A DNA stretch of 64,000 nt from contig NC_088322.1 of the NCBI RefSeq assembly GCF_910592395.1, forward strand, positions 2,354,001-2,418,000, in the 5' to 3' direction. The stretch is from Lineus longissimus (Eukaryota; Nemertea; Pilidiophora; Heteronemertea; Lineidae). Position 1 is the first letter of the stretch, and every line of letters starts with the position of its first letter. The notes under the pieces are model-generated. The model had not been told where the DNA came from. It ran no database searches and worked only from the letters and a program-made list of their open reading frames with translations. The position numbers and the translations under genes are program-made. This document shows, piece after piece, positions 1 to 64,000 of the stretch.

Positions 1-168
1 TTACTAAACTTCAAATCACAGTCCCGCTCCCAACTTGGGATTTCAGGGTCACAATCAACCTGAAACATACAAACAACATACCTGTGGAAAGAGCCTCCGA
101 TCCCCAACCCACGTGAGAAAAAGGAATCCCACTAGGGAATTAGTCTCCCCGGGTTGAGAACCGAAAGC

Positions 169-1308
169 CTAGATGTTAGCTTTTTCTTTTGCTGCTTTCA
201 TTTTTTCACAGTTCTTAATAAAATGTTGACTGGAGCCGCAAAAGTAACAGGGCATACTACTATTGTTGCTATTCATATTGAACCTCGCCCCTCTTCCCCC
301 TCTTCCTCCCCTCCAAGATCTAGAGCCCTGAAACCCGAACTGGTAAGGAGAGCCCCATGGAAAAGGGGAAGGAATACCTTCAAAATGGGGAGGGTAGAGA
401 TTAGCCAAAGGGGAAGCCGCGCGCTTGTTAAAATTTGCTTGGCCATTGTCGCTGGATCTTTCCCCCTTTGAAGCCACTTTTCCATTTTTTACACATTTTG
501 ACAATGCTTTAGCTACAATATCACACGCAGCCCCTCCCAAAACTGAGAGGGCGAATGAAGAAATGTCAACTGAACCCTGATTGTATTTAGCTTGACGCGC
601 TAATTCTTGGAAAACACTTGCGTTGTCATCGTTGCATGTGGAAGCTATGGAACTCAGTTCATCCAAATAAACCAGCAACAAAGATTCGTTTGGATTCTTC
701 TGTGTCGCCACCGACCTCACCTTTTCTTTTGCTATGCGTAGGGCCTCACATGGTTTTGATTGGTTTGCCTCATTCTTTTGTTTTACGCTGGTTTCTTCGA
801 GACGCTGCTTTTTCGCCGGTGGAGGAGTGTCGGAAGTTCCATCGTCGGAGCCGGAAGGTTCCGCTAGAACTTGGCCTTTCGGCTGTCCAAACTCGTTGGC
901 CATTACTATGGCAAAGAGCGTCAACAGCTTTAAAGAGCTGGGGTCCTCATCCACTCTTGCCATATCTAAAATCTCGGATGCATTTTCCCCGGTGAGGTGG
1001 TGGAACTTGCTTTTCAGTTCTTCTGGTGTCAGCAGACCAACGCTTGATTTAGTATCGTACCGTGCGTACTCTTTAGGTGAGAAAGGGTTGTCCATCATTT
1101 TTCTTACCAGTGGTAAGATGTTGACTCCAAGTGTCCCCAAAATCAAATGTCCTGCATAAGGCACACCCTTCTTTCTATAAAGGTAGTGAAACATGAGGAC
1201 TAAGCTCGGGAATTTAATAGTGTTATGAAAAGAAAGCGATCCTACGATCCAAGAAAGCCTAATCTGCCCATTGCAGGCCTTTTGCACGCATGAGTACCCA
1301 TCCGCCAT
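169..1308 (-). CDS. CCHC zinc-knuckle, RGG-rich gag-like protein
   Basis: A single open frame of 379 codons from an ATG at 1308. That start has a good animal initiation context (CAAGATGGCGG), so I prefer it to the frame opening three codons earlier. The N-terminal third contains a hydrophobic stretch followed by an LTPEEL segment. The middle is charged and lysine-rich and includes a PPPAKKQR basic cluster that could be a nuclear signal. The C-terminal part has an arginine-glycine tract (RGGRGGRGARF) and one retroviral-type zinc knuckle, CYFCGSSQHFIKNC (C-x2-C-x4-H-x4-C), close to the end. RGG plus CCHC suggests RNA binding, as in Gag proteins of retroelements such as DIRS-like elements. No reverse transcriptase is visible beside it, so it may be a solitary gag, a domesticated gene or the edge of an element cut by the window. 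The family assignment is inference. Confidence 0.5.
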   Translation of the reverse strand: MADGYSCVQKACNGQIRLSWIVGSLSFHNTIKFPSLVLMFHYLYRKKGVPYAGHLILGTLGVNILPLVRKMMDNPFSPKEYARYDTKSSVGLLTPEELKSKFHHLTGENASEILDMARVDEDPSSLKLLTLFAIVMANEFGQPKGQVLAEPSGSDDGTSDTPPPAKKQRLEETSVKQKNEANQSKPCEALRIAKEKVRSVATQKNPNESLLLVYLDELSSIASTCNDDNASVFQELARQAKYNQGSVDISSFALSVLGGAACDIVAKALSKCVKNGKVASKGERSSDNGQANFNKRAASPLANLYPPHFEGIPSPFPWGSPYQFGFQGSRSWRGGRGGRGARFNMNSNNSSMPCYFCGSSQHFIKNCEKMKAAKEKANI

Positions 1309-2117
1309 CTTGCACAATAACGCGTATTAAACTACAACCACCAACGCTGTTCCGCGCCAATAATTCCACAGAACTGCCTGCACTTTCTATTTTGCCCCGG
1401 TAAAATGAAATAGGCCCTTGCAGCCCGGATATAAAATAACCACCCAAATCATGCAACATCTAGAGGTCGACAATACCCTACACAGCAGATGAAGAGCAAA
1501 AATTATGGGCATCAGTTTACCAGGACTAGACCCCTTATGTTTTGGTCCACCCAGGGTGTAAACAAACTCACGGGCAATAAAAGCCCACATGGGTGAACAT
1601 GGTGAAGTCTTATGCCTATTGTTCTCAGGTAGAAAACCAAAAATATCTGGAAAACAGATCGACGACACCCACTTTTTCCTCATGAGTTCAGTTAAAAAAA
1701 TCATTCTAGCAATATACACATAGTAGGGCCTACCTGCCACGTTTCGATAGATGTTTCACACTATAAGACCAACAGGGCAAACGTGCATACAACTAACTAT
1801 ACAAAACATTATGCATAGCATAGACCGACTAGCCCTAGGCACAACACATGTCCCGCAATATCTGAGTTTGAGGCCCACCAACCTCCAAAAATTGGCCCTT
1901 CTGCCAATTAAAATGGCCTCTCACGCCATCAACTATCAAACGGCCCAACAATGCCCAAGAAATGTGGCCCCTCTCGCCAAAAGAAAATAAATACTTTACC
2001 TAAAAATCGGGAAAATAATGAACCGGAGACGAAACCGGGGACGTGGCTTACACGGCGGCGTCTAAGATCGAAATGGCCGAGAGAAATGTATTCTCGCGAG
2101 ATCTCGCTTAGGGTGAA
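1309..2117. other. Intergenic stretch, no gene recognised
   Basis: Only short frames without recognisable motifs occur here. It separates the CCHC gene from the truncated Polinton. The 5' junction of the Polinton fragment lies near 2118, where integrase similarity begins abruptly. Confidence 0.5.
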
Positions 2118-2721
2118 ACTATTTTCCGTCTACAGTCATCCCAAAGCGGCCCTAGTGGAGAGATTCAATCGAACGTTGAAAGACAGAATGTTTCGTTTGT
2201 TCACGCAACGCAATACACACCGATGGTTGGAGGCTCTGCCCGATTTGCTGGCTGCTTACAATGCAAGCGTTCACAGAGTAATCGGTATGAAACCCAAGGA
2301 TGTGAAGATTAAACACGAAGAGTATTTATGGGACAAACTGTACGGAAAGGAATTTCCGAAAAAAGCCAATTTTCGTTTCCAAATCGGGGACGTAGTTCGT
2401 ATCGCTCGAATTCCCACCAGCCTGTTTGAGAAAGGATCGACTGCCAAATGGACAGAAGAGAATTTTGTAGTCGCACATCGCAGAGCGACAGAGCCACCCA
2501 CCTATAAGCTGCATGACTTACAGCAAGAACTGATCAAAGGCTCGTTTTATGAACATCAGATGCAGAAAATTGAGATGCCAACGGATGAGCAAACCTATCA
2601 CGTCGATATTTTAAAACGCCGGAAACGCAAGGGAAAGCTCCAATTCTTCGTACACTACAGAGGCTGGCCGTCGAGTTTTGACGAATTGGTGGACAAAGGA
2701 CTAGTGACTTCCCTTACATAA
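2118..2721 (+). pseudogene. Polinton integrase, 3' part with chromodomain
   Basis: The frame continues upstream to 1951, but integrase similarity starts near 2118. It retains the segment with the third catalytic residue (glutamate in ALVERFNRTLK), the linker helix and SH3-like region (FQIGDVVRIAR) and a C-terminal chromodomain-like segment (YHVDILKRR to VHYRGW). The expected first two aspartates of the retroviral-type (rve) catalytic core are absent. The last residues diverge from the usual chromodomain end. It aligns by eye with residues 177-373 of the intact integrase at 27091. Read as a 5'-truncated and therefore catalytically dead integrase gene. Confidence 0.8.
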
Positions 2722-2857
2722 CAGAGGAGGGGTCACTCATCGACACGAAGGAAGGAGGCCTGAAGGCGGTGAGAGATTGCCAAGCCATCTTCGATCATCA
2801 TCAGAGCTTGCTCGCGTTTCATATTAATTTGACTGTGAAAGAAACTTATTGAGACGG

Positions 2858-3694
2858 ATGTCCACATCATCTCATCGTATACTGTTAAAAAAACCAGTCA
2901 CACGAGATGCCCTCTTTATCATGATGGAAGAAAGGCTAAGTTTCGACGGCAGAATTGCTTTGCCCTTTGGGGCCATAATTCAAGGGGCGCCCTTGAGCGG
3001 GAAAACAGAATTTACTATGCGCTTGATCGAAAATGCCAGTCGTATCTTCGATAGACCATTCGACTACATATATCTCTTCTATGGGCAGCGAAGTAAAACC
3101 GTGGCTGAAATTGAAAGTGACACGACGAGAAAGCGAATAATGCTAGTTCAAGGACTACCCGAAAATATGGACGATTACATTCACCCGCAACAGCACAACG
3201 GAGAGCACAAGTTCGGATTGCATATCTACGACGATTTAATGGAGGATGTCTCGAAGAGCAAAGCTATTTCCGATATGGCGACAAGAAAATGTCATCATAA
3301 TTCACTTTCCTGGATAATTCTGATGCAAAATATGTTCTACCAAGGCTCGGAACGCATTACTCTACAACGCTGCGCCCATATTTACGTGCTATTCCATAGT
3401 CCATTAGATAAATCTACAGCCCGTCATCTCGGCTCCAGGATTATGCCGGCCAACCAACGGCTTTTCATGGAAATCTATGAAAAGGCAACTTCAAAACCGA
3501 ACGGATATCTTTTCGTCGACGGCACTCAAAATAGTCCGGAGGAGATTCGCTTCAGGACAGACCTTTTCGGAGATATCAAAGAATATTTGTACCACGAAAA
3601 TTGTACAACAATAGTAAGCGAATTTGGCAAAAAAACCGCTAAGAACAATGTGATAGGCTTCGTTTGGATGCGGTGTGTGAGAAGACAACAATAA
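2858..3694 (+). CDS. FtsK/HerA-type genome packaging ATPase (element 1)
   Basis: A protein of 278 residues from the ATG at 2858. A P-loop is visible as GAPLSGKT at residues 43-50, and an acidic Walker B strand as LHIYDDLM. This is the A32-like packaging ATPase carried by Polintons, adintoviruses and other double-jelly-roll viruses, where it drives DNA into the capsid. A conserved WIILMQNMFYQG segment follows Walker B and fits the sensor region of these ATPases. The gene lies between the integrase remnant and the pX-like gene on the same strand. Apart from some divergence at the C-terminus the frame is intact. Confidence 0.8.
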   Translation: MSTSSHRILLKKPVTRDALFIMMEERLSFDGRIALPFGAIIQGAPLSGKTEFTMRLIENASRIFDRPFDYIYLFYGQRSKTVAEIESDTTRKRIMLVQGLPENMDDYIHPQQHNGEHKFGLHIYDDLMEDVSKSKAISDMATRKCHHNSLSWIILMQNMFYQGSERITLQRCAHIYVLFHSPLDKSTARHLGSRIMPANQRLFMEIYEKATSKPNGYLFVDGTQNSPEEIRFRTDLFGDIKEYLYHENCTTIVSEFGKKTAKNNVIGFVWMRCVRRQQ

Positions 3695-3756
3695 ACATTG
3701 AGTCAAAAGAGATCGTTTCGTGCAATTATATATTACCAGTGCCAGTATAGTTTAAG

Positions 3757-4251
3757 ATGCTACCAAATAATAGACACCTCATGGAGCAATTAATTCGGAG
3801 TAAACAGAAGGGGAGACGCAAAGGAACGGGGAGGAGACAGTCTTATAATAGGCAGAGGAATCTCCTTCGCGATTCCACTGCCGCCGATCATATCGATTTT
3901 TTATCGCTCTTGAGCAAAACTAGCAAAAAGAATCAAGCAAAACTCTTGGAAATCGCCAACGCGGGGCAAATGGGCGCTTTGCTCGAATGCATCCACAACG
4001 TGGGTAATAGAAATGTGAGCGGCATTTCAGCGGATAAGATCAGAAAATTGCAGAAACACAGCTCTATGGTACAGAAGCTCTTTCGCCCACGAACAAGCCT
4101 GCAACGACGCAAAGACATACTGGCGACCGAAGGCATCAAAGGAGGATTCTTGAGCGCCTTGATTCCACTGGCCGTTTCGGCGATTGGCATGCAGTTTGAT
4201 CGGTGGAATCGGCAAATAAGTCTTTCCTCCGTTTTCGAAGTAGAACTTTAG
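3757..4251 (+). CDS. Polinton pX-like small basic virion protein
   Basis: 164 residues. The N-terminal half is strongly basic (KQKGRRKGTGRRQ). A segment near residue 125 reads EGIKGGFLSALIPLAVSAIG, a short hydrophobic, glycine-led helix. A basic arm plus a KGGFL-hydrophobic motif recurs in Polinton elements and resembles adenovirus core peptide pX/mu in layout. A role in genome condensation or the virion interior is inferred from that comparison. It overlaps the frame of the following gene only if the latter began upstream; the likely ATG of the next gene is at 4260. Confidence 0.5.
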   Translation: MLPNNRHLMEQLIRSKQKGRRKGTGRRQSYNRQRNLLRDSTAADHIDFLSLLSKTSKKNQAKLLEIANAGQMGALLECIHNVGNRNVSGISADKIRKLQKHSSMVQKLFRPRTSLQRRKDILATEGIKGGFLSALIPLAVSAIGMQFDRWNRQISLSSVFEVEL

Positions 4252-4259
4252 CCAGCAAA

Positions 4260-5486
4260 ATGGCCAGATATTCAGGACAACAGGACAAAGGGGGATTCGA
4301 GGAATGTATCTTAATTCCGTTGGAAGTCTACAAGCGTCTTTGTGCGATGGTCGGTGCAGACATACCGACTAACAGTTACGATTCATCAACGACGAAAGCC
4401 TTTAACTCTATCAGCAACGAGGCAGCATATGACAAGGAGCAGGAGGAGGAGGAGCTTTCATCGGATCGACTGTTAGTGGCGAAAAAATATGCCAATCTAC
4501 CGGTCGATTTAAAAATGAAACTTTTCAGTCAGGGTCGAAGAAGAGAGACAAAAGCTTTATTCGATCACGTAGCGGATTACGGGGAAAAGAATGTACTCGA
4601 TCTGATCGCGCCCACTTTGAAATTACACCACCCCTTTATTAAGGACATTATGAAAAATTACGTAAGACGTCACCGTTCAACGATAGACTGGGATCCGTTC
4701 AGCTACGAATTAATAATCGAGGGAACAAAGTTACCCAATACAAATATCGTACGAAACATTGAATTCCTAATGAAGCCGGAGAGCATGAACTACGTTGTCC
4801 CGCCGGGGGCCACTGAATTGAGAGATGCCTTCTTGAAGATCGGAGTGCCGCCGGGATGGATAGCCTATACACCGGAAATGAAGAGACCGTCTACCATCAC
4901 ACCCCCACTACTATCAGAGAGAAAAAAACCGAAACTTGTCGCTGATGAGGACGGTTCCAAATTGACAACAATTCAGAGCGCTATTAGGAAGTCAAAATTG
5001 TTATCTCCACTCGCGGGGCGCACCTTGGAGGAGAGCATCAGCACAGAAGAAGGTGTCTTTTCGCCGTTGATGAAGGCGAAAAAAGCAGCCCAAAGGAAGG
5101 AAACATCGGTTTTGGGCTTGCCAATACCTCTATCTTTTGCCATGAGTCCACAAGAAAAAGCTACAAGTGCACCAAAATTGTTTAAGGATTCAGAAATACC
5201 GAAGCAACGACGCTCGTCACGTCTGAGTAAAACCAGGGAAAAAGCACTTATACTCGGGAGTAAAAAAACAACGCCTGTACAAACTGTGCCCAATTGGTCC
5301 CAAAACAAATCATGGAGTCCTCTATTGGAATCAACAGCTAGTCCGGACAAAAGTCATAAAGAAAAACGAAGAAGAAGAACAATCGGACCGCATAACCGAG
5401 TGGGAAATACGCACCTAGCTCTTAAAGGGTTTGTGAGGGGAAAATATCGTGTTTTTAAAAACAAGAAACAAACATTCACCCTGTAA
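4260..5486 (+). CDS. Conserved Polinton protein of unknown function
   Basis: 408 residues from the ATG at 4260. The frame opens 57 bases earlier on a non-ATG codon. The middle contains the WDPFSYELIIEG segment and, about 60 residues on, VPPGATELRDAFLKIGVPPGWIAY. I recognise this pair of motifs as recurrent in invertebrate Polinton genes, without a known activity. The C-terminal third is low-complexity, rich in K, S and P, with basic clusters. It lies between the pX-like and minor virion genes, so a structural or DNA-associated role is plausible but unproven. Confidence 0.55.
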   Translation: MARYSGQQDKGGFEECILIPLEVYKRLCAMVGADIPTNSYDSSTTKAFNSISNEAAYDKEQEEEELSSDRLLVAKKYANLPVDLKMKLFSQGRRRETKALFDHVADYGEKNVLDLIAPTLKLHHPFIKDIMKNYVRRHRSTIDWDPFSYELIIEGTKLPNTNIVRNIEFLMKPESMNYVVPPGATELRDAFLKIGVPPGWIAYTPEMKRPSTITPPLLSERKKPKLVADEDGSKLTTIQSAIRKSKLLSPLAGRTLEESISTEEGVFSPLMKAKKAAQRKETSVLGLPIPLSFAMSPQEKATSAPKLFKDSEIPKQRRSSRLSKTREKALILGSKKTTPVQTVPNWSQNKSWSPLLESTASPDKSHKEKRRRRTIGPHNRVGNTHLALKGFVRGKYRVFKNKKQTFTL

Positions 5487-5509
5487 AATCGTTCGAGGAC
5501 AAATTCATC

Positions 5510-6043
5510 ATGGTGCTGGTTCCTTACCGTCCGGGCTTAAACGCATATCGAAGACACTATCAGACGGGTTCTGGGCTTCCCGTTTTTCGAGGAGATAGCT
5601 TATACCAGCATGGGCATGGACTCGGAGGCATATTCAGCTCAATATTCAAAACAGTGGTTCCGATGCTGAAAAAAGTCGTGGTTCCTTCCATAAAAAAGGT
5701 AGCCGTAAGCGCTGGAAAGAGCCTCTTAAAATCGGGCGCTCAAGCGCTTTCGGACGTGGTGTCCGGTGAAAAAGATATCAAAACCGCCCTGAAGGAAAGG
5801 GGAAAAGAAAGCTTACACGAAATCGGACATAACGTTAAAAAACAAGTTGTTGGCGGGATCAAGCGTCATATCTTAGCGCCGGATAATACAGATGAAGAAA
5901 TTGGGCAGAGTTTAACGGCCAAAAGACACAAAAAACAAGGAAAAGCCCATGTGGGGGCCCAGGAGTCCCACGGAGGAAAAAGGAAGAGAAAATCGCGTAA
6001 AAACCGACGACAACAACAGGGAGGCAACATTTTCTTCAGCTAA
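5510..6043 (+). CDS. Polinton minor virion protein, pVI-like layout
   Basis: 177 residues. The N-terminus carries GSGLPVFRGDSLYQHGHGLGGIFSSIFKTVVPMLKK in its first 60 residues (positions about 20-55). This glycine-rich, amphipathic segment recurs at the start of Polinton and adintovirus minor capsid proteins. A lysine-rich central helix and a very basic C-terminus (KRKRKSRKNRRQQQ) follow. The glycine-rich start could contain cleavage sites for the adenain-like protease encoded at 7392. By analogy with adenovirus pVI it may be membrane-active or a capsid cement protein. The family link is by pattern, and the function is inference. Confidence 0.55.
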   Translation: MVLVPYRPGLNAYRRHYQTGSGLPVFRGDSLYQHGHGLGGIFSSIFKTVVPMLKKVVVPSIKKVAVSAGKSLLKSGAQALSDVVSGEKDIKTALKERGKESLHEIGHNVKKQVVGGIKRHILAPDNTDEEIGQSLTAKRHKKQGKAHVGAQESHGGKRKRKSRKNRRQQQGGNIFFS

Positions 6044-6058
6044 AATATAAGAGCTATC

Positions 6059-7399
6059 ATGTCGCTATTGGATACGGACTCTTGCGATTGCGGACGTAGC
6101 GAATTGGAACTCTTTGAAGTTAAGCCCACACAGACGAGTATAGAGGACAGTTCATTCAAAGAGTTCCATCCTATCACTTCCCTGGACAAGGGTGGTCCAA
6201 TTGAATTTAGGGTCAACGCCGCCGAAGACGAATATTTGAATTTGGGAGACAGCTTTTTGTATCTGAAATTCAGGATACTGGACAAAGATGGTGCAGTACT
6301 CACGACAGCGGACCCATTTCCCGATAAATCGCTGGTGTTTCCCATCAATTATTTTATCGGAAGCTATTTCAAACAAGTTGAGGTTTACGCCAATGGAAGA
6401 CAGGTAGGGGGGCACGATCAGATGTACGGCTATCGATCGTATCTCGAGTCCACCCTCTCGTTCTCGAAGGCAGCAAAAAGTGACCAGCTCCAAATTGGTG
6501 GATATTACAAGGACACAGCGAACCCCGATCTACAGGGTAATACCGTGAAAACAGGAACAAGTGCAAACAAAGGCGCCAATGCTCGCTTTAAGTTGACAAA
6601 AGGCAGTAAAACGGTAGAATGCCTGGGGCAGATTCACAACGAACTCTTTGCGCAGAAAAAATTAATTCTGAGTCAAGTAAAACTGACGGTAAGATTGGTG
6701 AGACAAGACCCCAGTTTTGTCTTAATGGCCAAGGATAACAACCAGGAGTACACGATTAGTTTGGAGGAAGCGATTTTGAAAATCAATATCAAAACTATTG
6801 CCGAACATGTTCGCCTTAGCCATGAGGAACGTCTTTTGCAAGGACCCGCCAAATATCCCGTAACATCGGTTCAAATGAAGTTTTATACACCTGGCGCCAA
6901 CCGTTCGGATTTGTCAGAAAATAACTTGTTACAGGGTCGTTTACCGGGAAGAATCGTCGTAGGATTGGTGGAGTCCGACGCTTTCAACGGAACGCTGGGC
7001 AAGAACCCGTTCAACTTTCAACACTTCAATGTGTCGAGTATTACGTTGCGACAAAACCGAACGCCAGTACCGTTTGAAACGATCAAACTCGATTACGGCA
7101 ACGATCAGTTCCTACCCGGTTACTTCACGGTATTACACGGAACTAACGTTTGGGGAACTGACCAGGGAATAGGTATAAACGCGAACGAGGATTATCCGAA
7201 AGGATACGCTCTCTACGTCTTCAACCTGTTAGCAGATGATTCAAACGGTTCCAATTTCAACTTGGTACGTGAAGGAAACATAAGTCTTGACATTCGTTTG
7301 AAAGAACCAGCCGATAAGAGTATAACTATTGTAGTTTATATGGAATTCGACGCTATTGTGGAAATTGACAACAATCGCACAGTCACCTTCAATGAATAA
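6059..7399 (+). CDS. Major capsid protein, F54H12.2-like double jelly-roll
   Basis: 446 residues. The start (SELELFEVKPTQTSIEDSSF, then GPIEFRVNAAEDEYLNLGDSFLYLKFRI) is the signature of the F54H12.2-like family of Polinton proteins. These have been predicted to fold as the double jelly-roll major capsid protein of adenovirus-like viruses. The length fits the family. The C-terminal portion has the expected beta-rich pattern ending in a strand around MEFDAIVEIDNNRTV. The stop codon overlaps the start of the protease gene (7392), suggesting a compact late-gene cluster. The frame has no break, so the capsid gene of this truncated element could still be translated. Confidence 0.85.
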   Translation: MSLLDTDSCDCGRSELELFEVKPTQTSIEDSSFKEFHPITSLDKGGPIEFRVNAAEDEYLNLGDSFLYLKFRILDKDGAVLTTADPFPDKSLVFPINYFIGSYFKQVEVYANGRQVGGHDQMYGYRSYLESTLSFSKAAKSDQLQIGGYYKDTANPDLQGNTVKTGTSANKGANARFKLTKGSKTVECLGQIHNELFAQKKLILSQVKLTVRLVRQDPSFVLMAKDNNQEYTISLEEAILKINIKTIAEHVRLSHEERLLQGPAKYPVTSVQMKFYTPGANRSDLSENNLLQGRLPGRIVVGLVESDAFNGTLGKNPFNFQHFNVSSITLRQNRTPVPFETIKLDYGNDQFLPGYFTVLHGTNVWGTDQGIGINANEDYPKGYALYVFNLLADDSNGSNFNLVREGNISLDIRLKEPADKSITIVVYMEFDAIVEIDNNRTVTFNE

Positions 7400-7931
7400 T
7401 AAGGAAATCGATCGTCTTCTTAAACGACATTTGGAAACACGAACAACCTTCGTTGAAGTTTGCGCGGCTGATACACTGCCGTTAGAGCCAAGAGACAGAA
7501 AACCATGTGCATACGTTGTGAATACGGACATCGCTTCCGGTCCAGGCAAACATTCGATTGGTTTTTACTTTTCTCCAAATCAAATACCCGAATATTATGA
7601 TCCGTACGGCTTTTTGCCAGCTGTATCAACATTCTACGATTTTCTAGGCACAAGAAAACATTACAGGCGAAATACACGCATGATTCAAAACCCACTCAGT
7701 ACAGTTTGTGGACAACACGTTATTTACTATATTTTCCAAAAATGTAGAAGCCACACCATGCGAGATATAGTGAACAGTTTTGATAAGAATCGTTCGAACG
7801 AAAACGATGAAATGATGAACAATTTTGTGACAAAAACATTTGCCGCTGATCATAAAGCAGTGTTCGATTCCAGTTTCCTCCATTTCCACATCGCAAAAAG
7901 CTTAAAAGAGATATTGTATGGGGCAGACTGA
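7392..7931 (+). CDS. Adenain-like cysteine protease (element 1)
   Basis: 179 residues from the ATG at 7392, which overlaps the capsid stop codon. A catalytic triad is visible: His54 (PGKHS), Asp70 (YYDPYG) and Cys106 (TVCGQH). This matches the His-Glu/Asp-Cys order of the adenovirus protease family (peptidase C5-like). In Polintons and adintoviruses the enzyme matures capsid proteins. It follows directly on the capsid gene, which supports a late structural cluster. No equivalent gene was found in the complete Polinton at 22681-41188. Confidence 0.85.
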   Translation: MNNKEIDRLLKRHLETRTTFVEVCAADTLPLEPRDRKPCAYVVNTDIASGPGKHSIGFYFSPNQIPEYYDPYGFLPAVSTFYDFLGTRKHYRRNTRMIQNPLSTVCGQHVIYYIFQKCRSHTMRDIVNSFDKNRSNENDEMMNNFVTKTFAADHKAVFDSSFLHFHIAKSLKEILYGAD

Positions 7932-9000
7932 CAGCATATATATAACAAGCGCATCATGTATCCATTAATAATGTGTGTCTCTTCTTGTAAAATGAATATT
8001 ATTTGTAGAACTTGTTGGCTGAATGCATGTAAAGACCATACGCGAGCAAGTATAGATTTTTAAATTGAGTATTTTTTTATTTTTTTTGACGAACTGATTA
8101 GCAATTTCCTAAAAAAATAAATTATTAACGAATTAGATAGTTGCACGCGTGTGGTTTTTAACGGTTTATTTAGAGCTCATCTGAAACCCCAATATAGGTT
8201 TCATTGCTTACTATGCAACTTATGTAAATGTCAAAAGAGTAAGACCGATGAAGAAAATGAAATGTTTCTTACCTTTACTGTTGTGAAGGATGCAGTCGAT
8301 CAGACGCTAAAATTGTCACGCTAAAGATCGGGAGATTGTTCCCGCAAAACATCGGAGCGTATTAGGAAAAAGCAACGCCGCTTCAGACATCCTTCATTGC
8401 TGCATTCTAGACTCAGAATAACAGTAGCTTCATCATCAGTTTCATTATGATGGTGCTTATTTAACACAAAAATATTGAATGCAAATATATACAGGCCATT
8501 GTATACTCTTATAGACCTTCATAAGAAAGGTATACTCTTGTATAACAAAGATCAATGGAAAATGCCGACCAACTTTATATTATAAGCATAGCCAACTTGA
8601 GACAACTATTTTCATGACGGGTGAGCTTCTCCCGAAAAACATAGCAAAATGCGCCATGTACGGCAGGCATCTTCCATTGAGTGTTGATTTTAGAATCGGA
8701 ATATATCAAACATTCTATAGGGCGTTGATAAAAATAAAACGCGCATACTCGAGCGGTGAACATGTACGTAGAATAAGATGTATTCCTCTATATAGTGAGT
8801 TAAGCAAACTCTCAGCCCGGGCACACATACAATGTACATGTGTTGTCGTCATCAAAAACCCAATCAGGGAAACAGAATAAAAATGCATAAGCATGTCTAA
8901 AACTGCATTTTTGTCACGAGGTCGGACGCGCCTGGGTCTTTAAGCATATAAAAATGTTATGCATGAAGAAAAATCTAACAAAACGATGTGAAAAGACTCT
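7932..9000. other. AT-rich non-coding stretch
   Basis: No gene is recognised. The right end of the truncated Polinton should lie here, but I see no terminal inverted repeat. Short frames in this stretch lack any motif. Confidence 0.5.
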
Positions 9001-9973
9001 CAGTCTCTATGCAGAGTCAATGACAAGGAATAACATCCTAGTTATAGCAACAGAATGCTTCAGTAGGCTATTTGCCCCGAACATACTTTCCCGATGGTGG
9101 ATCGGAGAGTTGTCCTGTCCTGCTCTTCCCGCGCTATACGAACCCGACCACCATGCGAGACGAAGAGGACATGTACAGACCTCGTTGCTTTGGAGCTAAA
9201 CGGACATTGAGGAGACGGCACCCCTAAAATGTGGCGACGAGTCGAGGCAATTCGCGTCATAATTTTAGCTAGGATGAGCAGTCTCTATGCAGAGTCAATG
9301 ACAAGGAATAACATCCTAGTTATAGCAACAGAATGCTTCAGTGGGCTATTTGCCCCGAACAGACTTTCCCGATGGTGGATCGGAGAGTTGTCCTGTCCTG
9401 CTCTTCCCGCGCTATACGAACCCGGCCACCATGCGAGACGAAGCTAGAGGACATGTACAGACCTCGTTGCTTTGGAGCTAAACGGACATTGAGGAGACGG
9501 CACCCCTAAAATGTGGCGACGAGTCGAGGCAATTCGTGTCATAATTTTAGCTAGGATGAGCAGTCTCTATGCAGAGTCAATGACAAGGATTGCCTAGACA
9601 CTGATAACATCCCAGTTATAGCAACAAAATGCTTCAGTAGGCTATTTGCCCCGAACAGACTTTCCCGATGGTGGATCGGAGTGTTGTCCTGTCCTGCTCT
9701 TCCCGCGCTATACGAACCCGGCCACCATGCGATACGAAGCTAGAGGACATGTACAGACCTCGTTGCTTTGGAGCTAAACGGACATTGAGGAGACGGGACC
9801 CCTAAAATGTGGCGACGAGTCGAGGCAATTCGCGTCATAATTTTAGCTAGGATGAGCAGTCTCTATGCATAGTCAATGACAAGGATTGCCTAGACACTGA
9901 TAACATCCCAGTTATAGCAACAGAATGCTTCAGTAGGCTACTTGCCCCGAACAGATTTCCCCGATGGTGGAGA
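9001..9973. repeat. Tandem array, 278-296 bp unit, about 3.4 copies
   Basis: Units begin with CAGTCTCTATGCAGAGTCAA at 9001, 9279, 9561 and 9857. The spacings are 278, 282 and 296 bp. The third unit gains a short insert (TTGCCTAGACACTGA) after GACAAGGA that the fourth also carries, so the last two units share a recent duplication. The fourth copy breaks off near 9973. The copies are very similar over most of their length. No open frame runs through the array, so this looks like a short satellite and not a gene repeat. Confidence 0.9.
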
Positions 9974-10207
9974 CCCTAATTGATCCACATTCTTCGCTCC
10001 GCTCGGCTTTTGACAGCAGCCCGTAAAACCTCAGGAGCAGCGCGAATAAGAGTGCACATTAATCTGTGCTCGTTGCGGCATCGGGCTGCTTGTACTCTGC
10101 TACGCGACGAATGCACTCCCGTGGACAGCGCAGACGGATAGCGCCGAATTTTTGAGCGCTTACACGAAGCGTACACGAAGCGCGGAAAAAAATCTTCAAG
10201 CACAATA

Positions 10208-11293
10208 TCACGGGAGGGCATTTGTCGCGGGCGTCAATGATGCACCTTTCAACGCCCCGGGACCCTCGGACTTTGGGCCTCGTATTTCGGGCGTTGAAAG
10301 GGACATTATACCTACTACTGACGCAGGCTCAACAGCAGCATGCTCGGACGCACTAACATCAACCGAAGACTGGGACGCAGGCTCAACAACAGCGGGCTGG
10401 ACCGGAACGACATCTGTAATGGATAATAGTGGGGTAGAATCGGTAGACAAAGTAGACGGAACAATATCAGAAGGAGGTGCAGCATCAGATCTGACGGATG
10501 TAAAAGATGGAAGTTTTTCACCATGTGGAACATCGGCGGTTGAAGCGGATGCAAAAGAAGAAGGAACTTCATCAACACGTGGCAAAATCATCACATCGAC
10601 ATCCTCGTCATCACTCATCGCAGGCTGTACAACAACTTCCTTCTCAGGGCGAGTACGACTGGACCGGGCCGGAGTCTTCACAACTTCCTCATCTCTAATC
10701 TCTCCAACTGGCATCAACAAATTACGGTGTAAAACACGCGGATTACCTCCTTTCGAGGAGCGAACCGAAAATATCGGAATATTGGGGTTTGGTTGACCCA
10801 CAACAGTATAAACATCGGTCGACCACTTGTCAGCCAATTTATGTCTACCGCGAAAGTGGACATTGCGGACAAGAACACAATCACCAGTCTGAAGAACAGA
10901 AGCTTTCGCTTTGAGATCATATCTCCCTTTATTCTTACATGAAGCGGTACCCTGGTTTTTCATAGCCATAGAGAATGCATAATCAAGACGCTCCTGCAAA
11001 GATTTAATGTAGGAACTATAAGATTCACTAGGGCCAACATCAGGAGTACCGAGACCATAATTGATATCTACAGGAAGAAGTGGCTCACGGCCAAACATTA
11101 GAAAATGCGCACTGAATCCAGTAGAATCGTGACGCGTACAATTGTACGCATGCGTCAACGTGGAGAGGTACATCGACCAACTACTCTTTTTGTCCTCGGA
11201 CAACGTACCCAACATTGACAAAAGGGTGCGGTTATACCGTTCGCAAAGCCCATTGCCCATTGGATGGTAGGGAGTTGTCCGAGACTTGGTCAT
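10208..11293 (-). pseudogene. Ty3/gypsy pol, 3' end of integrase
   Basis: 361 codons. The N-terminal part reads TTPYHPMGNGLCERYNRTL, which holds the catalytic glutamate of a retroviral integrase core. An AYNCTRHDSTGFSAHFLMFGREP segment and a C-terminal SH3-like domain (LQTGDCVLVRN) follow, then a long low-complexity S/P/V-rich tail. Everything upstream (protease, reverse transcriptase, RNase H and the first two integrase aspartates) is missing beyond 11293. No LTR was recognised on either side. It is therefore a 5'-truncated remnant of a Ty3/gypsy element. Confidence 0.8.
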
Positions 11294-12048
11294 CCCGGCT
11301 GAGCCCCCAAATGTAATACTGAATTAAATCAGTCATCAGGTCCACAGATTCACTGTTCCAATCCTTGTGACATTGTTGATGGAGGAAAAGGAAGAAATCA
11401 AATATGAGGAAATGTTTATATTAAAATCATCTGACCAGGTCTACAACATGCATGTTCACAGTTGGGGATCCCAAGGCTAACTGAATTTGGAGGGAAACTC
11501 AGTAGACCAGGAAAACTATACAAACAATAATAGCTGATAAAGCACATGCAATGAAATGACATTAGGCTCAGGGACCGTGAAGGCCCAAAATAACCTGAGC
11601 TAAACCATTGGTCATAGCAGACTTAAAGGGGGAATAAACTCTTCAAACTGTTCAAATTGAACCTGTTACACACAATTATTACGATGGGCCAATACATCAT
11701 ACAAAGGCGCGCAACGCATTTCATAATTGAATTACGTTACCGAGTCTCACTTTGCCCTATCTATAGGGCTACAGGGGCAATACAAATGCAACAAGACTGT
11801 CAAAGCATTCACTTATAATACGTTGCATGCCGTATGGCCAAATTACGACTAAATAAAGAACTACCTTCAAAATTGGCGCTAAATGCAATTCTCCTGTTAT
11901 TTGCGACTTTTAGCAATCGTGGCGACCACGCTATTTTCCGTCTGTTTGCGATTTCCTTGCGAGGCCCTAGCGAGGTCTTCGTAAATACCACGCTTCGCAA
12001 ATTTAGCGTGCCCGCAAAGCACACGCAACGCAATCGCAAAGCAGAATA
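11294..12048. other. Intergenic stretch, no gene recognised
   Basis: Non-coding between the gypsy remnant and the transposase remnant. A short inverted motif of the GCGAAG/CTTCGC kind recurs near 11940-12040 (TTGCGAGG, CTTCGTAAAT, CTTCGCAAAT). Its meaning is unclear. Confidence 0.4.
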
Positions 12049-13170
12049 TTGCGTGCCTTTCGTAAATATGGACCCTGGTATAATGGTTTATACCTGGATC
12101 AAATTGATGAAATTATAGCAAAGATAAAACCTCCCTCAGAGATCACACGACGTCCAAGGTCAATTGCATTGAGAAAACTCTGGAAGGCATCAGAATGGCG
12201 TCTCTTTCTTTTGTATGTATTTCCAGTATCACTTAAAGATGTTCTAATAGAGAGGTACTATGATCATTTCCTTTTACTCTCCACATCCATCTATGGCCTA
12301 CTAAAGGAATGCATTTACCCTGAGGATATTGATAACATTGAAGTAGCCTTGAAAAAGTTTTGTCTCCAGATTGCAGACCTTTATGGGAGAGAGCATGCTA
12401 GTTTCAACACACATCAGTTAACACATATTTGTGACAGTGTTCGTCAGTGGGGTCCATTATGGGCAACCTCTGCATTTCCTTTTGAGGCAAACAATCACAC
12501 TATCATGAAAATGTTCCGAGGAAAGAGATATCCTGCTGAGCAGATAGCTAGAAAATTTACTCTCAAGAAGAGTATTGAGGGGCTTGTGAAAATTCACATG
12601 CAAAATGCTGATGAAAAGGTGAAAAAGTTGCTCACAAGACTTGTTCATTGTGGAAGATACTTGCCTCAAAAGGAAGTCTGAGTTGGAACATTGTACCTCT
12701 ATGGAAAACCAACCGTTCGATATTTCGCCATAGAACTGCTGGGGGTTGACGTGCCAGACGAACCTTATGAGCATTACTTGCGTTTTTCAAATGGAAAATT
12801 CTGTGGCTACTCTGTAGACTATGATAGGGGTGGTAAACATGAAGATGATGTTATCTACACTGATGGGGCAAAATATTGTAGAGTAAAGGAGGTAGTGCTT
12901 TTGAAGGACGGCTGTACATGTATTGTCAATGATTTGAACTGTACTTGTGAGTTAAAGCCACTCATCATTCTAAAGAAGTGCAGAACATCCAGGTCACTTT
13001 TCTTCCAGGACAGGCAATTGGGTATCAGCTCAGAACATATAGTGCAGCTGAATGACACAGTGGAGACAATTGCTGTCCGTCCCCACTCGCTGAAAGGAAA
13101 GTGTTTCGTTGTTACAGAAGATGAAAATCATTATGCTATTTTGTTGCCAAACAGTTTTGAAACAGATTAG
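12049..13170 (+). pseudogene. DUF4218/TNP2 (CACTA-like) transposase remnant
   Basis: One reading frame of 374 codons broken by a single TGA at 12679-12681. The first part contains ALRKLWKASEWRLFLLYVFPVSL, a leucine-rich YYDHFLLLSTSIYGLL segment, and the signature WGPLWATSAFPFEANNH. This order is that of DUF4218 regions downstream of the TNP2 catalytic domain in CACTA (En/Spm) transposases and their animal relatives. The frame resumes immediately after the stop and runs to 13170 with a beta-rich segment containing a CTCIVNDLNCTCEL cysteine cluster. No ATG opens the frame and the N-terminal catalytic part is missing. The frame opens on a non-ATG codon, so this is a fragment. Confidence 0.65.
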
Positions 13171-13601
13171 GTATTCACATGTTGTGATTGTTACCTGCAC
13201 ATTGTTCCTTGGGTGTGACTTGAATACTAAATTACTACACAGATGTGGAAACACGGAAAAAGTAGTGTTTGACTTTTGCTTTTTGACGTCCAGCAAATGA
13301 ACGCCACATGCAGCACCCAGGAAAGCATTGTGTGACGTCATAACGTTGCGCTCTGATGGGCGCGATGTGTTCAGAAGGCTGATCTTTTTCGGGACAAATG
13401 CAGTAGAAAAACCAAGGATTTTAGCAGGCCCTGTTCGAATATCATTTAAATGCAATTGCCAAATCTGAAGAAAGAGCTGTCCTTGTTCGGATGCACTGGG
13501 CCGCATTCGCAAACTATCTAAATCCTTATTCCTATTGACTGCTGAATTTGATACACTGTAGTTCTACCGAATGCGGTACAGTTAATATGGACCGGGCCTA
13601 C
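13171..13601. other. Spacer before the Harbinger-type element
   Basis: No gene recognised; short frames only. Confidence 0.4.
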
Positions 13602-14702
13602 AGGCCCTTTTCCACTACCGCACAATCTGTCCCTGTTCAACTGTGCCGTGCTCGGTCCGGACCCGGCCCACTTGTTTTGTACCATTTCCATTGCGCGCAA
13701 TAATATCCAGGCCAAATTCTGGTTTCCACATCGGCCGCTGTCAGCAGCGCTACTCTCCTATTTTTGGAGTTAGGAATGTAAGTAAAATTCTCTCTCAGAC
13801 TTTTAGCTGCAGACGGTTATAATTTTCCCCTACCAATGGCATTGATGTCAGTGTCTGAAAATTCATCTCCACTGGCCAGATCTCCGGCAATACTATAGAT
13901 ATCCTCCACTGGCTCTGACAGGCTCTACCCGAAGTGGAATCCTGCAATTTTGAACCTGCAGCAGCATTGGCAATAGGTGCCCCTAACGCGGCAGGACATG
14001 GCTTCTTGGTCTTGGAAGTTTTCGTTTTTGCAGACTGGAGCAGAATTGACGGCCTTGACATCGGCCTGTTTCCCAAGATTTCATCCATCCTATCTTAGAA
14101 CTCCCAAGTTTTCCGCCCACGGCCGGACCGGCCATTGTTATCAAGAACTTCCCGATACTTTTTTTTCATTTTTTTCACTTTTTCCTGGCACTGCTTGCCA
14201 TCACGTCCTTCGAATCCTGACATTGAGAGGGACACGGCGATTTGCGAAAAAATCTTATTATTATGGCGAGCCCCCTCCAATTGAGCCTGTATCGTCTCCT
14301 CGCCCCAAATAGTAATCAATCGTTTCCGGAACGCTCCATGTTGCCCCTCTTGTTGTTGCTGAAGGTGCTGCTGCTGGCATGTTGTAGCGATATAAATCAA
14401 TAACTTACGACAGAACTGCACAGTGACAGAAATACCGGGGAATGACAACGGTCAAGGTCATTAGTGAGCATGCGCACTATTACTCAGATAAGTGGGCCCG
14501 GCCAGTTCGCGTTTCCACTGCTCATTTTTATTGCCGAACCGTGCTCGACCCGGGTCGAGCTCACGTCCTTTTGGGGGGTTCGGCCCACATGGAAATGGCA
14601 CCGTGCCGAGCCCGGTCGACCCATTTCCATTAGACTTTTTTTAACCGAGCCGTGCTCGACCCGGGTCAAGGCCCGGCAATTTTTGATAGTGGAAAAGGGG
14701 CT
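13602..14702 (-). mobile_element. Non-autonomous Harbinger-type DNA transposon
   Basis: A 1.1 kb element bounded by inverted ends. The left end reads AGGCCCTTTTCCACTA and the right end, on the other strand, reads AGCCCCTTTTCCACTA. Both are followed within 60 bases by related GC-rich subterminal motifs (CCGTGCTCGGTCCGGACCCG on the left; CCGTGCTCGACCCGGGTC twice on the right). It carries the decayed MYB/SANT-like gene typical of PIF/Harbinger elements but no transposase. The target duplication is not clear (TAC on the left, TAT on the right if the ends are as given). Confidence 0.7.
13795..14448 (-). pseudogene. MYB/SANT-like DNA-binding protein of a Harbinger element
   Basis: The frame reads through a glutamine-rich start into a trihelix-type MYB/SANT domain: LITIWGEETIQAQLEG, then IFSQIAVSLSMSGFEGRDGKQCQEKVKKMKKKYREV. 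In PIF/Harbinger transposons such a protein partners the transposase. An in-frame TAA at 14095-14097 lies directly after KTWEF, just where the conserved helix continues on the other side as MDEILGNRP in the same frame. This is a point nonsense mutation and not the natural end. The start is not an ATG in the present reading. The gene sits wholly within the inverted ends of the element. Confidence 0.7.
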
Positions 14703-15707
14703 TATGTCCGTCCTGTTGTTGATATCCTAGAAGAATGGGCTCTGTCACCCATCTGTTAAATGAAACAGCTTTTCAATCGAATTCCTCCTTTTATTGTTGC
14801 TGAGATCCCATCGATCTCGGCAACAGAATAGCGAAAATTCTACAGTCAAACCTCGCTGTAGCGCCAGCGTCGGGACATCCCACCACGGGCGGTATAGGCG
14901 AGGTTGGCGATAGAGCGAGGGTGCCGTACATGGAATAATGCATTAGCTGGAGGACTTTTGTACACGGCCGTCTTGGCGTTAGAAGTGAGGTTGGCGTTGA
15001 AGTGGGGGCAGCAACGAGTTTTGACTATATTATGCCTTATCTTTGATGACATAGCATTAACCATCAGCACAAATGAATGACAAACTGCTAGATTCAAAGA
15101 AATGTTGTCGATTCCGTTACCTAATACTGTTCTCTTGGGGATAATCCTTTGTCATGACATGTTGTACAGTATTTGATTGTAACATTGCCGGTTAAACATG
15201 TTAAAAAATCATCTTTATGTGACCAGTGGCCCTGAAATGTATAACAGTTCTTATTATACATTTCCAGGCCAGTCACTGGCACTGACTAGCACTGACTACT
15301 AGTATCTTTTTAAATACCTTATTTGGGACCTCACCTGGTGCATCGTCGGGCAAGGCACAGCTATCTGAGGCAGGGATTCAAGACCTGGAGGATGGAGAAG
15401 GAGGATGCCCCTGTGTCTGACGATGTACCAGCACTTTCAGAAATTGAACCAATTACATCTATTATTACCCAGTATTCTCATTCCAATCATCAAAGAGCAA
15501 ACCTTTTACAACCTTCAACTCACTTCACATATTTAGGCTGGACCTTTACTCGCACTATTCTAGGACACGGGGTAAGCGAATTGGTGTTCAGTATTTTCTT
15601 TGTCTTCAAATCGATCCCGGTCGAGCACTGGTCTAACTCGGCATCGTGACCGAAGGCGCGGATCTCATCATCGGGAAATGTGTCTCAATCATTATATGGC
15701 CAACATA
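14703..15707. other. Spacer with a Tigger-like terminal fragment
   Basis: TA followed by CAGTCAAACCTCGCTGTAG at 14841-14861 resembles the ends of Tigger/pogo transposons (CAG then ACCTCG). Related GAGGTTGGCG motifs recur at about 14904 and 14988. I found no matching right end, so this is at most a solo terminus. No gene is recognised. Confidence 0.35.
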
Positions 15708-15965
15708 CTTTAATACCTTGCGAATAAGAACCAGCGGCCATTTTTGTCTGGGCAGATCCACCAATGTCATAATGCATACGACAGCCGCCCTTGCCATTCA
15801 TGTGCATATAGGCGAGACCAGGCCTAGCACCAGTTATTGCGTGACACAATCTGTGGTTTCTTCTGTGATGCAATGAGACATGTTAGTTACTGAAATGCTG
15901 AAATGGTTATGTGGACCAGGATGAGAATAAAAGGAAGGGTAATTCTGGGATTGTCTGTCTGCACT

Positions 15966-17473
15966 ATGGCTGAACATCCTAGAAGACGCAGGCGCTACAC
16001 TCTGCGCGAAAAAGTAAAGCTTCTCGCTGACTTCCATGCCGGTAATGAAACCGTGGGAGCGTTTGCCATCACAAACCGTTTGCCAAAATCTACAATGATG
16101 AAATGGTTAATGAGTGAGGATGACATTCATCATCATAGAGCATCGTCAAAAGCCAAGGGTTCAGAATTAGCGTGGAGAGAACGTGGCACTGGTAAGTCTA
16201 GGGAACCATGGCAAAGCCCCCTGAACATTAAGGGTACAGCTAAAGTGAAGGGAAACTCAAGGATGCATTTTTGCATGGAATGTGGCAAAGAACAAATTTA
16301 GTGATTTGCTGACAGAGTAAAATGAACTGTTATCTTTTAGGCCTATACGAAGAGATGGAGGCAGACCTAGCTGATTGGCTCGATGAGAGGCGTGCCCTGG
16401 GAATGGCGATATCACATCACAACATCAAAGATGCATCGAGGGAACTGTATCAACAGTGGTGGGTTGGATTGGCTATTGCAGAACAGACCCGTATATTGAA
16501 CGATTACCCACGGAAATCTCACTTTACAGCATCAAATGGCTGGTTATCAGGGTTTAAGAAAAGGTACAGCATCTCCCTTAGAAGGAAGACCAAGGACAGC
16601 CGACAGGTGCCAGATAATGCTGACGCCCTAGTAGCTGCATTTAGGGAAAGCGTGCATAAACAGCATGAACATTATGAAGATTATCAAGTGGCAAATGTAG
16701 ACGAGGTTTTCACCCTTTTTGACAACCATGGCAGTTATACCTACAACCGAACAGGGGCAACGCAGATTGATATCAAATCTTCGTGGGGCAATCCTAGGCT
16801 GGGATGTACCGTCACTTTAGCAGTCACAATGGCAGGGGGAAAATTACCCCCGCACATCACCTTCAGACGTCCAACTGCAGTCGCATGGCAAGAGCTTCAA
16901 GACAATCTGCCTGAAGATGTAGTCGTGGCACAATCACCAACGGGGTGGATGAGAGCAAATGTTATGTTAGATTACCTCGGAGAGGTGTTCATCCCCTTCA
17001 TGCATCAGGACCAGGACGACCAGGAAGACGGGTATCTACCTTTCCTTCTCATATGGGATCGCTGCCGTGTGCATCTTACAGAAGAAGTTGCCCTTCTCAT
17101 CATTGAGAATGGCGGTGTTATTGAGTTTATTCCACCAGGTTGTACCCCCAATGCGCAGCCCTTGGATGTTTCTGTCATCCACAGCTTCAAAGTCCGTCTT
17201 CGGCTGCTATGGAGATTGTGGAAACAGGAACACACGACGCCGGATGGAAATTGTCCAAGGATTTCAATTTTAGAAGTGACACGCCTTGTCCGAGACGCAT
17301 GGCAGGAAGTACCCGAACAGGTGGTGCAAAATTCATTTCATGCTGCTGGTATTGGGCGTGGGGTTCCACTGGTTGGGGCAGAAGATCTCGAACAACCTGC
17401 TGGGGACGTCGATGAGGGACTAGAATTTTTTAACCTGCCAGAGGAAGACCTTGTCGAGGACCCTGATGAATAA
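15966..17473 (+). CDS. pogo/Tigger-type transposase with one intron
   Basis: Exon 1 is 15966-16191 and exon 2 is 16341-17473. The 149-base intron (16192-16340) begins GTAAGT and ends TTTTAG, and joining keeps the frame, giving 452 residues. Residues 1-60 form a psq/CENP-B-type helix-turn-helix (YTLREKVKLLADF to KSTMMKWL). Residues about 80-155 form a second CENP-B-type DNA-binding domain (FTASNGWLSGFKKRYSISLR). The DDE_1 catalytic core shows Asp196 (ANVDEV), Asp315 (IWDRCRVH) and Asp351 (QPLDVSV), with 35 residues between the last two. The C-terminus is acidic. The start is the ATG at 15966, since upstream codons precede the conserved basic RRRRR start region. The gene lies wholly between the inverted repeats at 15708 and 17887. 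Confidence 0.85.
16192..16340 (+). other. Predicted GT-AG intron of the pogo-like transposase
   Basis: The donor is CACTG/GTAAGTCT and the acceptor TATCTTTTAG/GCC. It is a phase 1 intron. It separates the first helix-turn-helix from the second DNA-binding domain and contains an in-frame stop that splicing removes. Confidence 0.75.
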
Positions 17474-17889
17474 CAGGACCTGCAGGCTTCTTGAAGCCGT
17501 CTCATGCCATTACCTTTTTTGGGCTACCCTGTAGAAGTGTTCATTTTGCCATTAAATGACCACATCAAATCTTGTTTCTTGCAAGCATCCGCAAAACTTG
17601 CTTTTTTCTTAGAGGTTAAAATGCATTCAAAATTCCTTCACCGACGTCACCCTGCCGAGCATAAAATTGAAACAGTGTGTAACCATCTTTCCCATTATGG
17701 TATACTAAGGGTTAACATGGTGGGATTTGACCACAAGTCAACGACATCGATAAAGAATTCCCCTTTATGTCAATTCCCGAAGCCTATTCATGTAGTCAAA
17801 TCAAGCACGCCCACTCACATGTCGTGGGCGGGACAAGTTAGGCCTCACTGGTGGCCATGATCGGTTCTTATTCGCAAGGAATTAAAGTA

Positions 17890-19550
17890 TATCTCAATTA
17901 TATATATATAATCTTTATCATTGTACCAATCGCTCGACCATCGGAAGAGGAGAAGGAGAGTTGATGTATTCTGAGTGTAAACTGGTGTTGCGCACCGCGC
18001 AGCACGTGTCTTTGGTTCGGCAATATAAATGAAATGTTACTTGAATTGAACGATTCAACCGGTAAATTTTGGGATAGCTATCGCTTATCTTTTAATATGT
18101 ACCAGGTTTAATAATTGAATTATAATTAATTTGCACTAGTGCGTACTTTGGAAGCTTGGCCAGTTTCTATTACTTTGTCCCTGTCGGTTTTGTACAGTGG
18201 AGTATTGCCGTGACGTCACTGGTTAGTCATCCTGGCTGCAGTGCGCGCCACGTGTTATTTTATGAAGGAACTTTGAATCCGATTTTTCTATATTTGGTGC
18301 AGCCTCGTTTTGAGTATCTTGGACCATGAATGATTTAATACTATTTTTAGACTTTGTCTTACTGATACTCTGGAACCATTGATTAACTCTTGTAACGTAC
18401 TAATTTGATCAACTCTTTATTTCTTTATTGTTCTTATGTTTTGCGGGTCATTGTTTAATTGCAGGGCATATCCATATCCAGGACAAGTACACATACCAAT
18501 GATTATCGAGGCGCCGAACGTCCTGAGAACGAGCAAAGGCGAAATGTTATGTAATTGAGTAGCGGTTGGAAGCTACATGTTATATAGGAAATAATAAAAG
18601 TCGATTGTGTCGTGACATTCCGTGTCGTCTACTCTTTGATCCGACTCAGCAGCCTGAGAATCTATTCAGGGATGTACAATTATAACTATACGAAGGATAT
18701 ATGATTTATGATATAATCTACCTTACGATATATGGCGTTGTCGGTGGCAGGATGCTTTCGTCGGATTACCGTGTTTACTAAGTTTTCACATGTACCGTAT
18801 ATATTATTGGAATGTTCGACACGTATTCACAACTCTTTCGTAGACCATACTGGAGAGGATACAACTGTTATATAAGTGACGCATACCTGATCAGCTGTTG
18901 GTGTGTATTCGGAAGCTGACGAGATCGTGTTTATGTTTGCTGTTGGAAAATACCCGGTGGTGTTGGATTTCAACGGACCCATACGTTGTCAGGATTAATC
19001 TCGAGAGAGGGATTACATTAGCTCATGGAGTATTACTGGTAGGCTATGATATGCTGATAATCGTAAGTGACTGTGCCGAATGGAACTACCCGCAGGTGAA
19101 CTGTGCTGACTTGTGATGATAAAATTCTGCAAGTTTTCGTGAACTGTGCTTTGATTTAAAATGTACTTTATGCTACTTTAACGCACTTTGCTATGCATCT
19201 ACTGGTGTCAAGCTGCGCTTTGCTGATGGCGGAACTGTGTGTTCTGAAGAAGTGACTCTTATCTTGCTTAATGTACATGAACATTATCGTTATCGCCCCA
19301 TGATTTTGGCGAGTGGTATTTTGAACAGGGAATTTTGCAACTCTTGTCGTTTGATGCTATAACACTGTTTTTACCTGGGAGAGTGTTCTCCACCTTTAGA
19401 CTGAGGAGTCTGCATATCTAGTTGCAGTCCTGCTCAGGATGTTGATTTGATTTCAGGTTAGGACTATTAGGCCTAATTAGGTGTTTTTAAGCGGCTATAT
19501 TTGCATTGAGTATACATTCCTCGTTGTACCGGTGTGTTCCTTTAGTCACG
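17890..19550. other. 5' leader region of a gypsy element, LTR not resolved
   Basis: No gene is recognised. An AATAAAA-like signal near 18593 is followed by a CA-ending stretch, as in the R-U5 part of an LTR, but I could not find a second copy to define LTR boundaries. No clear tRNA primer site was found. The downstream gag gene suggests that this is untranslated leader, at least from about 18600. Confidence 0.35.
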
Positions 19551-20706
19551 ATGGCGTCATTTGACCCGGAAGAGATTGAAGGCATTGACGATATTGAGCA
19601 GCTAAGGGCAAGTTTTTTGTTACTGGGCGCAAAGTTTAATGAATCAAAAGCTAATGAGGCAGAACTGGAGGCGCAAACTCTTCGATTAGGCGAAAAAGCC
19701 ACCGTCTTGCATCGCAGAGTAAAAGATTTAGAGACAGCGTCGGCTGTTCCCGTTGCTGGTACGGCTGCGCCAAGTCGTAGTGTTGTCTATGTTGCGCATG
19801 ATCGAAAGATCGAAAAGTTAAGGGGGGCGCCAAAGGCCGCGTCACGTGACCCCGACATCGACGAGTGGATCGGTGACGTTAAGGGGATAATCAAGTCTCG
19901 TAAGCTGAACGACTCGGATGCGGTCCAGTATGTGAGGGATCATTTAGGTGGCGAGGCGCGTGAGGAAATAGAAAGCCGTCCGACTGAGTCAGTGAAAACA
20001 GCAGATGAAATCTTCAAAATTCTCAGGAAGGTCTTTGAGTTTTCCGAAACGTTACCCCAGCTACGGCGCCGTTTCTACTCCCGTGTGCAGAAGGAGGGGG
20101 AAACGATCCTACAATACTCGCATGGGTTGACCAAACTCCATCGCCGCATGGAACAAATGGAACCGGCTCTTGCTAAAGAAAGGACCGAGGTCATGAAGTC
20201 TCAGCTGGTTGATGGTGTCCGAGACTCTGAGCTCCAGCGGGAGGCGCTCCGTTGGTGTCGGGAACAAAAGGGTTCCTTCTTTGAACTGCGGGATTGGGCC
20301 GCAGAATGGACCCGTCAGGGTGATGTGAAACTTGGAGACGGCCTGAAGAAAGCTAACAAAGTAGCTCCTAAAGAGGCCTCTGTCTCAAGTATTGATAGCG
20401 GTAATGACGTAGGCCTAATGCAGGTTTTAAAGCAACATAATGAGATGTTGCAGGCACAGGTAAAGGCACAGGCCGAGTTGACCAAAGCATTGAATGCCTT
20501 GAGTATTACAAAACCAGTGAGGAGTCCAAAACCCGTTGGACTCAATTCCAATGAAGTACCAACGTTAGGTATGGGCGCTTGTTTTAATTGTAATTCCACC
20601 GCTCATCGTTACCAGGTTTGTCCAAACCCAAAAGATCCCAGCAAGATACCAGAGTGGTATCAGAACAAGTTCCATGGCAATAGTTCCTACAGAGGTAGGA
20701 GAGGTC
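19551..20706 (+). pseudogene. Ty3/gypsy Gag, interrupted by Polinton copy A
   Basis: The frame starts at an ATG at 19551 (ACGATGGCG) and encodes an acidic coiled-coil N-terminus, then a capsid-like retrotransposon gag domain (DEWIGDVKGII to FYSRVQKEGETILQYSHGL). A zinc knuckle (CFNCNSTAHRYQVC, C-x2-C-x4-H-x4-C) follows near residue 345 and then an RGRRGQ basic tail. Genuine gag sequence stops at 20706, where the left terminus of Polinton copy A begins. The last 17 codons of the frame (to 20759) are read from the Polinton end. Protease and pol are not seen on the other side of the insertion, probably because of the assembly gap. Confidence 0.8.
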
Positions 20707-20837
20707 AGAAAGTGTATATTGCGATGGTAGGAACTAGGTTATGTTTTAGGCCCTTTTGACCAAAAGCCCTTACAGGTCTTTTGCCCCAAATAAGCCTACA
20801 ACCCCCAAAGAACCATCCACCGCAATATACACTTTCT
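20707..20837. repeat. Terminal foldback of Polinton copy A
   Basis: The outer arm AGAAAGTGTATATTGCG (20707-20723) is the reverse complement of CGCAATATACACTTTCT at 20821-20837. Extended to 21 bases there is one mismatch. The central part, with TTACAGGTCTTTT, is shared with copy B but the arms are not. Confidence 0.9.
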
Positions 20838-21161
20838 ATCATTCATGAGATTCCCAGTGAAGCGTTGCAATGAAATGGTCAGTGAAATGGTAAGGGAATA
20901 CTAGAGCTCAATGGGTTAATGTAATCATGACTTACTGTATTCCAACAGAAAGTACACGTCAATAGCTTTCCAAGGATACATCATTGCAAATATCCGTTAA
21001 AAAATAGCAAAGAAATGAACCCTATTCCCATGCATGTGCCACACTGAATGAGATATCACATGACAGCTGTGAGGCGCAAAATCAATAGGCGCTCTTATTA
21101 CCTTAAACAGATGTTACTTTTAAATAGGCATAAATATTATTGATCTAAATAGAAAGTTCAA

Positions 21162-21214
21162 TAGCCTAGTGGGATAACATATGCTTACCACGCAGAATAC
21201 CCGGGTTCGAGTCT
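21162..21214 (+). promoter_or_regulatory. tRNA-like A box / B box pair (copy A)
   Basis: TAGCCTAGTGG (21162-21172) fits the A box consensus TRGCNNAGYNGG, and GGTTCGAGTCT (21204-21214) fits the B box GGTTCGANTCC apart from the last base. The spacing of about 42 bases is typical of tRNA genes. The segment between them contains TTACCACGCAGA as in an anticodon arm, but the D and T stems pair poorly. It is a tRNA-derived sequence or an internal RNA polymerase III promoter, not a clean tRNA. Confidence 0.5.
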
Positions 21215-21594
21215 GGCCTATGTCAAGCTTGTTTAGTTAAATGTTACAATGAAAGATGTCGCAATCGGTTCTGGTCATCCATGACAAACACACCAAGGTG
21301 TTTACATAGGCATAGCAACCATCCTTCTCTCAGGGATCGTTGTTAAGGACCAAAATGCGCATGACTGAATTGCTAATGAGAGCCGATCAATATTACAATA
21401 AAGAATAGTTTATCAATTACCATATGTGGCATAAAGCCACGCTCCATGAATTTTAGAGGCCTTAATTTTGCCTGGAAAATTATAAGTATTGTAAGTATTG
21501 TACACTGTACATTCGTTTCCGTGCATTTTACCTGATATATGATGTTGGCACTGTTCACTGCATATACATAATTTTACTAGTAAATAAATAGAAA

Positions 21595-21955
21595 ATGGCA
21601 ACAGGATATTTATTAAATACCGAAAGGGCACATAAGATTCCACTTAATTTAAAAGCTGAGAGGCAGCATCATATCATTACCCATAACCCCTCATCTGCAA
21701 ATCCCAAAGAAACACTGTATGTTAGAATACCGGCATTGCGAGAGAATACATTCTTTGTACCTAAATCTCTTTATCTGTCTGCTGATGTAACCATTTCTGG
21801 TGATTCTAAAAATAGTGTTGTAAATAATCTTGGTAGAAACCTGATTTCAAAGATGGTGGTTAAGTGGGGAACAGAGCAGATATTTGACCTTGACGAATAC
21901 AGTCATTATTCTACATTTAAAGATCTGTGGCTAACTGGAGAAGAAAGAAATGATA
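21595..21955 (+). pseudogene. Capsid protein gene of copy A, 5' part only
   Basis: The first 120 codons are nearly identical to the capsid gene at 23476, with a few substitutions near the end (KDLW against KYMW). The frame is then lost in the N gap. Whether the gene is complete in the genome cannot be judged from this assembly. Confidence 0.8.
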
Positions 21956-22055
21956 NNNNNNNNNNNNNNNNNNNNNNNNNNNNNNNNNNNNNNNNNNNNN
22001 NNNNNNNNNNNNNNNNNNNNNNNNNNNNNNNNNNNNNNNNNNNNNNNNNNNNNNN
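21956..22055. other. Assembly gap (100 N)
   Basis: Exactly 100 Ns, the usual placeholder for a gap of unknown size. Since copy A is missing its right 17 kb, the gap may hide a full Polinton and the rest of the gypsy element, or it may be a misjoin of two allelic contigs. Confidence 0.95.
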
Positions 22056-22240
22056 CAACTGTTTTGCACTTTGTCAACGAGTGTAATTCAGAAAGGATAA
22101 ATTATGTGGTGATTATGAGGGAGATATCACTGTGCGTAAGTGTTTTGCTTGGAATTATGATGCTGTAGAAACGTGTAAGTACTGTAAATAGTTATGAGCT
22201 CAGTTTACTATTAAACTTATTAATTAGACATGAAGTCTTA
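22056..22240 (+). other. Unassigned fragment after the gap
   Basis: One frame reads KLCGDYEGDITVRKCFAW then a CKYCK pair and a stop at 22188-22190. It could be the end of a coding exon with a zinc-binding CxxC, but it is too short to name. An ATTAAA-like polyadenylation motif follows at about 22211. Confidence 0.25.
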
Positions 22241-22680
22241 GCCGTCAACTACTGGCGGCGAGGTGCCCAAAACCGGCCGCGTTTTTTTTTCAAAATTCGA
22301 AAACCGCCGAAGCCTCGGCTCGGAGCTGGGGCACGGCGTCGCGGCCGGGGTTCGAGCGGACGAATCGCCTCGAAATTTTTATCTCGGGCGCGTCTTGGCC
22401 CGAAAGGTCGATCCCTCCGAGCGAATCGCCGAGAAGTGGCCGCGGTTTTTTTGGAAAATTCGAAAACGTCAAAGTAGGCCCGCCCGGCGCACGTTGGAAG
22501 CCCGTTTCGAAGGCCTTCCCGAGCGGCGACGATTCCGACGAGGCCGCCTACGGATAGAGCTCGTCGAGCGCTTTCGGAAAATGTGCACGTTCGTCGCATT
22601 CGGAGAAGTTTTCGGCCGATTTTTCAACTTGACGTTTTGTGCCTGCTTGAAGATTCACGAATCCGCGTCGACGTGCCGCG
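22241..22680. repeat. GC-rich repeat, left flank of Polinton copy B
   Basis: Strongly GC-rich compared with its surroundings. The phrase GTGGCCGCG, a T run, then AAAATTCGAAAAC occurs twice here (near 22283 and 22438) and again at 41461-41490 in the right flank. The Polinton has therefore split one GC-rich repetitive block. Long frames on both strands here are a by-product of base composition. Confidence 0.7.
22675..22680. repeat. Target-site duplication GCCGCG, left
   Basis: Directly abuts the first base of copy B. An identical hexamer abuts its last base at 41189-41194. A 6-bp duplication is the hallmark of Polinton integration. Confidence 0.93.
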
Positions 22681-22889
22681 AGAATAGTAGTATTGTGGTG
22701 GTAGGAACTAGGTTATGTTTTAGGCCCTTTTGACCAAAGACCTTACAGGTCTTTTGCCCCAAATTAGCCTACAACCCCAAAGAACCATCCACCACAACAC
22801 TACTATTCTTCAATGAAATGGTTCATTCATGAGATTCCCAATGAAATGGTCAATGAAATGGTGAGGGAATACTAGAGCTCAATGGGTTA
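22681..22889 (+). repeat. Left terminal inverted repeat of copy B
   Basis: Matches the reverse complement of 41020-41188. The left copy is about 40 bases longer because AATGAAATGGT units and an intervening segment are repeated. Its outer 129 bases (22681-22809) form a foldback: AGAATAGTAGTATTGTGG at the start is complementary, with one mismatch over 21 bases, to the arm ending CACTACTATTCT at 22809. A small stem AAAGACCT/AGGTCTTT with loop TAC sits near its centre. Confidence 0.92.
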
Positions 22890-23475
22890 ATGTAATCATG
22901 ACTTACTGTATTCCAACAGAAAGTACACGTCAATAGCTTTCCAAGGATACCTCATTTGCAAATATCCGTTAAAAAATAGCAGAGAAATTGACCCTATTCC
23001 CATGCATGTGCCACACTGAATGAGATATCACATGACAGCTGTGACGCGCATAATCAATAGGCGCTCTTATTACCTTAAACAGATGCTACTTTTAAATAGG
23101 CATAAATGTTATTGATCTAAATAGAAAGTTCAATAGCCTAGTGGGATAACATATGCTTACCACGCAGAATACCCGGGTTCGAGTCTGGCCTATGTCAAGC
23201 TTGTTTAGTTAGATGTTACAATGAAAGATGTCGCAATCGGTTCTGGTCAACGAGATGGTAGTTTGTGTTTGTACATAGCAACCATCCTCCTGACAGTGAT
23301 CATTGTTAAGGACCAGAAAGCGCATGACTGTTTGCTAATGAGAGCCGGATCAATATTACAATAAAGAATAGTTTATCAATTACCATATGTGGCATAAAGC
23401 CACGCTCCATGAATTTTAGAGGCCTTAATTTTGCCTGGAAAATGTAACATAATTTTACTAGTAAATAAATAGAAA
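22890..23475. other. Left subterminal non-coding region of copy B
   Basis: No gene. It is conserved with copy A and contains the tRNA-like box pair at 23134-23186 and, close to the capsid start, GTAAATAAATAGAAA before the ATG. Confidence 0.7.
23134..23186 (+). promoter_or_regulatory. tRNA-like A box / B box pair (copy B)
   Basis: TAGCCTAGTGG at 23134-23144 and GGTTCGAGTCT at 23176-23186, unchanged from copy A although neighbouring bases differ. An internal RNA polymerase III promoter or a captured tRNA fragment is possible. Confidence 0.5.
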
Positions 23476-24732
23476 ATGGCAACAGGATATTTATTAAATA
23501 CCGAAAGGGCACATAAGATTCCACTTGGTTTGAAAGCTGAGAGGCAGCATCATATCATTACTCATAACCCCTCATCTGCTAGCCCCAAAGAAACACTGTA
23601 TGTTAGAATACCGGCATTGCGAGAGAATACATTCTTTGTACCTAAATCTCTTTATCTGTCTGCTGATGTAACCATTTCTGGTGATTCTAAAAATAGTGTT
23701 GTAAACAATCTTGGTAGAAACCTAATCTCAAAGATGGTGGTTAAGTGGGGAACAGAGCAGATATTTGACCTTGACGAATACAGTCATTATTCTACATTTA
23801 AATATATGTGGCTAACTGGAGAAGAAAGAAATGATAGAGTTTTTCAGGGTATTCAATCAGAAAATCTTAGAGAATTAAGATCAGGAGTCGCTGAAGCTGA
23901 TGTCACTGGAGAAACAGCTAATGAAAAGACATTAAAGAAAGTGTTTGACAAGAAGTACAAAATACCGTTAGATTTTGAATTATTCCACCATCATGCTCCA
24001 TTTTACAAGTTTCCAATTCAAGAAGATGTGATTATTGAAATCACATTAGCACCAAAGGAAGAGATCATAGTTACCGCAACCACAGCAAGTATGGGCTACA
24101 AACTAGAGAATATTTGTTTTGAATATGACACCGTAACCAACAAAATGATTGCTAGTCAATTGAGTAACAAGTACAATTCTGGATTCTCAATATTTTATGA
24201 TTGGGTAGACCATTTTAAGACAGTCAATGTTACTGCTAATGAAACACTAATTAATGAGAACATCAACTTTCCAAGAATGTCTATTAAAGGATTATTATTA
24301 CTATTTGTGTCTGACTATGTAGATGGAGCTAGAGATTCAGAGAAGTTTGAAAACCCTAACATAAGTAAAGTGCAGATCACAATAGAGGGTGTTGCCAATC
24401 AGGTGTTCCCAGAAGGAATAAGAATGATGGATCAATGGGAGGAGATCAAGAAACATTTTATGTCTGAAGATTTGAAGAAAACTTATGACTGTTACATGAC
24501 AATGGAGAAATACTATGGTGATTCTAATCACTATGGTTTATGGTTTGATTTGAGAACCAACGAAGACAACCGCTTACACGGATCAGGAAAGAAGCTTCAG
24601 AACACAAAAGATGGTATTCAATTATCTGTTACAAAGAAATCTGGAAAGGGACCATACAAAATGCACATATTCGTGGTTTCTGACGCCCAGGTTAACATTC
24701 AGAATTCTCAGATTGCTTCACTCCAACACTAA
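23476..24732 (+). CDS. Candidate major capsid protein of copy B
   Basis: 418 residues. The N-terminus (GYLLNTERAHKIPL, then ETLYVRIPALRENTFFVPKSLYLSADVTI) and the alternating beta pattern throughout fit a double jelly-roll capsid protein of the kind found in a second group of Polintons. The family differs from the F54H12.2-like capsid at 6059. The gene is first from the left end and is followed by small virion-type genes. The start codon is preceded by TAAATAGAAA, a motif shared with the polymerase and the gene at 34307. Capsid assignment rests on layout, length and position; no catalytic motif is expected. Confidence 0.6.
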   Translation: MATGYLLNTERAHKIPLGLKAERQHHIITHNPSSASPKETLYVRIPALRENTFFVPKSLYLSADVTISGDSKNSVVNNLGRNLISKMVVKWGTEQIFDLDEYSHYSTFKYMWLTGEERNDRVFQGIQSENLRELRSGVAEADVTGETANEKTLKKVFDKKYKIPLDFELFHHHAPFYKFPIQEDVIIEITLAPKEEIIVTATTASMGYKLENICFEYDTVTNKMIASQLSNKYNSGFSIFYDWVDHFKTVNVTANETLINENINFPRMSIKGLLLLFVSDYVDGARDSEKFENPNISKVQITIEGVANQVFPEGIRMMDQWEEIKKHFMSEDLKKTYDCYMTMEKYYGDSNHYGLWFDLRTNEDNRLHGSGKKLQNTKDGIQLSVTKKSGKGPYKMHIFVVSDAQVNIQNSQIASLQH

Positions 24733-24742
24733 GGTGCTGCAA

Positions 24743-24810
24743 GAACAAAGTTCACTACAACATTAGTTGCAGAACAAAGTTCGTACAACATTAGTTGCAG
24801 AACAAAGTTC
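24743..24810. repeat. Three single hairpins GAAC-AAA-GTTC in tandem
   Basis: GAACAAAGTTC occurs at 24743-24753, 24772-24782 and 24800-24810 within a 28-29 base tandem repeat (TGCAGAACAAAGTTCGTACA). Each is the 4-3-4 half unit of the double hairpins found elsewhere in copy B. It lies in the gap after the capsid gene. Confidence 0.8.
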
Positions 24811-24877
24811 GTACAACACTAAATTAAATACTAAATACTAGATAATGAGTTTTACTAGTGATTTTCTAAGTAATTAA

Positions 24878-25114
24878 ATGGATACACCAGGAAAGAAAGA
24901 TATCATAAATACACTGTATCAAAGTTTACTGTTGGCATCAACAACAATTGGTTACTCTATGCTACTGAAAAGGTTCTTGAGAGTCAATATTGGTCCCCCA
25001 AGTCAGGCCGACCTAGAGGAAATTCTTAAACTGGGCAGAACTGTAGCTATTAGCAATGGAACATTAGAGTACCTTTACGATCAGGGGATCATACCCAGAA
25101 ATATTATGAAGTAA
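24878..25114 (+). CDS. Small Polinton protein with one hydrophobic helix
   Basis: 78 residues. KKDIINTLYQSLLLASTTIGYSMLLKRFLR near the start is a likely membrane helix preceded and followed by basic residues. The rest is a short soluble tail. I recognise this kind of small protein next to capsid genes in cnidarian and other invertebrate Polintons, where its role is unknown. The start codon is embedded in AATTAAATGG, the start motif common in this element. A virion membrane or entry role would be speculation. Confidence 0.5.
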   Translation: MDTPGKKDIINTLYQSLLLASTTIGYSMLLKRFLRVNIGPPSQADLEEILKLGRTVAISNGTLEYLYDQGIIPRNIMK

Positions 25115-25171
25115 GAATAATTTACTTATTTGATAAAAGGTAAATTTGAAAACGAAAATTTACTTAACTAA

Positions 25172-25948
25172 ATGGTTACTGTAATGAACATAGATTCAAG
25201 TGACTATCCAGATCAGAGTTCAAGTGATTTAACAGTTAATCTCAAGACTGAAATTCAGGATGCATGTAGCATCACTTTAACTTTTGCAGTAATACCTTGT
25301 ACATTCTACAACATAAGTGCAGCCAGGGAGAATAACCGAATCAAAGTTAAGGGGTTTGATGTGGCAGAGATTACGCTACCAGATGGTCTCTATGACCTAC
25401 AGAGCTTTTCAAAAGTATTTGCGGATAAGTTGAAAGAAAATAGTATGAGTAGAGGTGCTGTCAGATTTGACCTTGAAGAACCAACAGGTAAGGCCATCTT
25501 ACACTTCCTAAAGAGAAAAAATGAGGCGCATTATCAGATCTATTTTCTTGGTAAAAGTAATGAATTATTTGGCATGAAATCAGAATGGCCTTACCCTTTA
25601 GACAATAAAAGTAAGGATGATGTTGTAAGCGAGAAACCCATCAATTTTAGACCAATTAACCATTTTGTTTTTCACTGTGACATAATCGAATCTACTAGTG
25701 TATTAAGTAATGGTGAAGCATCTGATGTGCTAACCACAAGACCAATAAAGGAAGCTAATTTTGGAGATTTAATAGCATACACATTTGAGAAACCAATAGC
25801 AATTCCTTGTAAACCAAGATTCAATAAGCTGAATATTCGCTTAACTGATGAAAAAGGTGACATCATCGATCTTAATGGTCATAATGTACAGTACCAATTG
25901 GTATTAACTCGAGCTATGCTCTCAGGACGAAGTCCGACACATCATTAA
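25172..25948 (+). CDS. Penton-like minor capsid protein with double-hairpin tail
   Basis: 258 residues. The first 110 residues (MNIDSSDYPDQ, SITLTFAVIPCTFYNIS) and the C-terminal NKLNIRLTDEKGDIIDLNGHN resemble the single jelly-roll minor capsid (penton) proteins of Polintons. The related protein at 34307 shares the ITDENGKLVNFRG motif. The last 14 codons (LTRAMLSGRSPTHH) are read from double-hairpin unit 25911-25935, so the insertion has replaced or extended the natural C-terminus. Start motif TAAATGG. The vertex role is inferred from the family. Confidence 0.5.
   Translation: MVTVMNIDSSDYPDQSSSDLTVNLKTEIQDACSITLTFAVIPCTFYNISAARENNRIKVKGFDVAEITLPDGLYDLQSFSKVFADKLKENSMSRGAVRFDLEEPTGKAILHFLKRKNEAHYQIYFLGKSNELFGMKSEWPYPLDNKSKDDVVSEKPINFRPINHFVFHCDIIESTSVLSNGEASDVLTTRPIKEANFGDLIAYTFEKPIAIPCKPRFNKLNIRLTDEKGDIIDLNGHNVQYQLVLTRAMLSGRSPTHH
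25911..25935 (+). repeat. Double-hairpin unit 1 (forward)
   Basis: GAGC-TAT-GCTC, spacer TCA, GGAC-GAA-GTCC. In frame at the C-terminus of the penton-like gene, read RAMLSGRSP. Confidence 0.9.
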
Positions 25949-25981
25949 ATTCACTGGAATTAACATTTTCACTGGAATTAA

Positions 25982-26440
25982 ATGGCTGGCATTGGTATGT
26001 TATTTGGATCTGCAATTATCAATGGATTAGCATTCACTGGATCCGGTTACCTTTTCAAGTCACTAGACAAAAACGGTTATGAAGATGAAGTGAAAAGACA
26101 TGATTTGGCTCAGGAGCAATTACAGAAGGCCTCCACAGAATGGGAGGAGCATAGAAAGAGTACTATTGACTTTGTTAATCTTGAATTAAAGAGAGAAAGA
26201 GACGCTTCTATTGATTTTAACAATACTGATTCAGCACTTACTGTTTACAATCATTTACATCCAGAAAGAACTATTGTACTACCTCAGCGACCACAATTAA
26301 GTGATTACTACCAACCTAGTGATGAAATGAAGAAATACGAGTACCTATGGATTATCCTAGGACTTAGTGGTTTAGGGTTAATAATTTATTATTTTACTAG
26401 GGTTAGAAAGACTAAGACCACTGATCGGACACAGTCCTGA
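25982..26440 (+). CDS. Conserved Polinton membrane protein
   Basis: 152 residues. A hydrophobic, glycine-rich N-terminus (GIGMLFGSAIINGLAFTGSGYLF) is followed by a charged helical middle (KRHDLAQEQLQKASTEWEEHRKSTIDFVNLEL) and a clear transmembrane segment near residues 120-140 (YLWIILGLSGLGLIIYYF) with a basic tail. The RHDLAxEQLQ segment is familiar from other Polintons. Function unknown, with a virion membrane or assembly role possible. The stop codon falls inside a double-hairpin unit, so the insertion may have set the present C-terminus. Start motif TTAAATGG. Confidence 0.5.
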   Translation: MAGIGMLFGSAIINGLAFTGSGYLFKSLDKNGYEDEVKRHDLAQEQLQKASTEWEEHRKSTIDFVNLELKRERDASIDFNNTDSALTVYNHLHPERTIVLPQRPQLSDYYQPSDEMKKYEYLWIILGLSGLGLIIYYFTRVRKTKTTDRTQS

Positions 26441-26451
26441 GAGCATAGCTC
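26427..26451 (-). repeat. Double-hairpin unit 2 (reverse)
   Basis: GGAC-ACA-GTCC, TGA, GAGC-ATA-GCTC. It overlaps the stop codon (26438-26440) of the membrane protein gene. Confidence 0.9.
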
Positions 26452-26465
26452 GATCAGAAGCAGGA

Positions 26466-27086
26466 CTAAGATTTTTGATGGGAAAGAGTAAATCCAAATG
26501 GATGTTGTAGTCTAATGATCAGTTTTGATCCTTTTTTCATCTTAAGTTCTTCTATGTAGTACTGTCTTTTCTCCTTAGGAATAACACTGTTTTCTTCTAA
26601 GGCATCTTTCATGGCTGATTCATCCTTATTAAAGAACAGGACTAAAATTCTTATGTTCTCTCTGTAGTCCTTGACAACTGAATTGTACTTCTGAACTAGT
26701 AACCAAACAGTGAGATTGTAGTGCCTGCCGGAAAAGGCAAGATTACATAACTCGGACACCTTCTTTTTTGTGTCTCTCAAATTAGCACAGTCATCAATGA
26801 GGAATAATGTGTTAGAACCAGCAAAGGTCAGAGTAGCAAACTGAAGCACAAGGTCCAAATTACTGGCCACAGCTTCGGGATTAACTATGTAGACGTTCTT
26901 GTCTTGGTAAATCCATTTCCTTTCATATGTCTTATTGTTGAAATATGTTGGACAGAAAATGACTATGTTCTGGAACTTGTGCCGATACTCCTTTTCTAAG
27001 AGGTCAAGGGCAAAATATGTCTTACCACAATTGGTAACACCAGAAATTAACATATTGTGTGGCTCGTAAATAAATACTTCACTCAT
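26466..27086 (-). CDS. Packaging ATPase of copy B (FtsK/HerA type)
   Basis: 206 residues. The P-loop is GVTNCGKT at residues 16-23. The Walker B strand is TLFLIDDCA near residue 95, followed by the LAFSGRHYNLTVWLLVQKYN segment typical of A32-like viral packaging ATPases. It is expected to pump the element's DNA into the capsid. It is shorter than the element 1 enzyme but complete in its motifs. Its start codon lies four bases from that of the integrase on the other strand. The two starts form the palindrome CATTTAAATG, so the two genes must share a divergent promoter. Confidence 0.85.
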   Translation of the reverse strand: MSEVFIYEPHNMLISGVTNCGKTYFALDLLEKEYRHKFQNIVIFCPTYFNNKTYERKWIYQDKNVYIVNPEAVASNLDLVLQFATLTFAGSNTLFLIDDCANLRDTKKKVSELCNLAFSGRHYNLTVWLLVQKYNSVVKDYRENIRILVLFFNKDESAMKDALEENSVIPKEKRQYYIEELKMKKGSKLIIRLQHPFGFTLSHQKS

Positions 27087-27095
27087 TTAAATGGA
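27082..27095. promoter_or_regulatory. Divergent start palindrome CATTTAAATG
   Basis: CATTTAAATG at 27084-27093 contains both start codons: the ATPase on the reverse strand and the integrase on the forward strand. Each is read as TTTAAATG. With only four bases between the ATGs, transcription start sites must lie inside the opposite gene or at the start codons themselves. Confidence 0.6.
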
Positions 27096-28212
27096 TGTAA
27101 AGGATGACACACAGCAGTATCTAAGGGATTTGTACTACAACCCCGAGAGTCCCGTGGCTTACAGTTCTTTGAGTAAAATCTGGAAACAGGTCAAGGAAGA
27201 TATGACTTCGTCACGAGAGCAGAGCTCAGGAAAACTTATTAAACAAAAAGAAGTGAAAGAATTTCTAGAAACACTACCAACTCACCAACTACACAAACCG
27301 GCCATTAAGAAATTCACCTTCAGGAAGACAATGGTATCGTACATCGATCAACAGTGGCAAGCTGATCTGGTTGACATGCAGAAATTCGAGAGTAAGAATA
27401 AGGGTTTCAGATTCATTTTAACAGTCATAGATCTATTGAGTCGTTTTTCTTGGGCTCTAGCAGTTAAGAGTAAGAGGGGAGAAGAAATCAGAGATGCATT
27501 CAAATTGATTTTCAGAGAAGCAAAACCAGAAAAGATCCAGTTTGATGACGGTACAGAATTTTACAACAAACACTTCAAGGAACTCTTAACAGAAAATGAC
27601 ATAGAATGGTTCTCCACAAAATCTGATAAGAAGGCAGCAGTAGTAGAGAGATTCAATAGAACCCTTAAAGAAAAAATGTGGCGTTATTTCACCGCTAAGG
27701 AGACTGACAAGTGGATTGACGTTCTGGATGACCTGGTCAGCGGCTACAATAACACATTTCACTTATCAATAGGTATGAAACCTGTAGACGCCAGAAAGAT
27801 GGAAAACGAAGGAACAGTGTGGTACAATCTTTACGGTCTTCACCTCAAAGAGACATTTGGTAATCCAAAGTACAAAGTAGGTGACAGTGTAAGAATTTCA
27901 AAGTACAAGTCCATTTTCGGTAAAGGTTACATGCCCAACTACACTGAGGAGGTGTTCCAAATCAAACAGATCATCTTTACTCACCCTATCGTCTACAAGC
28001 TTGAGGATTACCACAAAGAAGAAATTCAAGGATATTTCTATGAAGAGGAATTGAGCTATGTTCCTAATCCTGACCAGCTAGAGTACAAGATCGAGAAAAT
28101 CCTCAGGTACAAGACCAGTAAAGGCAAGAAATACGGATTAGTGAAGTGGAAGGGTTACAGTGATAAGTTCAATGAATGGTTACCAGTTTCTGAAATAAAG
28201 TCTCTAAAGTGA
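27091..28212 (+). CDS. Polinton integrase (rve core, chromodomain)
   Basis: 373 residues. The retroviral-type catalytic triad is visible: Asp92 (WQADLVDM), Asp152 (QFDDGTEF) and Glu186 (AAVVERFNRTL), with 33 residues between the last two. An SH3-like DNA-binding region (YKVGDSVRISKYKSIF) follows near residue 265, and a C-terminal chromodomain (YKIEKILRYKTSKGKKYGLVKWKGYSDKFNEW) from about residue 330. The protein would insert the element and make the 6-bp duplication; the chromodomain may bias target choice. A double-hairpin unit lies in frame at residues 38-46 (MTSSREQSS), outside the catalytic core. Length and motifs are those of intact Polinton integrases. Confidence 0.9.
   Translation: MDVKDDTQQYLRDLYYNPESPVAYSSLSKIWKQVKEDMTSSREQSSGKLIKQKEVKEFLETLPTHQLHKPAIKKFTFRKTMVSYIDQQWQADLVDMQKFESKNKGFRFILTVIDLLSRFSWALAVKSKRGEEIRDAFKLIFREAKPEKIQFDDGTEFYNKHFKELLTENDIEWFSTKSDKKAAVVERFNRTLKEKMWRYFTAKETDKWIDVLDDLVSGYNNTFHLSIGMKPVDARKMENEGTVWYNLYGLHLKETFGNPKYKVGDSVRISKYKSIFGKGYMPNYTEEVFQIKQIIFTHPIVYKLEDYHKEEIQGYFYEEELSYVPNPDQLEYKIEKILRYKTSKGKKYGLVKWKGYSDKFNEWLPVSEIKSLK
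27203..27227 (-). repeat. Double-hairpin unit 3 (reverse)
   Basis: TGAC-TTC-GTCA, CGA, GAGC-AGA-GCTC. The first stem is a paired variant of GGAC/GTCC. In frame in the integrase N-terminus. Confidence 0.85.
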
Positions 28213-28234
28213 CTTAAGTCACAAGAACAAGTTC
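28210..28234 (-). repeat. Double-hairpin unit 4 (reverse, altered loops)
   Basis: TGAC-TTAA-GTCA, CAA, GAAC-AA-GTTC. Both stems pair but the loops are 4 and 2 bases instead of 3, so total length is kept. It starts at the integrase stop codon. Confidence 0.65.
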
Positions 28235-28281
28235 GAAAAACGTAATTTAAAAAAAAAATGTCCTACTAAATAAAGAAAGAA

Positions 28282-29376
28282 ATGGAGGGAGCAATATTTG
28301 ATAATCAGAATAATATGATGAATCAGAATAATATGATGAATCATGACAATATGATGAATCAAAATATTCAGAAGTTTTTGTATAATTTGCATCAAAATAA
28401 TATGTTAAATCAAAATATGATAAATCAGATTATGTTAAATCAAAATATGATAAATCAGTTTATCTTAAATCAGAATAATATGATGAATCAAAACATGGAA
28501 AATCAACCTACAATTTATTGTGTTAAGTGCTGTGAAAAGAAACCTGAAATTAATTTTGAAAAGAACAGGCGTAATAAACTACTTGATTACTGTAAAGAAT
28601 GTGGTTCAAGTAAAATCAAGGGATGTAATAAATGTTATGAAATTAAATTACTAAGTGATGGTGAATTTGGTAAAGACGGAAATAGAGGTAACTGCAGATC
28701 ATGTTTTAATTCATATTACAAAAAGGATTACCTTGACCAAAATGGTAATAGAGACAGACACAAAATTAGAGTTGGTCTAAACCGCATTTCTAAGGGAGAG
28801 TGTACTCGAGCTCTGCTCTCAGGACGAAGTCCGACCGGTAATTCCTCATTTAATCTAGGATGTACAGACAGTTTCTTCCATCAGTGGTTAGAGTACCAGA
28901 GGAGTCTATCTCCAATAGGACAAAGTCCCGAGAACAGAGTTCGAATAGAAGAAGAAGAGTTGGATCATGTCTTACCAATCAAGGAATTCAAAGATAAGCC
29001 TGAACTGTGCTTTGCTTGGTTTAACATGAGACCAATGGAAAAGACAGAAAACAGACAGAAGAGTGCTACAATAGACTACACACTATTTAAGGATCAATTC
29101 GATAGGTCAATGGATTTCATGGTAAAGATGAGAAGTGAAAACTGGTTTGTTTTTCGAGACCAGAATGTAATACCAGATTGGAAAATAGTGATATCACAGC
29201 ATTTCGGGGATTATCTTCGTGATGAAAATATGATTCTGCTTGATAGATTATCGAATTTAAATAATAACATGAGAATGAACCAGAACATTAACATATGTAG
29301 TGAGACAGAAATCATAAACGAGATGATTAAGTTGAATAATAGACTTGAAAGAAATTTACTCTTTGCAGTGAATTGA
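28282..29376 (+). CDS. HNH-type nuclease with two C4 zinc modules
   Basis: 364 residues. Residues 1-75 are repeats of NQNNMMNQ. Two zinc-binding modules follow: Cys80/83 with Cys104/107, and Cys115/118 with Cys138/141. Residues 226-262 (EEELDHVLPIKEF to CFAWFNMRPMEKTENRQKS) match the HNH pattern, with His229, Asn248 and Asn257 as the likely metal site. Such proteins occur in large DNA viruses and mobile elements and cut DNA, sometimes as homing enzymes. Two double-hairpin units sit in frame at about residues 175-185 and 212-221, between the zinc and HNH modules. Whether this nuclease moves or recognises the hairpins is an open idea. The N-terminal Asn repeats are DNA-level repeats of AATCAGAATAATATGATG. 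Confidence 0.65.
   Translation: MEGAIFDNQNNMMNQNNMMNHDNMMNQNIQKFLYNLHQNNMLNQNMINQIMLNQNMINQFILNQNNMMNQNMENQPTIYCVKCCEKKPEINFEKNRRNKLLDYCKECGSSKIKGCNKCYEIKLLSDGEFGKDGNRGNCRSCFNSYYKKDYLDQNGNRDRHKIRVGLNRISKGECTRALLSGRSPTGNSSFNLGCTDSFFHQWLEYQRSLSPIGQSPENRVRIEEEELDHVLPIKEFKDKPELCFAWFNMRPMEKTENRQKSATIDYTLFKDQFDRSMDFMVKMRSENWFVFRDQNVIPDWKIVISQHFGDYLRDENMILLDRLSNLNNNMRMNQNINICSETEIINEMIKLNNRLERNLLFAVN
28300..28500 (+). repeat. Coding microsatellite-like repeats AATCARAATAATATGATG
   Basis: Repeated AATCAGAATAATATGATGAA-type units encode the Asn/Met/Gln-rich start of the HNH protein. Length variation between copies is expected. Confidence 0.8.
28808..28832 (+). repeat. Double-hairpin unit 5 (forward)
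   Basis: GAGC-TCT-GCTC, TCA, GGAC-GAA-GTCC. In frame in the HNH gene, read RALLSGRSP. Confidence 0.9.
28918..28942 (-). repeat. Double-hairpin unit 6 (reverse)
   Basis: GGAC-AAA-GTCC, CGA, GAAC-AGA-GTTC. The second stem is a paired variant. In frame in the HNH gene, read GQSPENRVR. Confidence 0.88.
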
Positions 29377-29395
29377 TTTTATTCTACTTAATTAA

Positions 29396-29647
29396 ATGAA
29401 TAGAACTTGGGGTTACACAAAACGACCACGTAATTGGAAAGAAAGATTAGAACGATTTCATAGAGAATTAGAGGCAGAAGTAGAGTCAAAGTTGGAGCCT
29501 GGTCCCGAAAAACCTTTAAAACCTGCTGGGCCTGCTGGGTCAGAAAAACCTTTAAAATTTAATGTACTTCAAAAACCTGTAGTGTCTGCAAGATCAACAC
29601 TAAACACTAGAAATGACAGAACAACTGATTCTAGTTATTCCCACTAA
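29396..29647 (+). CDS. Small basic Polinton protein, unknown
   Basis: 83 residues. A basic, tryptophan-containing start (MNRTWGYTKRPRNWKERLERFHRELEAE) is followed by proline-rich repeats (EKPLKPAGPAGSEKPLK). I do not recognise a family. The start motif AATTAAATG, matched by the neighbouring genes, and the tight spacing (next ATG only five bases after its stop) support a real gene. A nucleic acid binding role is possible from charge alone. Confidence 0.45.
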   Translation: MNRTWGYTKRPRNWKERLERFHRELEAEVESKLEPGPEKPLKPAGPAGSEKPLKFNVLQKPVVSARSTLNTRNDRTTDSSYSH

Positions 29648-29651
29648 TTAA

Positions 29652-30503
29652 ATGGATGGAGACAACAAGGTTTATCCAGATTTAAGTAATTTAAACTCTG
29701 AAAGTCAATTAAACTATGAAAGGTCTGAAAAGCATACAGAAAGTAACCCTCAGTCTTTCAGGCTTAATTCAATTAGTGATGTCAAGAGGTTTTTTGAGGG
29801 CGAGATTGAATGCAGGAGAAAGATATCTTTAAAATACAAAAAAGCTTTTGATGTGATTACTGGCATTAGCTATTTCCTTAATTTTGCCAGCGTTGCAGCT
29901 GGCTCTGTTGGTGTTTCCGCTTTAGCTGGTGTCATCACGGCACCGATAGGCTTAGCTTTGGGTGGCGTAACAATAAGTAGTGCCATTATTTCATCAGCCT
30001 TAGGCTGGGAGAAAAAGAATATTCTTAGGAAAATTGAAAAGCATGAGAAGATATCACAACTGGCCATTTCCAAACTTAACACAATCAATGATTTGGTCAG
30101 TAAAGCCTTAACCGATTCTCACATATCTACAGAGGAATTCGGTTTAAAACTCAAGGAGAAGGAGAAGTACCTTTCCATGAAAAATGCCATTAGGAAAAAA
30201 CAAAGGGAGACCAATTCCAATGTCGATGTAGAGTCCCTTAAAAAGACTTTTTTAGAAGAAGGAAAGACTAGCACAGACAGAGATGCTAGAAAAACTAAAA
30301 GTTCAGTAAATCATACAGGACTCGAGCTATGCTCTCAGGACAAAGTCCGACTAGGACAAGGTCCCGAGAACAAAGTTCGACTAAATAGTCCTAATCCTAA
30401 TGTGGTTTATCACTATCACTATCACTATTATCATGACTTTGGTGTTAGGGATGAATTTCACCAAGTAGCACTACCATCAGCACCACCCTATTCATTAGTT
30501 TAA
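29652..30503 (+). CDS. Polinton two-helix membrane protein with PSAP tail
   Basis: 283 residues. Residues about 70-115 form one or two hydrophobic helices (ITGISYFLNFASVAAGSVGVSALAGVITAPIGLALGGVTISSAII), followed by a charged helical region (KKNILRKIEKHEKISQLAISKLNTINDLVSKAL). This combination recurs in Polintons of other invertebrates with unknown role. Near the C-terminus lie two abutting double-hairpin units (LELCSQDKVRLGQGPENKVRLN), then a HYHYHYYHDF histidine-tyrosine run and LPSAPPY. PSAP is the core of a Tsg101-binding late domain used by budding viruses; here it may be chance. Start motif AATTAAATGG. Confidence 0.5.
   Translation: MDGDNKVYPDLSNLNSESQLNYERSEKHTESNPQSFRLNSISDVKRFFEGEIECRRKISLKYKKAFDVITGISYFLNFASVAAGSVGVSALAGVITAPIGLALGGVTISSAIISSALGWEKKNILRKIEKHEKISQLAISKLNTINDLVSKALTDSHISTEEFGLKLKEKEKYLSMKNAIRKKQRETNSNVDVESLKKTFLEEGKTSTDRDARKTKSSVNHTGLELCSQDKVRLGQGPENKVRLNSPNPNVVYHYHYHYYHDFGVRDEFHQVALPSAPPYSLV
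30324..30348 (+). repeat. Double-hairpin unit 7 (forward)
   Basis: GAGC-TAT-GCTC, TCA, GGAC-AAA-GTCC. In frame, read ELCSQDKVR. Confidence 0.9.
30354..30378 (-). repeat. Double-hairpin unit 8 (reverse)
   Basis: GGAC-AAG-GTCC, CGA, GAAC-AAA-GTTC. It lies five bases after unit 7 in the opposite orientation, making a head-to-head pair. Confidence 0.88.
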
Positions 30504-30518
30504 GAATGATTTTGCAAC

Positions 30519-33500
30519 TCAAGCGAAGTTTGAATCGCTGTAATCCATGTAGCCTTCATAATACATTCCAAATGGTAAGGTGCTTATTCCATCTTCAAGT
30601 ATGAACCTCTTGTCATCAAAAGGACTGAGGCTTTTTTTGTCAACTTCTTCCAAATAGATTTGGTGTTTATCTGATCTTAAGTGTCTCATCTTGTGGTAAA
30701 ATGACCTACTCTTTTCAAGACAATCAACATAGTCATCAAATGAGATATTTCTCCTTACTACATTCTTGGCAATACCCTTCAATTTCTTAGAATCGTAATC
30801 TTTTGTCCTGTAAGCGTACATCTTACTTCTCAGGGCAATGAATTCAGTCAGCTCTACTCCTCCTAGCTCATCCTTAAAGTAGCCTGGTACCTTCTTTTTA
30901 CTGGTATCATAGAGTGTATGATCTTTTGGATAATTACTGAAATCAAAATAGTGTCTCAACTCCTTTAAGTCTTTAGTTAAGTCATCAGTATTAATGTTAA
31001 CTACGAAAGAATCTGTATCTAGATACAGTAGTTCAATATTTTTCTCACCAAAATATGGTTGAAGAACTTCATAATAGAACTCATACATTAATAATTTAGA
31101 CAATTCAAGTACGGCAGCTCCTATGTAGATTGGTTTGTTGAATTTCATTGATGTTTTCCTCATGCTAATAGCAGCATTATGTTCGTCAAATACGCATATC
31201 GATGAAAACCTGGGATTGGCCATTACATTCCTGGCTCTCTCCCCGTCCGATACCAATTCAATTTCAACCCTGTTCCTTACATTCTCACAAGTCTTTCCGT
31301 AGAACGCATTATTCATGAGCTTAAAATAGTCTTTCTCAAAATCAGTCTTAGAATCCAAACGTCTTTTAGTGTTAAAATCAATGTATGGTGCTAACCACTT
31401 TGATTGTTTAAAGCTTATCACTGAATGAACCCTCTTAAGTACCATTCCGTGCTTTAGGTAAAATTGTAGCATTCTGTAATGCACTATGTAATTAGTTTTA
31501 TCCTTTTGTGTTAGTATTAGTTTCTCTACATTTGATCTTTTATCATCACCCAGTAACTCCCTCTTGTAAGGACTTAATTCATCATCTTCAATAAAGAGAG
31601 ATTCAGGACAGAATGGAAAGTTCCTCGACTTAAATTTAATATTTCCTGGATACTCCAAATCCACCTCTAAGAAATACCCTACCTCACTATCACTTGGAAT
31701 TGCCATAATCTGCTCTTTACTAATAGCATTCATGTTAAGTCGGACTTTGTCCTGAGAGCATAGCTCGAGTGGATCAATATCTATCATTTCAAAACTACCA
31801 TAGGGTTGAGGTTCCATCATGGCCCATCGGTAAAGATTATTAGCATCGATGTACAGCAATTTATGACTCTCATCGGCCTTGATATGTCTTGTGCCCATAA
31901 CACCCGATATTCCACCTCTTATTGCCTTTTCAAAAGTAAGTAATATGTTGGTATCAGTCAGTAGTTCTAGGTTTATTCCTGTGTATTTCAAACCAGCTTG
32001 CCAGGTTAGGCCTGGTGCCGAGTAACAGTGACATGGATCTATCTGAAAGTAGTTCAAATTGACATCCCTGAATTTCTCAAATAAATCAGCTAAAAGGATC
32101 ACATCAGTTTTGAGGTAGAGGTCAATGAACTCACCGTGATTCCTGATCTTGAAATGATCCCATATTACCTTAGCCTCATCATAGGCAGAATCAGGTGCCA
32201 TTTCATTTTTCAATTCGTCAAAAAACATAGACTTTTCTAGGTAAGTAACATTGTAGCTTTCATGTGATGTGTAAAAAGAGTAAGGTACTGAACCCTTCTT
32301 CCTCAATAGCTTAAAGTCAGTGGTATTTGGGAACAGCTGTCTGGTAATTTTAAAATCATCATCCAACATTGATTTGGTTATGTTGTCTAAACTGGACTGC
32401 AGGAATCTGTACGAGTCCAAAAACCTGAAACAACCGAACTGAAATGAAATGTATTCCTCTGATGTTTTGGTAAGTATTTTCAGTTTCTTGTACTTCGGTA
32501 GCTTAGTCATTAATTCTTTAATAAATAAGTGAGAATCGTAATTACTGAGATTGTGAAAAAACACTGGAACAAACATAGCTTTCTTTTCATTCAAATTACA
32601 CGAGTTGTGAGCAGCACCTCGATATCTACCACAGTAGTGATCATGATCCTTGACCTTGTCATATCCCAAAGGTTGATTACAATAGTAACAATGTGTTTCT
32701 AATTGATATTTATGCCAGTCTTTATCTGTCATTGTTAGATGAAAGTTACAGTTCAATAAATTAGAGAATTGTTCTTCCATCCTGATTAACCAATTACAGA
32801 AGTCATCTACAACATCAGCACCCCTGTGAGACACATACTGGCTACTGTAAAGGTGTGTGTAGTCTGAGTGAACATAAACACCAACAGCTGATGCATTTTG
32901 TTTAAAAAGTTTCTTAAAATTCTGTTCTTTCACCATAGGTGGCTCTACTGACACTACTGGTATGTTGCCTTCGGCAGAAGAACAAGGTTCGCTTATTGAT
33001 TCAAAATCAGCATAGATCACAAACGGAACTCTATTTTTGAATGAGTGTTTTTCAAATTTAATTTGTGACCATTTACTGTTAGGTGTAGGCAAAGTAATCT
33101 TACAGTAATCGTGTTCTCCACATTTCTTTTTATGATTATCTAGTGTTGACTTCCTGTAAAAGTAATTCATGCATCTCCTGCAAAGATACACTCTATGAGC
33201 TAGTGTCCTGAAGAAAAGATTGATATCTCTTATGTACATGAAATGGTCCTTGAAATACAGCAGATCGATGACATCATCATCATCATAATTCTTGGACAGG
33301 TAGAGAGGTTCTAGTTTTGCCTCACAGGTGCTCTTAGCCGATTCATTCTGCAATTTAAACACATTAATTTTGAGATTATTATCACTCTCTATCTTAGGAA
33401 TATCCTTTTGAATACATACAGGAAATGAGTCTATTCGTACTCCGTACTGAGAGCTAGGCTCGATTACGACATCAGTAGTTTTCGAACTCTGTTCTCGTGA

Positions 33501-34250
33501 CGAAGTCATTTCTAGCATATCGGTAGTAATATTTAATGTACTCTCTGGATTTTCTTTCAGATATTTAGCGGCCAATAAAGACCAGAGAAAACATTTATTG
33601 TCATTTGATTCCACATTTATTACTGCTTTTGTTTTAAATGGTAATTTTGTGTAATGACCACCTTTACACCTCTTGTAAGAACAGATGGTCATGTTACAAG
33701 ACTCTATTTTATTTAAAGTAAGTCCAGAACCTTGAAAGTACCTTTCCTCAATCTGTGTCTTAATGTAGTTTAACTGGTTGGTTATGGCATAAATTGCCTG
33801 GTTCCTTGAAATTATGCTTTCCATTGGGGACTGAATGGGGTGTGTTACAATTTCACCCTGACGATCAAACTGAGCAAATACTGATATGCTAATTTTGTGA
33901 TGGTAATCATTGAGTTGAAATAATACCTCCTCTAATTTATCTCTGTATTCATACACTTGTTTAGCTTCTCTGTCAATCTTCAAACTAATGGTGACTACAG
34001 GCTTGCCAAATTGTTTTACTATTTCTATTCCACTCATTTTCTTTATGCCATCTAGCTCATTTTCCTCAAATGCAAGTTTCTTATCCATAGTTTTAGGGAC
34101 CAGTGATGGGGCTCGGGGTTGAGCAATAGGCACATAATCCGGGTTTAATTTACTTAAGTGACCTTTGGTTCTCCTGTGAATGGCCATATTATTGTAGGAT
34201 ATGTACTTGTCACATGTAGTGCAAAGTATTTTCTGATTCTTATCAGTCAT
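30519..34250 (-). CDS. polB: Protein-primed-type family B DNA polymerase (PolB)
   Basis: 1,243 residues from the ATG at 34250; the frame opens 33 bases earlier on a non-ATG codon. An N-terminal C2H2 finger (CTTCDKYISYNNMAIHRRTKGH) is followed, numbering from the frame opening, by exonuclease motif I near residue 423 (VIYADFESI), a zinc/HNH-like insert near 550 (CYYCNQPLGYDKVKDHDHYCGRYRGAAHNSC), exonuclease II near 570 (FFHNLSNYDSHLFI), exonuclease III near 728 (LKTDVILLADLF), polymerase motif A near 813 (IDANNLYRWAM), motif B near 994 (MNNAFYGKT) and motif C near 1088 (YLDTDSF). The order and length fit Polinton polymerases, which copy the element. Three double-hairpin units and one single hairpin lie in frame between the motifs. 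All catalytic residues are retained. A divergent gene starts 56 bases upstream (34307). Confidence 0.93.
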   Translation of the reverse strand: MTDKNQKILCTTCDKYISYNNMAIHRRTKGHLSKLNPDYVPIAQPRAPSLVPKTMDKKLAFEENELDGIKKMSGIEIVKQFGKPVVTISLKIDREAKQVYEYRDKLEEVLFQLNDYHHKISISVFAQFDRQGEIVTHPIQSPMESIISRNQAIYAITNQLNYIKTQIEERYFQGSGLTLNKIESCNMTICSYKRCKGGHYTKLPFKTKAVINVESNDNKCFLWSLLAAKYLKENPESTLNITTDMLEMTSSREQSSKTTDVVIEPSSQYGVRIDSFPVCIQKDIPKIESDNNLKINVFKLQNESAKSTCEAKLEPLYLSKNYDDDDVIDLLYFKDHFMYIRDINLFFRTLAHRVYLCRRCMNYFYRKSTLDNHKKKCGEHDYCKITLPTPNSKWSQIKFEKHSFKNRVPFVIYADFESISEPCSSAEGNIPVVSVEPPMVKEQNFKKLFKQNASAVGVYVHSDYTHLYSSQYVSHRGADVVDDFCNWLIRMEEQFSNLLNCNFHLTMTDKDWHKYQLETHCYYCNQPLGYDKVKDHDHYCGRYRGAAHNSCNLNEKKAMFVPVFFHNLSNYDSHLFIKELMTKLPKYKKLKILTKTSEEYISFQFGCFRFLDSYRFLQSSLDNITKSMLDDDFKITRQLFPNTTDFKLLRKKGSVPYSFYTSHESYNVTYLEKSMFFDELKNEMAPDSAYDEAKVIWDHFKIRNHGEFIDLYLKTDVILLADLFEKFRDVNLNYFQIDPCHCYSAPGLTWQAGLKYTGINLELLTDTNILLTFEKAIRGGISGVMGTRHIKADESHKLLYIDANNLYRWAMMEPQPYGSFEMIDIDPLELCSQDKVRLNMNAISKEQIMAIPSDSEVGYFLEVDLEYPGNIKFKSRNFPFCPESLFIEDDELSPYKRELLGDDKRSNVEKLILTQKDKTNYIVHYRMLQFYLKHGMVLKRVHSVISFKQSKWLAPYIDFNTKRRLDSKTDFEKDYFKLMNNAFYGKTCENVRNRVEIELVSDGERARNVMANPRFSSICVFDEHNAAISMRKTSMKFNKPIYIGAAVLELSKLLMYEFYYEVLQPYFGEKNIELLYLDTDSFVVNINTDDLTKDLKELRHYFDFSNYPKDHTLYDTSKKKVPGYFKDELGGVELTEFIALRSKMYAYRTKDYDSKKLKGIAKNVVRRNISFDDYVDCLEKSRSFYHKMRHLRSDKHQIYLEEVDKKSLSPFDDKRFILEDGISTLPFGMYYEGYMDYSDSNFA
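31742..31766 (-). repeat. Double-hairpin unit 9 (reverse)
   Basis: GGAC-TTT-GTCC, TGA, GAGC-ATA-GCTC. In frame in PolB, read ELCSQDKVR on the coding strand, just after motif A. Confidence 0.9.
32980..32990. repeat. Single hairpin GAAC-AAG-GTTC
   Basis: A half unit in frame in PolB just after exonuclease motif I. It could be chance or a decayed double unit. Confidence 0.4.
33437..33461 (-). repeat. Double-hairpin unit 10 (reverse), GTAC stem
   Basis: GTAC-TCC-GTAC, TGA, GAGC-TAG-GCTC. The first stem has changed on both sides (GGAC/GTCC to GTAC/GTAC) and still pairs. In frame in PolB. Confidence 0.8.
33484..33508 (+). repeat. Double-hairpin unit 11 (forward)
   Basis: GAAC-TCT-GTTC, TCG, TGAC-GAA-GTCA. 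Both stems are variant and both still pair. In frame in PolB, read TSSREQSS on the coding strand; the same peptide is produced by unit 3 in the integrase. Confidence 0.85.
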
Positions 34251-34306
34251 TCTATTTATTAGATTAAAATTTATTAAATTCAATAAATCTCTTGAATTAA
34301 ATAGAA

Positions 34307-35338
34307 ATGGACTTCATAATCAATGAACAAGAATGTAATGAAGCCAAATTTGAGTACTACTTAACAGACCAATTAGACATAAAATCCATTACATTGAAAT
34401 CGATAACCTTTTACAATTCATGGTGGACAGGTGATTTTCTACCAGAGGGAGTAAGGATTTTCTCATTTCTAGTCGAAATAACCAGAATTACAACAAATGA
34501 GCCCTTAGATAAACAATTATGGTGTATGGATGAATTTAGGACATTATTTGCTCCTGGACTTGAAACAGATACACTTGAAAAGGAAGTCATGAAAATTTGC
34601 GAACGGCATTTGGAAAATGAATCTACCACAACTAAAGACACCATTACTCAATACACATTTCCATACTCTCGACATTTTAGTTTAAGTGAGTTTTGTGAGG
34701 TATGGCAAAAATACATAAAAGAAATTGGAATTAGCCACGTTAAGGTCAACTGTGATAACAATAATTACATAACCCTTGAACTTACAGAGGATAAAGAGTA
34801 CCCTCTAAAAGTAGACAAGTTAGATAAAAATGAAAAAATCAAGATTGAGAGAAACACAGAAGGTTTTCAAATAAGCAAAACCATAAGAGAGGTGATAGAA
34901 AAACAGCTCACAGTGGTGAATGAGTGGTTTGGCTTTAAGCAAACTAAATTCACCAAGAAAGGAAAATACTACTCCACAAGACCACTCAACTTTTACAGGA
35001 AATATCTATTCCTGCAAGCTAATTTGGTTGACAAAGCTAAGACCCTCTACAACAATAAACCATCTAACATTTTCTGCATCATACCTGTAGAAGATGGTGA
35101 CCAAATAAAAATGCAGCGATACGAACCGAATTGTAAGAAAACAATAAATAAGTGTACTAATCACATAAAATTCGAAATCACTGATGAGAATGGTAAGCTA
35201 GTTAATTTCAGAGGAACAGAGGTTTCTTTAGAGTTAAGAATAAAGTTAAACTCTCAGGACAAAGTCCGAATAGAGTTAAACTCTTGTGGTGAAGACAAGC
35301 ACCTCGGACTCGAGCTATGCTCTCAAGACGAAGTCTGA
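34307..35338 (+). CDS. Putative second penton/fibre-like jelly-roll protein
   Basis: 343 residues. No motif of known enzymatic function. The C-terminal IKFEITDENGKLVNFRGTEVSLELRIKL parallels the LNIRLTDEKGDIIDLNGHN segment of the penton-like protein at 25172, and the start (YYLTDQLDIKSITLKSITFYNSWW) resembles the opening strands of that family. I infer a second minor capsid protein of jelly-roll type. The last 40 codons run through two or three double-hairpin units, and the stop lies at the end of the last one. Start motif TTAAATAGAAATGG. Confidence 0.45.
   Translation: MDFIINEQECNEAKFEYYLTDQLDIKSITLKSITFYNSWWTGDFLPEGVRIFSFLVEITRITTNEPLDKQLWCMDEFRTLFAPGLETDTLEKEVMKICERHLENESTTTKDTITQYTFPYSRHFSLSEFCEVWQKYIKEIGISHVKVNCDNNNYITLELTEDKEYPLKVDKLDKNEKIKIERNTEGFQISKTIREVIEKQLTVVNEWFGFKQTKFTKKGKYYSTRPLNFYRKYLFLQANLVDKAKTLYNNKPSNIFCIIPVEDGDQIKMQRYEPNCKKTINKCTNHIKFEITDENGKLVNFRGTEVSLELRIKLNSQDKVRIELNSCGEDKHLGLELCSQDEV
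35243..35267 (+). repeat. Double-hairpin unit 12 (forward, degenerate)
   Basis: AAGT-TAA-ACTC (one mismatch), TCA, GGAC-AAA-GTCC. A paired GAGT-TAA-ACTC half unit follows at 35273-35283 without a paired partner. Confidence 0.6.
35312..35336 (+). repeat. Double-hairpin unit 13 (forward), AGAC stem
   Basis: GAGC-TAT-GCTC, TCA, AGAC-GAA-GTCT. The second stem changed at both sides (G-C to A-T). It abuts the stop codon of the gene at 34307. Confidence 0.9.
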
Positions 35339-35351
35339 CCACCTGATGAGA

Positions 35352-35828
35352 TCATTCCATTAAAGGAATAGTACATTTCTTCTCTTTAACTACAGGTTTA
35401 ACAAGAGGGCTAATTGATCCCTTCATGACTGCTTCATTCGGACTTTGTCCTGAGAGCATAGCTTGATTCAAGCCTGATCGCTGCTCTTTACTTACTTTTT
35501 TAGGAAGTTTCTTAAACATAATGAATGCTGCTAAAATAACGGCACCTAAACCTAGTACATAGACATAGGTATTACTACTAGATTCACGCAGTGATACATC
35601 AGTATTTTGAGATTGTGGTTCTTCTTCCTCTACTTCTTCTTCCTCCTTTTCCACAACTCTGTTGTTTGGTGAGGAGTACTGTACTTTAAATGTCGTCTTA
35701 TCCTTTTTTATCCTCTTAAATTCCTGAGATCTTCTACCCAGTTCTCTAGACCATGCTAATTGTTTCTCTGATCGAGGTTTCTTAGACACTGAAACTTTAG
35801 TAGTATCAGTTACAGTTTCAAGTTCCAT
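35352..35828 (-). CDS. Polinton single-pass membrane protein
   Basis: 158 residues. A basic N-terminal SEKQLAWSRELGRRSQEFKRIKK motif is followed by a glutamate-rich stretch, a transmembrane segment near residues 87-106 (YVYVLGLGAVILAAFIMF) and a lysine-rich tail. The first motif recurs in Polinton proteins of other invertebrates and may bind nucleic acid or capsid. Double-hairpin unit 14 lies in frame in the tail (NQAMLSGQSP). Start motif ATAAATGG. Confidence 0.5.
   Translation of the reverse strand: MELETVTDTTKVSVSKKPRSEKQLAWSRELGRRSQEFKRIKKDKTTFKVQYSSPNNRVVEKEEEEVEEEEPQSQNTDVSLRESSSNTYVYVLGLGAVILAAFIMFKKLPKKVSKEQRSGLNQAMLSGQSPNEAVMKGSISPLVKPVVKEKKCTIPLME
35440..35464 (-). repeat. Double-hairpin unit 14 (reverse)
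   Basis: GGAC-TTT-GTCC, TGA, GAGC-ATA-GCTT (last pair is G-T). In frame, read AMLSGQSP on the coding strand. Confidence 0.85.
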
Positions 35829-35850
35829 TTATCTTGGCCGAATTTAATTC

Positions 35851-35875
35851 GAACTATGTTCTCATAACCAGGTTA
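35851..35875 (+). repeat. Double-hairpin unit 15 (forward), TAAC stem
   Basis: GAAC-TAT-GTTC, TCA, TAAC-CAG-GTTA. Both stems are changed and fully paired. It fills nearly all of the gap between the stop of the 35878 gene and the start of the 35828 gene. Confidence 0.82.
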
Positions 35876-35877
35876 AT

Positions 35878-36771
35878 TTAGTCTTCTTTATCATCACTAC
35901 CTGTAATATCTGTACTTTCATGTATGGTTTTATCAAATTCAGAGACAGTCATATTTGGTGTATTCATATTTGATGCAGTCATACTCGATGTATTCATAGA
36001 TGATTCCTCATGACAATGACCTAAAGTAATAAGTGTTGTTGAGGCAAGTGCCGTTAATGGACCCATCTTGATACTAAACCATCCAAGCCATTTATCCAAC
36101 TCGTTAGTTATCAAATAATCATTTCTAAGATCATGGTAAAGATCATCTTCATCATCTATTGGTAATAACCACCTTGATAATTTAGTGTAAGCTTTAAGTA
36201 CTGTCTTACCCAAAGAATCATTAAGTCTAGCAGCCATCTTTGTTTCATACATTCTATGGTGTTTTAAGATTTCTTTTTCAGTCATATTATCTAAGTCATT
36301 AAAAGTTATTTGTTTATTAAGGAAATCCTTGCTTTTACCAGTTGCAACTAGAATCTCTAAGTCTTGTTTGGCTTTAAGGCCACTATCAGTCAAATAGTTC
36401 AAATTTTGTTGATTGCTAGTTGAGCCTAGTTGATTGCTAGTCGGACTTTGTCCTGAGAGCGTAGCTCGAGTTGAGCCTAGTTGCCAACTAGAATTGACTA
36501 TTCCCTGACTGGGATTAACTATTCCCTGACTAGGAGTAACTAAATTTGAACTATTCAACTGCTTGTTTGAAACTTGTTGATTTGTAGAGCAGTTCTGTTG
36601 AAAGTTAGTTCTGTTTTGTTGGTAACTACCAGTGTTCTGTGGGTTAGAAGCCCCAACTCGAGCTAAGCTCTCAGGACTGTGTCTGACTGGGTTTGGAATG
36701 ATAACACCAATCTGTTTCATCTGTTGTTCAATCACTGCAGATGTCTGACTGTTCATTTGCTGATTATTCAT
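35878..36771 (-). CDS. Conserved Polinton protein with Q/N-rich start
   Basis: 297 residues. Residues 1-130 are rich in Q, N and S and contain a duplicated TPSQGIVNPSQGIV segment and two double-hairpin units (HSPESLARV and TRATLSGQSP). The core at about residues 150-250 (NMTEKEILKHHRMYETKMAARLNDSLGKTV to WFSIKMGPLTALASTTLITLGH) is a pattern I know from Polinton proteins of unknown role. The C-terminus is acidic with an MNT/MTA repeat. Hairpins cluster in the disordered part and spare the conserved core. Start motif TTTAAATG. Confidence 0.5.
   Translation of the reverse strand: MNNQQMNSQTSAVIEQQMKQIGVIIPNPVRHSPESLARVGASNPQNTGSYQQNRTNFQQNCSTNQQVSNKQLNSSNLVTPSQGIVNPSQGIVNSSWQLGSTRATLSGQSPTSNQLGSTSNQQNLNYLTDSGLKAKQDLEILVATGKSKDFLNKQITFNDLDNMTEKEILKHHRMYETKMAARLNDSLGKTVLKAYTKLSRWLLPIDDEDDLYHDLRNDYLITNELDKWLGWFSIKMGPLTALASTTLITLGHCHEESSMNTSSMTASNMNTPNMTVSEFDKTIHESTDITGSDDKED
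36443..36467 (-). repeat. Double-hairpin unit 16 (reverse)
   Basis: GGAC-TTT-GTCC, TGA, GAGC-GTA-GCTC. In frame, read TRATLSGQSP on the coding strand. Confidence 0.9.
36660..36684 (+). repeat. Double-hairpin unit 17 (forward)
   Basis: GAGC-TAA-GCTC, TCA, GGAC-TGT-GTCT. The last stem has one G-T pair, a possible intermediate between GGAC/GTCC and AGAC/GTCT. In frame, read HSPESLARV on the coding strand. Confidence 0.85.
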
Positions 36772-36822
36772 TTAAAATTATGGAAAAATGACTGTTAAGT
36801 GCAAAATGCTGTTTTCACAACT

Positions 36823-37956
36823 TTATTGCATCTTAACACTAGCTCGAGCTATGCTCTCAGGACGAAGTCCGGCTGGTGTAAACTTAATACTACTGATGCA
36901 GTTATTGTCTCTACCTGCACTTGCACTCAGTAAAACGTCAAACTGCTTGTCAATATCCTGGTCATATACCTTCTCAAATTTGTAATTTTGGAAGAAAATA
37001 CTTTGAGTGAAATCATACCATAATCTCTCCAAATCATTAATTCGCTCCTTGTTGGTTAAAAAAGGTGTAAATATTACATAATCAATTTTCAGCGTTTTAA
37101 AGGCTTGGTGTAAAAATACCTTGTAGTTAATGGTGACCTTGATACCACAGTAATGCAGAAATCTTAGGAAGGCAAAGTAAACTAGTCTAAGGTCAGTGAT
37201 ATTCTCATCGGTTAATTGCGGTTTACCAATTGCCCTGTTAATAAATTCCAATGCAAGAAACCAGTCATATTCCCCACAGTGAAATTTAAAAAGCATGGCT
37301 TCACCATGTAACCCTTGGTTACATAATTTAGAGGGGAAAATAGCAATACCCATGTTTAGGGCTGACTGAAGAGTACTTTCATATCTCTGCTTACTGAGGC
37401 ATTTTCTGGAACTTGAAAAGCAACCCTGTAAATACCATTCCACAAAGTCCTTTAAATACTTAACTGCCGATTCGGACAGCCGCCTCCATCCAAGTTTCCT
37501 TAGAATACTGTCAAAGTAACGTGTCTTGTTGTCAATATTGATCTCAAGAGTTTTAAAATCATCGTCGTAAGTAGGCGAATTGCAATTGGTGCAGAATTGA
37601 TACCTGACAGTTTTAGCTGCGTACCTTGCTGAATTCAAGTTTTTTCGGTACTCACATAGTGTCCACCTTTTACAATTTCTACATAATTCCGCTTTGGCGA
37701 TGGTACTGGTGTCATACTCTTTCATTTTTGGCATACCTTTGGTATTAACAGCAGAGCTGTGCACAAGAAAGTTATTGGCAACTTTATGTGTCTCAGTCAG
37801 ACTTCGTCTTGAGAGCATAGCTCGAGTAGGCTTATCATCTTCTCCACTGTCATCTTTTTTATTGAATGTAGAATTTCCATCCATAACCCTAGGACGAAGG
37901 AATCCAGTAAGATTTTCATTGCTACATTTACTAAAATAGTCTTTTAATGAAATCAT
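36823..37956 (-). CDS. Unknown Polinton protein with CxxC zinc motifs
   Basis: 377 residues from the ATG at 37956; the frame opens three codons earlier on GTG. Near residue 95 lie CRNCKRWTLC and, about 25 residues on, FCTNC, likely one zinc site. The rest is a mostly helical domain rich in F, Y, L and K with no known motif. Its size and conserved-looking globular core suggest an enzyme or replication factor, but I do not recognise it. Double-hairpin unit 19 is in frame near the N-terminus (TRAMLSRRS) and unit 18 forms the C-terminus (GLRPESIAR). Confidence 0.45.
   Translation of the reverse strand: MISLKDYFSKCSNENLTGFLRPRVMDGNSTFNKKDDSGEDDKPTRAMLSRRSLTETHKVANNFLVHSSAVNTKGMPKMKEYDTSTIAKAELCRNCKRWTLCEYRKNLNSARYAAKTVRYQFCTNCNSPTYDDDFKTLEINIDNKTRYFDSILRKLGWRRLSESAVKYLKDFVEWYLQGCFSSSRKCLSKQRYESTLQSALNMGIAIFPSKLCNQGLHGEAMLFKFHCGEYDWFLALEFINRAIGKPQLTDENITDLRLVYFAFLRFLHYCGIKVTINYKVFLHQAFKTLKIDYVIFTPFLTNKERINDLERLWYDFTQSIFFQNYKFEKVYDQDIDKQFDVLLSASAGRDNNCISSIKFTPAGLRPESIARASVKMQ
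36846..36870 (+). repeat. Double-hairpin unit 18 (forward)
   Basis: GAGC-TAT-GCTC, TCA, GGAC-GAA-GTCC. In frame at the C-terminus of the zinc-motif protein, read on its coding strand as GLRPESIAR. Confidence 0.9.
37799..37823 (-). repeat. Double-hairpin unit 19 (reverse), AGAC stem
   Basis: AGAC-TTC-GTCT, TGA, GAGC-ATA-GCTC. The same paired stem change as unit 13. In frame in the zinc-motif protein. Confidence 0.9.
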
Positions 37957-38016
37957 CCTATTCACTTCTATTTACATAATAATTATTTTTTAAACATTGT
38001 TTTGATAGAAGGTCAC

Positions 38017-38238
38017 CTAAGACCTTTTATGTTTTTTTAAGGCTTTACGTGATTTTAAGGCTTTAACACCCTCTATTAAACCATAGATTATGGAGCTCAC
38101 AATAGCAATAACTGCTATGATCAGATGTTCAGCTAGAAAACCAACAGCTGCACCCCCAGATTTCAATAAAAATGAAACTAAAGACCCTATTATTCCAGGT
38201 AAAACTGCAGCTGATTTCTTGGCTAGTTCTTTAACCAT
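38017..38238 (-). CDS. Small hydrophobic Polinton protein
   Basis: 73 residues with two adjoining hydrophobic helices (AVLPGIIGSLVSFLLKSGGAAVGFLAEHLIIAVIAIVSSIIYGLIEG) and a lysine-rich tail. Its first 16 bases overlap the end of the coiled-coil gene upstream in another frame. In related invertebrate elements, similar hydrophobic segments seem to lie at the end of one longer protein with the coiled-coil part, so this may be the product of a frameshift or a recently split gene. A pore or membrane-anchoring role is possible. Confidence 0.45.
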   Translation of the reverse strand: MVKELAKKSAAVLPGIIGSLVSFLLKSGGAAVGFLAEHLIIAVIAIVSSIIYGLIEGVKALKSRKALKKHKRS

Positions 38239-39545
38239 TCAGCCAACTTCTTAAGACCTTCTTTTACTTTATCTGGTATTGATGGTTTTGGTCCAGGTTC
38301 TGGTGTAGGTCCTGGAGTTGGGTCTGGTCCTGGAGTTGGGTCTGGTCCTGGAGATGGTTTTACAGATTTAGTGGCACCACTTAAAGCACTACTGATACTA
38401 AGACCTAGAGTTGTAAGTGTCATTACAACAGCTGTTATTATGGCGCTAATAGTTACACCATACGTCTTAAAAAGTAACTTTATTCTGTCCTTCAGAGGAA
38501 TAGTTGAATCTGGTTTCTTTAGAACATCAACAATTAAACGTTTAATTCTTCTAGTTTGTGACTCCCTGTCATTGTCTAACCTCCATACCTTTGACTGTTC
38601 CTCATGCAATTTGTCATTTAGTTCATCTATTTGCTTTTTCAACTCTCCCTCTCTTATTATTAGATTTTCCTTTTCGTCTGAATGATCTTCTCCAGAGTTA
38701 ATTAAGTCATTTCTTAGAACTTCATTTTCTTCTCCTAGGATAGCATATTCTCTTTTTTTACTGTTAAGTTCTTCTTCTAGGCTTTCTTTTTGCATGTCCT
38801 TATCCATCTTTACTGCAGCTAGATCATCACCAGCCTGTTTTAACCCTCTAAGTTCTCTCAAGGCAGATTCAGTGAAACCCAGTGATTTAAGTTCATCATC
38901 ATTGGAATCAATTAATTTATCTATTGGTTTGTTTGAACTGTTTACCTCATTAATTAATATGTCTGTTTGAGTGGATGCAGATTTAGGTTCCCTTACTGGT
39001 GGGTCAGGTGCAATCATACCTTTTAAATGATTGACAAAATTAGTACCAAACTTATTCTTTAAAGTGTTTTCAGCAAAGAAGCTTCCTTCACCCTTAGTTA
39101 AAGGAATTATCTTTATGTCTTCTCTACCCTTATCACTCCAGTCAAATAAATTTTCGTTTCCTAGTTTATCTTTTATCAAATCAAATTCATACTGTGTTTT
39201 CGGCCAATAATAAAGTTTGTTACCATTGTAAAGAATGTGTGGTGCAAGATTACTCAATTTTTTCTTGTCATACTTCCAGTTTGATTCTCCCAATGCTTTA
39301 TCAAGTTTATCCTCTACTTCAGCGTAACTTAACTCCTTTTTCATCAATTCAGGGACAATACCTCTTACTCTTTCTGGAGTTGTAGTGAATGAAGTTTCAG
39401 TAGTAAGATTTGTATTACCTGTGTTGTATATTGTGCCGTCATCTTGAAAAGTTCTATTGGTTTCACCTGTATTAGGATCATCCACATTACGAATGCGATA
39501 ATTCTCTAACTCACCCATTTGGATATCTTCACCTCCTTCAGCCAT
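38223..39545 (-). CDS. Coiled-coil, Pro-rich Polinton protein
   Basis: 440 residues. A globular N-terminal part (HILYNGNKLYYWPKTQYEFDLIKDKLG) is followed by a long heptad coiled coil at about residues 225-330, a DRIKLLFKTYGVTISAIITAVVMTLTTLGLSISSAL membrane helix near residues 345-390, and a PGPDPTPGP repeat. The last 16 bases overlap the next small gene. This architecture is known from Polinton-like proteins of cnidarians; a fibre or tail-like virion role is conceivable but untested. The proline repeat is a DNA-level tandem repeat of 18 bases (CCTGGAGTTGGGTCTGGT on the forward strand). Confidence 0.5.
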   Translation of the reverse strand: MAEGGEDIQMGELENYRIRNVDDPNTGETNRTFQDDGTIYNTGNTNLTTETSFTTTPERVRGIVPELMKKELSYAEVEDKLDKALGESNWKYDKKKLSNLAPHILYNGNKLYYWPKTQYEFDLIKDKLGNENLFDWSDKGREDIKIIPLTKGEGSFFAENTLKNKFGTNFVNHLKGMIAPDPPVREPKSASTQTDILINEVNSSNKPIDKLIDSNDDELKSLGFTESALRELRGLKQAGDDLAAVKMDKDMQKESLEEELNSKKREYAILGEENEVLRNDLINSGEDHSDEKENLIIREGELKKQIDELNDKLHEEQSKVWRLDNDRESQTRRIKRLIVDVLKKPDSTIPLKDRIKLLFKTYGVTISAIITAVVMTLTTLGLSISSALSGATKSVKPSPGPDPTPGPDPTPGPTPEPGPKPSIPDKVKEGLKKLAEWLKN

Positions 39546-39555
39546 AATTACTTAT

Positions 39556-39936
39556 TTATCTAACCATAAAAACAATCAATGTACCAACAACTGAGTAAAG
39601 CATGAATTTAATTGTTTCATGAGTATCATCCACCTTCTCAACTTTGGTGTCAAGTTTAGTAGTAGTAGGAGTATTCTTTGAGGTTTCAGTTGTTTTTGGT
39701 GTATCAACATTACTCTTTGGTGTATGACTGGTCTCGAGCTCTGCTCTCAGGACGAAGTCCGTCATTGATGTACCAACGCTACTCTTAACTCTTATTTTCT
39801 TAGAACTATTTCCTTCCATCAGTGGTGGTGGTAAGGTCTTTTTGTGGTTAATGTCATTCTTACCAGGTTTAGCATTTTTTGGTGCTATTAAAATGTTATT
39901 ATTGTAGTTATCCAGCTTACCAATAACGAGTACCAT
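39556..39936 (-). CDS. Tail-anchored Polinton protein, start uncertain
   Basis: The frame is open from about 40039. The first in-frame ATG is at 39936, giving 126 residues; an upstream non-ATG start at 40002 would give 148. The C-terminal 17 residues (KFMLYSVVGTLIVFMVR) are a membrane helix. The middle is rich in T, K and S. Double-hairpin unit 20 lies in frame (VLRAELETS). No family is recognised. The open frame upstream of the ATG overlaps the end of the gene at 40049, so a frameshift link with that gene is possible. Confidence 0.4.
   Translation of the reverse strand: MVLVIGKLDNYNNNILIAPKNAKPGKNDINHKKTLPPPLMEGNSSKKIRVKSSVGTSMTDFVLRAELETSHTPKSNVDTPKTTETSKNTPTTTKLDTKVEKVDDTHETIKFMLYSVVGTLIVFMVR
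39736..39760 (+). repeat. Double-hairpin unit 20 (forward)
   Basis: GAGC-TCT-GCTC, TCA, GGAC-GAA-GTCC. In frame in the tail-anchored protein. Confidence 0.9.
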
Positions 39937-40048
39937 ATTTGATCCTATGACATACAATCCTGGTGCTATTACATAATCTAGTCTTGTGTGAGTGTCACTC
40001 ACTGCTTTTTGATATCTTTGAATTGAAGTGGGAATATCAGGATGTTGA

Positions 40049-40948
40049 TTAATCGAGTTTTTTTAATTGTTTGTTAAATTCCTTCTGAGCATCCAATTCT
40101 GTACCCGGTACTCCAATTATTGGTGTTCTGGTCAACGCCTGAGCACCCAGAATACAGTAAACATATGTTCTTATTGTGTCATTCAACCTCTCTATTCCAG
40201 GATTAGAGAAACCTCTTGTTTTAAATATCATGAATTGTTGATAGGTTTGACATTCATTTTGTGTAATTACATCAAATACATTCTTGTGTCTCCTGACATG
40301 ATCCTTAATGAAAGTATCTGGATATTTGAAATTAGCCATTCCAGCATCCCAGTCTTTACTGAACATCGGTGGCATTCTATTTTCATGAACTTGCATGAGG
40401 AAGAAATTGATTTTAGAATCATTGATGTAATATCCGGGATCAGTTATGTTCGGGTTGTAATCCGGTACACTCCATGACCTCCAACCACCGTTATTTTCAA
40501 ACACCGAGAAATCGTACTCGTCTTTTAAACCAAATTCACTCAATAACCCTCCTAGTTTCCTACGGATAATGTTATTGTTTGTCTCATTAAAATCACTTTC
40601 ACCTGGAATTGGTATCTCTAGATTCTTCATGATCTTCAATATTTGATAGTAAACATGAAACCTGTAAATTGACCTTATCAATGGGTCACTGTGATTCAAG
40701 TGATCGTCTATTGAAATACCACAACCTGTTGTAGCAAACCAAACAGTCATGTTAAATTGGTTTTGGTAAAACGATAATGGATTCTTTTCCAGTCGCAGAC
40801 AGTCTTTCTTATTTTTCTGGCTCAAAAACCCAGGTGTTATCTTAGTTTCTTGCAGTCTGAAGAAATTGTTACTGGTAACAGTTACTTCTAAATTAAAGAA
40901 GTCATAGGTGAATTTACTTTTATGTTGATTTGCTATTGGATAATACAT
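40049..40948 (-). CDS. Conserved Polinton protein of unknown function
   Basis: 299 residues. Contains NQFNMTVWFATTGCGISIDDHLNHSDPLIRSIYRFHVYYQI at about residues 65-110, and PGIERLNDTIRTYVYCILGAQALTRTPIIG near the C-terminus. I recognise this pair as recurrent in cnidarian and other invertebrate Polintons, with no known activity. It is the last gene before the right end and points inward. Start motif AATTAAATG. The NxTVWFATTGCGIS segment is cysteine-containing, but no His/Asp partner of an adenain protease can be placed, so I do not call it a protease. Confidence 0.55.
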   Translation of the reverse strand: MYYPIANQHKSKFTYDFFNLEVTVTSNNFFRLQETKITPGFLSQKNKKDCLRLEKNPLSFYQNQFNMTVWFATTGCGISIDDHLNHSDPLIRSIYRFHVYYQILKIMKNLEIPIPGESDFNETNNNIIRRKLGGLLSEFGLKDEYDFSVFENNGGWRSWSVPDYNPNITDPGYYINDSKINFFLMQVHENRMPPMFSKDWDAGMANFKYPDTFIKDHVRRHKNVFDVITQNECQTYQQFMIFKTRGFSNPGIERLNDTIRTYVYCILGAQALTRTPIIGVPGTELDAQKEFNKQLKKLD

Positions 40949-41019
40949 TTAATTTACTTGAATTTTTCCTTGAATTTTGGATAATGAAGACAGTAAAAAG
41001 GCCATTTATTTTAATGGAA

Positions 41020-41188
41020 TAACCCATTGAGCTCTAGTATTCCCTCACCATTTCATTGAAGAATAGTAGTATTGTTGTGGATGGTTCTTTGGGGTTGTAG
41101 GCTAATTTGGGGCAATAGACCTGTAAGGTCTTTGGTCAAAAGGGCCTAAAACATAACCTAGTTCCTACCACCACAATACTACTATTCT
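41020..41188 (-). repeat. Right terminal inverted repeat of copy B
   Basis: 169 bases, the reverse complement of the left repeat apart from a 40-base internal length difference. The outer 129 bases (41060-41188) form the foldback, with arms AGAATAGTAGTATTG at 41060 and CAATACTACTATTCT at 41188. Confidence 0.92.
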
Positions 41189-41194
41189 GCCGCG
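41189..41194. repeat. Target-site duplication GCCGCG, right
   Basis: Identical to 22675-22680. It marks the exact end of copy B. Confidence 0.93.
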
Positions 41195-41540
41195 TCTAGG
41201 CTCTCGGCCCCGACCTCGTCCGGTTTTTCGAAAACGGTCCCGAGGCCTCGGGTGGCCACCGGGGGACGGTTTCCCGGCGGTTTCGGGCGGGTGGAGTGCC
41301 TTCGGTAAATTTCGTCTCGGGCACACACCCCCGACCGGGGGGGGGGGCGGCAACCGAGAATCGCCAGGCTCGGCGCGCGAAAGTTAACCGTTCGTCTCGA
41401 AATTTTTACGGCACGCACGGCAGGCCCGGGCCGACAACTCCTGGCGGCGAGGTGCCGAAAAGTGGCCGCATTTTTTTGGAAAATTCGAAAACCGCCAAGA
41501 GGCAGAACGTTAATTTTCTCGACGAAGATGGAAACATTTG
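41195..41540. repeat. GC-rich repeat, right flank of copy B
   Basis: A continuation of the GC-rich block of 22241-22680, with the shared phrase GGCGGCGAGGTGCC then AAAATTCGAAAACCGCC at about 41444-41495. Long frames on both strands reflect base composition only. Confidence 0.65.
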
Positions 41541-41609
41541 TGATGATTTTAGCTGTAATTTCAGCCATTATCTAGAGCCCCTTCCGCCGCCTCTTTTCTG
41601 TTATATTCC

Positions 41610-42190
41610 TGATGGAGACAAGTCTTCAGTGTGCTGTCCCAATCAATCAACAAGATAGTCTCATAGAGATGATATTTATAGAGACAAGTATTCAGTGTGC
41701 CCTCCCAATAAGTCAACAAAATGTCGCATGGAGGTGTCACTTATGGACACATGACTGTCTTGTCTCAATCAGACAACAAGATTGTCATAAAGAGATTCCC
41801 TTTTGGAGGCAAGTCTTCAATGTGCTGTCCCAATCAGTAAGGTGTCATCATATAGATGTCACTTATGGAAACATAGTCTTGTCTCAATCAGAATACAAGA
41901 TGGTATCAACAAGATGTCTCTTTTGGAGGCAAGTTTTCAGTGTGCTCTCAAAGGGATGCCACTAGAGACAGGTCTTCAATGTGCTGTCACAATCAGCCAA
42001 CAAGGTGTCCTCGTACATATGTCACTTATGGAGACATGTCTTGTCTCAACCAGACAACTAGATGGTCTCAAAGACATGTCCCTTTTTGAGGCAAGTCTTT
42101 AGTGTGCTGTCGAAGGGATGCCACTTATAGAGACAGGTCTTCAATGTGCTGTCACAATCAGCCAACAAGGTGTCATCATAGTAAGGCGTT
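41610..42190. repeat. Degenerate minisatellite with AGTCTTCAGTGTGCTGTC motif
   Basis: Imperfect repeats of roughly 45-50 bases (GGAGACAAGTCTTCAGTGTG, CTGTCCCAATCAGTCAACAA, GATGTC), also grouped in a higher-order period of about 140-150 bases. No coding sense. Confidence 0.7.
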
Positions 42191-42339
42191 TCCTGGATGT
42201 CGTGTCTCCGTGTTTGAGCGGTTGCACCCTTTAAATCATGCTACCTAGTTCTTTGCCGCCACGTAGGTGGCGCCTGCTAATTTAGGACACGCTTGCGAAT
42301 GGTCGCATGTCGTTTTCGTCTTGGGGATTTGCCCCTCTC

Positions 42340-42460
42340 TTTTTAGCTCACCTCTTAGCAGAGGTGAGCTTATCCCATACCGTGGCGTCCGTCGTCCGTC
42401 GTCGTCGTCGTCGTCGTCGTCCGTCGTCGTCCGTCGTCGTCGTCCGTCGTCCGTTAGCAG
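42340..42460. repeat. Palindrome plus (GTC)n simple repeat
   Basis: TAGCTCACCTCTTAGCAGAG followed by GTGAGCTTA is palindromic. It is followed by CCGTGGCGTCCGTC and a long (GTC)n/(CCGTC)n tract. This combination is a dispersed repeat in several marine invertebrate genomes as far as I know. Confidence 0.6.
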
Positions 42461-45400
42461 GGCACGTTTTGTAACTGTTAGAGATATTGAGTTGAAACTT
42501 AATACACATGTACCCTTATGTAATGACACCTTGGAGACCAAGTTTCGGTCCGATTCGTTTCATGGTTTGGCCACCAGGGGGCCAAACGTAAAAAGTGAAA
42601 ATATGCAATATCTCCCTTAATAGTAGTCGGGAAATTTTGAAAAAAATACTTCTAGGCGTCCCGACCGGGTTGGGCAGTTGTACGAATTTTATCGCGTTAT
42701 GGTCCTTTTGTTATTACGCATTGTGGACAGTCGTTTAAAGCGTATTTCACGTAACATTAGGTCACAGAACACTTACTCGCTGCTGTTCATAGAAACTACT
42801 CTTGATTTAAGATTGATAATTTTCCTGCCTTATGAGACAAAGATATACTCCATATTTTCCTGAGCAGTGAGGACGAGTATTGACCTTGACCTCAGGGACC
42901 GTATAATAACTATGTCAAGTTGTATAAAACGCACTAACCCTGGAAAATGTTCATTTCAACAGTTATGCAGGAATATGTGAGGTCGCCACTATGCCAAGGT
43001 TGTATGTCCCACGAACATGACGAACGCTGTAAAATGCCTTCCAACTGAGTTAGGCTAAACATTCGACGTCGCCATTACGCCGAGGGATAAACATGTCCCC
43101 AATAACGCCCTTTTGTTTGCTAAAGTATATTTGATCGAAAACTAAATTTGTTGGAGCGAGATAGGGATACAAAACCTTTCTCTGTCTGAACAAAATCGTC
43201 TCATATTTACACTCATATCTACAACTAGGCTGGGGCCTACACTGAAAAGAAGGTGATGACATCCGTCGCCGCACTTAGGCATGTCAGGGAGCGCGGTAAA
43301 GTCCCTGGGTCGTGAAAACTCGACATCGACATACATGTAGGACAATTTTTTCTTTATAATTTGGTGAATAATAAAGTACCTACGAAGACCAAGCTGGGAC
43401 CTCTCCGTTGTAAACGGAAATGAATGGACCTTGGCCTATATTGTTGGCCCAAGGATTTGTTCACTGTGGGGTGCGAACCTAGTGATAACGCTGTGTATTG
43501 TCTGTAAAGTCCAAGGAAGGATCGCGACACTCAGATGGCAGCACATGTGTGCGAATGGAAAATAGCTATACTCAGACTGTGCGGCCACCTTGGAAGTGGT
43601 GTTCCCTCCCTTGGTACTTTACCCTAGGCTTACGTGACACAAGCTCTGCTCCCCCTATGGCAAAAAAGGAGTAAATAGCTGATTTAATAATGAAACTTGC
43701 TCCCTTTTGCGGAGGGGGCGGGCTAAGGGTCCTACGCATAGGCGTCCCCGCCGCGTTATCAGGACGTATAGTAGGCCTTGCACACTCTTTTACCGAGCAG
43801 TGAGTACACGTGTTGTACTGTCATGTTGTGTGTGTCCCGATAACGCTGGAAGAAGAAATTCGCTTTAAGATACGACGTCGCCATTATCCAAAGGTTAATG
43901 TACCAAATATGCAACGTCGATGCTTAGTCATTGGGAGTCAGATTCAGAGCCGGACCAAGGATTGAAATGAAATCTTAGCATTGAACTATGGACACTCGGT
44001 AGGCCCCTACTTATGGGAAGGTGAGGCTTGGTTTCTGAACAGTACATAACCGCCTTGTTGGAGGGAAAGTGACTTGGGCTTGTAGTGGCATGATCAGAGT
44101 GATGACGACATGCACACTAGCAGAGTGATGACGACAGCACACTAGCAGCCAACTTCGACGACTCGAAGCGTTTGACTGAACGCCTCTCGACACCAGAGAG
44201 TTTGCGGCCGGTTGATCCCGGTGTAATAGAATCTGATGCCCCCTGATATTAAATGCCCTCAACAATAGAACACGGCACCGTTCAATAGGACTCTAAAGAG
44301 ACCAAGACCCTTAATCCGAAGACGAACAATACAGGCGGGCATCAGAAAAGGGAGGGCATTTGATTCTATCACACCGGTAAGAGCACACCTCATGTTCAGA
44401 TCAGTAGCGTCTCTTCCGCCACTCTGGGCTGTCAAGACGCAAGCTGATTTGCAAAAGACCCGCCACGGACGCCAAGTCAGGCGCGCCGCCATCCGTTTAC
44501 TGGCGTTCAAACGCGGTGACACGCGTAAAAATCAAACTTATATTTCGGGTCGAGAAATGACGGAGCATGCCCAATTTCCAGTTACTTTTTTGTGACAATG
44601 TCTCATGGTCATGTGATGTGAATCTGGAAATTCACTTGACTATGAAATAACCTGAAGCGTTCTGTCACCATGCAAGGGCTGCATGAGTGCCAAGTCGTTG
44701 GACATTCAGGCTGTGGCGCTGGGTTGTAGTCTGCTTATTGTAATTCTTTCCGCATACACCGGTGGGAAGGACAGTTTTGCTTTTTTCCCAAAAAATAGCC
44801 AAGCATTCTTGCCACTTCCCAAGACAGTTGATTAGACAAATACGCACCACCAACCGGGTCTCAGATTCACATCAAGCCGGCTGGTGGCGATACTCGTGTC
44901 TTTGTATCTTATAAAAGCCAAGGTTTTAAACCTTGCTACCATCAAGTTTCTACAGGGCCGAAGACCAGCAGGGATCTGGACAACATTCACAGACCAGGCG
45001 TTTTCTCGGTGATTCTAAAGCAAAGAAAAAATTCTTTCCTCATAGGATATTTCAGTACACATTCTCTCCTTCGCAGGAAATGAAATTGAACTCTTTCATG
45101 AGGAAATGAACTCGCTAACCCAGGACGATGATTCAACACTGAATCCAGACAACGTGGCTTCCTGCCTCTCCGACAGTCTGTCCCTCTCTGTTTACATACA
45201 TGAATAGACCTACTTGAAATAGACACCGTTACGTAGGAGCTACATCAAATGACTACCGTAGGCAGCATAATCTGTCGGGGATGGGGTGGGGATTCCTGAT
45301 TATGATTCCGATGCCCTGTCGGATATCTTTAATTCGATTATCAAGATCGACGCCCTTAGGCCCTAGAGTTCTGGTGGACGCATACTCCTTAACAGCTGAC

Positions 45401-46335
45401 GGACAGGAGAGGAGATAGCGAGATAGGATCAGTACCATCTGGCCCCATCGTGCTGGCATGTGTGTTACGCGTCCTACTATGGCCAACAACAAACGCTCTT
45501 AGTGTAGAAATCGTAGTGGGATGCAAAGAGGAGGCTTGATTGAAATCCTCGGAGAGGCCAGCAGTTTCAACACGTATCTCCTTTTCACTGTTCTCAACTG
45601 TTGACTGTTGTACAAGCAGCTCTTGCTCCAGAATACAATATAAAATAATAGTTGAGCAGTTAAAAATCATGACTAGAACTGACCCAGTGTCTTTACTAAA
45701 AATGAAATCAGAAGGAAGTGTTTTTTTTTAATAACTGATTGCGTTTATTAATCTACAAATCCTCGTTACATTTATTAACAAATGATTTCCCATGCATTAT
45801 GATATACCCTGCCTAACATATAAATTTCTACAATGAACCCTGTGTTACCTCCATGTCTAGTGGCCCTATTCAGACTGTTACATGTTACTCTTTTCAATAT
45901 GAACCGAAAAGCTTCTCATGGTCTTGTGCCTCAATGTGACCATTATTTGACATCTGAAATGCATTATATCTATTATTTTACATCTAAAATGCAACATACA
46001 TACAATACACTAAATAGCGAAAAAAGCCGGAATAATAAAGCCTCCACAAGACCTTTTCTTTGAAAGGCTTCTAAATGATTTCGGTAGAATTAATCCCCCT
46101 GGTTAATGCAAAAGTGCGATCGGAAGATGATTCCCCAGCCACGCACAAAACGATCATATATACACTTGACAGGATTTCATGAAGTGAAAACCCCAACGGA
46201 AATGATCACTAATCCAATAACAGCAATAAAAAGACATCATATTTGACACTCGCCCCCATGAACAAACATTTGTTCCAGTGAGCACATTATGCTCCTTCAT
46301 TTCACCGACTGGGATATCTGGTAACAATTGATGTA
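42461..46335. other. Long stretch without recognisable genes
   Basis: Only short frames. A degenerate repeat of the phrase GTCGCCATTATGCC appears near 42975, 43066 and 43878, two of them downstream of a GAGCAGTGAG motif. Nothing else is interpretable. Confidence 0.45.
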
Positions 46336-47196
46336 CACTCATGGTCAAATGTTTATGGACACCAGTTATTGAACACTTTCTCAAAACGGCTGATCATCTT
46401 GAACCCAAATTTTCACCACTTGTGGAGAAACTTCTTGGCTATCGAATGATATCACACAAGTAGTTGATATCATGACCAATTGCATAACAAAGTTATTACA
46501 TAATTTTGAGAGGCATCTTTTTTCACTTTTTTGTTGATGAATTTTTCGAAGCACTCTGGCATCATACGGATAACAATGATTAGACTTGCTGTGAAGAATT
46601 GTTTGGAAAACATGTTGATAGATCATGAAAAGTAATCAAAATTTGAGATGAGATTTTTTTCTGATTTTTCGATATATTCTGGTAGTACACATCCCTGAAT
46701 GATTGGTGATTTTTTTCAACTAAGGGAACGTCTCAAAATTATGATTCGAAAACTTTGATACTTCCAAGTATCGGACTTTTCTCAGCAATATGATTTGATA
46801 GCTGGGCTAAATTGGTGCCAATCCGTATTTGGGTATGACCTCTCAATGATACGGTTGCAAAAAAAAACGAAAATATTAAAATACCGAAAATGTATCTCAA
46901 AGCCGAAATGAGATTTTCCAAAAGTTTTTCACAGAAAGTTTTAGCAATGTGTAAGGTATTATGTAGGCTAAATTTGGTTTTGAAAAATTTATTACCAAAG
47001 AAGTAAAAAAGAAGTAAAAAAGATGCCTCTCAAAATTATGTAATAACTTTGTTATGCTATTGGTCTTAATATCAACTGTGATATCAGTCGATAGCCAAGA
47101 AGTTGTTCCACAAGTGGTGAAAACTTGGGTTCAAGAGGTTAGCCGTTTTTGAGAAAAGGTGCAATAATGGTGTCCATAAACTTTTGACCATGAGTG
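46336..47196. mobile_element. Foldback (MITE-like) element with long inverted repeats
   Basis: CACTCATGGTCAAATGTTTA at 46336 and its inverse at 47196 (CACTCATGGTCAAAAGTTTA) start inverted repeats about 185 bases long. The shared parts include TTCACCACTTGTGGA and TAACAAAGTTATTACATAAT. The core has no gene. The ends resemble Tc1/mariner-type termini. The left flank is TA and the right is AA, so the duplication is not intact. Confidence 0.7.
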
Positions 47197-47345
47197 AACA
47201 TCATCAAATAACACACACTAGCAATAATAGGTAAGAGTTAGCAATGACCCTTCTTACTTCAAAACAACGACCTCCAGATTACGAGCCCAGAATGCTGTTT
47301 CTTCTTTATGTCCTTGGGGAAGACACTTAGACCTAAGCTGACGGA

Positions 47346-47905
47346 CCTTGGCGACTCAAAACCACAAGTTGGGCGGATTACACCCAGATACAATATTTGG
47401 CATAATTGAAAGTATATACCCCTCACAATTTTTGTTTGGCCTTTTCCATAATGGTGCTACAACCTTCACCTTATCTTTAATCAGATGTTGTACCTTACGT
47501 TTGATTTGCATTCGTGATCGTTGATTTAAGGTATGGTAGTTTTCAACAACTTTCTCAATATCAGCCTTTTGTGGCACCCTTTCATTTAGAATGCAAAGCT
47601 AAAAGCATTCTTTATTATGCCTAAAAGCATTCTTTATTATGCCTATGTCAGCATTCGACCATTTGACCCAGACCTTTTTACTCAGCATCTTTTTCATAGC
47701 CTGTGGCTTTGGGAGGGTCGTTTTAGGCAGTTTTGGCACTACTAATTAAGCTATCATTTTCAGAGTCAGTGCTTGTCTCAGAAGAATCTTCTTTATAATC
47801 CTCATCAACCACCGAGTCTTTACGCGTATCATCGCTTAGACTGTAAGTTGGTGTCTTTATACTCTTACCTTTTGGGTTTTGGCTGATGCCACTCATAGCC
47901 ACACT
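47346..47905 (-). pseudogene. Decayed duplicate of the recombinase-like gene's last exon
   Basis: Similar by eye to 50405-50915: KADIEKVVENYHTLNQRSRMQIKRKVQHLIKDK here matches the end of the exon at 50465. The match extends outside the coding part (GGCATAATTGAAAGTATAT). Upstream, stops and small deletions break the frame. A duplicated ACAAAAGCATTCTTTATTATGCC-type segment near 47600-47640 is an added local repeat. Confidence 0.7.
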
Positions 47906-48457
47906 TTGCTGACAGGATTTTGTGTCTAGAAAACCCCATTAAAAATTATAATTAATCCATCTAATTAATCCATTGAATGACAGGATTTTGTGGGAGGTGA
48001 AAACCCGCTTTATAAAAAAGTGTTTTAGAATAAATGTCGTTCAAAGAATAACCGTGTCTAATGATACACCAAACTTCAGAATGTAATATAACGCATGCAT
48101 ATGTAGCGCTGAGTATTACTCAGCTAAAACAAAAGATACATTTTCTGGTCAATGGTCCAGAAGAACCATGATGCTTCTCGATGATGATGATTATAATTAG
48201 CCTGGCACCCTATTTCAAAATGTAGATACTAATTTCATCTAGCTTTAAAAAAGTATTAAATCAATTCAAAAAATAATAGTCATCTCCTAATCAAAAAGGC
48301 AATTTCATGTAAAATGCAAACAGTGAGAGAGCAGTTGATTTCTTTCCTGGAGCCCATTATAATACATTGTTTTGGAAATGTCCGCTAACATTGAATACAC
48401 TGTTATATGATATATATTGCCAAAATATCTTACACTCTGACACAAACATATTTAGAA
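47906..48457. other. Intergenic, no gene recognised
   Basis: AT-rich, without motifs. Confidence 0.4.
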
Positions 48458-49180
48458 TTAAAGATTTTGCAATGGTGATCTTTCAAAACCACCATAATAC
48501 GGGTTGGAATAACCGCTCTCGTCACTGTAAAACATCTGACGCATTCTTTCAGACTGGTACTTTGAACATGTTTTGCATTTGCAGTGGGGTTGACATTTTG
48601 TTACAAACCATTCATTGTGTCGTTTTGCATTTCGGTACTTTTGCTTAAAGTTGCGGTAACTGGGGCTAACACTTTTACATAAAGATGTCGGCAACTTGCA
48701 CTTTCTGAAAAGATTTTCTACGGTGTCACAATAGTTGCTGCACAGAAGAGTATGCATCACTTTAAGATATGGCGCCATTTGTCCATTTTGAATTATAGGC
48801 ATTAAATCACTAACTATTGACTCTTCTAACTGAAGATAACATATGATCTCTACAGTGAGATATAGCAAATTGTCATGAATCGGAATGGTAGTACCTTTAT
48901 TCAGGCATGATATAAGACACTGAAATGCCTTCATATCAAATCGTTCGAAATTAAAATGAGAACATTTCCTTTTCAATAACATTCGAACTGCATTATCAGA
49001 TGTGACTAAAACATTGTGAGCTATGGTGGGGGGCTCAATGGTAATAGCACCATTGTCACCAAAGCTGAACACAAGCATATTTTCCATGTCTGGAACCTGT
49101 TTGATTTCTCTAAATTTCTCAATTATCCCGCATTCCCGCCCCCAGAGCCAGGAAAATATGCTTGTGCTGACAATAACCAA
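48458..49180 (-). CDS. BTB/POZ-like protein or exon, tentative
   Basis: A frame of 240 codons with a likely ATG about 30 residues in (MENMLVFSFGDNGAITIEPPTIAHNVLVTSDNAVRMLLKRK). The pattern FERFDMKAFQCLISCLNKGTTIPIHDNLLYLTVEIICYLQLEE is like the C-terminal half of a BTB/POZ domain, followed by a BACK-like helical stretch (YLKVMHTLLCSNYCDTVENLF). The C-terminus has a cysteine-rich CQPHCKCKTC cluster. It may be an intronless host gene or one exon. The start and family are uncertain. Confidence 0.4.
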   Translation of the reverse strand: MVIVSTSIFSWLWGRECGIIEKFREIKQVPDMENMLVFSFGDNGAITIEPPTIAHNVLVTSDNAVRMLLKRKCSHFNFERFDMKAFQCLISCLNKGTTIPIHDNLLYLTVEIICYLQLEESIVSDLMPIIQNGQMAPYLKVMHTLLCSNYCDTVENLFRKCKLPTSLCKSVSPSYRNFKQKYRNAKRHNEWFVTKCQPHCKCKTCSKYQSERMRQMFYSDESGYSNPYYGGFERSPLQNL

Positions 49181-49237
49181 TGCAGTTCACTGTGCATACA
49201 GAAATAATGAAAATAACTACAGAAAAGACATACACGT

Positions 49238-49790
49238 CAGAGATGTCCACCTAGCTCATGAGTCGAATTCGATCACGGTTTCATGAGCAAGGTGTCGACA
49301 ATATACTCGAGAGAACTCGAATTCTATCACGGTTTCATGCCTTTAAAGAAACTATGTTTGGACGGATTTCCGTCACGAACAATACAACTTTCTTTGGCAT
49401 GACTAAACGATTAAACCCCAGTGAAAATGTTCATACTCTAGACTATCTCAGGGATGTCCACCTAGCTCGTGAGCAAGGTGTCGACAATATACTCGAGAGA
49501 ACTCGAATTCTATCACGGTTTCATGCCTTTAAAGAAACTATGTTTGGACGGATTGCCGTCACGAACAATGCAACTTTTTTTGGCATGACTAAACGATTAA
49601 ACCCCAGTGAATATGTTCATACTCTAGACTATCTCAGGGATGTCCACCTAGCTCGTGAGCAAGGTGTCGACAATACACTCGAGAGAACTCGAATTCTATC
49701 ACGGTTTCATGCCTTTAAAGAAACTATGTTTGGACGGATTGCCGTCACGAACAATGCAACTTTCTTTGGCATGACTGAAAGATGGCAAAA
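49238..49790 (+). repeat. 186-bp coding-frame tandem repeat, about 3 copies
   Basis: GAGCAAGGTGTCGACAATA recurs at 49285, 49471 and 49657, a period of exactly 186 bases (62 codons). The frame 49258-49818 stays open across all copies and gives the repeat EQGVDNILERTRILSRFHAF and on. The copies differ by a few substitutions, mostly silent or conservative (ISVTNNTT to IAVTNNAT). This could be an exon with internal repeats or a satellite with a chance frame. Confidence 0.7.
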
Positions 49791-49800
49791 TACCAACAGT

Positions 49801-50325
49801 AGTCGGATTCATAAGTAAATGTCACTGCCCTTTCGGGTCACTGTGCAAAACCTACTGGGCCGATTTCTTCAAAGTTTGTTTTTTCTTGAATATAATTTCG
49901 GGACCCAACACAATTTTCAGGTTAGAGATTTGCAAATCACGAAGAAAAAAATTGTCAACTTTGGAGCCCTTGGCCATTTTGGGGTAGGCCTGGACGGGCC
50001 CGATTTTTTTTTTAATGGATAGTTCCAAATGAAACTTGGCACCTTTGAAGATACACACGAAAAAAAAATTAACCTGAATGTGTCTGCAAAATGCATCCAG
50101 AAACAAGCAGTACAGAGGCGAAAATGTAAAAATCAATGCACTACGTCAATGTACACCAATACATACAAAAGAATTATTTCGTAACCATGGTTACTGAAAT
50201 ATGAAAATCCTCTTGGGTCTCGAAATTAGATTCAAAACCAAACTTTGAAGAAATCGGCCCAGTAGTTTTGCACAGTGACCCAAAATGGCAGTGACATTTA
50301 CTTATGCATCCGATTATAGACCAAC
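49801..50325. mobile_element. Short foldback element with inverted ends of about 95 bp
   Basis: GGATTCATAAGTAAATGTCA at the left is matched on the other strand by GGATGCATAAGTAAATGTCA at the right. The shared sequence continues through GGGTCACTGTGCAAAACCTA and GGGCCGATTTCTTCAAAGTT. The inner 300 bases are unrelated and non-coding. It abuts the end of the 186-bp repeat. Confidence 0.7.
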
Positions 50326-50464
50326 TGGGAATCGATCTAGTTTAATGCATTCAAAGTAGCAAACATTTGGAAGGGGATTGAACTTAAGTGAAAATCATGA
50401 TACAGCACATGTTAGGCGGATTACCACCACAGACAATATTTTGGCATAATTGAAAGTATATCCC

Positions 50465-53400
50465 TCACAATCTTTGCTTGGCCTTTTCCATAATGGTGCT
50501 AGTAACCTTCATCTTATTTTTAATCAGGTGTTGTACCTTACTTTTGATTTGCATCCACGATCGTTGCTTTAAGGTAGGGTAGTTTTCAACAACTTTCTCA
50601 ATATCAGCCTTTCGTGGCACCCTTTCATTTAGAATGCAGCGCTTAAAAGCATTTTGTATTATGCCTATGTCAGTATTCGACCATTTTACCCAGACCTTTT
50701 TACTGGGAATCTTTTTCTGAGCCTGTGGCTTTGGGAGGACCTTTTTAGGCAGTTTTGGCACTACTAAGCTGTCATTCCCAGAGTCAGTGCTTGTTTCAGA
50801 CGATTCTTCTTTATAATCTTCATCAATCGTCGAGTCATCACGCGTATCATCATCGCTTAGATTATAAGTTGGTGTCTTTATACTCTTACGTTTTGGGTGA
50901 CGCCACTCTTTGCCACCCTCAGCCTTCGAGTCGCTGCTGTTAATCGAAGTATCTGGTGATTCATGAGTTTCTGCACCTCTCTTTACAACTTTCTTATTTG
51001 GCTTTAATGGTTTTTGCTTTCGTGTCTTTTTCCCCTCTCCGTCAACTTTGGGTCCAGCTTGGTCGTCGTCACTCTCATGCTGAGCTGGCATATTAATATC
51101 TGAAATGTAACAAATATTATTTTGTAGAGATGGCTAGATCAGAATTATCGACATTTGAGTGGATGTGGTAGCATCATCGACATTTGCGTTGTTGCAGCTG
51201 TAGAATTTATAAAACGTTTTACATATTTACATGTTGAACGATACATTGGTCTGTTCAAAGTTGTGTTGTTGTTGCTGTTGTTGTAAGGGGAAAATAACTT
51301 GATCATTACATCAGTCATTAAGTAACTGAAGAAAAATCCGGTCTGAACTCACCATCAATGTGAATATCATTTAGGGACTTCCCCTGGAAATTTCCCGCTG
51401 TCCCGTTTTCAATTGCTAACAGCACCTTCGACACCTTTGCCATCTCAATCGTTGATTCATGTAGCCTATACGAATCCTTGTGCACCTCTACAGTGTGGCC
51501 CAGGTGATTCCCCAACCACTCAAGTTCACCAGGCTTCAAACCAAGTATCTGAAAAAACAGATGGGATAATCATTTGCATTAGCATGCTAAGATGGTTAAG
51601 AAATGGGAAAGTGTTCGTAGTATGCTATATTTTGGGAGAGTTGACTAACGAAACAGCAATATGCGTGGTCCGCAAATGAACCATAATACAAAAGCAGTGT
51701 GATGTGCATGGGGGGGGGGGGGGGCAATACGATTTTAACGGTAGGCATTATATCGTTAAACACTGATAAAATAAACCCCAGTATTTTGATGCTGCAAGCA
51801 TTTAAATCCCCAGTATTTTGATGCAACCACTTAAATCTCAATGTCAGAGGTTCAAATCCCCTTCAACTCAATTGCAGATAATCACATGCTAACCAAGAAC
51901 TCCACCAAAATGTTCGTCCATTCTAACTTTTCTCTTCTGTTATTGGAATGTCTGTTCAAGTAAAATCCATGATTTATGATTATTTACGATTTATGACAAG
52001 TATTTTCTCAATTGTCCATTACACACGTTATTCCAGTGACCTCCTATTTTAAATCTTCCTTACCTGGGTTACTGTCGCGGTGTATTTTCTTAGTCGAGTT
52101 GTCGAAATGAGATCCGGTCTTGTACACTCTGCGTCCTTGGCAAATCGATTGAGAACCTGTAAATAGGTAGGAGGGTTTTATATCCCGACCTCAACCGTGA
52201 AGAAGTTACCTCTTGACTAAGCAGGCAAAGAGAAGGGGGTCCCACGTCTAGTTTCAGGGGTCAAAACGGAGCCCGTAGAACGTGACGTACGGTTCATGAG
52301 AGTAGTGGAGGCACGAAAAAAAGGTTCTCCCTGCAAAAGGGCTAATGTGAAGAGACTTGGAAGAAGAAAAAATCTGCAAGTCTTTTTTCAGGGCCTTGGT
52401 GGTGCTCAGTCATGGGTGTTACAATGATGGCATCAACGGAATGCGCATATAGCTTCCACTTCCAGTTTTACCTCACTTGTCTCATAAGTTTTTGTCAGGA
52501 TTTTTAATTGATCAGGGAACGTTAAAATGGAACAATGTCTTCGATCAGAATACTGTTCCCCTTTAACATCTTCTCGAACTGATGCAACCTACCTTCCAGG
52601 GGGATAGATATGAATTAGACCCAGGCACGGCAAAGAAATATTGGCCTGCCACGTTGCATTGAGATCGTTTCTCCACCAACAATTCCATCGGTCTAACCCA
52701 TTCTGGTTTGAGAAGCAAAGGGACCTTTCTGTTTCTCTTGCCTGGTAACTGCACCATGTCCAGGCTGAAATATGAATAAGTACCGATATTTCAACCACCT
52801 TAAATGGGACGAAGATGACATACCACACCCTTGTGCAATGGGATTTTCAGACTTAGCTATCAATCACTCGTTTAAAGTCCACAAAACGTTTCCTCAATAG
52901 CCGTCTAATTGTTATTGTGTATATAAGACCCACTTACCTTTCCAAGAGTCTTTGCTCCAACTGGGAGAGGGAGAGAAGTATATCTTCATTTCTATTTTCC
53001 TTCCAGTTTGGTCTGTTCGTGAAACAACCAACGACCATTTTTGCCACTTCCCCTCCTCGCCTTTTGTTGAACAAGGTAACGATGGAGAAGATACCTTCCG
53101 ACAGTCTTCTCCACGAATTCTCAGAAGGGGATTTCCTCAGCTCATCTTCCAAAACAACAATACTTCTGTCAAGAAATGTTCGAAGCTTAAGCAAGTCCGC
53201 TGTCACTGGAATTAACTCTACTTTATTGTATTTCTTTTCTTTGAGGCTTTGGAGCGCGTGTGACGAAACCAGTTCTGTCCATTCAGCATTGAAAAGTTGG
53301 AGAAATACGTGTGCTTCATCCGATTTGTCCTTGTCCATGGTTCTCAATCCGATGCCATGTTTGATGAGCGCACATTTTTTAAGCGAGTGGCCCAGTTGTA

Positions 53401-55327
53401 GTCCGATTGATGGAGTGTTCAGAAGGCTCACCCCCGCCATTGTTATTTCTTTGCTAACACAACAAAGATTTCGGGTAGCCTTGACAGCAGAATCAAAGTG
53501 TTCTCCGCAAATTATTTCAGATAGACCGATGAATGGATTGTCCCTAAGTTGACGAAACTCCTGCAAGAATCTCCCAAGAAGGCGCAAACGTTGTGTTATG
53601 ACTTTTTGTCTCTTCACACCAATTTTGTTCAACAAAATTGCCCCCAGCTTCAGTATTAATGTGTCCTTTTTTATGATCGTTTTCACCACATTACTTCTCA
53701 TCGGACTGATTATAACACTGTGTAGATCGGCAAAGTCAGCCGAGTTAGGGTCTCTTCCTGTTGTTGCAGCATCAAGAAAGATACGACTTTGAATTTTAAT
53801 CGAGTGTCCCTTGTATCCGTTGGCGTTTTTGTCATTGTCGTCATCCTCATCCTCGTCATCACCATCGTCACCATCGTCATCTCGACTGTCATCATCATTA
53901 CCACTTGATTTGGTGTTGAATTGGCAAACCCTTGCATGTCTCCATGCTTCATCTTCGTGAAGAAATGCAAGACAATGGATGCAAGGAATATATTCATTGG
54001 CATCTCGATGCTGTATTGGACGTCTTGCTACGATGAGTTCGCCTTCACCCTTTTGTAAAATCTTTACATTATGGTTGAAGTTTCCCTTTAACCTTATACG
54101 TTCCACTTCCTTCAGTTTAGTTTGCTTGTCAGTCAAATTGAAAATTCGAGCGACCTCAACCTCATCAACATGGCATTTTTCTAAATGCCTCGGGAACTTT
54201 GCCTTCAATTCACCACAGTAGAAACACGCCTGCCGTCTGTCATAGGGCCGATTTCCACCGTCCTTTTTCTGGTATGTTGGAACAGTCACTGAAAGAAAAT
54301 GGAACAATTTCAATATGGAGTACTTAGAATATTTAAGGTGGAGTCACGTGGTTCCTTAATTCGTAGTGCAGGTGATGCATCAGAATATGCATATTTTTTT
54401 AGTGATGGAAGTTAGTCAGTACTAAGATGATGTTGGAACATGAACGGTCACATCTTGTTCACTGCCTACTATGGTGCAGTTGCGTTGAACGATGAACGTA
54501 CCATTTAATTTCACTCGTTGACAAATTTGTGGTGGCGCTGCTGCTGCTACTATACGTGAAATATGTTGTCTGAAATATAATTTGAAATCGGTCTGTACAA
54601 ATTGTGTACCAACCTGATGGAAACTTCGAAGGCAGTTGCTTTGGTGATTTGTCCATTTCGAGTTTTCCAGATGTTATGGCACCCTTCTCTTCCACAGATG
54701 AATGGCGTCTACCATTAGTATCAAAACAGCATTCCGAACAGGCTTCCGCCCTCAAATGGTCTAAATGGCTGACATTGACAAATAGTTCCGGGGCCAGGCA
54801 TGGTTGTTTGTCATCATCCTTGAAAGAAATAGGCCTACAATGCATGATTCAGTAACTACCGAAAAACAAGAAAATGTCCGCATATCACTGTGTGGACTCA
54901 ATGTTTTCATTTTGAGTAGATCGAATGCCACAGTATAACATCGGTGAAGTACACCTCAATTATCAATGATAGGACCAGTCATGTAGACTCATGTGCATGT
55001 GTACTGAGGACGTTCTCTTGTGTTGGGTCTGCATAGCTAAATGAAAAGTCCAGGTCTTCACATTGTGGTAGTTTCATTTAGGTTTTCTCCCCCCCCCCCG
55101 CGGCCCCTCGGCCACAACTTCCTTCACGTCACTGTTGCCCATCCCACTACTGTTATCCAACTCGAACATGCAATGAAAAATGTTTGAATTTACTTTGTTT
55201 GTGCTTTTTTCCTTCCTTCCTTGGTTGTGGTGCTAATACTAATACCATCCTCTCCCTTGGATATGGTGCTGACATCATCTTCAGACATATCATCATAGCA
55301 TGGTGCCTCAGACGCATTGCATTTGTT
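50465..55327 (-). CDS. Tyrosine-recombinase-like gene, seven predicted exons
   Basis: Exons on the reverse strand: 55327-55194, 54834-54614, 54288-52938, 52764-52593, 52156-52064, 51548-51353 and 51099-50465. All junctions are GT-AG and keep one frame, giving 933 codons plus stop. The first two exons are acidic. The long exon begins with zinc-finger-like CFYCGELKAKFPRHLEKCH and CIHCLAFLHEDEAWRHARVC and ends in a helical domain with LFNKRRGGEVAKM. Next come GKRNRKVPLLLKPEW, then TTRLRKYTATVTQ, then NHLGHTVEVHKDSYRL. These match in order the Arg-I, Lys, Arg-II, His-III and catalytic Tyr boxes of tyrosine recombinases, though the first His of the HxxR box is replaced. The C-terminal exon is basic and low-complexity, then a KVWVKWSNTDIGIIQNAF domain. 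This is a gene family of aquatic animals, probably Crypton-related. Function inferred only. Confidence 0.65.
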
Positions 55328-55575
55328 CTGCAAAATGTCATTAAAGATGACTAGATGGATTTTCTATGTAAATATTTCATGAAAGCTCCGAGAAAAGGTA
55401 GCAAAATAATTGAATTGGTGACAAGTTTTGGAAAGACATTGGGGAGATTCACTACTACCAACCCGAAGCACTGACTGCTCATGTGGGGGGGGGGGGGGGG
55501 GGTTAGTTAGCACCCCGACCCACTAAAATGCCTTTGAGAGATGAACGAATGTCCATAGTTACACGTTACACTTAC

Positions 55576-55966
55576 AGTCAAATGGGTCAAACTCATCTGG
55601 ACTCACCAAGTCGGTGTTAATGTATCCATCTTTCCTGGGTAGGTTGCTGCATTCCTCTTCAAATACATCATCACTTAACTCATCATCACTTGATTCATCT
55701 CGATCTATTTCTCCCCTGGTCGTATCATCAAAGGAATCTTGGGTGTTTTCCCCTCTGGACCCGGGCTCGCTATCGTCTTCATCTACCACTTCCATTGAGG
55801 TTGAATTACTACCATCATCAACCGAACATTCCATCATTGCATATATGCAACCTACATTATCTGGAGATCGATGAACATAGTCCTCCGCGGCTGAACTTTC
55901 ACTTATTACTTGGCGATTACAATCAAGTTGTTGTTCAATGACAGCTGGTATAGGAGTTCGCTCAGC
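55576..55966 (-). CDS. Candidate 5' exon of the recombinase-like gene
   Basis: 130 codons of acidic, serine-rich protein between an acceptor-like TTTTGCAG at 55967 and a donor-like GTAAGT at 55575. Its phase does not join directly to the exon at 55327 (a stop would result), so an exon may be missing between them or the donor may be different. It could also belong to another gene. Confidence 0.4.
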
Positions 55967-58083
55967 CTGCAAAACATGAAAAATGAATATAAAAGTTGAT
56001 ACAGTAGGAAATAATCGCCAATCTGGTCCTACCCTTCACCCCTTCATTAAAATCAGATCACGACTTTGTCAATGAAATGCTAGCATAACAAGACCAAACC
56101 ATCATGCAGACACATTGTGAGTGTGGCATTGTCACTACTTTTTAAGCGCCAGCATTATGTCACAACCTCGGGGCTAAAAGTGCCAATGGTGACCTCCAGG
56201 TCAGAGCCTCTGGCCAAACTTACTGATCCTCCTTGTCATAAATTATCTCGGCCAAAATGACGCCCCCTGATATACACTGACATCAGGCGGGTAATCCAAT
56301 TAAATAAAGTCCAGGCCAACAGTTAAACTATACGGCATCTATTCTCAATAATCACTCCACCCACACCCGGTTACAACATTAATATATACAGGTACATCAC
56401 AATAGTCAACACAATCGCACATAAATGGTCCCTCATAAAACATCAGGGAGACAGACCACTCATCCGTGGCATACAATAACTTCAGATATACGTCGTCAGG
56501 GCAACAGTTAGCAACTGTTGCAAATCAAGGCAGAATGGCAAGGGGTTAATCCTCAGGAGACCGGCATGGAAAAGTATTCAAAAAAAAACCTCTTGGAATA
56601 AAACTATTCCAAGAAGAATCAACCGACACCTCGATTCCAGGTGTATACAAGTTTTGCCCCAGCAAAACAAAAAGATTCCCGCAATTGAAGTTACCCGATA
56701 CAAGAGATTCTGGGCCCGTTTACCAGTCCAACCTGGTGAGCTCGCCAGAAGCAAAAAAACTGGTCCAAAGAAAATTACGCGAGCTCAACACGCATATCGG
56801 GAGGTCTAGCGATTTCGAAATGGTCTGCAGTGACCGCAAGGCCCCAGTGATCCACCAGCAGCACGAGGGGTATGCAGAAAAAAAAAAGAATTTATATAAG
56901 TCAGAGACTTGAGCAAGTCACTGGCCTCTCCACAGACAGAGGAATAAAAAGGGTACCCTCAACTCCTGAAGAAAGGAGGAGATAAAAAAAACGTACCAAT
57001 GCTCGACTCTTAGCAAGAGGAGAAAATCGTCTGCGTCTAATCGCATCTGAGCCGGTCTGCTCGGAAACCCACGCTATCCCATTAAATACCCGAAGTCCAC
57101 GTGACCACATGATAATTCAACTGACATTCCGATCCACAATGCACTGCGCACACAAAGACACCCCCAATTAAAATATGAAAAGATCACCAAGCAACCCGAT
57201 ACAAAAGCCTTCGTTTCCTGGCAGAGATCGCACTGAATATAACTTAAAACACCGTAGTTCGAGGCACATGCTAAGGAGTGATTAAATAAGCTTACGATTA
57301 ATCGAGATAAATTCCAAATTTGCAAGTTAACAGAAGTTTTCGTTAGAGAGGTAACAATGAAATTTTGACTTTTAGCGGTGCTGTAGGAAAGGGATCATTC
57401 GGCATTCCTCAGCCACTCACGTGATAGGAAGAACCAATAAAAATACGAGAAAATTGTAAACAGTGATGGCCGCCGTCCAGGTCACATGACCGATAAAATG
57501 GCGACGCATCCAGGAAATTGATAGAAAGAGTTGTTGACAATTTGTCCGAAAATAAACGAAATAAACCGTTGTGCCTGGAACTAGGTTTACATAAAAGGTT
57601 ACGAAAATGAGAAGGTAATTTTGGTGACCGTTTCACTATTCCCCTCTTTAAAACACAGCCGTCCTCGGCGGACTTAATATAATGCAATATAAAACGTGTG
57701 TGGTATGACGAATGTACACTACCATACATTGATACTATAATATAATATAAAGGGACAGTGAATGTGGATGGGAATGTCGAGTAAAACAACGCCCTGGCAA
57801 GAAACAAATATACGAACGGAACCATTTACAATCACAATGTTAGAACCACAGCTAACACCACTCATCTGTTTAGCACCCTTGTATAGCACCAGAATGAGAA
57901 ACTCCAGGTTTAAATTCAATCTAAATCAACTAACTAAACAAACTACTGAACTACATGGCGACCAGAAATAATATGATATGTACATCTAGAACATGGTAAA
58001 AGAAATGATATGACAGGAACTGATCAACATGATATATATTTACAACATCGACTGGGTAATCCGGGTGACAAAGGGGAAGGGGA
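55967..58083. other. Stretch without recognisable genes
   Basis: A hairpin CTTGGAATA/TATTCCAAG occurs at about 56593-56612. Otherwise only short frames without motifs are present. Confidence 0.45.
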
Positions 58084-58791
58084 TTAACGGCGCTGGGAGT
58101 TGAGGTGCTTGCGGATATTACGCATCCTATCGTGATATCCCTCCACAGCGGGGCTAACCTCCGGGAGTCTCCCCCTTGCCACGCGGCCAGTCGAGTGGGC
58201 AACTCGAATGGTACTCCTGACGTGTTGTCGCTGGTGTCTCTGACTGCGGGGTCGTGGTGGCTCAGCTGGGGGCGGCATTACTGGGGAGTGTTGGCGCGCC
58301 CGCTTCTTTGGTGGCAGGGTCGGCTCTGGTCCTGCCATGACAACTCCCTGCTGGACCGTTGGTGATGAAAGTGAGGCAGGGGTGTCTTGCTCATTCCTAA
58401 CACTGACATTCTTGGCTTCCGCCTGTTTTGGAGGGTCAACTCTAGCCAGCATGTCTTGGAGCATGGCCTGAATGCCCTCTACCTGGGTGCTTAGCCGGAA
58501 GATGGCATCCAGCACCTCTAGTTGCTGGGGAGCGGGTGGAAAAGTCGCCTCGTCAATCGCCGCCCCTTGTGACAGGTGAGACGGAGCTGGGTTGGCGGGT
58601 GGTGGGGTGGCTGCCCGCGGAACTTGCTCGGTCGGGCCTGTCTTCGGTGAGGAAAGGAGGCAATCGAGGATCTCTTGGCCTTCTGGCTGGTAGTCGTCAT
58701 TCAAGAAGGCATCCAATTCCAGGTCAAAAGCGAGGGCGTCCATCTGGAAGCGAGAGAAGTGAAGCGTAAGCATATTTCCGGACATATTCAT
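58084..58791 (-). CDS. Pro/Gln-rich ORF downstream of gypsy pol, unknown
   Basis: 235 codons on the same strand as, and 3' to, the gypsy pol gene. An alternative ATG at 58743 would give MDALAFDLELDAFL as start. The middle is rich in P, A and Q with a helical stretch (QLEVLDAIFRLSTQVEGIQAMLQDMLARV) that could oligomerise. The end is very basic (RSQRHQRQHVRSTIRVAHSTGRVARG). It is an extra ORF of the retroelement or an unrelated nested gene. No envelope features such as a signal peptide or membrane anchor are seen. Confidence 0.4.
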   Translation of the reverse strand: MNMSGNMLTLHFSRFQMDALAFDLELDAFLNDDYQPEGQEILDCLLSSPKTGPTEQVPRAATPPPANPAPSHLSQGAAIDEATFPPAPQQLEVLDAIFRLSTQVEGIQAMLQDMLARVDPPKQAEAKNVSVRNEQDTPASLSSPTVQQGVVMAGPEPTLPPKKRARQHSPVMPPPAEPPRPRSQRHQRQHVRSTIRVAHSTGRVARGRLPEVSPAVEGYHDRMRNIRKHLNSQRR

Positions 58792-59349
58792 CTTTTACAT
58801 AGGTGAAACACATCATGCGTCAGCCATGCACCCTCGAAGCGGAATGTCATATTCGCTAAAGTACACACCCTGTGTTTAGAGTATCGGCCACAAGTTGACC
58901 ACGACCCGACATCAGTATGGATAGTCAATGAGGAACAGCAGTTCCTGAGTTGTAATAAGTCTTCTATTTTTCCTTCCAGCTGACTGGAACACCACCCTGG
59001 GCTATACCAGTGACCCAGTTGGCCATGAAGACATCATGGGCGTGGCATACCCTCACATCAATCGACCATGGCTGGCAGCAGCATCAGCCAGCACATCAAT
59101 AATATACGAAAACTCAACACAGAGGGGGGGCCTGGTCAACCCCAAAATACAGATTGATATATATGCATAATAAGTGACATCAACATGACTGTGGTTACAG
59201 TGGATATAGTAGTACTAGTAGTTCCAAGTACTGTCAGCCAAAAACATCGATAGAAAGGGCTACTAGTACAGCATTCAAAACAGGACAATTACTGCATGTA
59301 TACCAGTGGTGTACATGTTCTATACATGACAGCGTATGACATCATTCAG
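58792..59349. other. Between gypsy pol and the downstream ORF
   Basis: Non-coding. A 3' LTR would be expected nearby but no repeat partner is available in the window to define it. Confidence 0.35.
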
Positions 59350-59465
59350 GCAACTTCCGCCTGACGCTCCTAAACCACAACGGCGGACTCTGGCCCTCAT
59401 ATGGTTTCAACTTGTTGTGGTGGACCAGTTTGGTCTTTCCCCGCTTATCCACCTGGATGACGTAG

Positions 59466-61766
59466 TCAAGGTCGTTCACCTTTTTGATGATTAGATATGG
59501 GCCTTGAAATGCCTTCCTTCAGTTTTGGGGCTATCTCCAGCTGACTTATATCTGTGAGGTACCAGACGCCATCCCCAACTTTATACTTGTTAAAGACGAC
59601 CTTGCCATCATGATTCTGCTTGTGTCTTTCAGCCGCGGCCTTCAAATTTTCCCGGGCGACATCATGGGCATGGACCATCGTGTCACGCAACTTGTCCACA
59701 TACTTGCCATAAGACGTTATCTCATCATCCTCGATGCCAGGTCTGTACGGGAACATCACCTCTGCCGGTAGTCGAACCTCACGGCCTAACATGAGCAGGT
59801 TTGGAGTTAACTTCGTCGACTCATTTGGAGTGGCTCGGTAGGCAGCAGCCAGACATCCTAAGTTAACATCCCATTGGTCTTGCTGACCCTTCAGATAGGC
59901 CTTGATCATCCGGATCAGGGTCTTGTTGAAACGTTCACATTGCCCGTTACAGCGGGGGTTTGCAGGAGACGCCCTTGTCTTCCTGATCTCAAGCAACCTA
60001 CACAACTCTTTGAAGATGTTGCTCTCATAGTTTCGACCCTGATCTGAGTGGATGTCAATTGGTGTTCCAAACCTGGCGATCACCTCGTTGAGAATGAGGT
60101 TGGCCGTGGTGGTGGCAGTCTGGTCTGGCGTGGCAAATACTTCCGCCCACTTACTGAAAGAATCAGTAATGACGTGTATGAATTTATTCCCACGCGCTGA
60201 GGTGGGGAGGGGTCCAAGTACATCGGTCGACAATCTGTCTAATACCCCCCCTGCAGTCATCTTTCCCATCGGGGCTCTCGGGGGTTTTGGGGGCTTCTTG
60301 ATCTGTGCACAGAGATCACATCGGGACACCCACAGGTTAACATCTATCCGCACCCCATACCAGTAGAATCGCTGCAATGTTTTCTCACGGCATTTCTTCT
60401 TTCCCAGGTGGCCAGCCAATGGAGAATCATGCATCTCTCGTAGGACTTCTGACCTCAAGACTCTGGGAACAAGGAATTGTTCGTGGTGACCTGTCCCGTC
60501 TTTCCTGCTGAATTTTCTGAACAGAATGCCGTCAGTGAGGGTAAGGCTGTCCCAACAGTTCCAATAATGTCTGGTGGCTTGGCTGGCTTCACATACAACC
60601 GCCCCAAATGGCCGTGTGCCTGTTTCGAACCAACTTAGAATTGGGCCTATGTCTGGGTCCTTGGCCTGATGACGTCTTAGGTCCGGTGGGGCATAGGGCA
60701 GCGCCCAGCTAGGCTGGGCCTGAGCATTAGGCCTGTTCCTGGCACGCGTTATTCGCCGCACTGGCTGAGTGCCAGGATACATGGTACTTTGCATGTCAGC
60801 CGATTTCTTGTCACATTTGGCACATAACCCACAGGGGATGTCCTCGCCATTGGTAGGGCAGGCGCAGTCCATCGGGTTGGGACAGCGACTCATGCTGTCA
60901 GCATTTTGGTGCTTTTTGCCTGGTCTCCATTCCAGGGTGAATTGGTAAGCTGACAAGATCTCGATCCACCGTGCAACGCGGCCCTTGGGGTCCTTGAGGG
61001 AAAAGAGCCACTTTAATGCCATGTGGTCCACGCGGCAGATGAAGGGCTTCCCCAGGAGATACTGGCGGAAATACTCAATAAAGTGTTTCACGGCCAATAG
61101 TTCCCTGTCTGTGACACAATGATTTCTCTGTGCCTTATTTAGGGTTGCACTGGCATAGGCAATCACCCGCTCCCGCCCGTCCTGTACCTGGGACAGTACT
61201 GCCCCTATTCCCACATCACAGGCATCAGTGTCTAGTACGAAGGTGTCCTCAGGCCTAGGGTAAGCCATGACTTCCGGGCCTGTAAGTTTTTCAAGCAGTA
61301 TTTTGAATGCTGCCTCACATTCTCCACTCCAGTGAAAGGAGACCCCCTTCTTGGTCAGTTGGATGAGGGGATGCATCAGGGATGAAAAGTCCTTGATGAA
61401 CCTTCTATAATATGAACCCAGGCCTATGATCCCTCGGACATCAGTGACATTTCGTGGAACGGGCCAATCTTTCAATTTCTGCACATTTTGCGCATTGGGT
61501 TTGACCCCATCTTTAGATATCGTGTGACCCAAGAAATTGACTTCGAGTTGCAGGAGGTGGCACTTTGAGGGCTTTAGTTTAAAACCGGCATCACGGATAC
61601 GGGTAAAAACCTTTCGTAGCTTCACGATATGTGATTCAAAATCCACTGAGAAAGTGATGATGTCGTCAAGATAGAGGGCGCATACCCCCTCTGGCACTAA
61701 CCCTTTCATGGCCAGCTCAATTAGCCGCTGGAAGGTCATCGGGGAGCCTGCTAGGCCCATCGGCAT
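59466..61766 (-). pseudogene. Gypsy pol, reverse transcriptase to integrase
   Basis: 766 codons. Reverse transcriptase palm with YLDD at residues 32-35 and the FLGHTISKDGV thumb segment; RNase H (VLDTDACDVGIGAVLSQ, then TDRELLAVKHFIEYFRQYLLG); H2C2 zinc domain (HDSPLAGHLG to CDLCAQIK); integrase core with STDVLGPLP, IHSDQGRNYES and the glutamate in NGQCERFNKTL. All catalytic acidic residues are present. The frame is lost by one base near 59515, after which related coding continues in another frame to about 59350. It is in the same frame as the preceding pol part, separated only by a stop codon. Confidence 0.85.
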
Positions 61767-61775
61767 AGTCAGGTA

Positions 61776-63104
61776 TTAAAAAAGTCCATGAGTTGTGGCA
61801 AAAGCAGTTTTTGGGATATCTTGCTCCCTAATGGGGACATTGTGGTAGGCCGACGTGACGTCAAGGGCACTAAAGTACACTGACCCAGACAGTTTATCAA
61901 TCAGGGTGTCACGTCTGGGGAGGGGTGTCGCTGGAATGTTAGTTGTCAATTTGTTGAGCATCCGATAGTCAACACAATGGCGGACGCCACCATCACGTTT
62001 TCGAACTAAGACGACCCCAGAGGCCCACGGGGAGGTCGACTCCCTCACAATGCCTTGGTTCAGCATCTTTTTCAGCGACTTCAACTCCTCTCCGGCAAAG
62101 GCCATAGGAACTTTTCTGGGAGCCTGCTTGAAAGGTTTAGCATCCCCAGTATCTATTTCATGCTCAACCAGGTGAGTCCTTCCTATATCGGCATCATCCT
62201 TGGAAAAGATATCAGAGAACTCCAGTATGAGTTCTTTTAGTGTGGTCTCTTCCTGGGGTGATTTTAGAGCCTCCTTGGCGCCATCTAGCATTGGCTGTAG
62301 GTACTCAGGTAATGTCATGTCTTGGGCGGGAGTAATAGGAGAGCCCTTTCCTACAGCTCGGATTCTATCAGTGACTCTGGGTTTAGGGCACATCTGAATC
62401 CGCCTTACAGTATCATTGTTGTCATGGCGACCAGACTCATGCCTTAGCACTGACGCTTTTGGCTTCCCAACTGTCCTGGCCACTCCTATCACCATGTCCT
62501 GCTTGATGGAGGCTGGGGCTTCGAAGGGGTTCATTACTCTTACTGGGACAGTGCAATCCTTGGTGGCATCAACAAGTGTTGGAGCAACGGCAATATTGCA
62601 ATGCTGAACCATCACGGGGTTAGCCTCAATCAATAAACAGGCATCCTTTTTCCTGGTTTTGTTTGCTCTGTCCACAAGGCCTTGGATGATAACCTCTGAC
62701 ATAGCAGGAATAATGAAATGATCTGCAGCACGCACCCGTCGTGCTGTAATTGGTAATCCAATTTGCTTCAAGGGGATTAGTTGGCCCTTCAACATAATCC
62801 GGTTTTGGGACAGCAATATGTCCGCTGGGCCATCAGGGTCCCGCTGTAAAATGTCTGCCCCTAACAGCACTTCATCTTCAATGTCAGCGACTAACAATGG
62901 CTTCTCGAGTTTCAATGGCCCTAAGTCCATCCAAAACAGCGCTTTCCCGTAGTACGTGATGGACCCCCCATCAGCATTTGTTAGTAGGCCCCTCTTGGAG
63001 GGTGGAACTAATACCGGTCGCTCCGGTTCTGGAATTTTCATATAGGTGGCATGGGACATTATAGTCTTGGTCGACCCCGTGTCGACAGTGAATGTTACAT
63101 CCAA
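61776..63104 (-). pseudogene. Gypsy protease and N-terminal reverse transcriptase
   Basis: 442 codons. Starts at the aspartic protease active site (VDTGS at residues 7-11), with LLGADILQRDP as the second protease signature. The fingers and palm of reverse transcriptase follow (LVRKRDGGVRHCVDYRMLN, then SALDVTSAYHNVPI). The frame ends in TAA within the segment that normally joins to MPMGLAGSPMTFQ, so reverse transcriptase is split. Upstream the same frame is open to about 63310 apart from the TAA at 63119-63121. Confidence 0.85.
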
Positions 63105-63301
63105 CCCCTGGATGTGGCCTTATATGTATATTCCTGCATATGAAGGCTTTTGCCGCCTGATCGCCTCCAGGTCGGCCTCCTCCCCATCCCCAATATCGCT
63201 CTCACTTCCATCACCTTCCTCAACCTCAAGTGCTAACTCTGAGTCTGACAATGCTTCTGTTTCTTGGCCGACATTTACATCAATGCGGGCTGCCCCTTGG
63301 C

Positions 63302-64000
63302 CTACTGGGGTAGCCCGTTGCAGTTTGACACCTGCTGTAATGCTTGATCATTCCGTGGGGTAAATGTGGGCGCATTAGGACTAATGGCGGTCCGTGCTGC
63401 CTGGGCAGCCACTGGTGGTGCAGATTGCATCACAACTGGCGGGTTGGTGCATTCTCGCGAGTAATGCCCATATTGTCGGCAACGGAAGCAGAGGATATTC
63501 TCCTTTGGTTGCCGGGGACGACCTGGCTGGCGGCCATGTTGCCCGCCACCCCAACGGCCTTGGGATGAGCCCTTCTTTTCAAGATTGCTCAGCCGTGACA
63601 TCACATCTGTCATCATGCTAACAATCTTTGTCATCTCCTCACTAGGGGGAGCAGCGGGTGATGCATCCTGGCTAGGCTGCTGATTACCCGTCCCATTACT
63701 GGTCGGTCTCTTGTGAGACTGAGTCTGAGGTTTGGCCCCATGGTTTTTAGCCATTCGCACATTCTCCTCATCAGATTCTTCAGTCTCAATGTCAGTCTCC
63801 CGGGTAATTTTCACTGGCTTCTTACGCTGAACCCGCTGTGTGTCCTTGAATCGGACTACCTCATAAACAGCTTGGTCGATATTCTTTGGATCTTTAATGT
63901 ATTCAACATGAAAACGGACATCATCATCATGGAGGCCATCCAGAAACCTCCGGAGGAGATCCTCACTCCTGGTTTCGGCATCCCTTGACCCATAGGCCTT
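63302..64000 (-). CDS. Gypsy gag, 3' part, cut by the window edge
   Basis: The frame is open from the window edge to a TAG at 63302. It reads DAETRSEDLLRRFLDGLHDDD as in a retrotransposon gag capsid domain, then a low-complexity linker and a zinc knuckle (CFRCRQYGHYSREC, C-x2-C-x4-H-x4-C). The start lies outside the window. The pol frame overlaps its end at -1, so pol would be made by -1 frameshifting. Confidence 0.8.
   Translation of the reverse strand, partial: KAYGSRDAETRSEDLLRRFLDGLHDDDVRFHVEYIKDPKNIDQAVYEVVRFKDTQRVQRKKPVKITRETDIETEESDEENVRMAKNHGAKPQTQSHKRPTSNGTGNQQPSQDASPAAPPSEEMTKIVSMMTDVMSRLSNLEKKGSSQGRWGGGQHGRQPGRPRQPKENILCFRCRQYGHYSRECTNPPVVMQSAPPVAAQAARTAISPNAPTFTPRNDQALQQVSNCNGLPQ

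What the first reader, a model, noticed from the sequence alone, without database searches (positions are those of the whole stretch)
24743..39760. Twenty dispersed 25-nt double hairpins inside one Polinton
Units of two mini-hairpins (4-bp stem, 3-nt loop) joined by a 3-nt spacer occur at 25911, 26427, 27203, 28210, 28808, 28918, 30324, 30354, 31742, 33437, 33484, 35243, 35312, 35440, 35851, 36443, 36660, 36846, 37799 and 39736. Both orientations are represented, in genes and between genes. Half units also occur (24743, 24772, 24800, 32980, 35273). None was noticed outside copy B. Double-hairpin elements are established in Allomyces mitochondrial DNA, and in-frame palindromic elements in Rickettsia. 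A comparable swarm in an animal virus-like element is, to my knowledge, undescribed. It could be a mobile micro-element, a packaging or recombination signal, or an RNA-level element.
Basis: partly seen in the sequence, partly recalled or inferred. Interest (0 to 1): 0.94.

Follow-up and report, generated by a model that had tools for sequence, protein, structure and literature searches.

The report
Tiny jumping hairpins inside a Polinton
A virus-like element in this animal genome is peppered with a 27-letter DNA piece that forms two tiny hairpins and has repeatedly jumped into new places, often inside genes without breaking them; it is an unusually small mobile DNA and, as far as checked, lives only inside this virus-like element.

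Summary
The units are real: 17 perfect 4-3-4/3/4-3-4 double hairpins in the Polinton against a shuffle mean of 0.5. They are one sequence family with 2,400-3,230 pattern hits in the 391-Mb genome and none in reversed-pattern controls. Of 100 listed hits, 87 lie within 15 kb of matched stretches of this Polinton lineage and 13 in two clusters confirmed as this lineage by five samples. Aligned copies show gain/loss of exactly 30 bp: a 27-nt element, C[25 nt]G/T, plus a 3-bp target duplication, usually A-N-T. Sites 36443 and 33437 show clean empty and filled alleles. Of pairs of copies under 1% diverged, 6 of 8 (first stretch) and 41 of 46 (second) differ in unit number, so movement is recent. 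The 27+3 length keeps reading frames: PolB varies in 10-residue steps, and units in one stop-prone frame carry stop-removing spacers. The mobilising enzyme is unknown. I favour a staggered-break process on replicating Polinton DNA, perhaps with its endonuclease-VII-like protein. Closest known behaviour: yeast mitochondrial GC clusters and Rickettsia palindromic elements.

The parts
22681..41188 (.). Host Polinton (copy B): terminal inverted repeats beginning AGAATAGTAGT, flanked by 6-bp duplication GCCGCG
25910..25936 (+). unit; flanking triplets ACT/ACA; of 30 loci 8 full, 18 internally shortened, 1 empty, 3 no data
26426..26452 (-). unit flanked by GATC...GATC (no 3-bp match in register); variable 19-bp half-unit repeat in other copies
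27202..27228 (-). unit in integrase ORF, filled in 29 of 29 covering copies; no clear duplication; a divergent Polinton has a hairpin array here
28209..28235 (-). irregular unit at integrase stop (treat it as +; arm order fits -); TSD AAA; 28 filled, 1 empty, 1 no data
28807..28833 (+). unit in endonuclease-VII-like ORF; 13 copies with one unit, 2 with two, 14 empty, 1 no data
28917..28943 (-). unit in endonuclease-VII-like ORF; TSD ATT (oriented); filled in 28 of 28 covering copies
30323..30349 (+). unit, TSD ACT; site carries 0-4 units in other copies
30353..30379 (-). unit next to the former in opposite orientation, TSD AGT (oriented)
31741..31767 (-). unit in PolB ORF, TSD ACT (oriented); filled in all 11 rows
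33436..33462 (-). unit in PolB ORF, TSD AAT (oriented); 4 of 11 rows filled, 7 of 11 empty
33483..33509 (+). unit in PolB ORF, part of a longer length difference between copies
35242..35268 (+). unit, TSD AAT; multi-unit variable site
35311..35337 (+). unit at end of ORF 34307-35338, supplies the stop codon
35439..35465 (-). unit, TSD AAT (oriented); 5 of 21 rows carry two units, 16 carry one
35850..35876 (+). intergenic unit; present in all 21 rows
36442..36468 (-). unit, TSD ACT (AGT on + strand); clean empty allele in L069 and L070
36659..36685 (+). unit, TSD ACT
36845..36871 (+). unit, TSD GCT; 30-bp arrays in L001 and L064
37798..37824 (-). unit, TSD ACT (oriented); other copies not examined
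39735..39761 (+). unit, TCT/TCA flanks; other copies not examined
28282..29376 (+). endonuclease-VII-like ORF, candidate (unproven) mobilising nuclease; itself holds two units
   Evidence: PHROG 1035, E 2.8e-6; 112 candidate places scored in the genome
30519..34283 (-). PolB ORF; ladder of 10-aa length differences among genomic copies
27091..28212 (+). Polinton integrase (rve + chromodomain)
26466..27086 (-). A32-like packaging ATPase

Best explanation
The units are copies of one 27-nt mobile element, C[GARC-NNN-GYTC]-TCN-[RGAC-NNN-GTCY]G/T, that inserts in either orientation into the DNA of one Polinton lineage and duplicates 3 bp of target, usually A-N-T. SHOWN: exact 30-bp gain/loss, 3-bp duplication with the empty target seen, repeated recent events, paired changes in hairpin stems, maintenance of reading frames. 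INFERRED: insertion happens on replicating, probably extrachromosomal, Polinton DNA, because no listed and checked copy lies in host DNA. Also inferred: a nuclease that recognises the extruded double hairpin or a three-way junction makes a 3-nt staggered break, and the hairpin piece is joined and filled in. The Polinton-encoded endonuclease-VII-like protein is the best candidate. Arrays would arise by insertion into a unit's own flanking A-N-T, and collapse by recombination between units. Within this statement, the mobile element with a 3-bp duplication is about 0.93 likely, and the specific break-and-join mechanism about 0.4.
For: Counts and controls. Clean empty/filled alleles: 36443 GCT-AGT-TGAGCC vs GCT-AGT-C[25]G-AGT-TGAGCC; 33437 G-ATT-TTG vs G-ATT-C[25]G-ATT-TTG; 28206, 28804, 30319-30380, 30524, 30805. 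TSD test in the window: 12 of 20 exact 3-bp matches (shuffled flanks: mean 2.74, max 9) and 18 of 20 matches at the middle base (shuffled mean 7.29; 0 of 20,000 shuffles reach it). In 198 distinct contexts the 3-bp match is 60% at offset 1/1 against 0-30% for 3-mers at eight other offsets. Pairs of loci under 1% diverged outside units: 6 of 8 (window 25900-30900) and 41 of 46 (35150-36100) differ by at least one unit-sized 30-bp step. Stem columns 3/9 and 15/25 covary; 89.6% Watson-Crick vs 81.9% shuffled mean, max 84.6%. Confinement: 87 of 100 listed hits within 15 kb of matched Polinton stretches, the other 13 in two clusters where 5 of 5 sampled loci are this Polinton; the 15 of 15 loci sampled are Polinton. 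PolB: 33 of 37 listed open frames lie on two ladders with a step of 10 aa, and 31 of 37 rows have no stop inside. In the antisense frame where the usual spacer gives TGA, 8 of 10 distinct units have another spacer and no stop; the other 2 are at a gene end.
Against: No enzyme has been tied to the element; the endonuclease-VII-like assignment rests on one PHROG match (E 2.8e-6), with no significant Pfam, NCBIfam or PDB match and a useless AlphaFold model (pLDDT 34). A 27-bp cargo is shorter than I know any two-ended transposase to handle (recalled). Predicted hairpin stability is modest (-4.1 to -4.5 kcal/mol as DNA, z -0.7 to -1.5; RNA z -0.6 and -0.1). 8 of 20 window units lack an exact 3-bp duplication (6 of these match at two bases, 27203 at one, 26427 at none). 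At 25906 and 28804 the third base differs between left flank and empty site in some copies, which also fits a 2-bp duplication with a fixed T. Stem covariation is not the strongest in the element: three loop/spacer column pairs score higher, and the shuffle does not keep relatedness. 24 of 118 distinct units in genes contain an in-frame stop, including all 4 in the antisense frame where the usual loop gives TAG; all lie within about 190 nt of the 3' end of the window's ORF. 2 of 8 and 5 of 46 close pairs show no difference. Some same-site differences may come from gene conversion.
Confidence: 0.8

Rival explanations
1. Copying by template switching: during strand-displacement replication by the protein-primed polymerase, the new strand slips from an A-N-T triplet to an A-N-T beside a unit elsewhere, copies the unit, and slips back. 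This looks like a target duplication and needs no nuclease.
For: No checked copy outside Polinton DNA. The Polinton carries AGTAGT/ACTACT five bases from its ends, and ACT, AGT and AAT are the commonest unit triplets; protein-primed polymerases slide back on terminal triplets (recalled). Two sites carry a left T not found in the empty target of some copies. Mixed and shuffled arrays.
Against: Duplications also occur at ATT, AAT, GCT and AAA with the middle base matching, and empty targets were seen for ATT, AGT and AAA, so the donor triplet would have to match each time. The insert length is very constant.
Confidence: 0.3
2. RNA-mediated spread: the unit RNA is reverse transcribed or ligated and inserted, as suggested for yeast mitochondrial GC clusters.
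For: Stem conservation, and a published suggestion for GC clusters (PMC4478555, passages seen).
Against: No tail at the ends; no reverse-transcriptase match among the Polinton ORFs scanned; within genes of the window about 10 units lie sense and 9 antisense (from, with 28210 re-oriented); no Rfam match; no excess RNA stability.
Confidence: 0.07
3. Functional signal (packaging, recombination, 3'-end formation) needed by the Polinton and placed at many positions.
For: Several units lie at or near gene ends (25911, 26427, 28210, 35312). Stems show paired changes. Five window units were filled in every covering row.
Against: Seven window units have empty alleles, numbers vary, units sit in the middle of PolB and early in the integrase, and both orientations occur.
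Confidence: 0.06
4. Ordinary minisatellite: the units are tandem-repeat slippage products.
For: 30-bp arrays at 36846 and a 19-bp array at 26427 in other copies.
Against: Most window units are single, at unrelated sites, in both orientations, with site-specific duplications and clean empty alleles.
Confidence: 0.03

Closest known systems
Yeast mitochondrial GC clusters (GC42 and others; PMC4478555, passages seen)
   Different: Mitochondrial, 42 nt for GC42, mostly intergenic. Here the host is a nuclear virus-like element, the element is 27 nt, and it sits inside genes and keeps frames.
Double-hairpin elements of Allomyces mtDNA and repetitive hairpin elements of sponge mtDNA (PMC2800124, passages seen; Allomyces paper seen only as a reference)
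   Same: Hairpin elements, dispersed, evidence for mobility (from titles and passages).
   Different: The sponge paper says flanking duplications are lacking in Allomyces; here they are present. No shared sequence was tested.
Rickettsia palindromic elements (PMC10969869 and PMC6649704, passages seen)
   Same: Palindromic mobile element inserted in frame in protein genes.
   Different: About 150 bp and bacterial; here 27 nt in an animal Polinton, with a 3-bp duplication directly shown.
Magnusiomyces mitochondrial 'byp' elements (mentioned in a PMC6649704 passage; details recalled)
   Same: Palindromic inserts in coding sequence.
   Different: Byps are skipped in translation; here most inserts leave the frame open, so no skipping is needed.
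REP/REPIN with RAYT transposase (recalled only)
   Same: Paired mini-hairpins spread by a nuclease of another gene.
   Different: No HUH transposase was seen here; RAYT elements are bacterial and extragenic.

Membership tests
Class II MITE (miniature inverted-repeat transposon) | Target-site duplication of fixed size | tested here: met
   3 bp, (exact in 12 of 20 window units)
Class II MITE (miniature inverted-repeat transposon) | Terminal inverted repeats shared with an autonomous parent transposon | tested here: not met
   Outer inverted repeat is only 1-2 bp (C..G, TC..GA); a parent transposon was not searched for beyond the Polinton genes
Rickettsia palindromic element | In-frame insertion in unrelated genes | tested here: met
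Rickettsia palindromic element | Length about 150 bp and RPE sequence | tested here: not met
   27 nt; exact pattern absent from the genome-contig collection; no RPE sequence compared
Yeast mitochondrial GC cluster | Located in mitochondrial DNA | tested here: not met
   on contigs of megabase size, in Polinton copies
Yeast mitochondrial GC cluster | Short palindromic unit with short flanking repeats, polymorphic presence, shuffling | tested here: met
Double-hairpin element (Allomyces type) | Two adjacent hairpins, dispersed and mobile | tested here: met
Double-hairpin element (Allomyces type) | Sequence relationship to the Allomyces elements | not tested
   no Allomyces sequence fetched
REPIN | Associated RAYT/HUH transposase | tested here: inconclusive
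   No such match among the Polinton ORFs scanned; several ORFs are unassigned
Polinton/Maverick (host element) | PolB, retroviral-type integrase, A32-like ATPase, terminal inverted repeats, 6-bp duplication | tested here: met
   AGTAGT motif and 6-bp duplication agree with PMC8097293 passages, though here the motif starts five bases inside

The most novel reading that the evidence does not exclude
A 27-nt micro-transposon that parasitises an endogenous animal virus-like element: it moves only on the Polinton's own replicating DNA, mobilised by a Polinton enzyme, so its presence in Polintons alone marks a recent extrachromosomal, virus-like replication phase.
Probability: 0.4. Interest if true: 0.93.

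Novelty: new variant of a known kind. Interest (0 to 1): 0.82.

Why it matters
Mobile hairpin micro-elements in mitochondria have been known for decades without a settled mechanism (PMC4478555 discusses it as open). Here there are thousands of copies in one nuclear lineage with clean empty sites, exact ends, a defined 3-bp duplication and a small set of candidate enzymes, so the mechanism becomes testable. If the restriction to Polintons holds for all copies, it would give indirect evidence that these elements replicate outside the chromosome. The units also show how a mobile DNA can live in essential genes by keeping frame and removing stops while keeping its hairpins.

Tried and rejected
Thermodynamic excess: the hairpins are not clearly more stable than shuffles, so stability is not used as an argument. 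Rfam at gathering score on 24600-41200: no match. Exact patterns in IMG/VR and in the prokaryote genome collection: none; integrase relatives in IMG/VR: none. AlphaFold model of ORF 28282-29376 from a single sequence: mean pLDDT 34, not used. PDB sequence searches for three ORFs: no match. Literature: some searches failed; searches ran. Searches combined Polinton/Maverick with palindromic, pufferfish and hairpin terms; no listed title or abstract start describes such units (listings only, 10 of 19, 7 of 7 and 10 of 10 papers shown). PMC8097293 holds neither 'hairpin' nor 'palindrom' in its main text. Most subscription papers are not in that library. Homologous proteins in other species could not be searched, so distribution beyond this genome is unknown. 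I first aligned loci without orienting them; that output was replaced and is not used. In one search one close pair (L021/L035, 43 'unit-indels') came from an end gap and one (L009/L010) was overcounted; one search repeats the count with end gaps cut and only unit-overlapping gaps, and replaces it.
Full report
What is there. All 20 units are at the stated coordinates. Sixteen have all eight stem pairs, three have seven, and one is irregular. The region 24601-41000 holds 17 perfect double hairpins where shuffles give a mean of 0.5 and a maximum of 3 in 200. They are a sequence family, not only a shape: 18 consensus hits in the 64-kb window, all inside that region, and 1 in the reversed window. 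The Polinton that carries them runs from 22681 to 41188, with terminal inverted repeats starting AGAATAGTAGT and a 6-bp duplication GCCGCG. It encodes an integrase with a chromodomain, an A32-like ATPase and PolB, and an ORF (28282-29376) with a match to PHROG endonuclease VII. A second Polinton in the window (integrase fragment at 1951, 39% identical over 204 residues to copy B) has no consensus unit.

Genome-wide. The window lies in a 391-Mb, 30-contig eukaryotic genome. I believe it is a pufferfish from size and contig lengths, but that is recalled and untested. The pattern with up to two mismatches has 2,400 hits and the broader exact pattern 3,230, with 0 in the reversed-pattern controls. 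Hits split evenly between chromosome strands, which by itself says nothing about orientation within Polintons; in the window 11 of 20 units are scored + and 9 - (10 and 10 if the irregular 28210 is read by arm order). Of the 100 hits listed, all on contigs C1-C4, 87 lie within 15 kb of a matched stretch of this Polinton lineage; such stretches with their margins cover 0.7% of the four contigs. The anchors include loci sampled at hits. The other 13 form two clusters, and the 5 loci sampled there are all this Polinton. The 15 sampled loci are also all Polinton. Isolated hits in the list, for example C1:11414120, were not checked. For the endonuclease-VII-like gene 112 candidate places were scored, giving 199 matches, many of them pieces of one gene, a lower bound; about 20 units each would give roughly the observed total.

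Mobility. Thirty loci of window 25900-30900, the window itself included, were aligned. At 28804, 15 loci are filled (two of them with two units), 14 empty and 1 has no data. At 28206, 28 are filled, 1 empty, 1 without data. At 25906, 8 are full, 18 carry a shortened unit, 1 is empty and 3 have no data. At 30805, 2 are filled, 11 empty, 17 without data. At 30319-30380, loci carry 0 to 4 units. Sites 27203 (29 of 29) and 28918 (28 of 28) are filled in all covering loci. In PolB, 33437 is filled in 4 of 11 rows and empty in 7, and 31742 is filled in all 11. At 36443 two loci have the clean empty sequence. At 35243-35440, 21 rows show different numbers, orientations and versions of units between nearly identical flanks, mostly in steps of 30 bp. 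Among pairs of loci under 1% diverged outside units, 6 of 8 in the first stretch and 41 of 46 in the second differ by at least one unit; 2 and 5 do not. So movement, or loss, is recent.

Ends and target. Flank statistics over 198 distinct contexts (many related by descent) give a 3-bp match of 60% in the register X-C[25]G/T-X and 0-30% at the eight other registers tried, the commonest X being ACT, AGT and AAT. In the window 12 of 20 units have an exact 3-bp match and 18 of 20 match at the middle base, whereas shuffled flanks average 2.74 and 7.29 and never reach these values in 20,000 trials. A mere preference for A-N-T cannot produce matching middle bases. Real empty alleles confirm duplication of AGT (36443), ATT (33437), AAA (28206) and ACT (30524), with one-base departures at 25906, 30319, 30509 and 30805.

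Selection. Among 85 distinct units the stem pairs 3/9 and 15/25 covary, but three loop or spacer column pairs covary more, probably reflecting subfamilies. Inside genes the 30-bp insert keeps the frame: 33 of 37 listed PolB open frames fall on two length ladders of 10 aa and 31 of 37 rows have no stop (my count from its table; 37 of 1,296 candidates were scored). In the antisense frame where the usual spacer would give TGA, 8 of 10 distinct units have a different spacer and no stop, and the two that stop do so at a gene end. In the antisense frame where the usual loop gives TAG, all 4 distinct units stop, at gene ends. Over all frames 24 of 118 distinct units carry a stop, all within about 190 nt of the 3' end of the window's ORF. 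So stops are tolerated near gene ends and absent further inside.

Age. A divergent Polinton (69-83% identical in pieces) has an array of the same mini-hairpins at the 27203 site and no consensus unit in the 3.1 kb before it. So the hairpin family may be older than the present burst, and 27203 may be the ancestral position; this is an inference from one locus.

Mechanism. The exact ends, fixed 27-nt length, both orientations, a 3-bp duplication and nesting in the element's own flanks argue for insertion at a staggered break rather than repeat slippage. Confinement to Polintons, as far as checked, argues that the reaction takes place on Polinton DNA while it replicates, not on chromosomes. The endonuclease-VII-like protein would suit a cruciform or junction, but the link is inference. 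Template switching by the protein-primed polymerase is the main rival. Which is right is open.

Known relatives in behaviour. Yeast mitochondrial GC clusters are flanked by AG or ACT, move, merge and shuffle (PMC4478555, passages). Rickettsia palindromic elements sit in frame in genes but are about 150 bp (PMC10969869, passages). Allomyces elements are said to lack flanking duplications (PMC2800124, passage). Vertebrate Mavericks are reported with (AGT)2 end motifs and 6-bp duplications (PMC8097293, passages); this one has AGTAGT five bases inside its end. None of the papers shown in the listings describes such units in Polintons by title or abstract start.

Noticed in passing
26422-26452 and loci L030, L034: A 19-bp half unit (one hairpin plus TGA) is tandemly expanded to different numbers in other copies, near the stop codon of ORF 25982-26440.
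   Followed up: partly
L062 460-566: A divergent Polinton carries an array of single mini-hairpins bounded by TGATC...GATCA at the position of the integrase unit.
   Followed up: partly
20717-21865 and 22691-23746: The left end of the Polinton is preceded by a second partial copy of the same end, about 1.97 kb away (83-100% identical in pieces).
   Followed up: no
28303-28480: An 18-bp repeat encoding Asn/Met/Gln-rich six-residue units varies in number between copies near the start of the endonuclease-VII-like ORF.
   Followed up: no
24743-24810: Three mini-hairpins GAACAAAGTTC in a tandem repeat of about 28 bp just after ORF 23476-24732.
   Followed up: no
1951-7931: A second, distant Polinton (integrase fragment 39% identical; weak, below-cut-off matches to A32 ATPase and adenovirus PX) without any unit.
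   Followed up: partly
16322-17470; 59466-63104; 19506-20756: Tc5-like DDE transposase ORF, a Gypsy-like pol (RT, RNase H, integrase), and a PNMA/gag-like ORF.
   Followed up: no
30519-34283: PolB contains a stretch resembling recombination endonuclease VII (PF02945, E 6.7e-4, below Pfam's cut-off).
   Followed up: no
49281-49838; 9026-9971: Tandem repeats of 186 bp and about 296 bp outside the Polinton.
   Followed up: no
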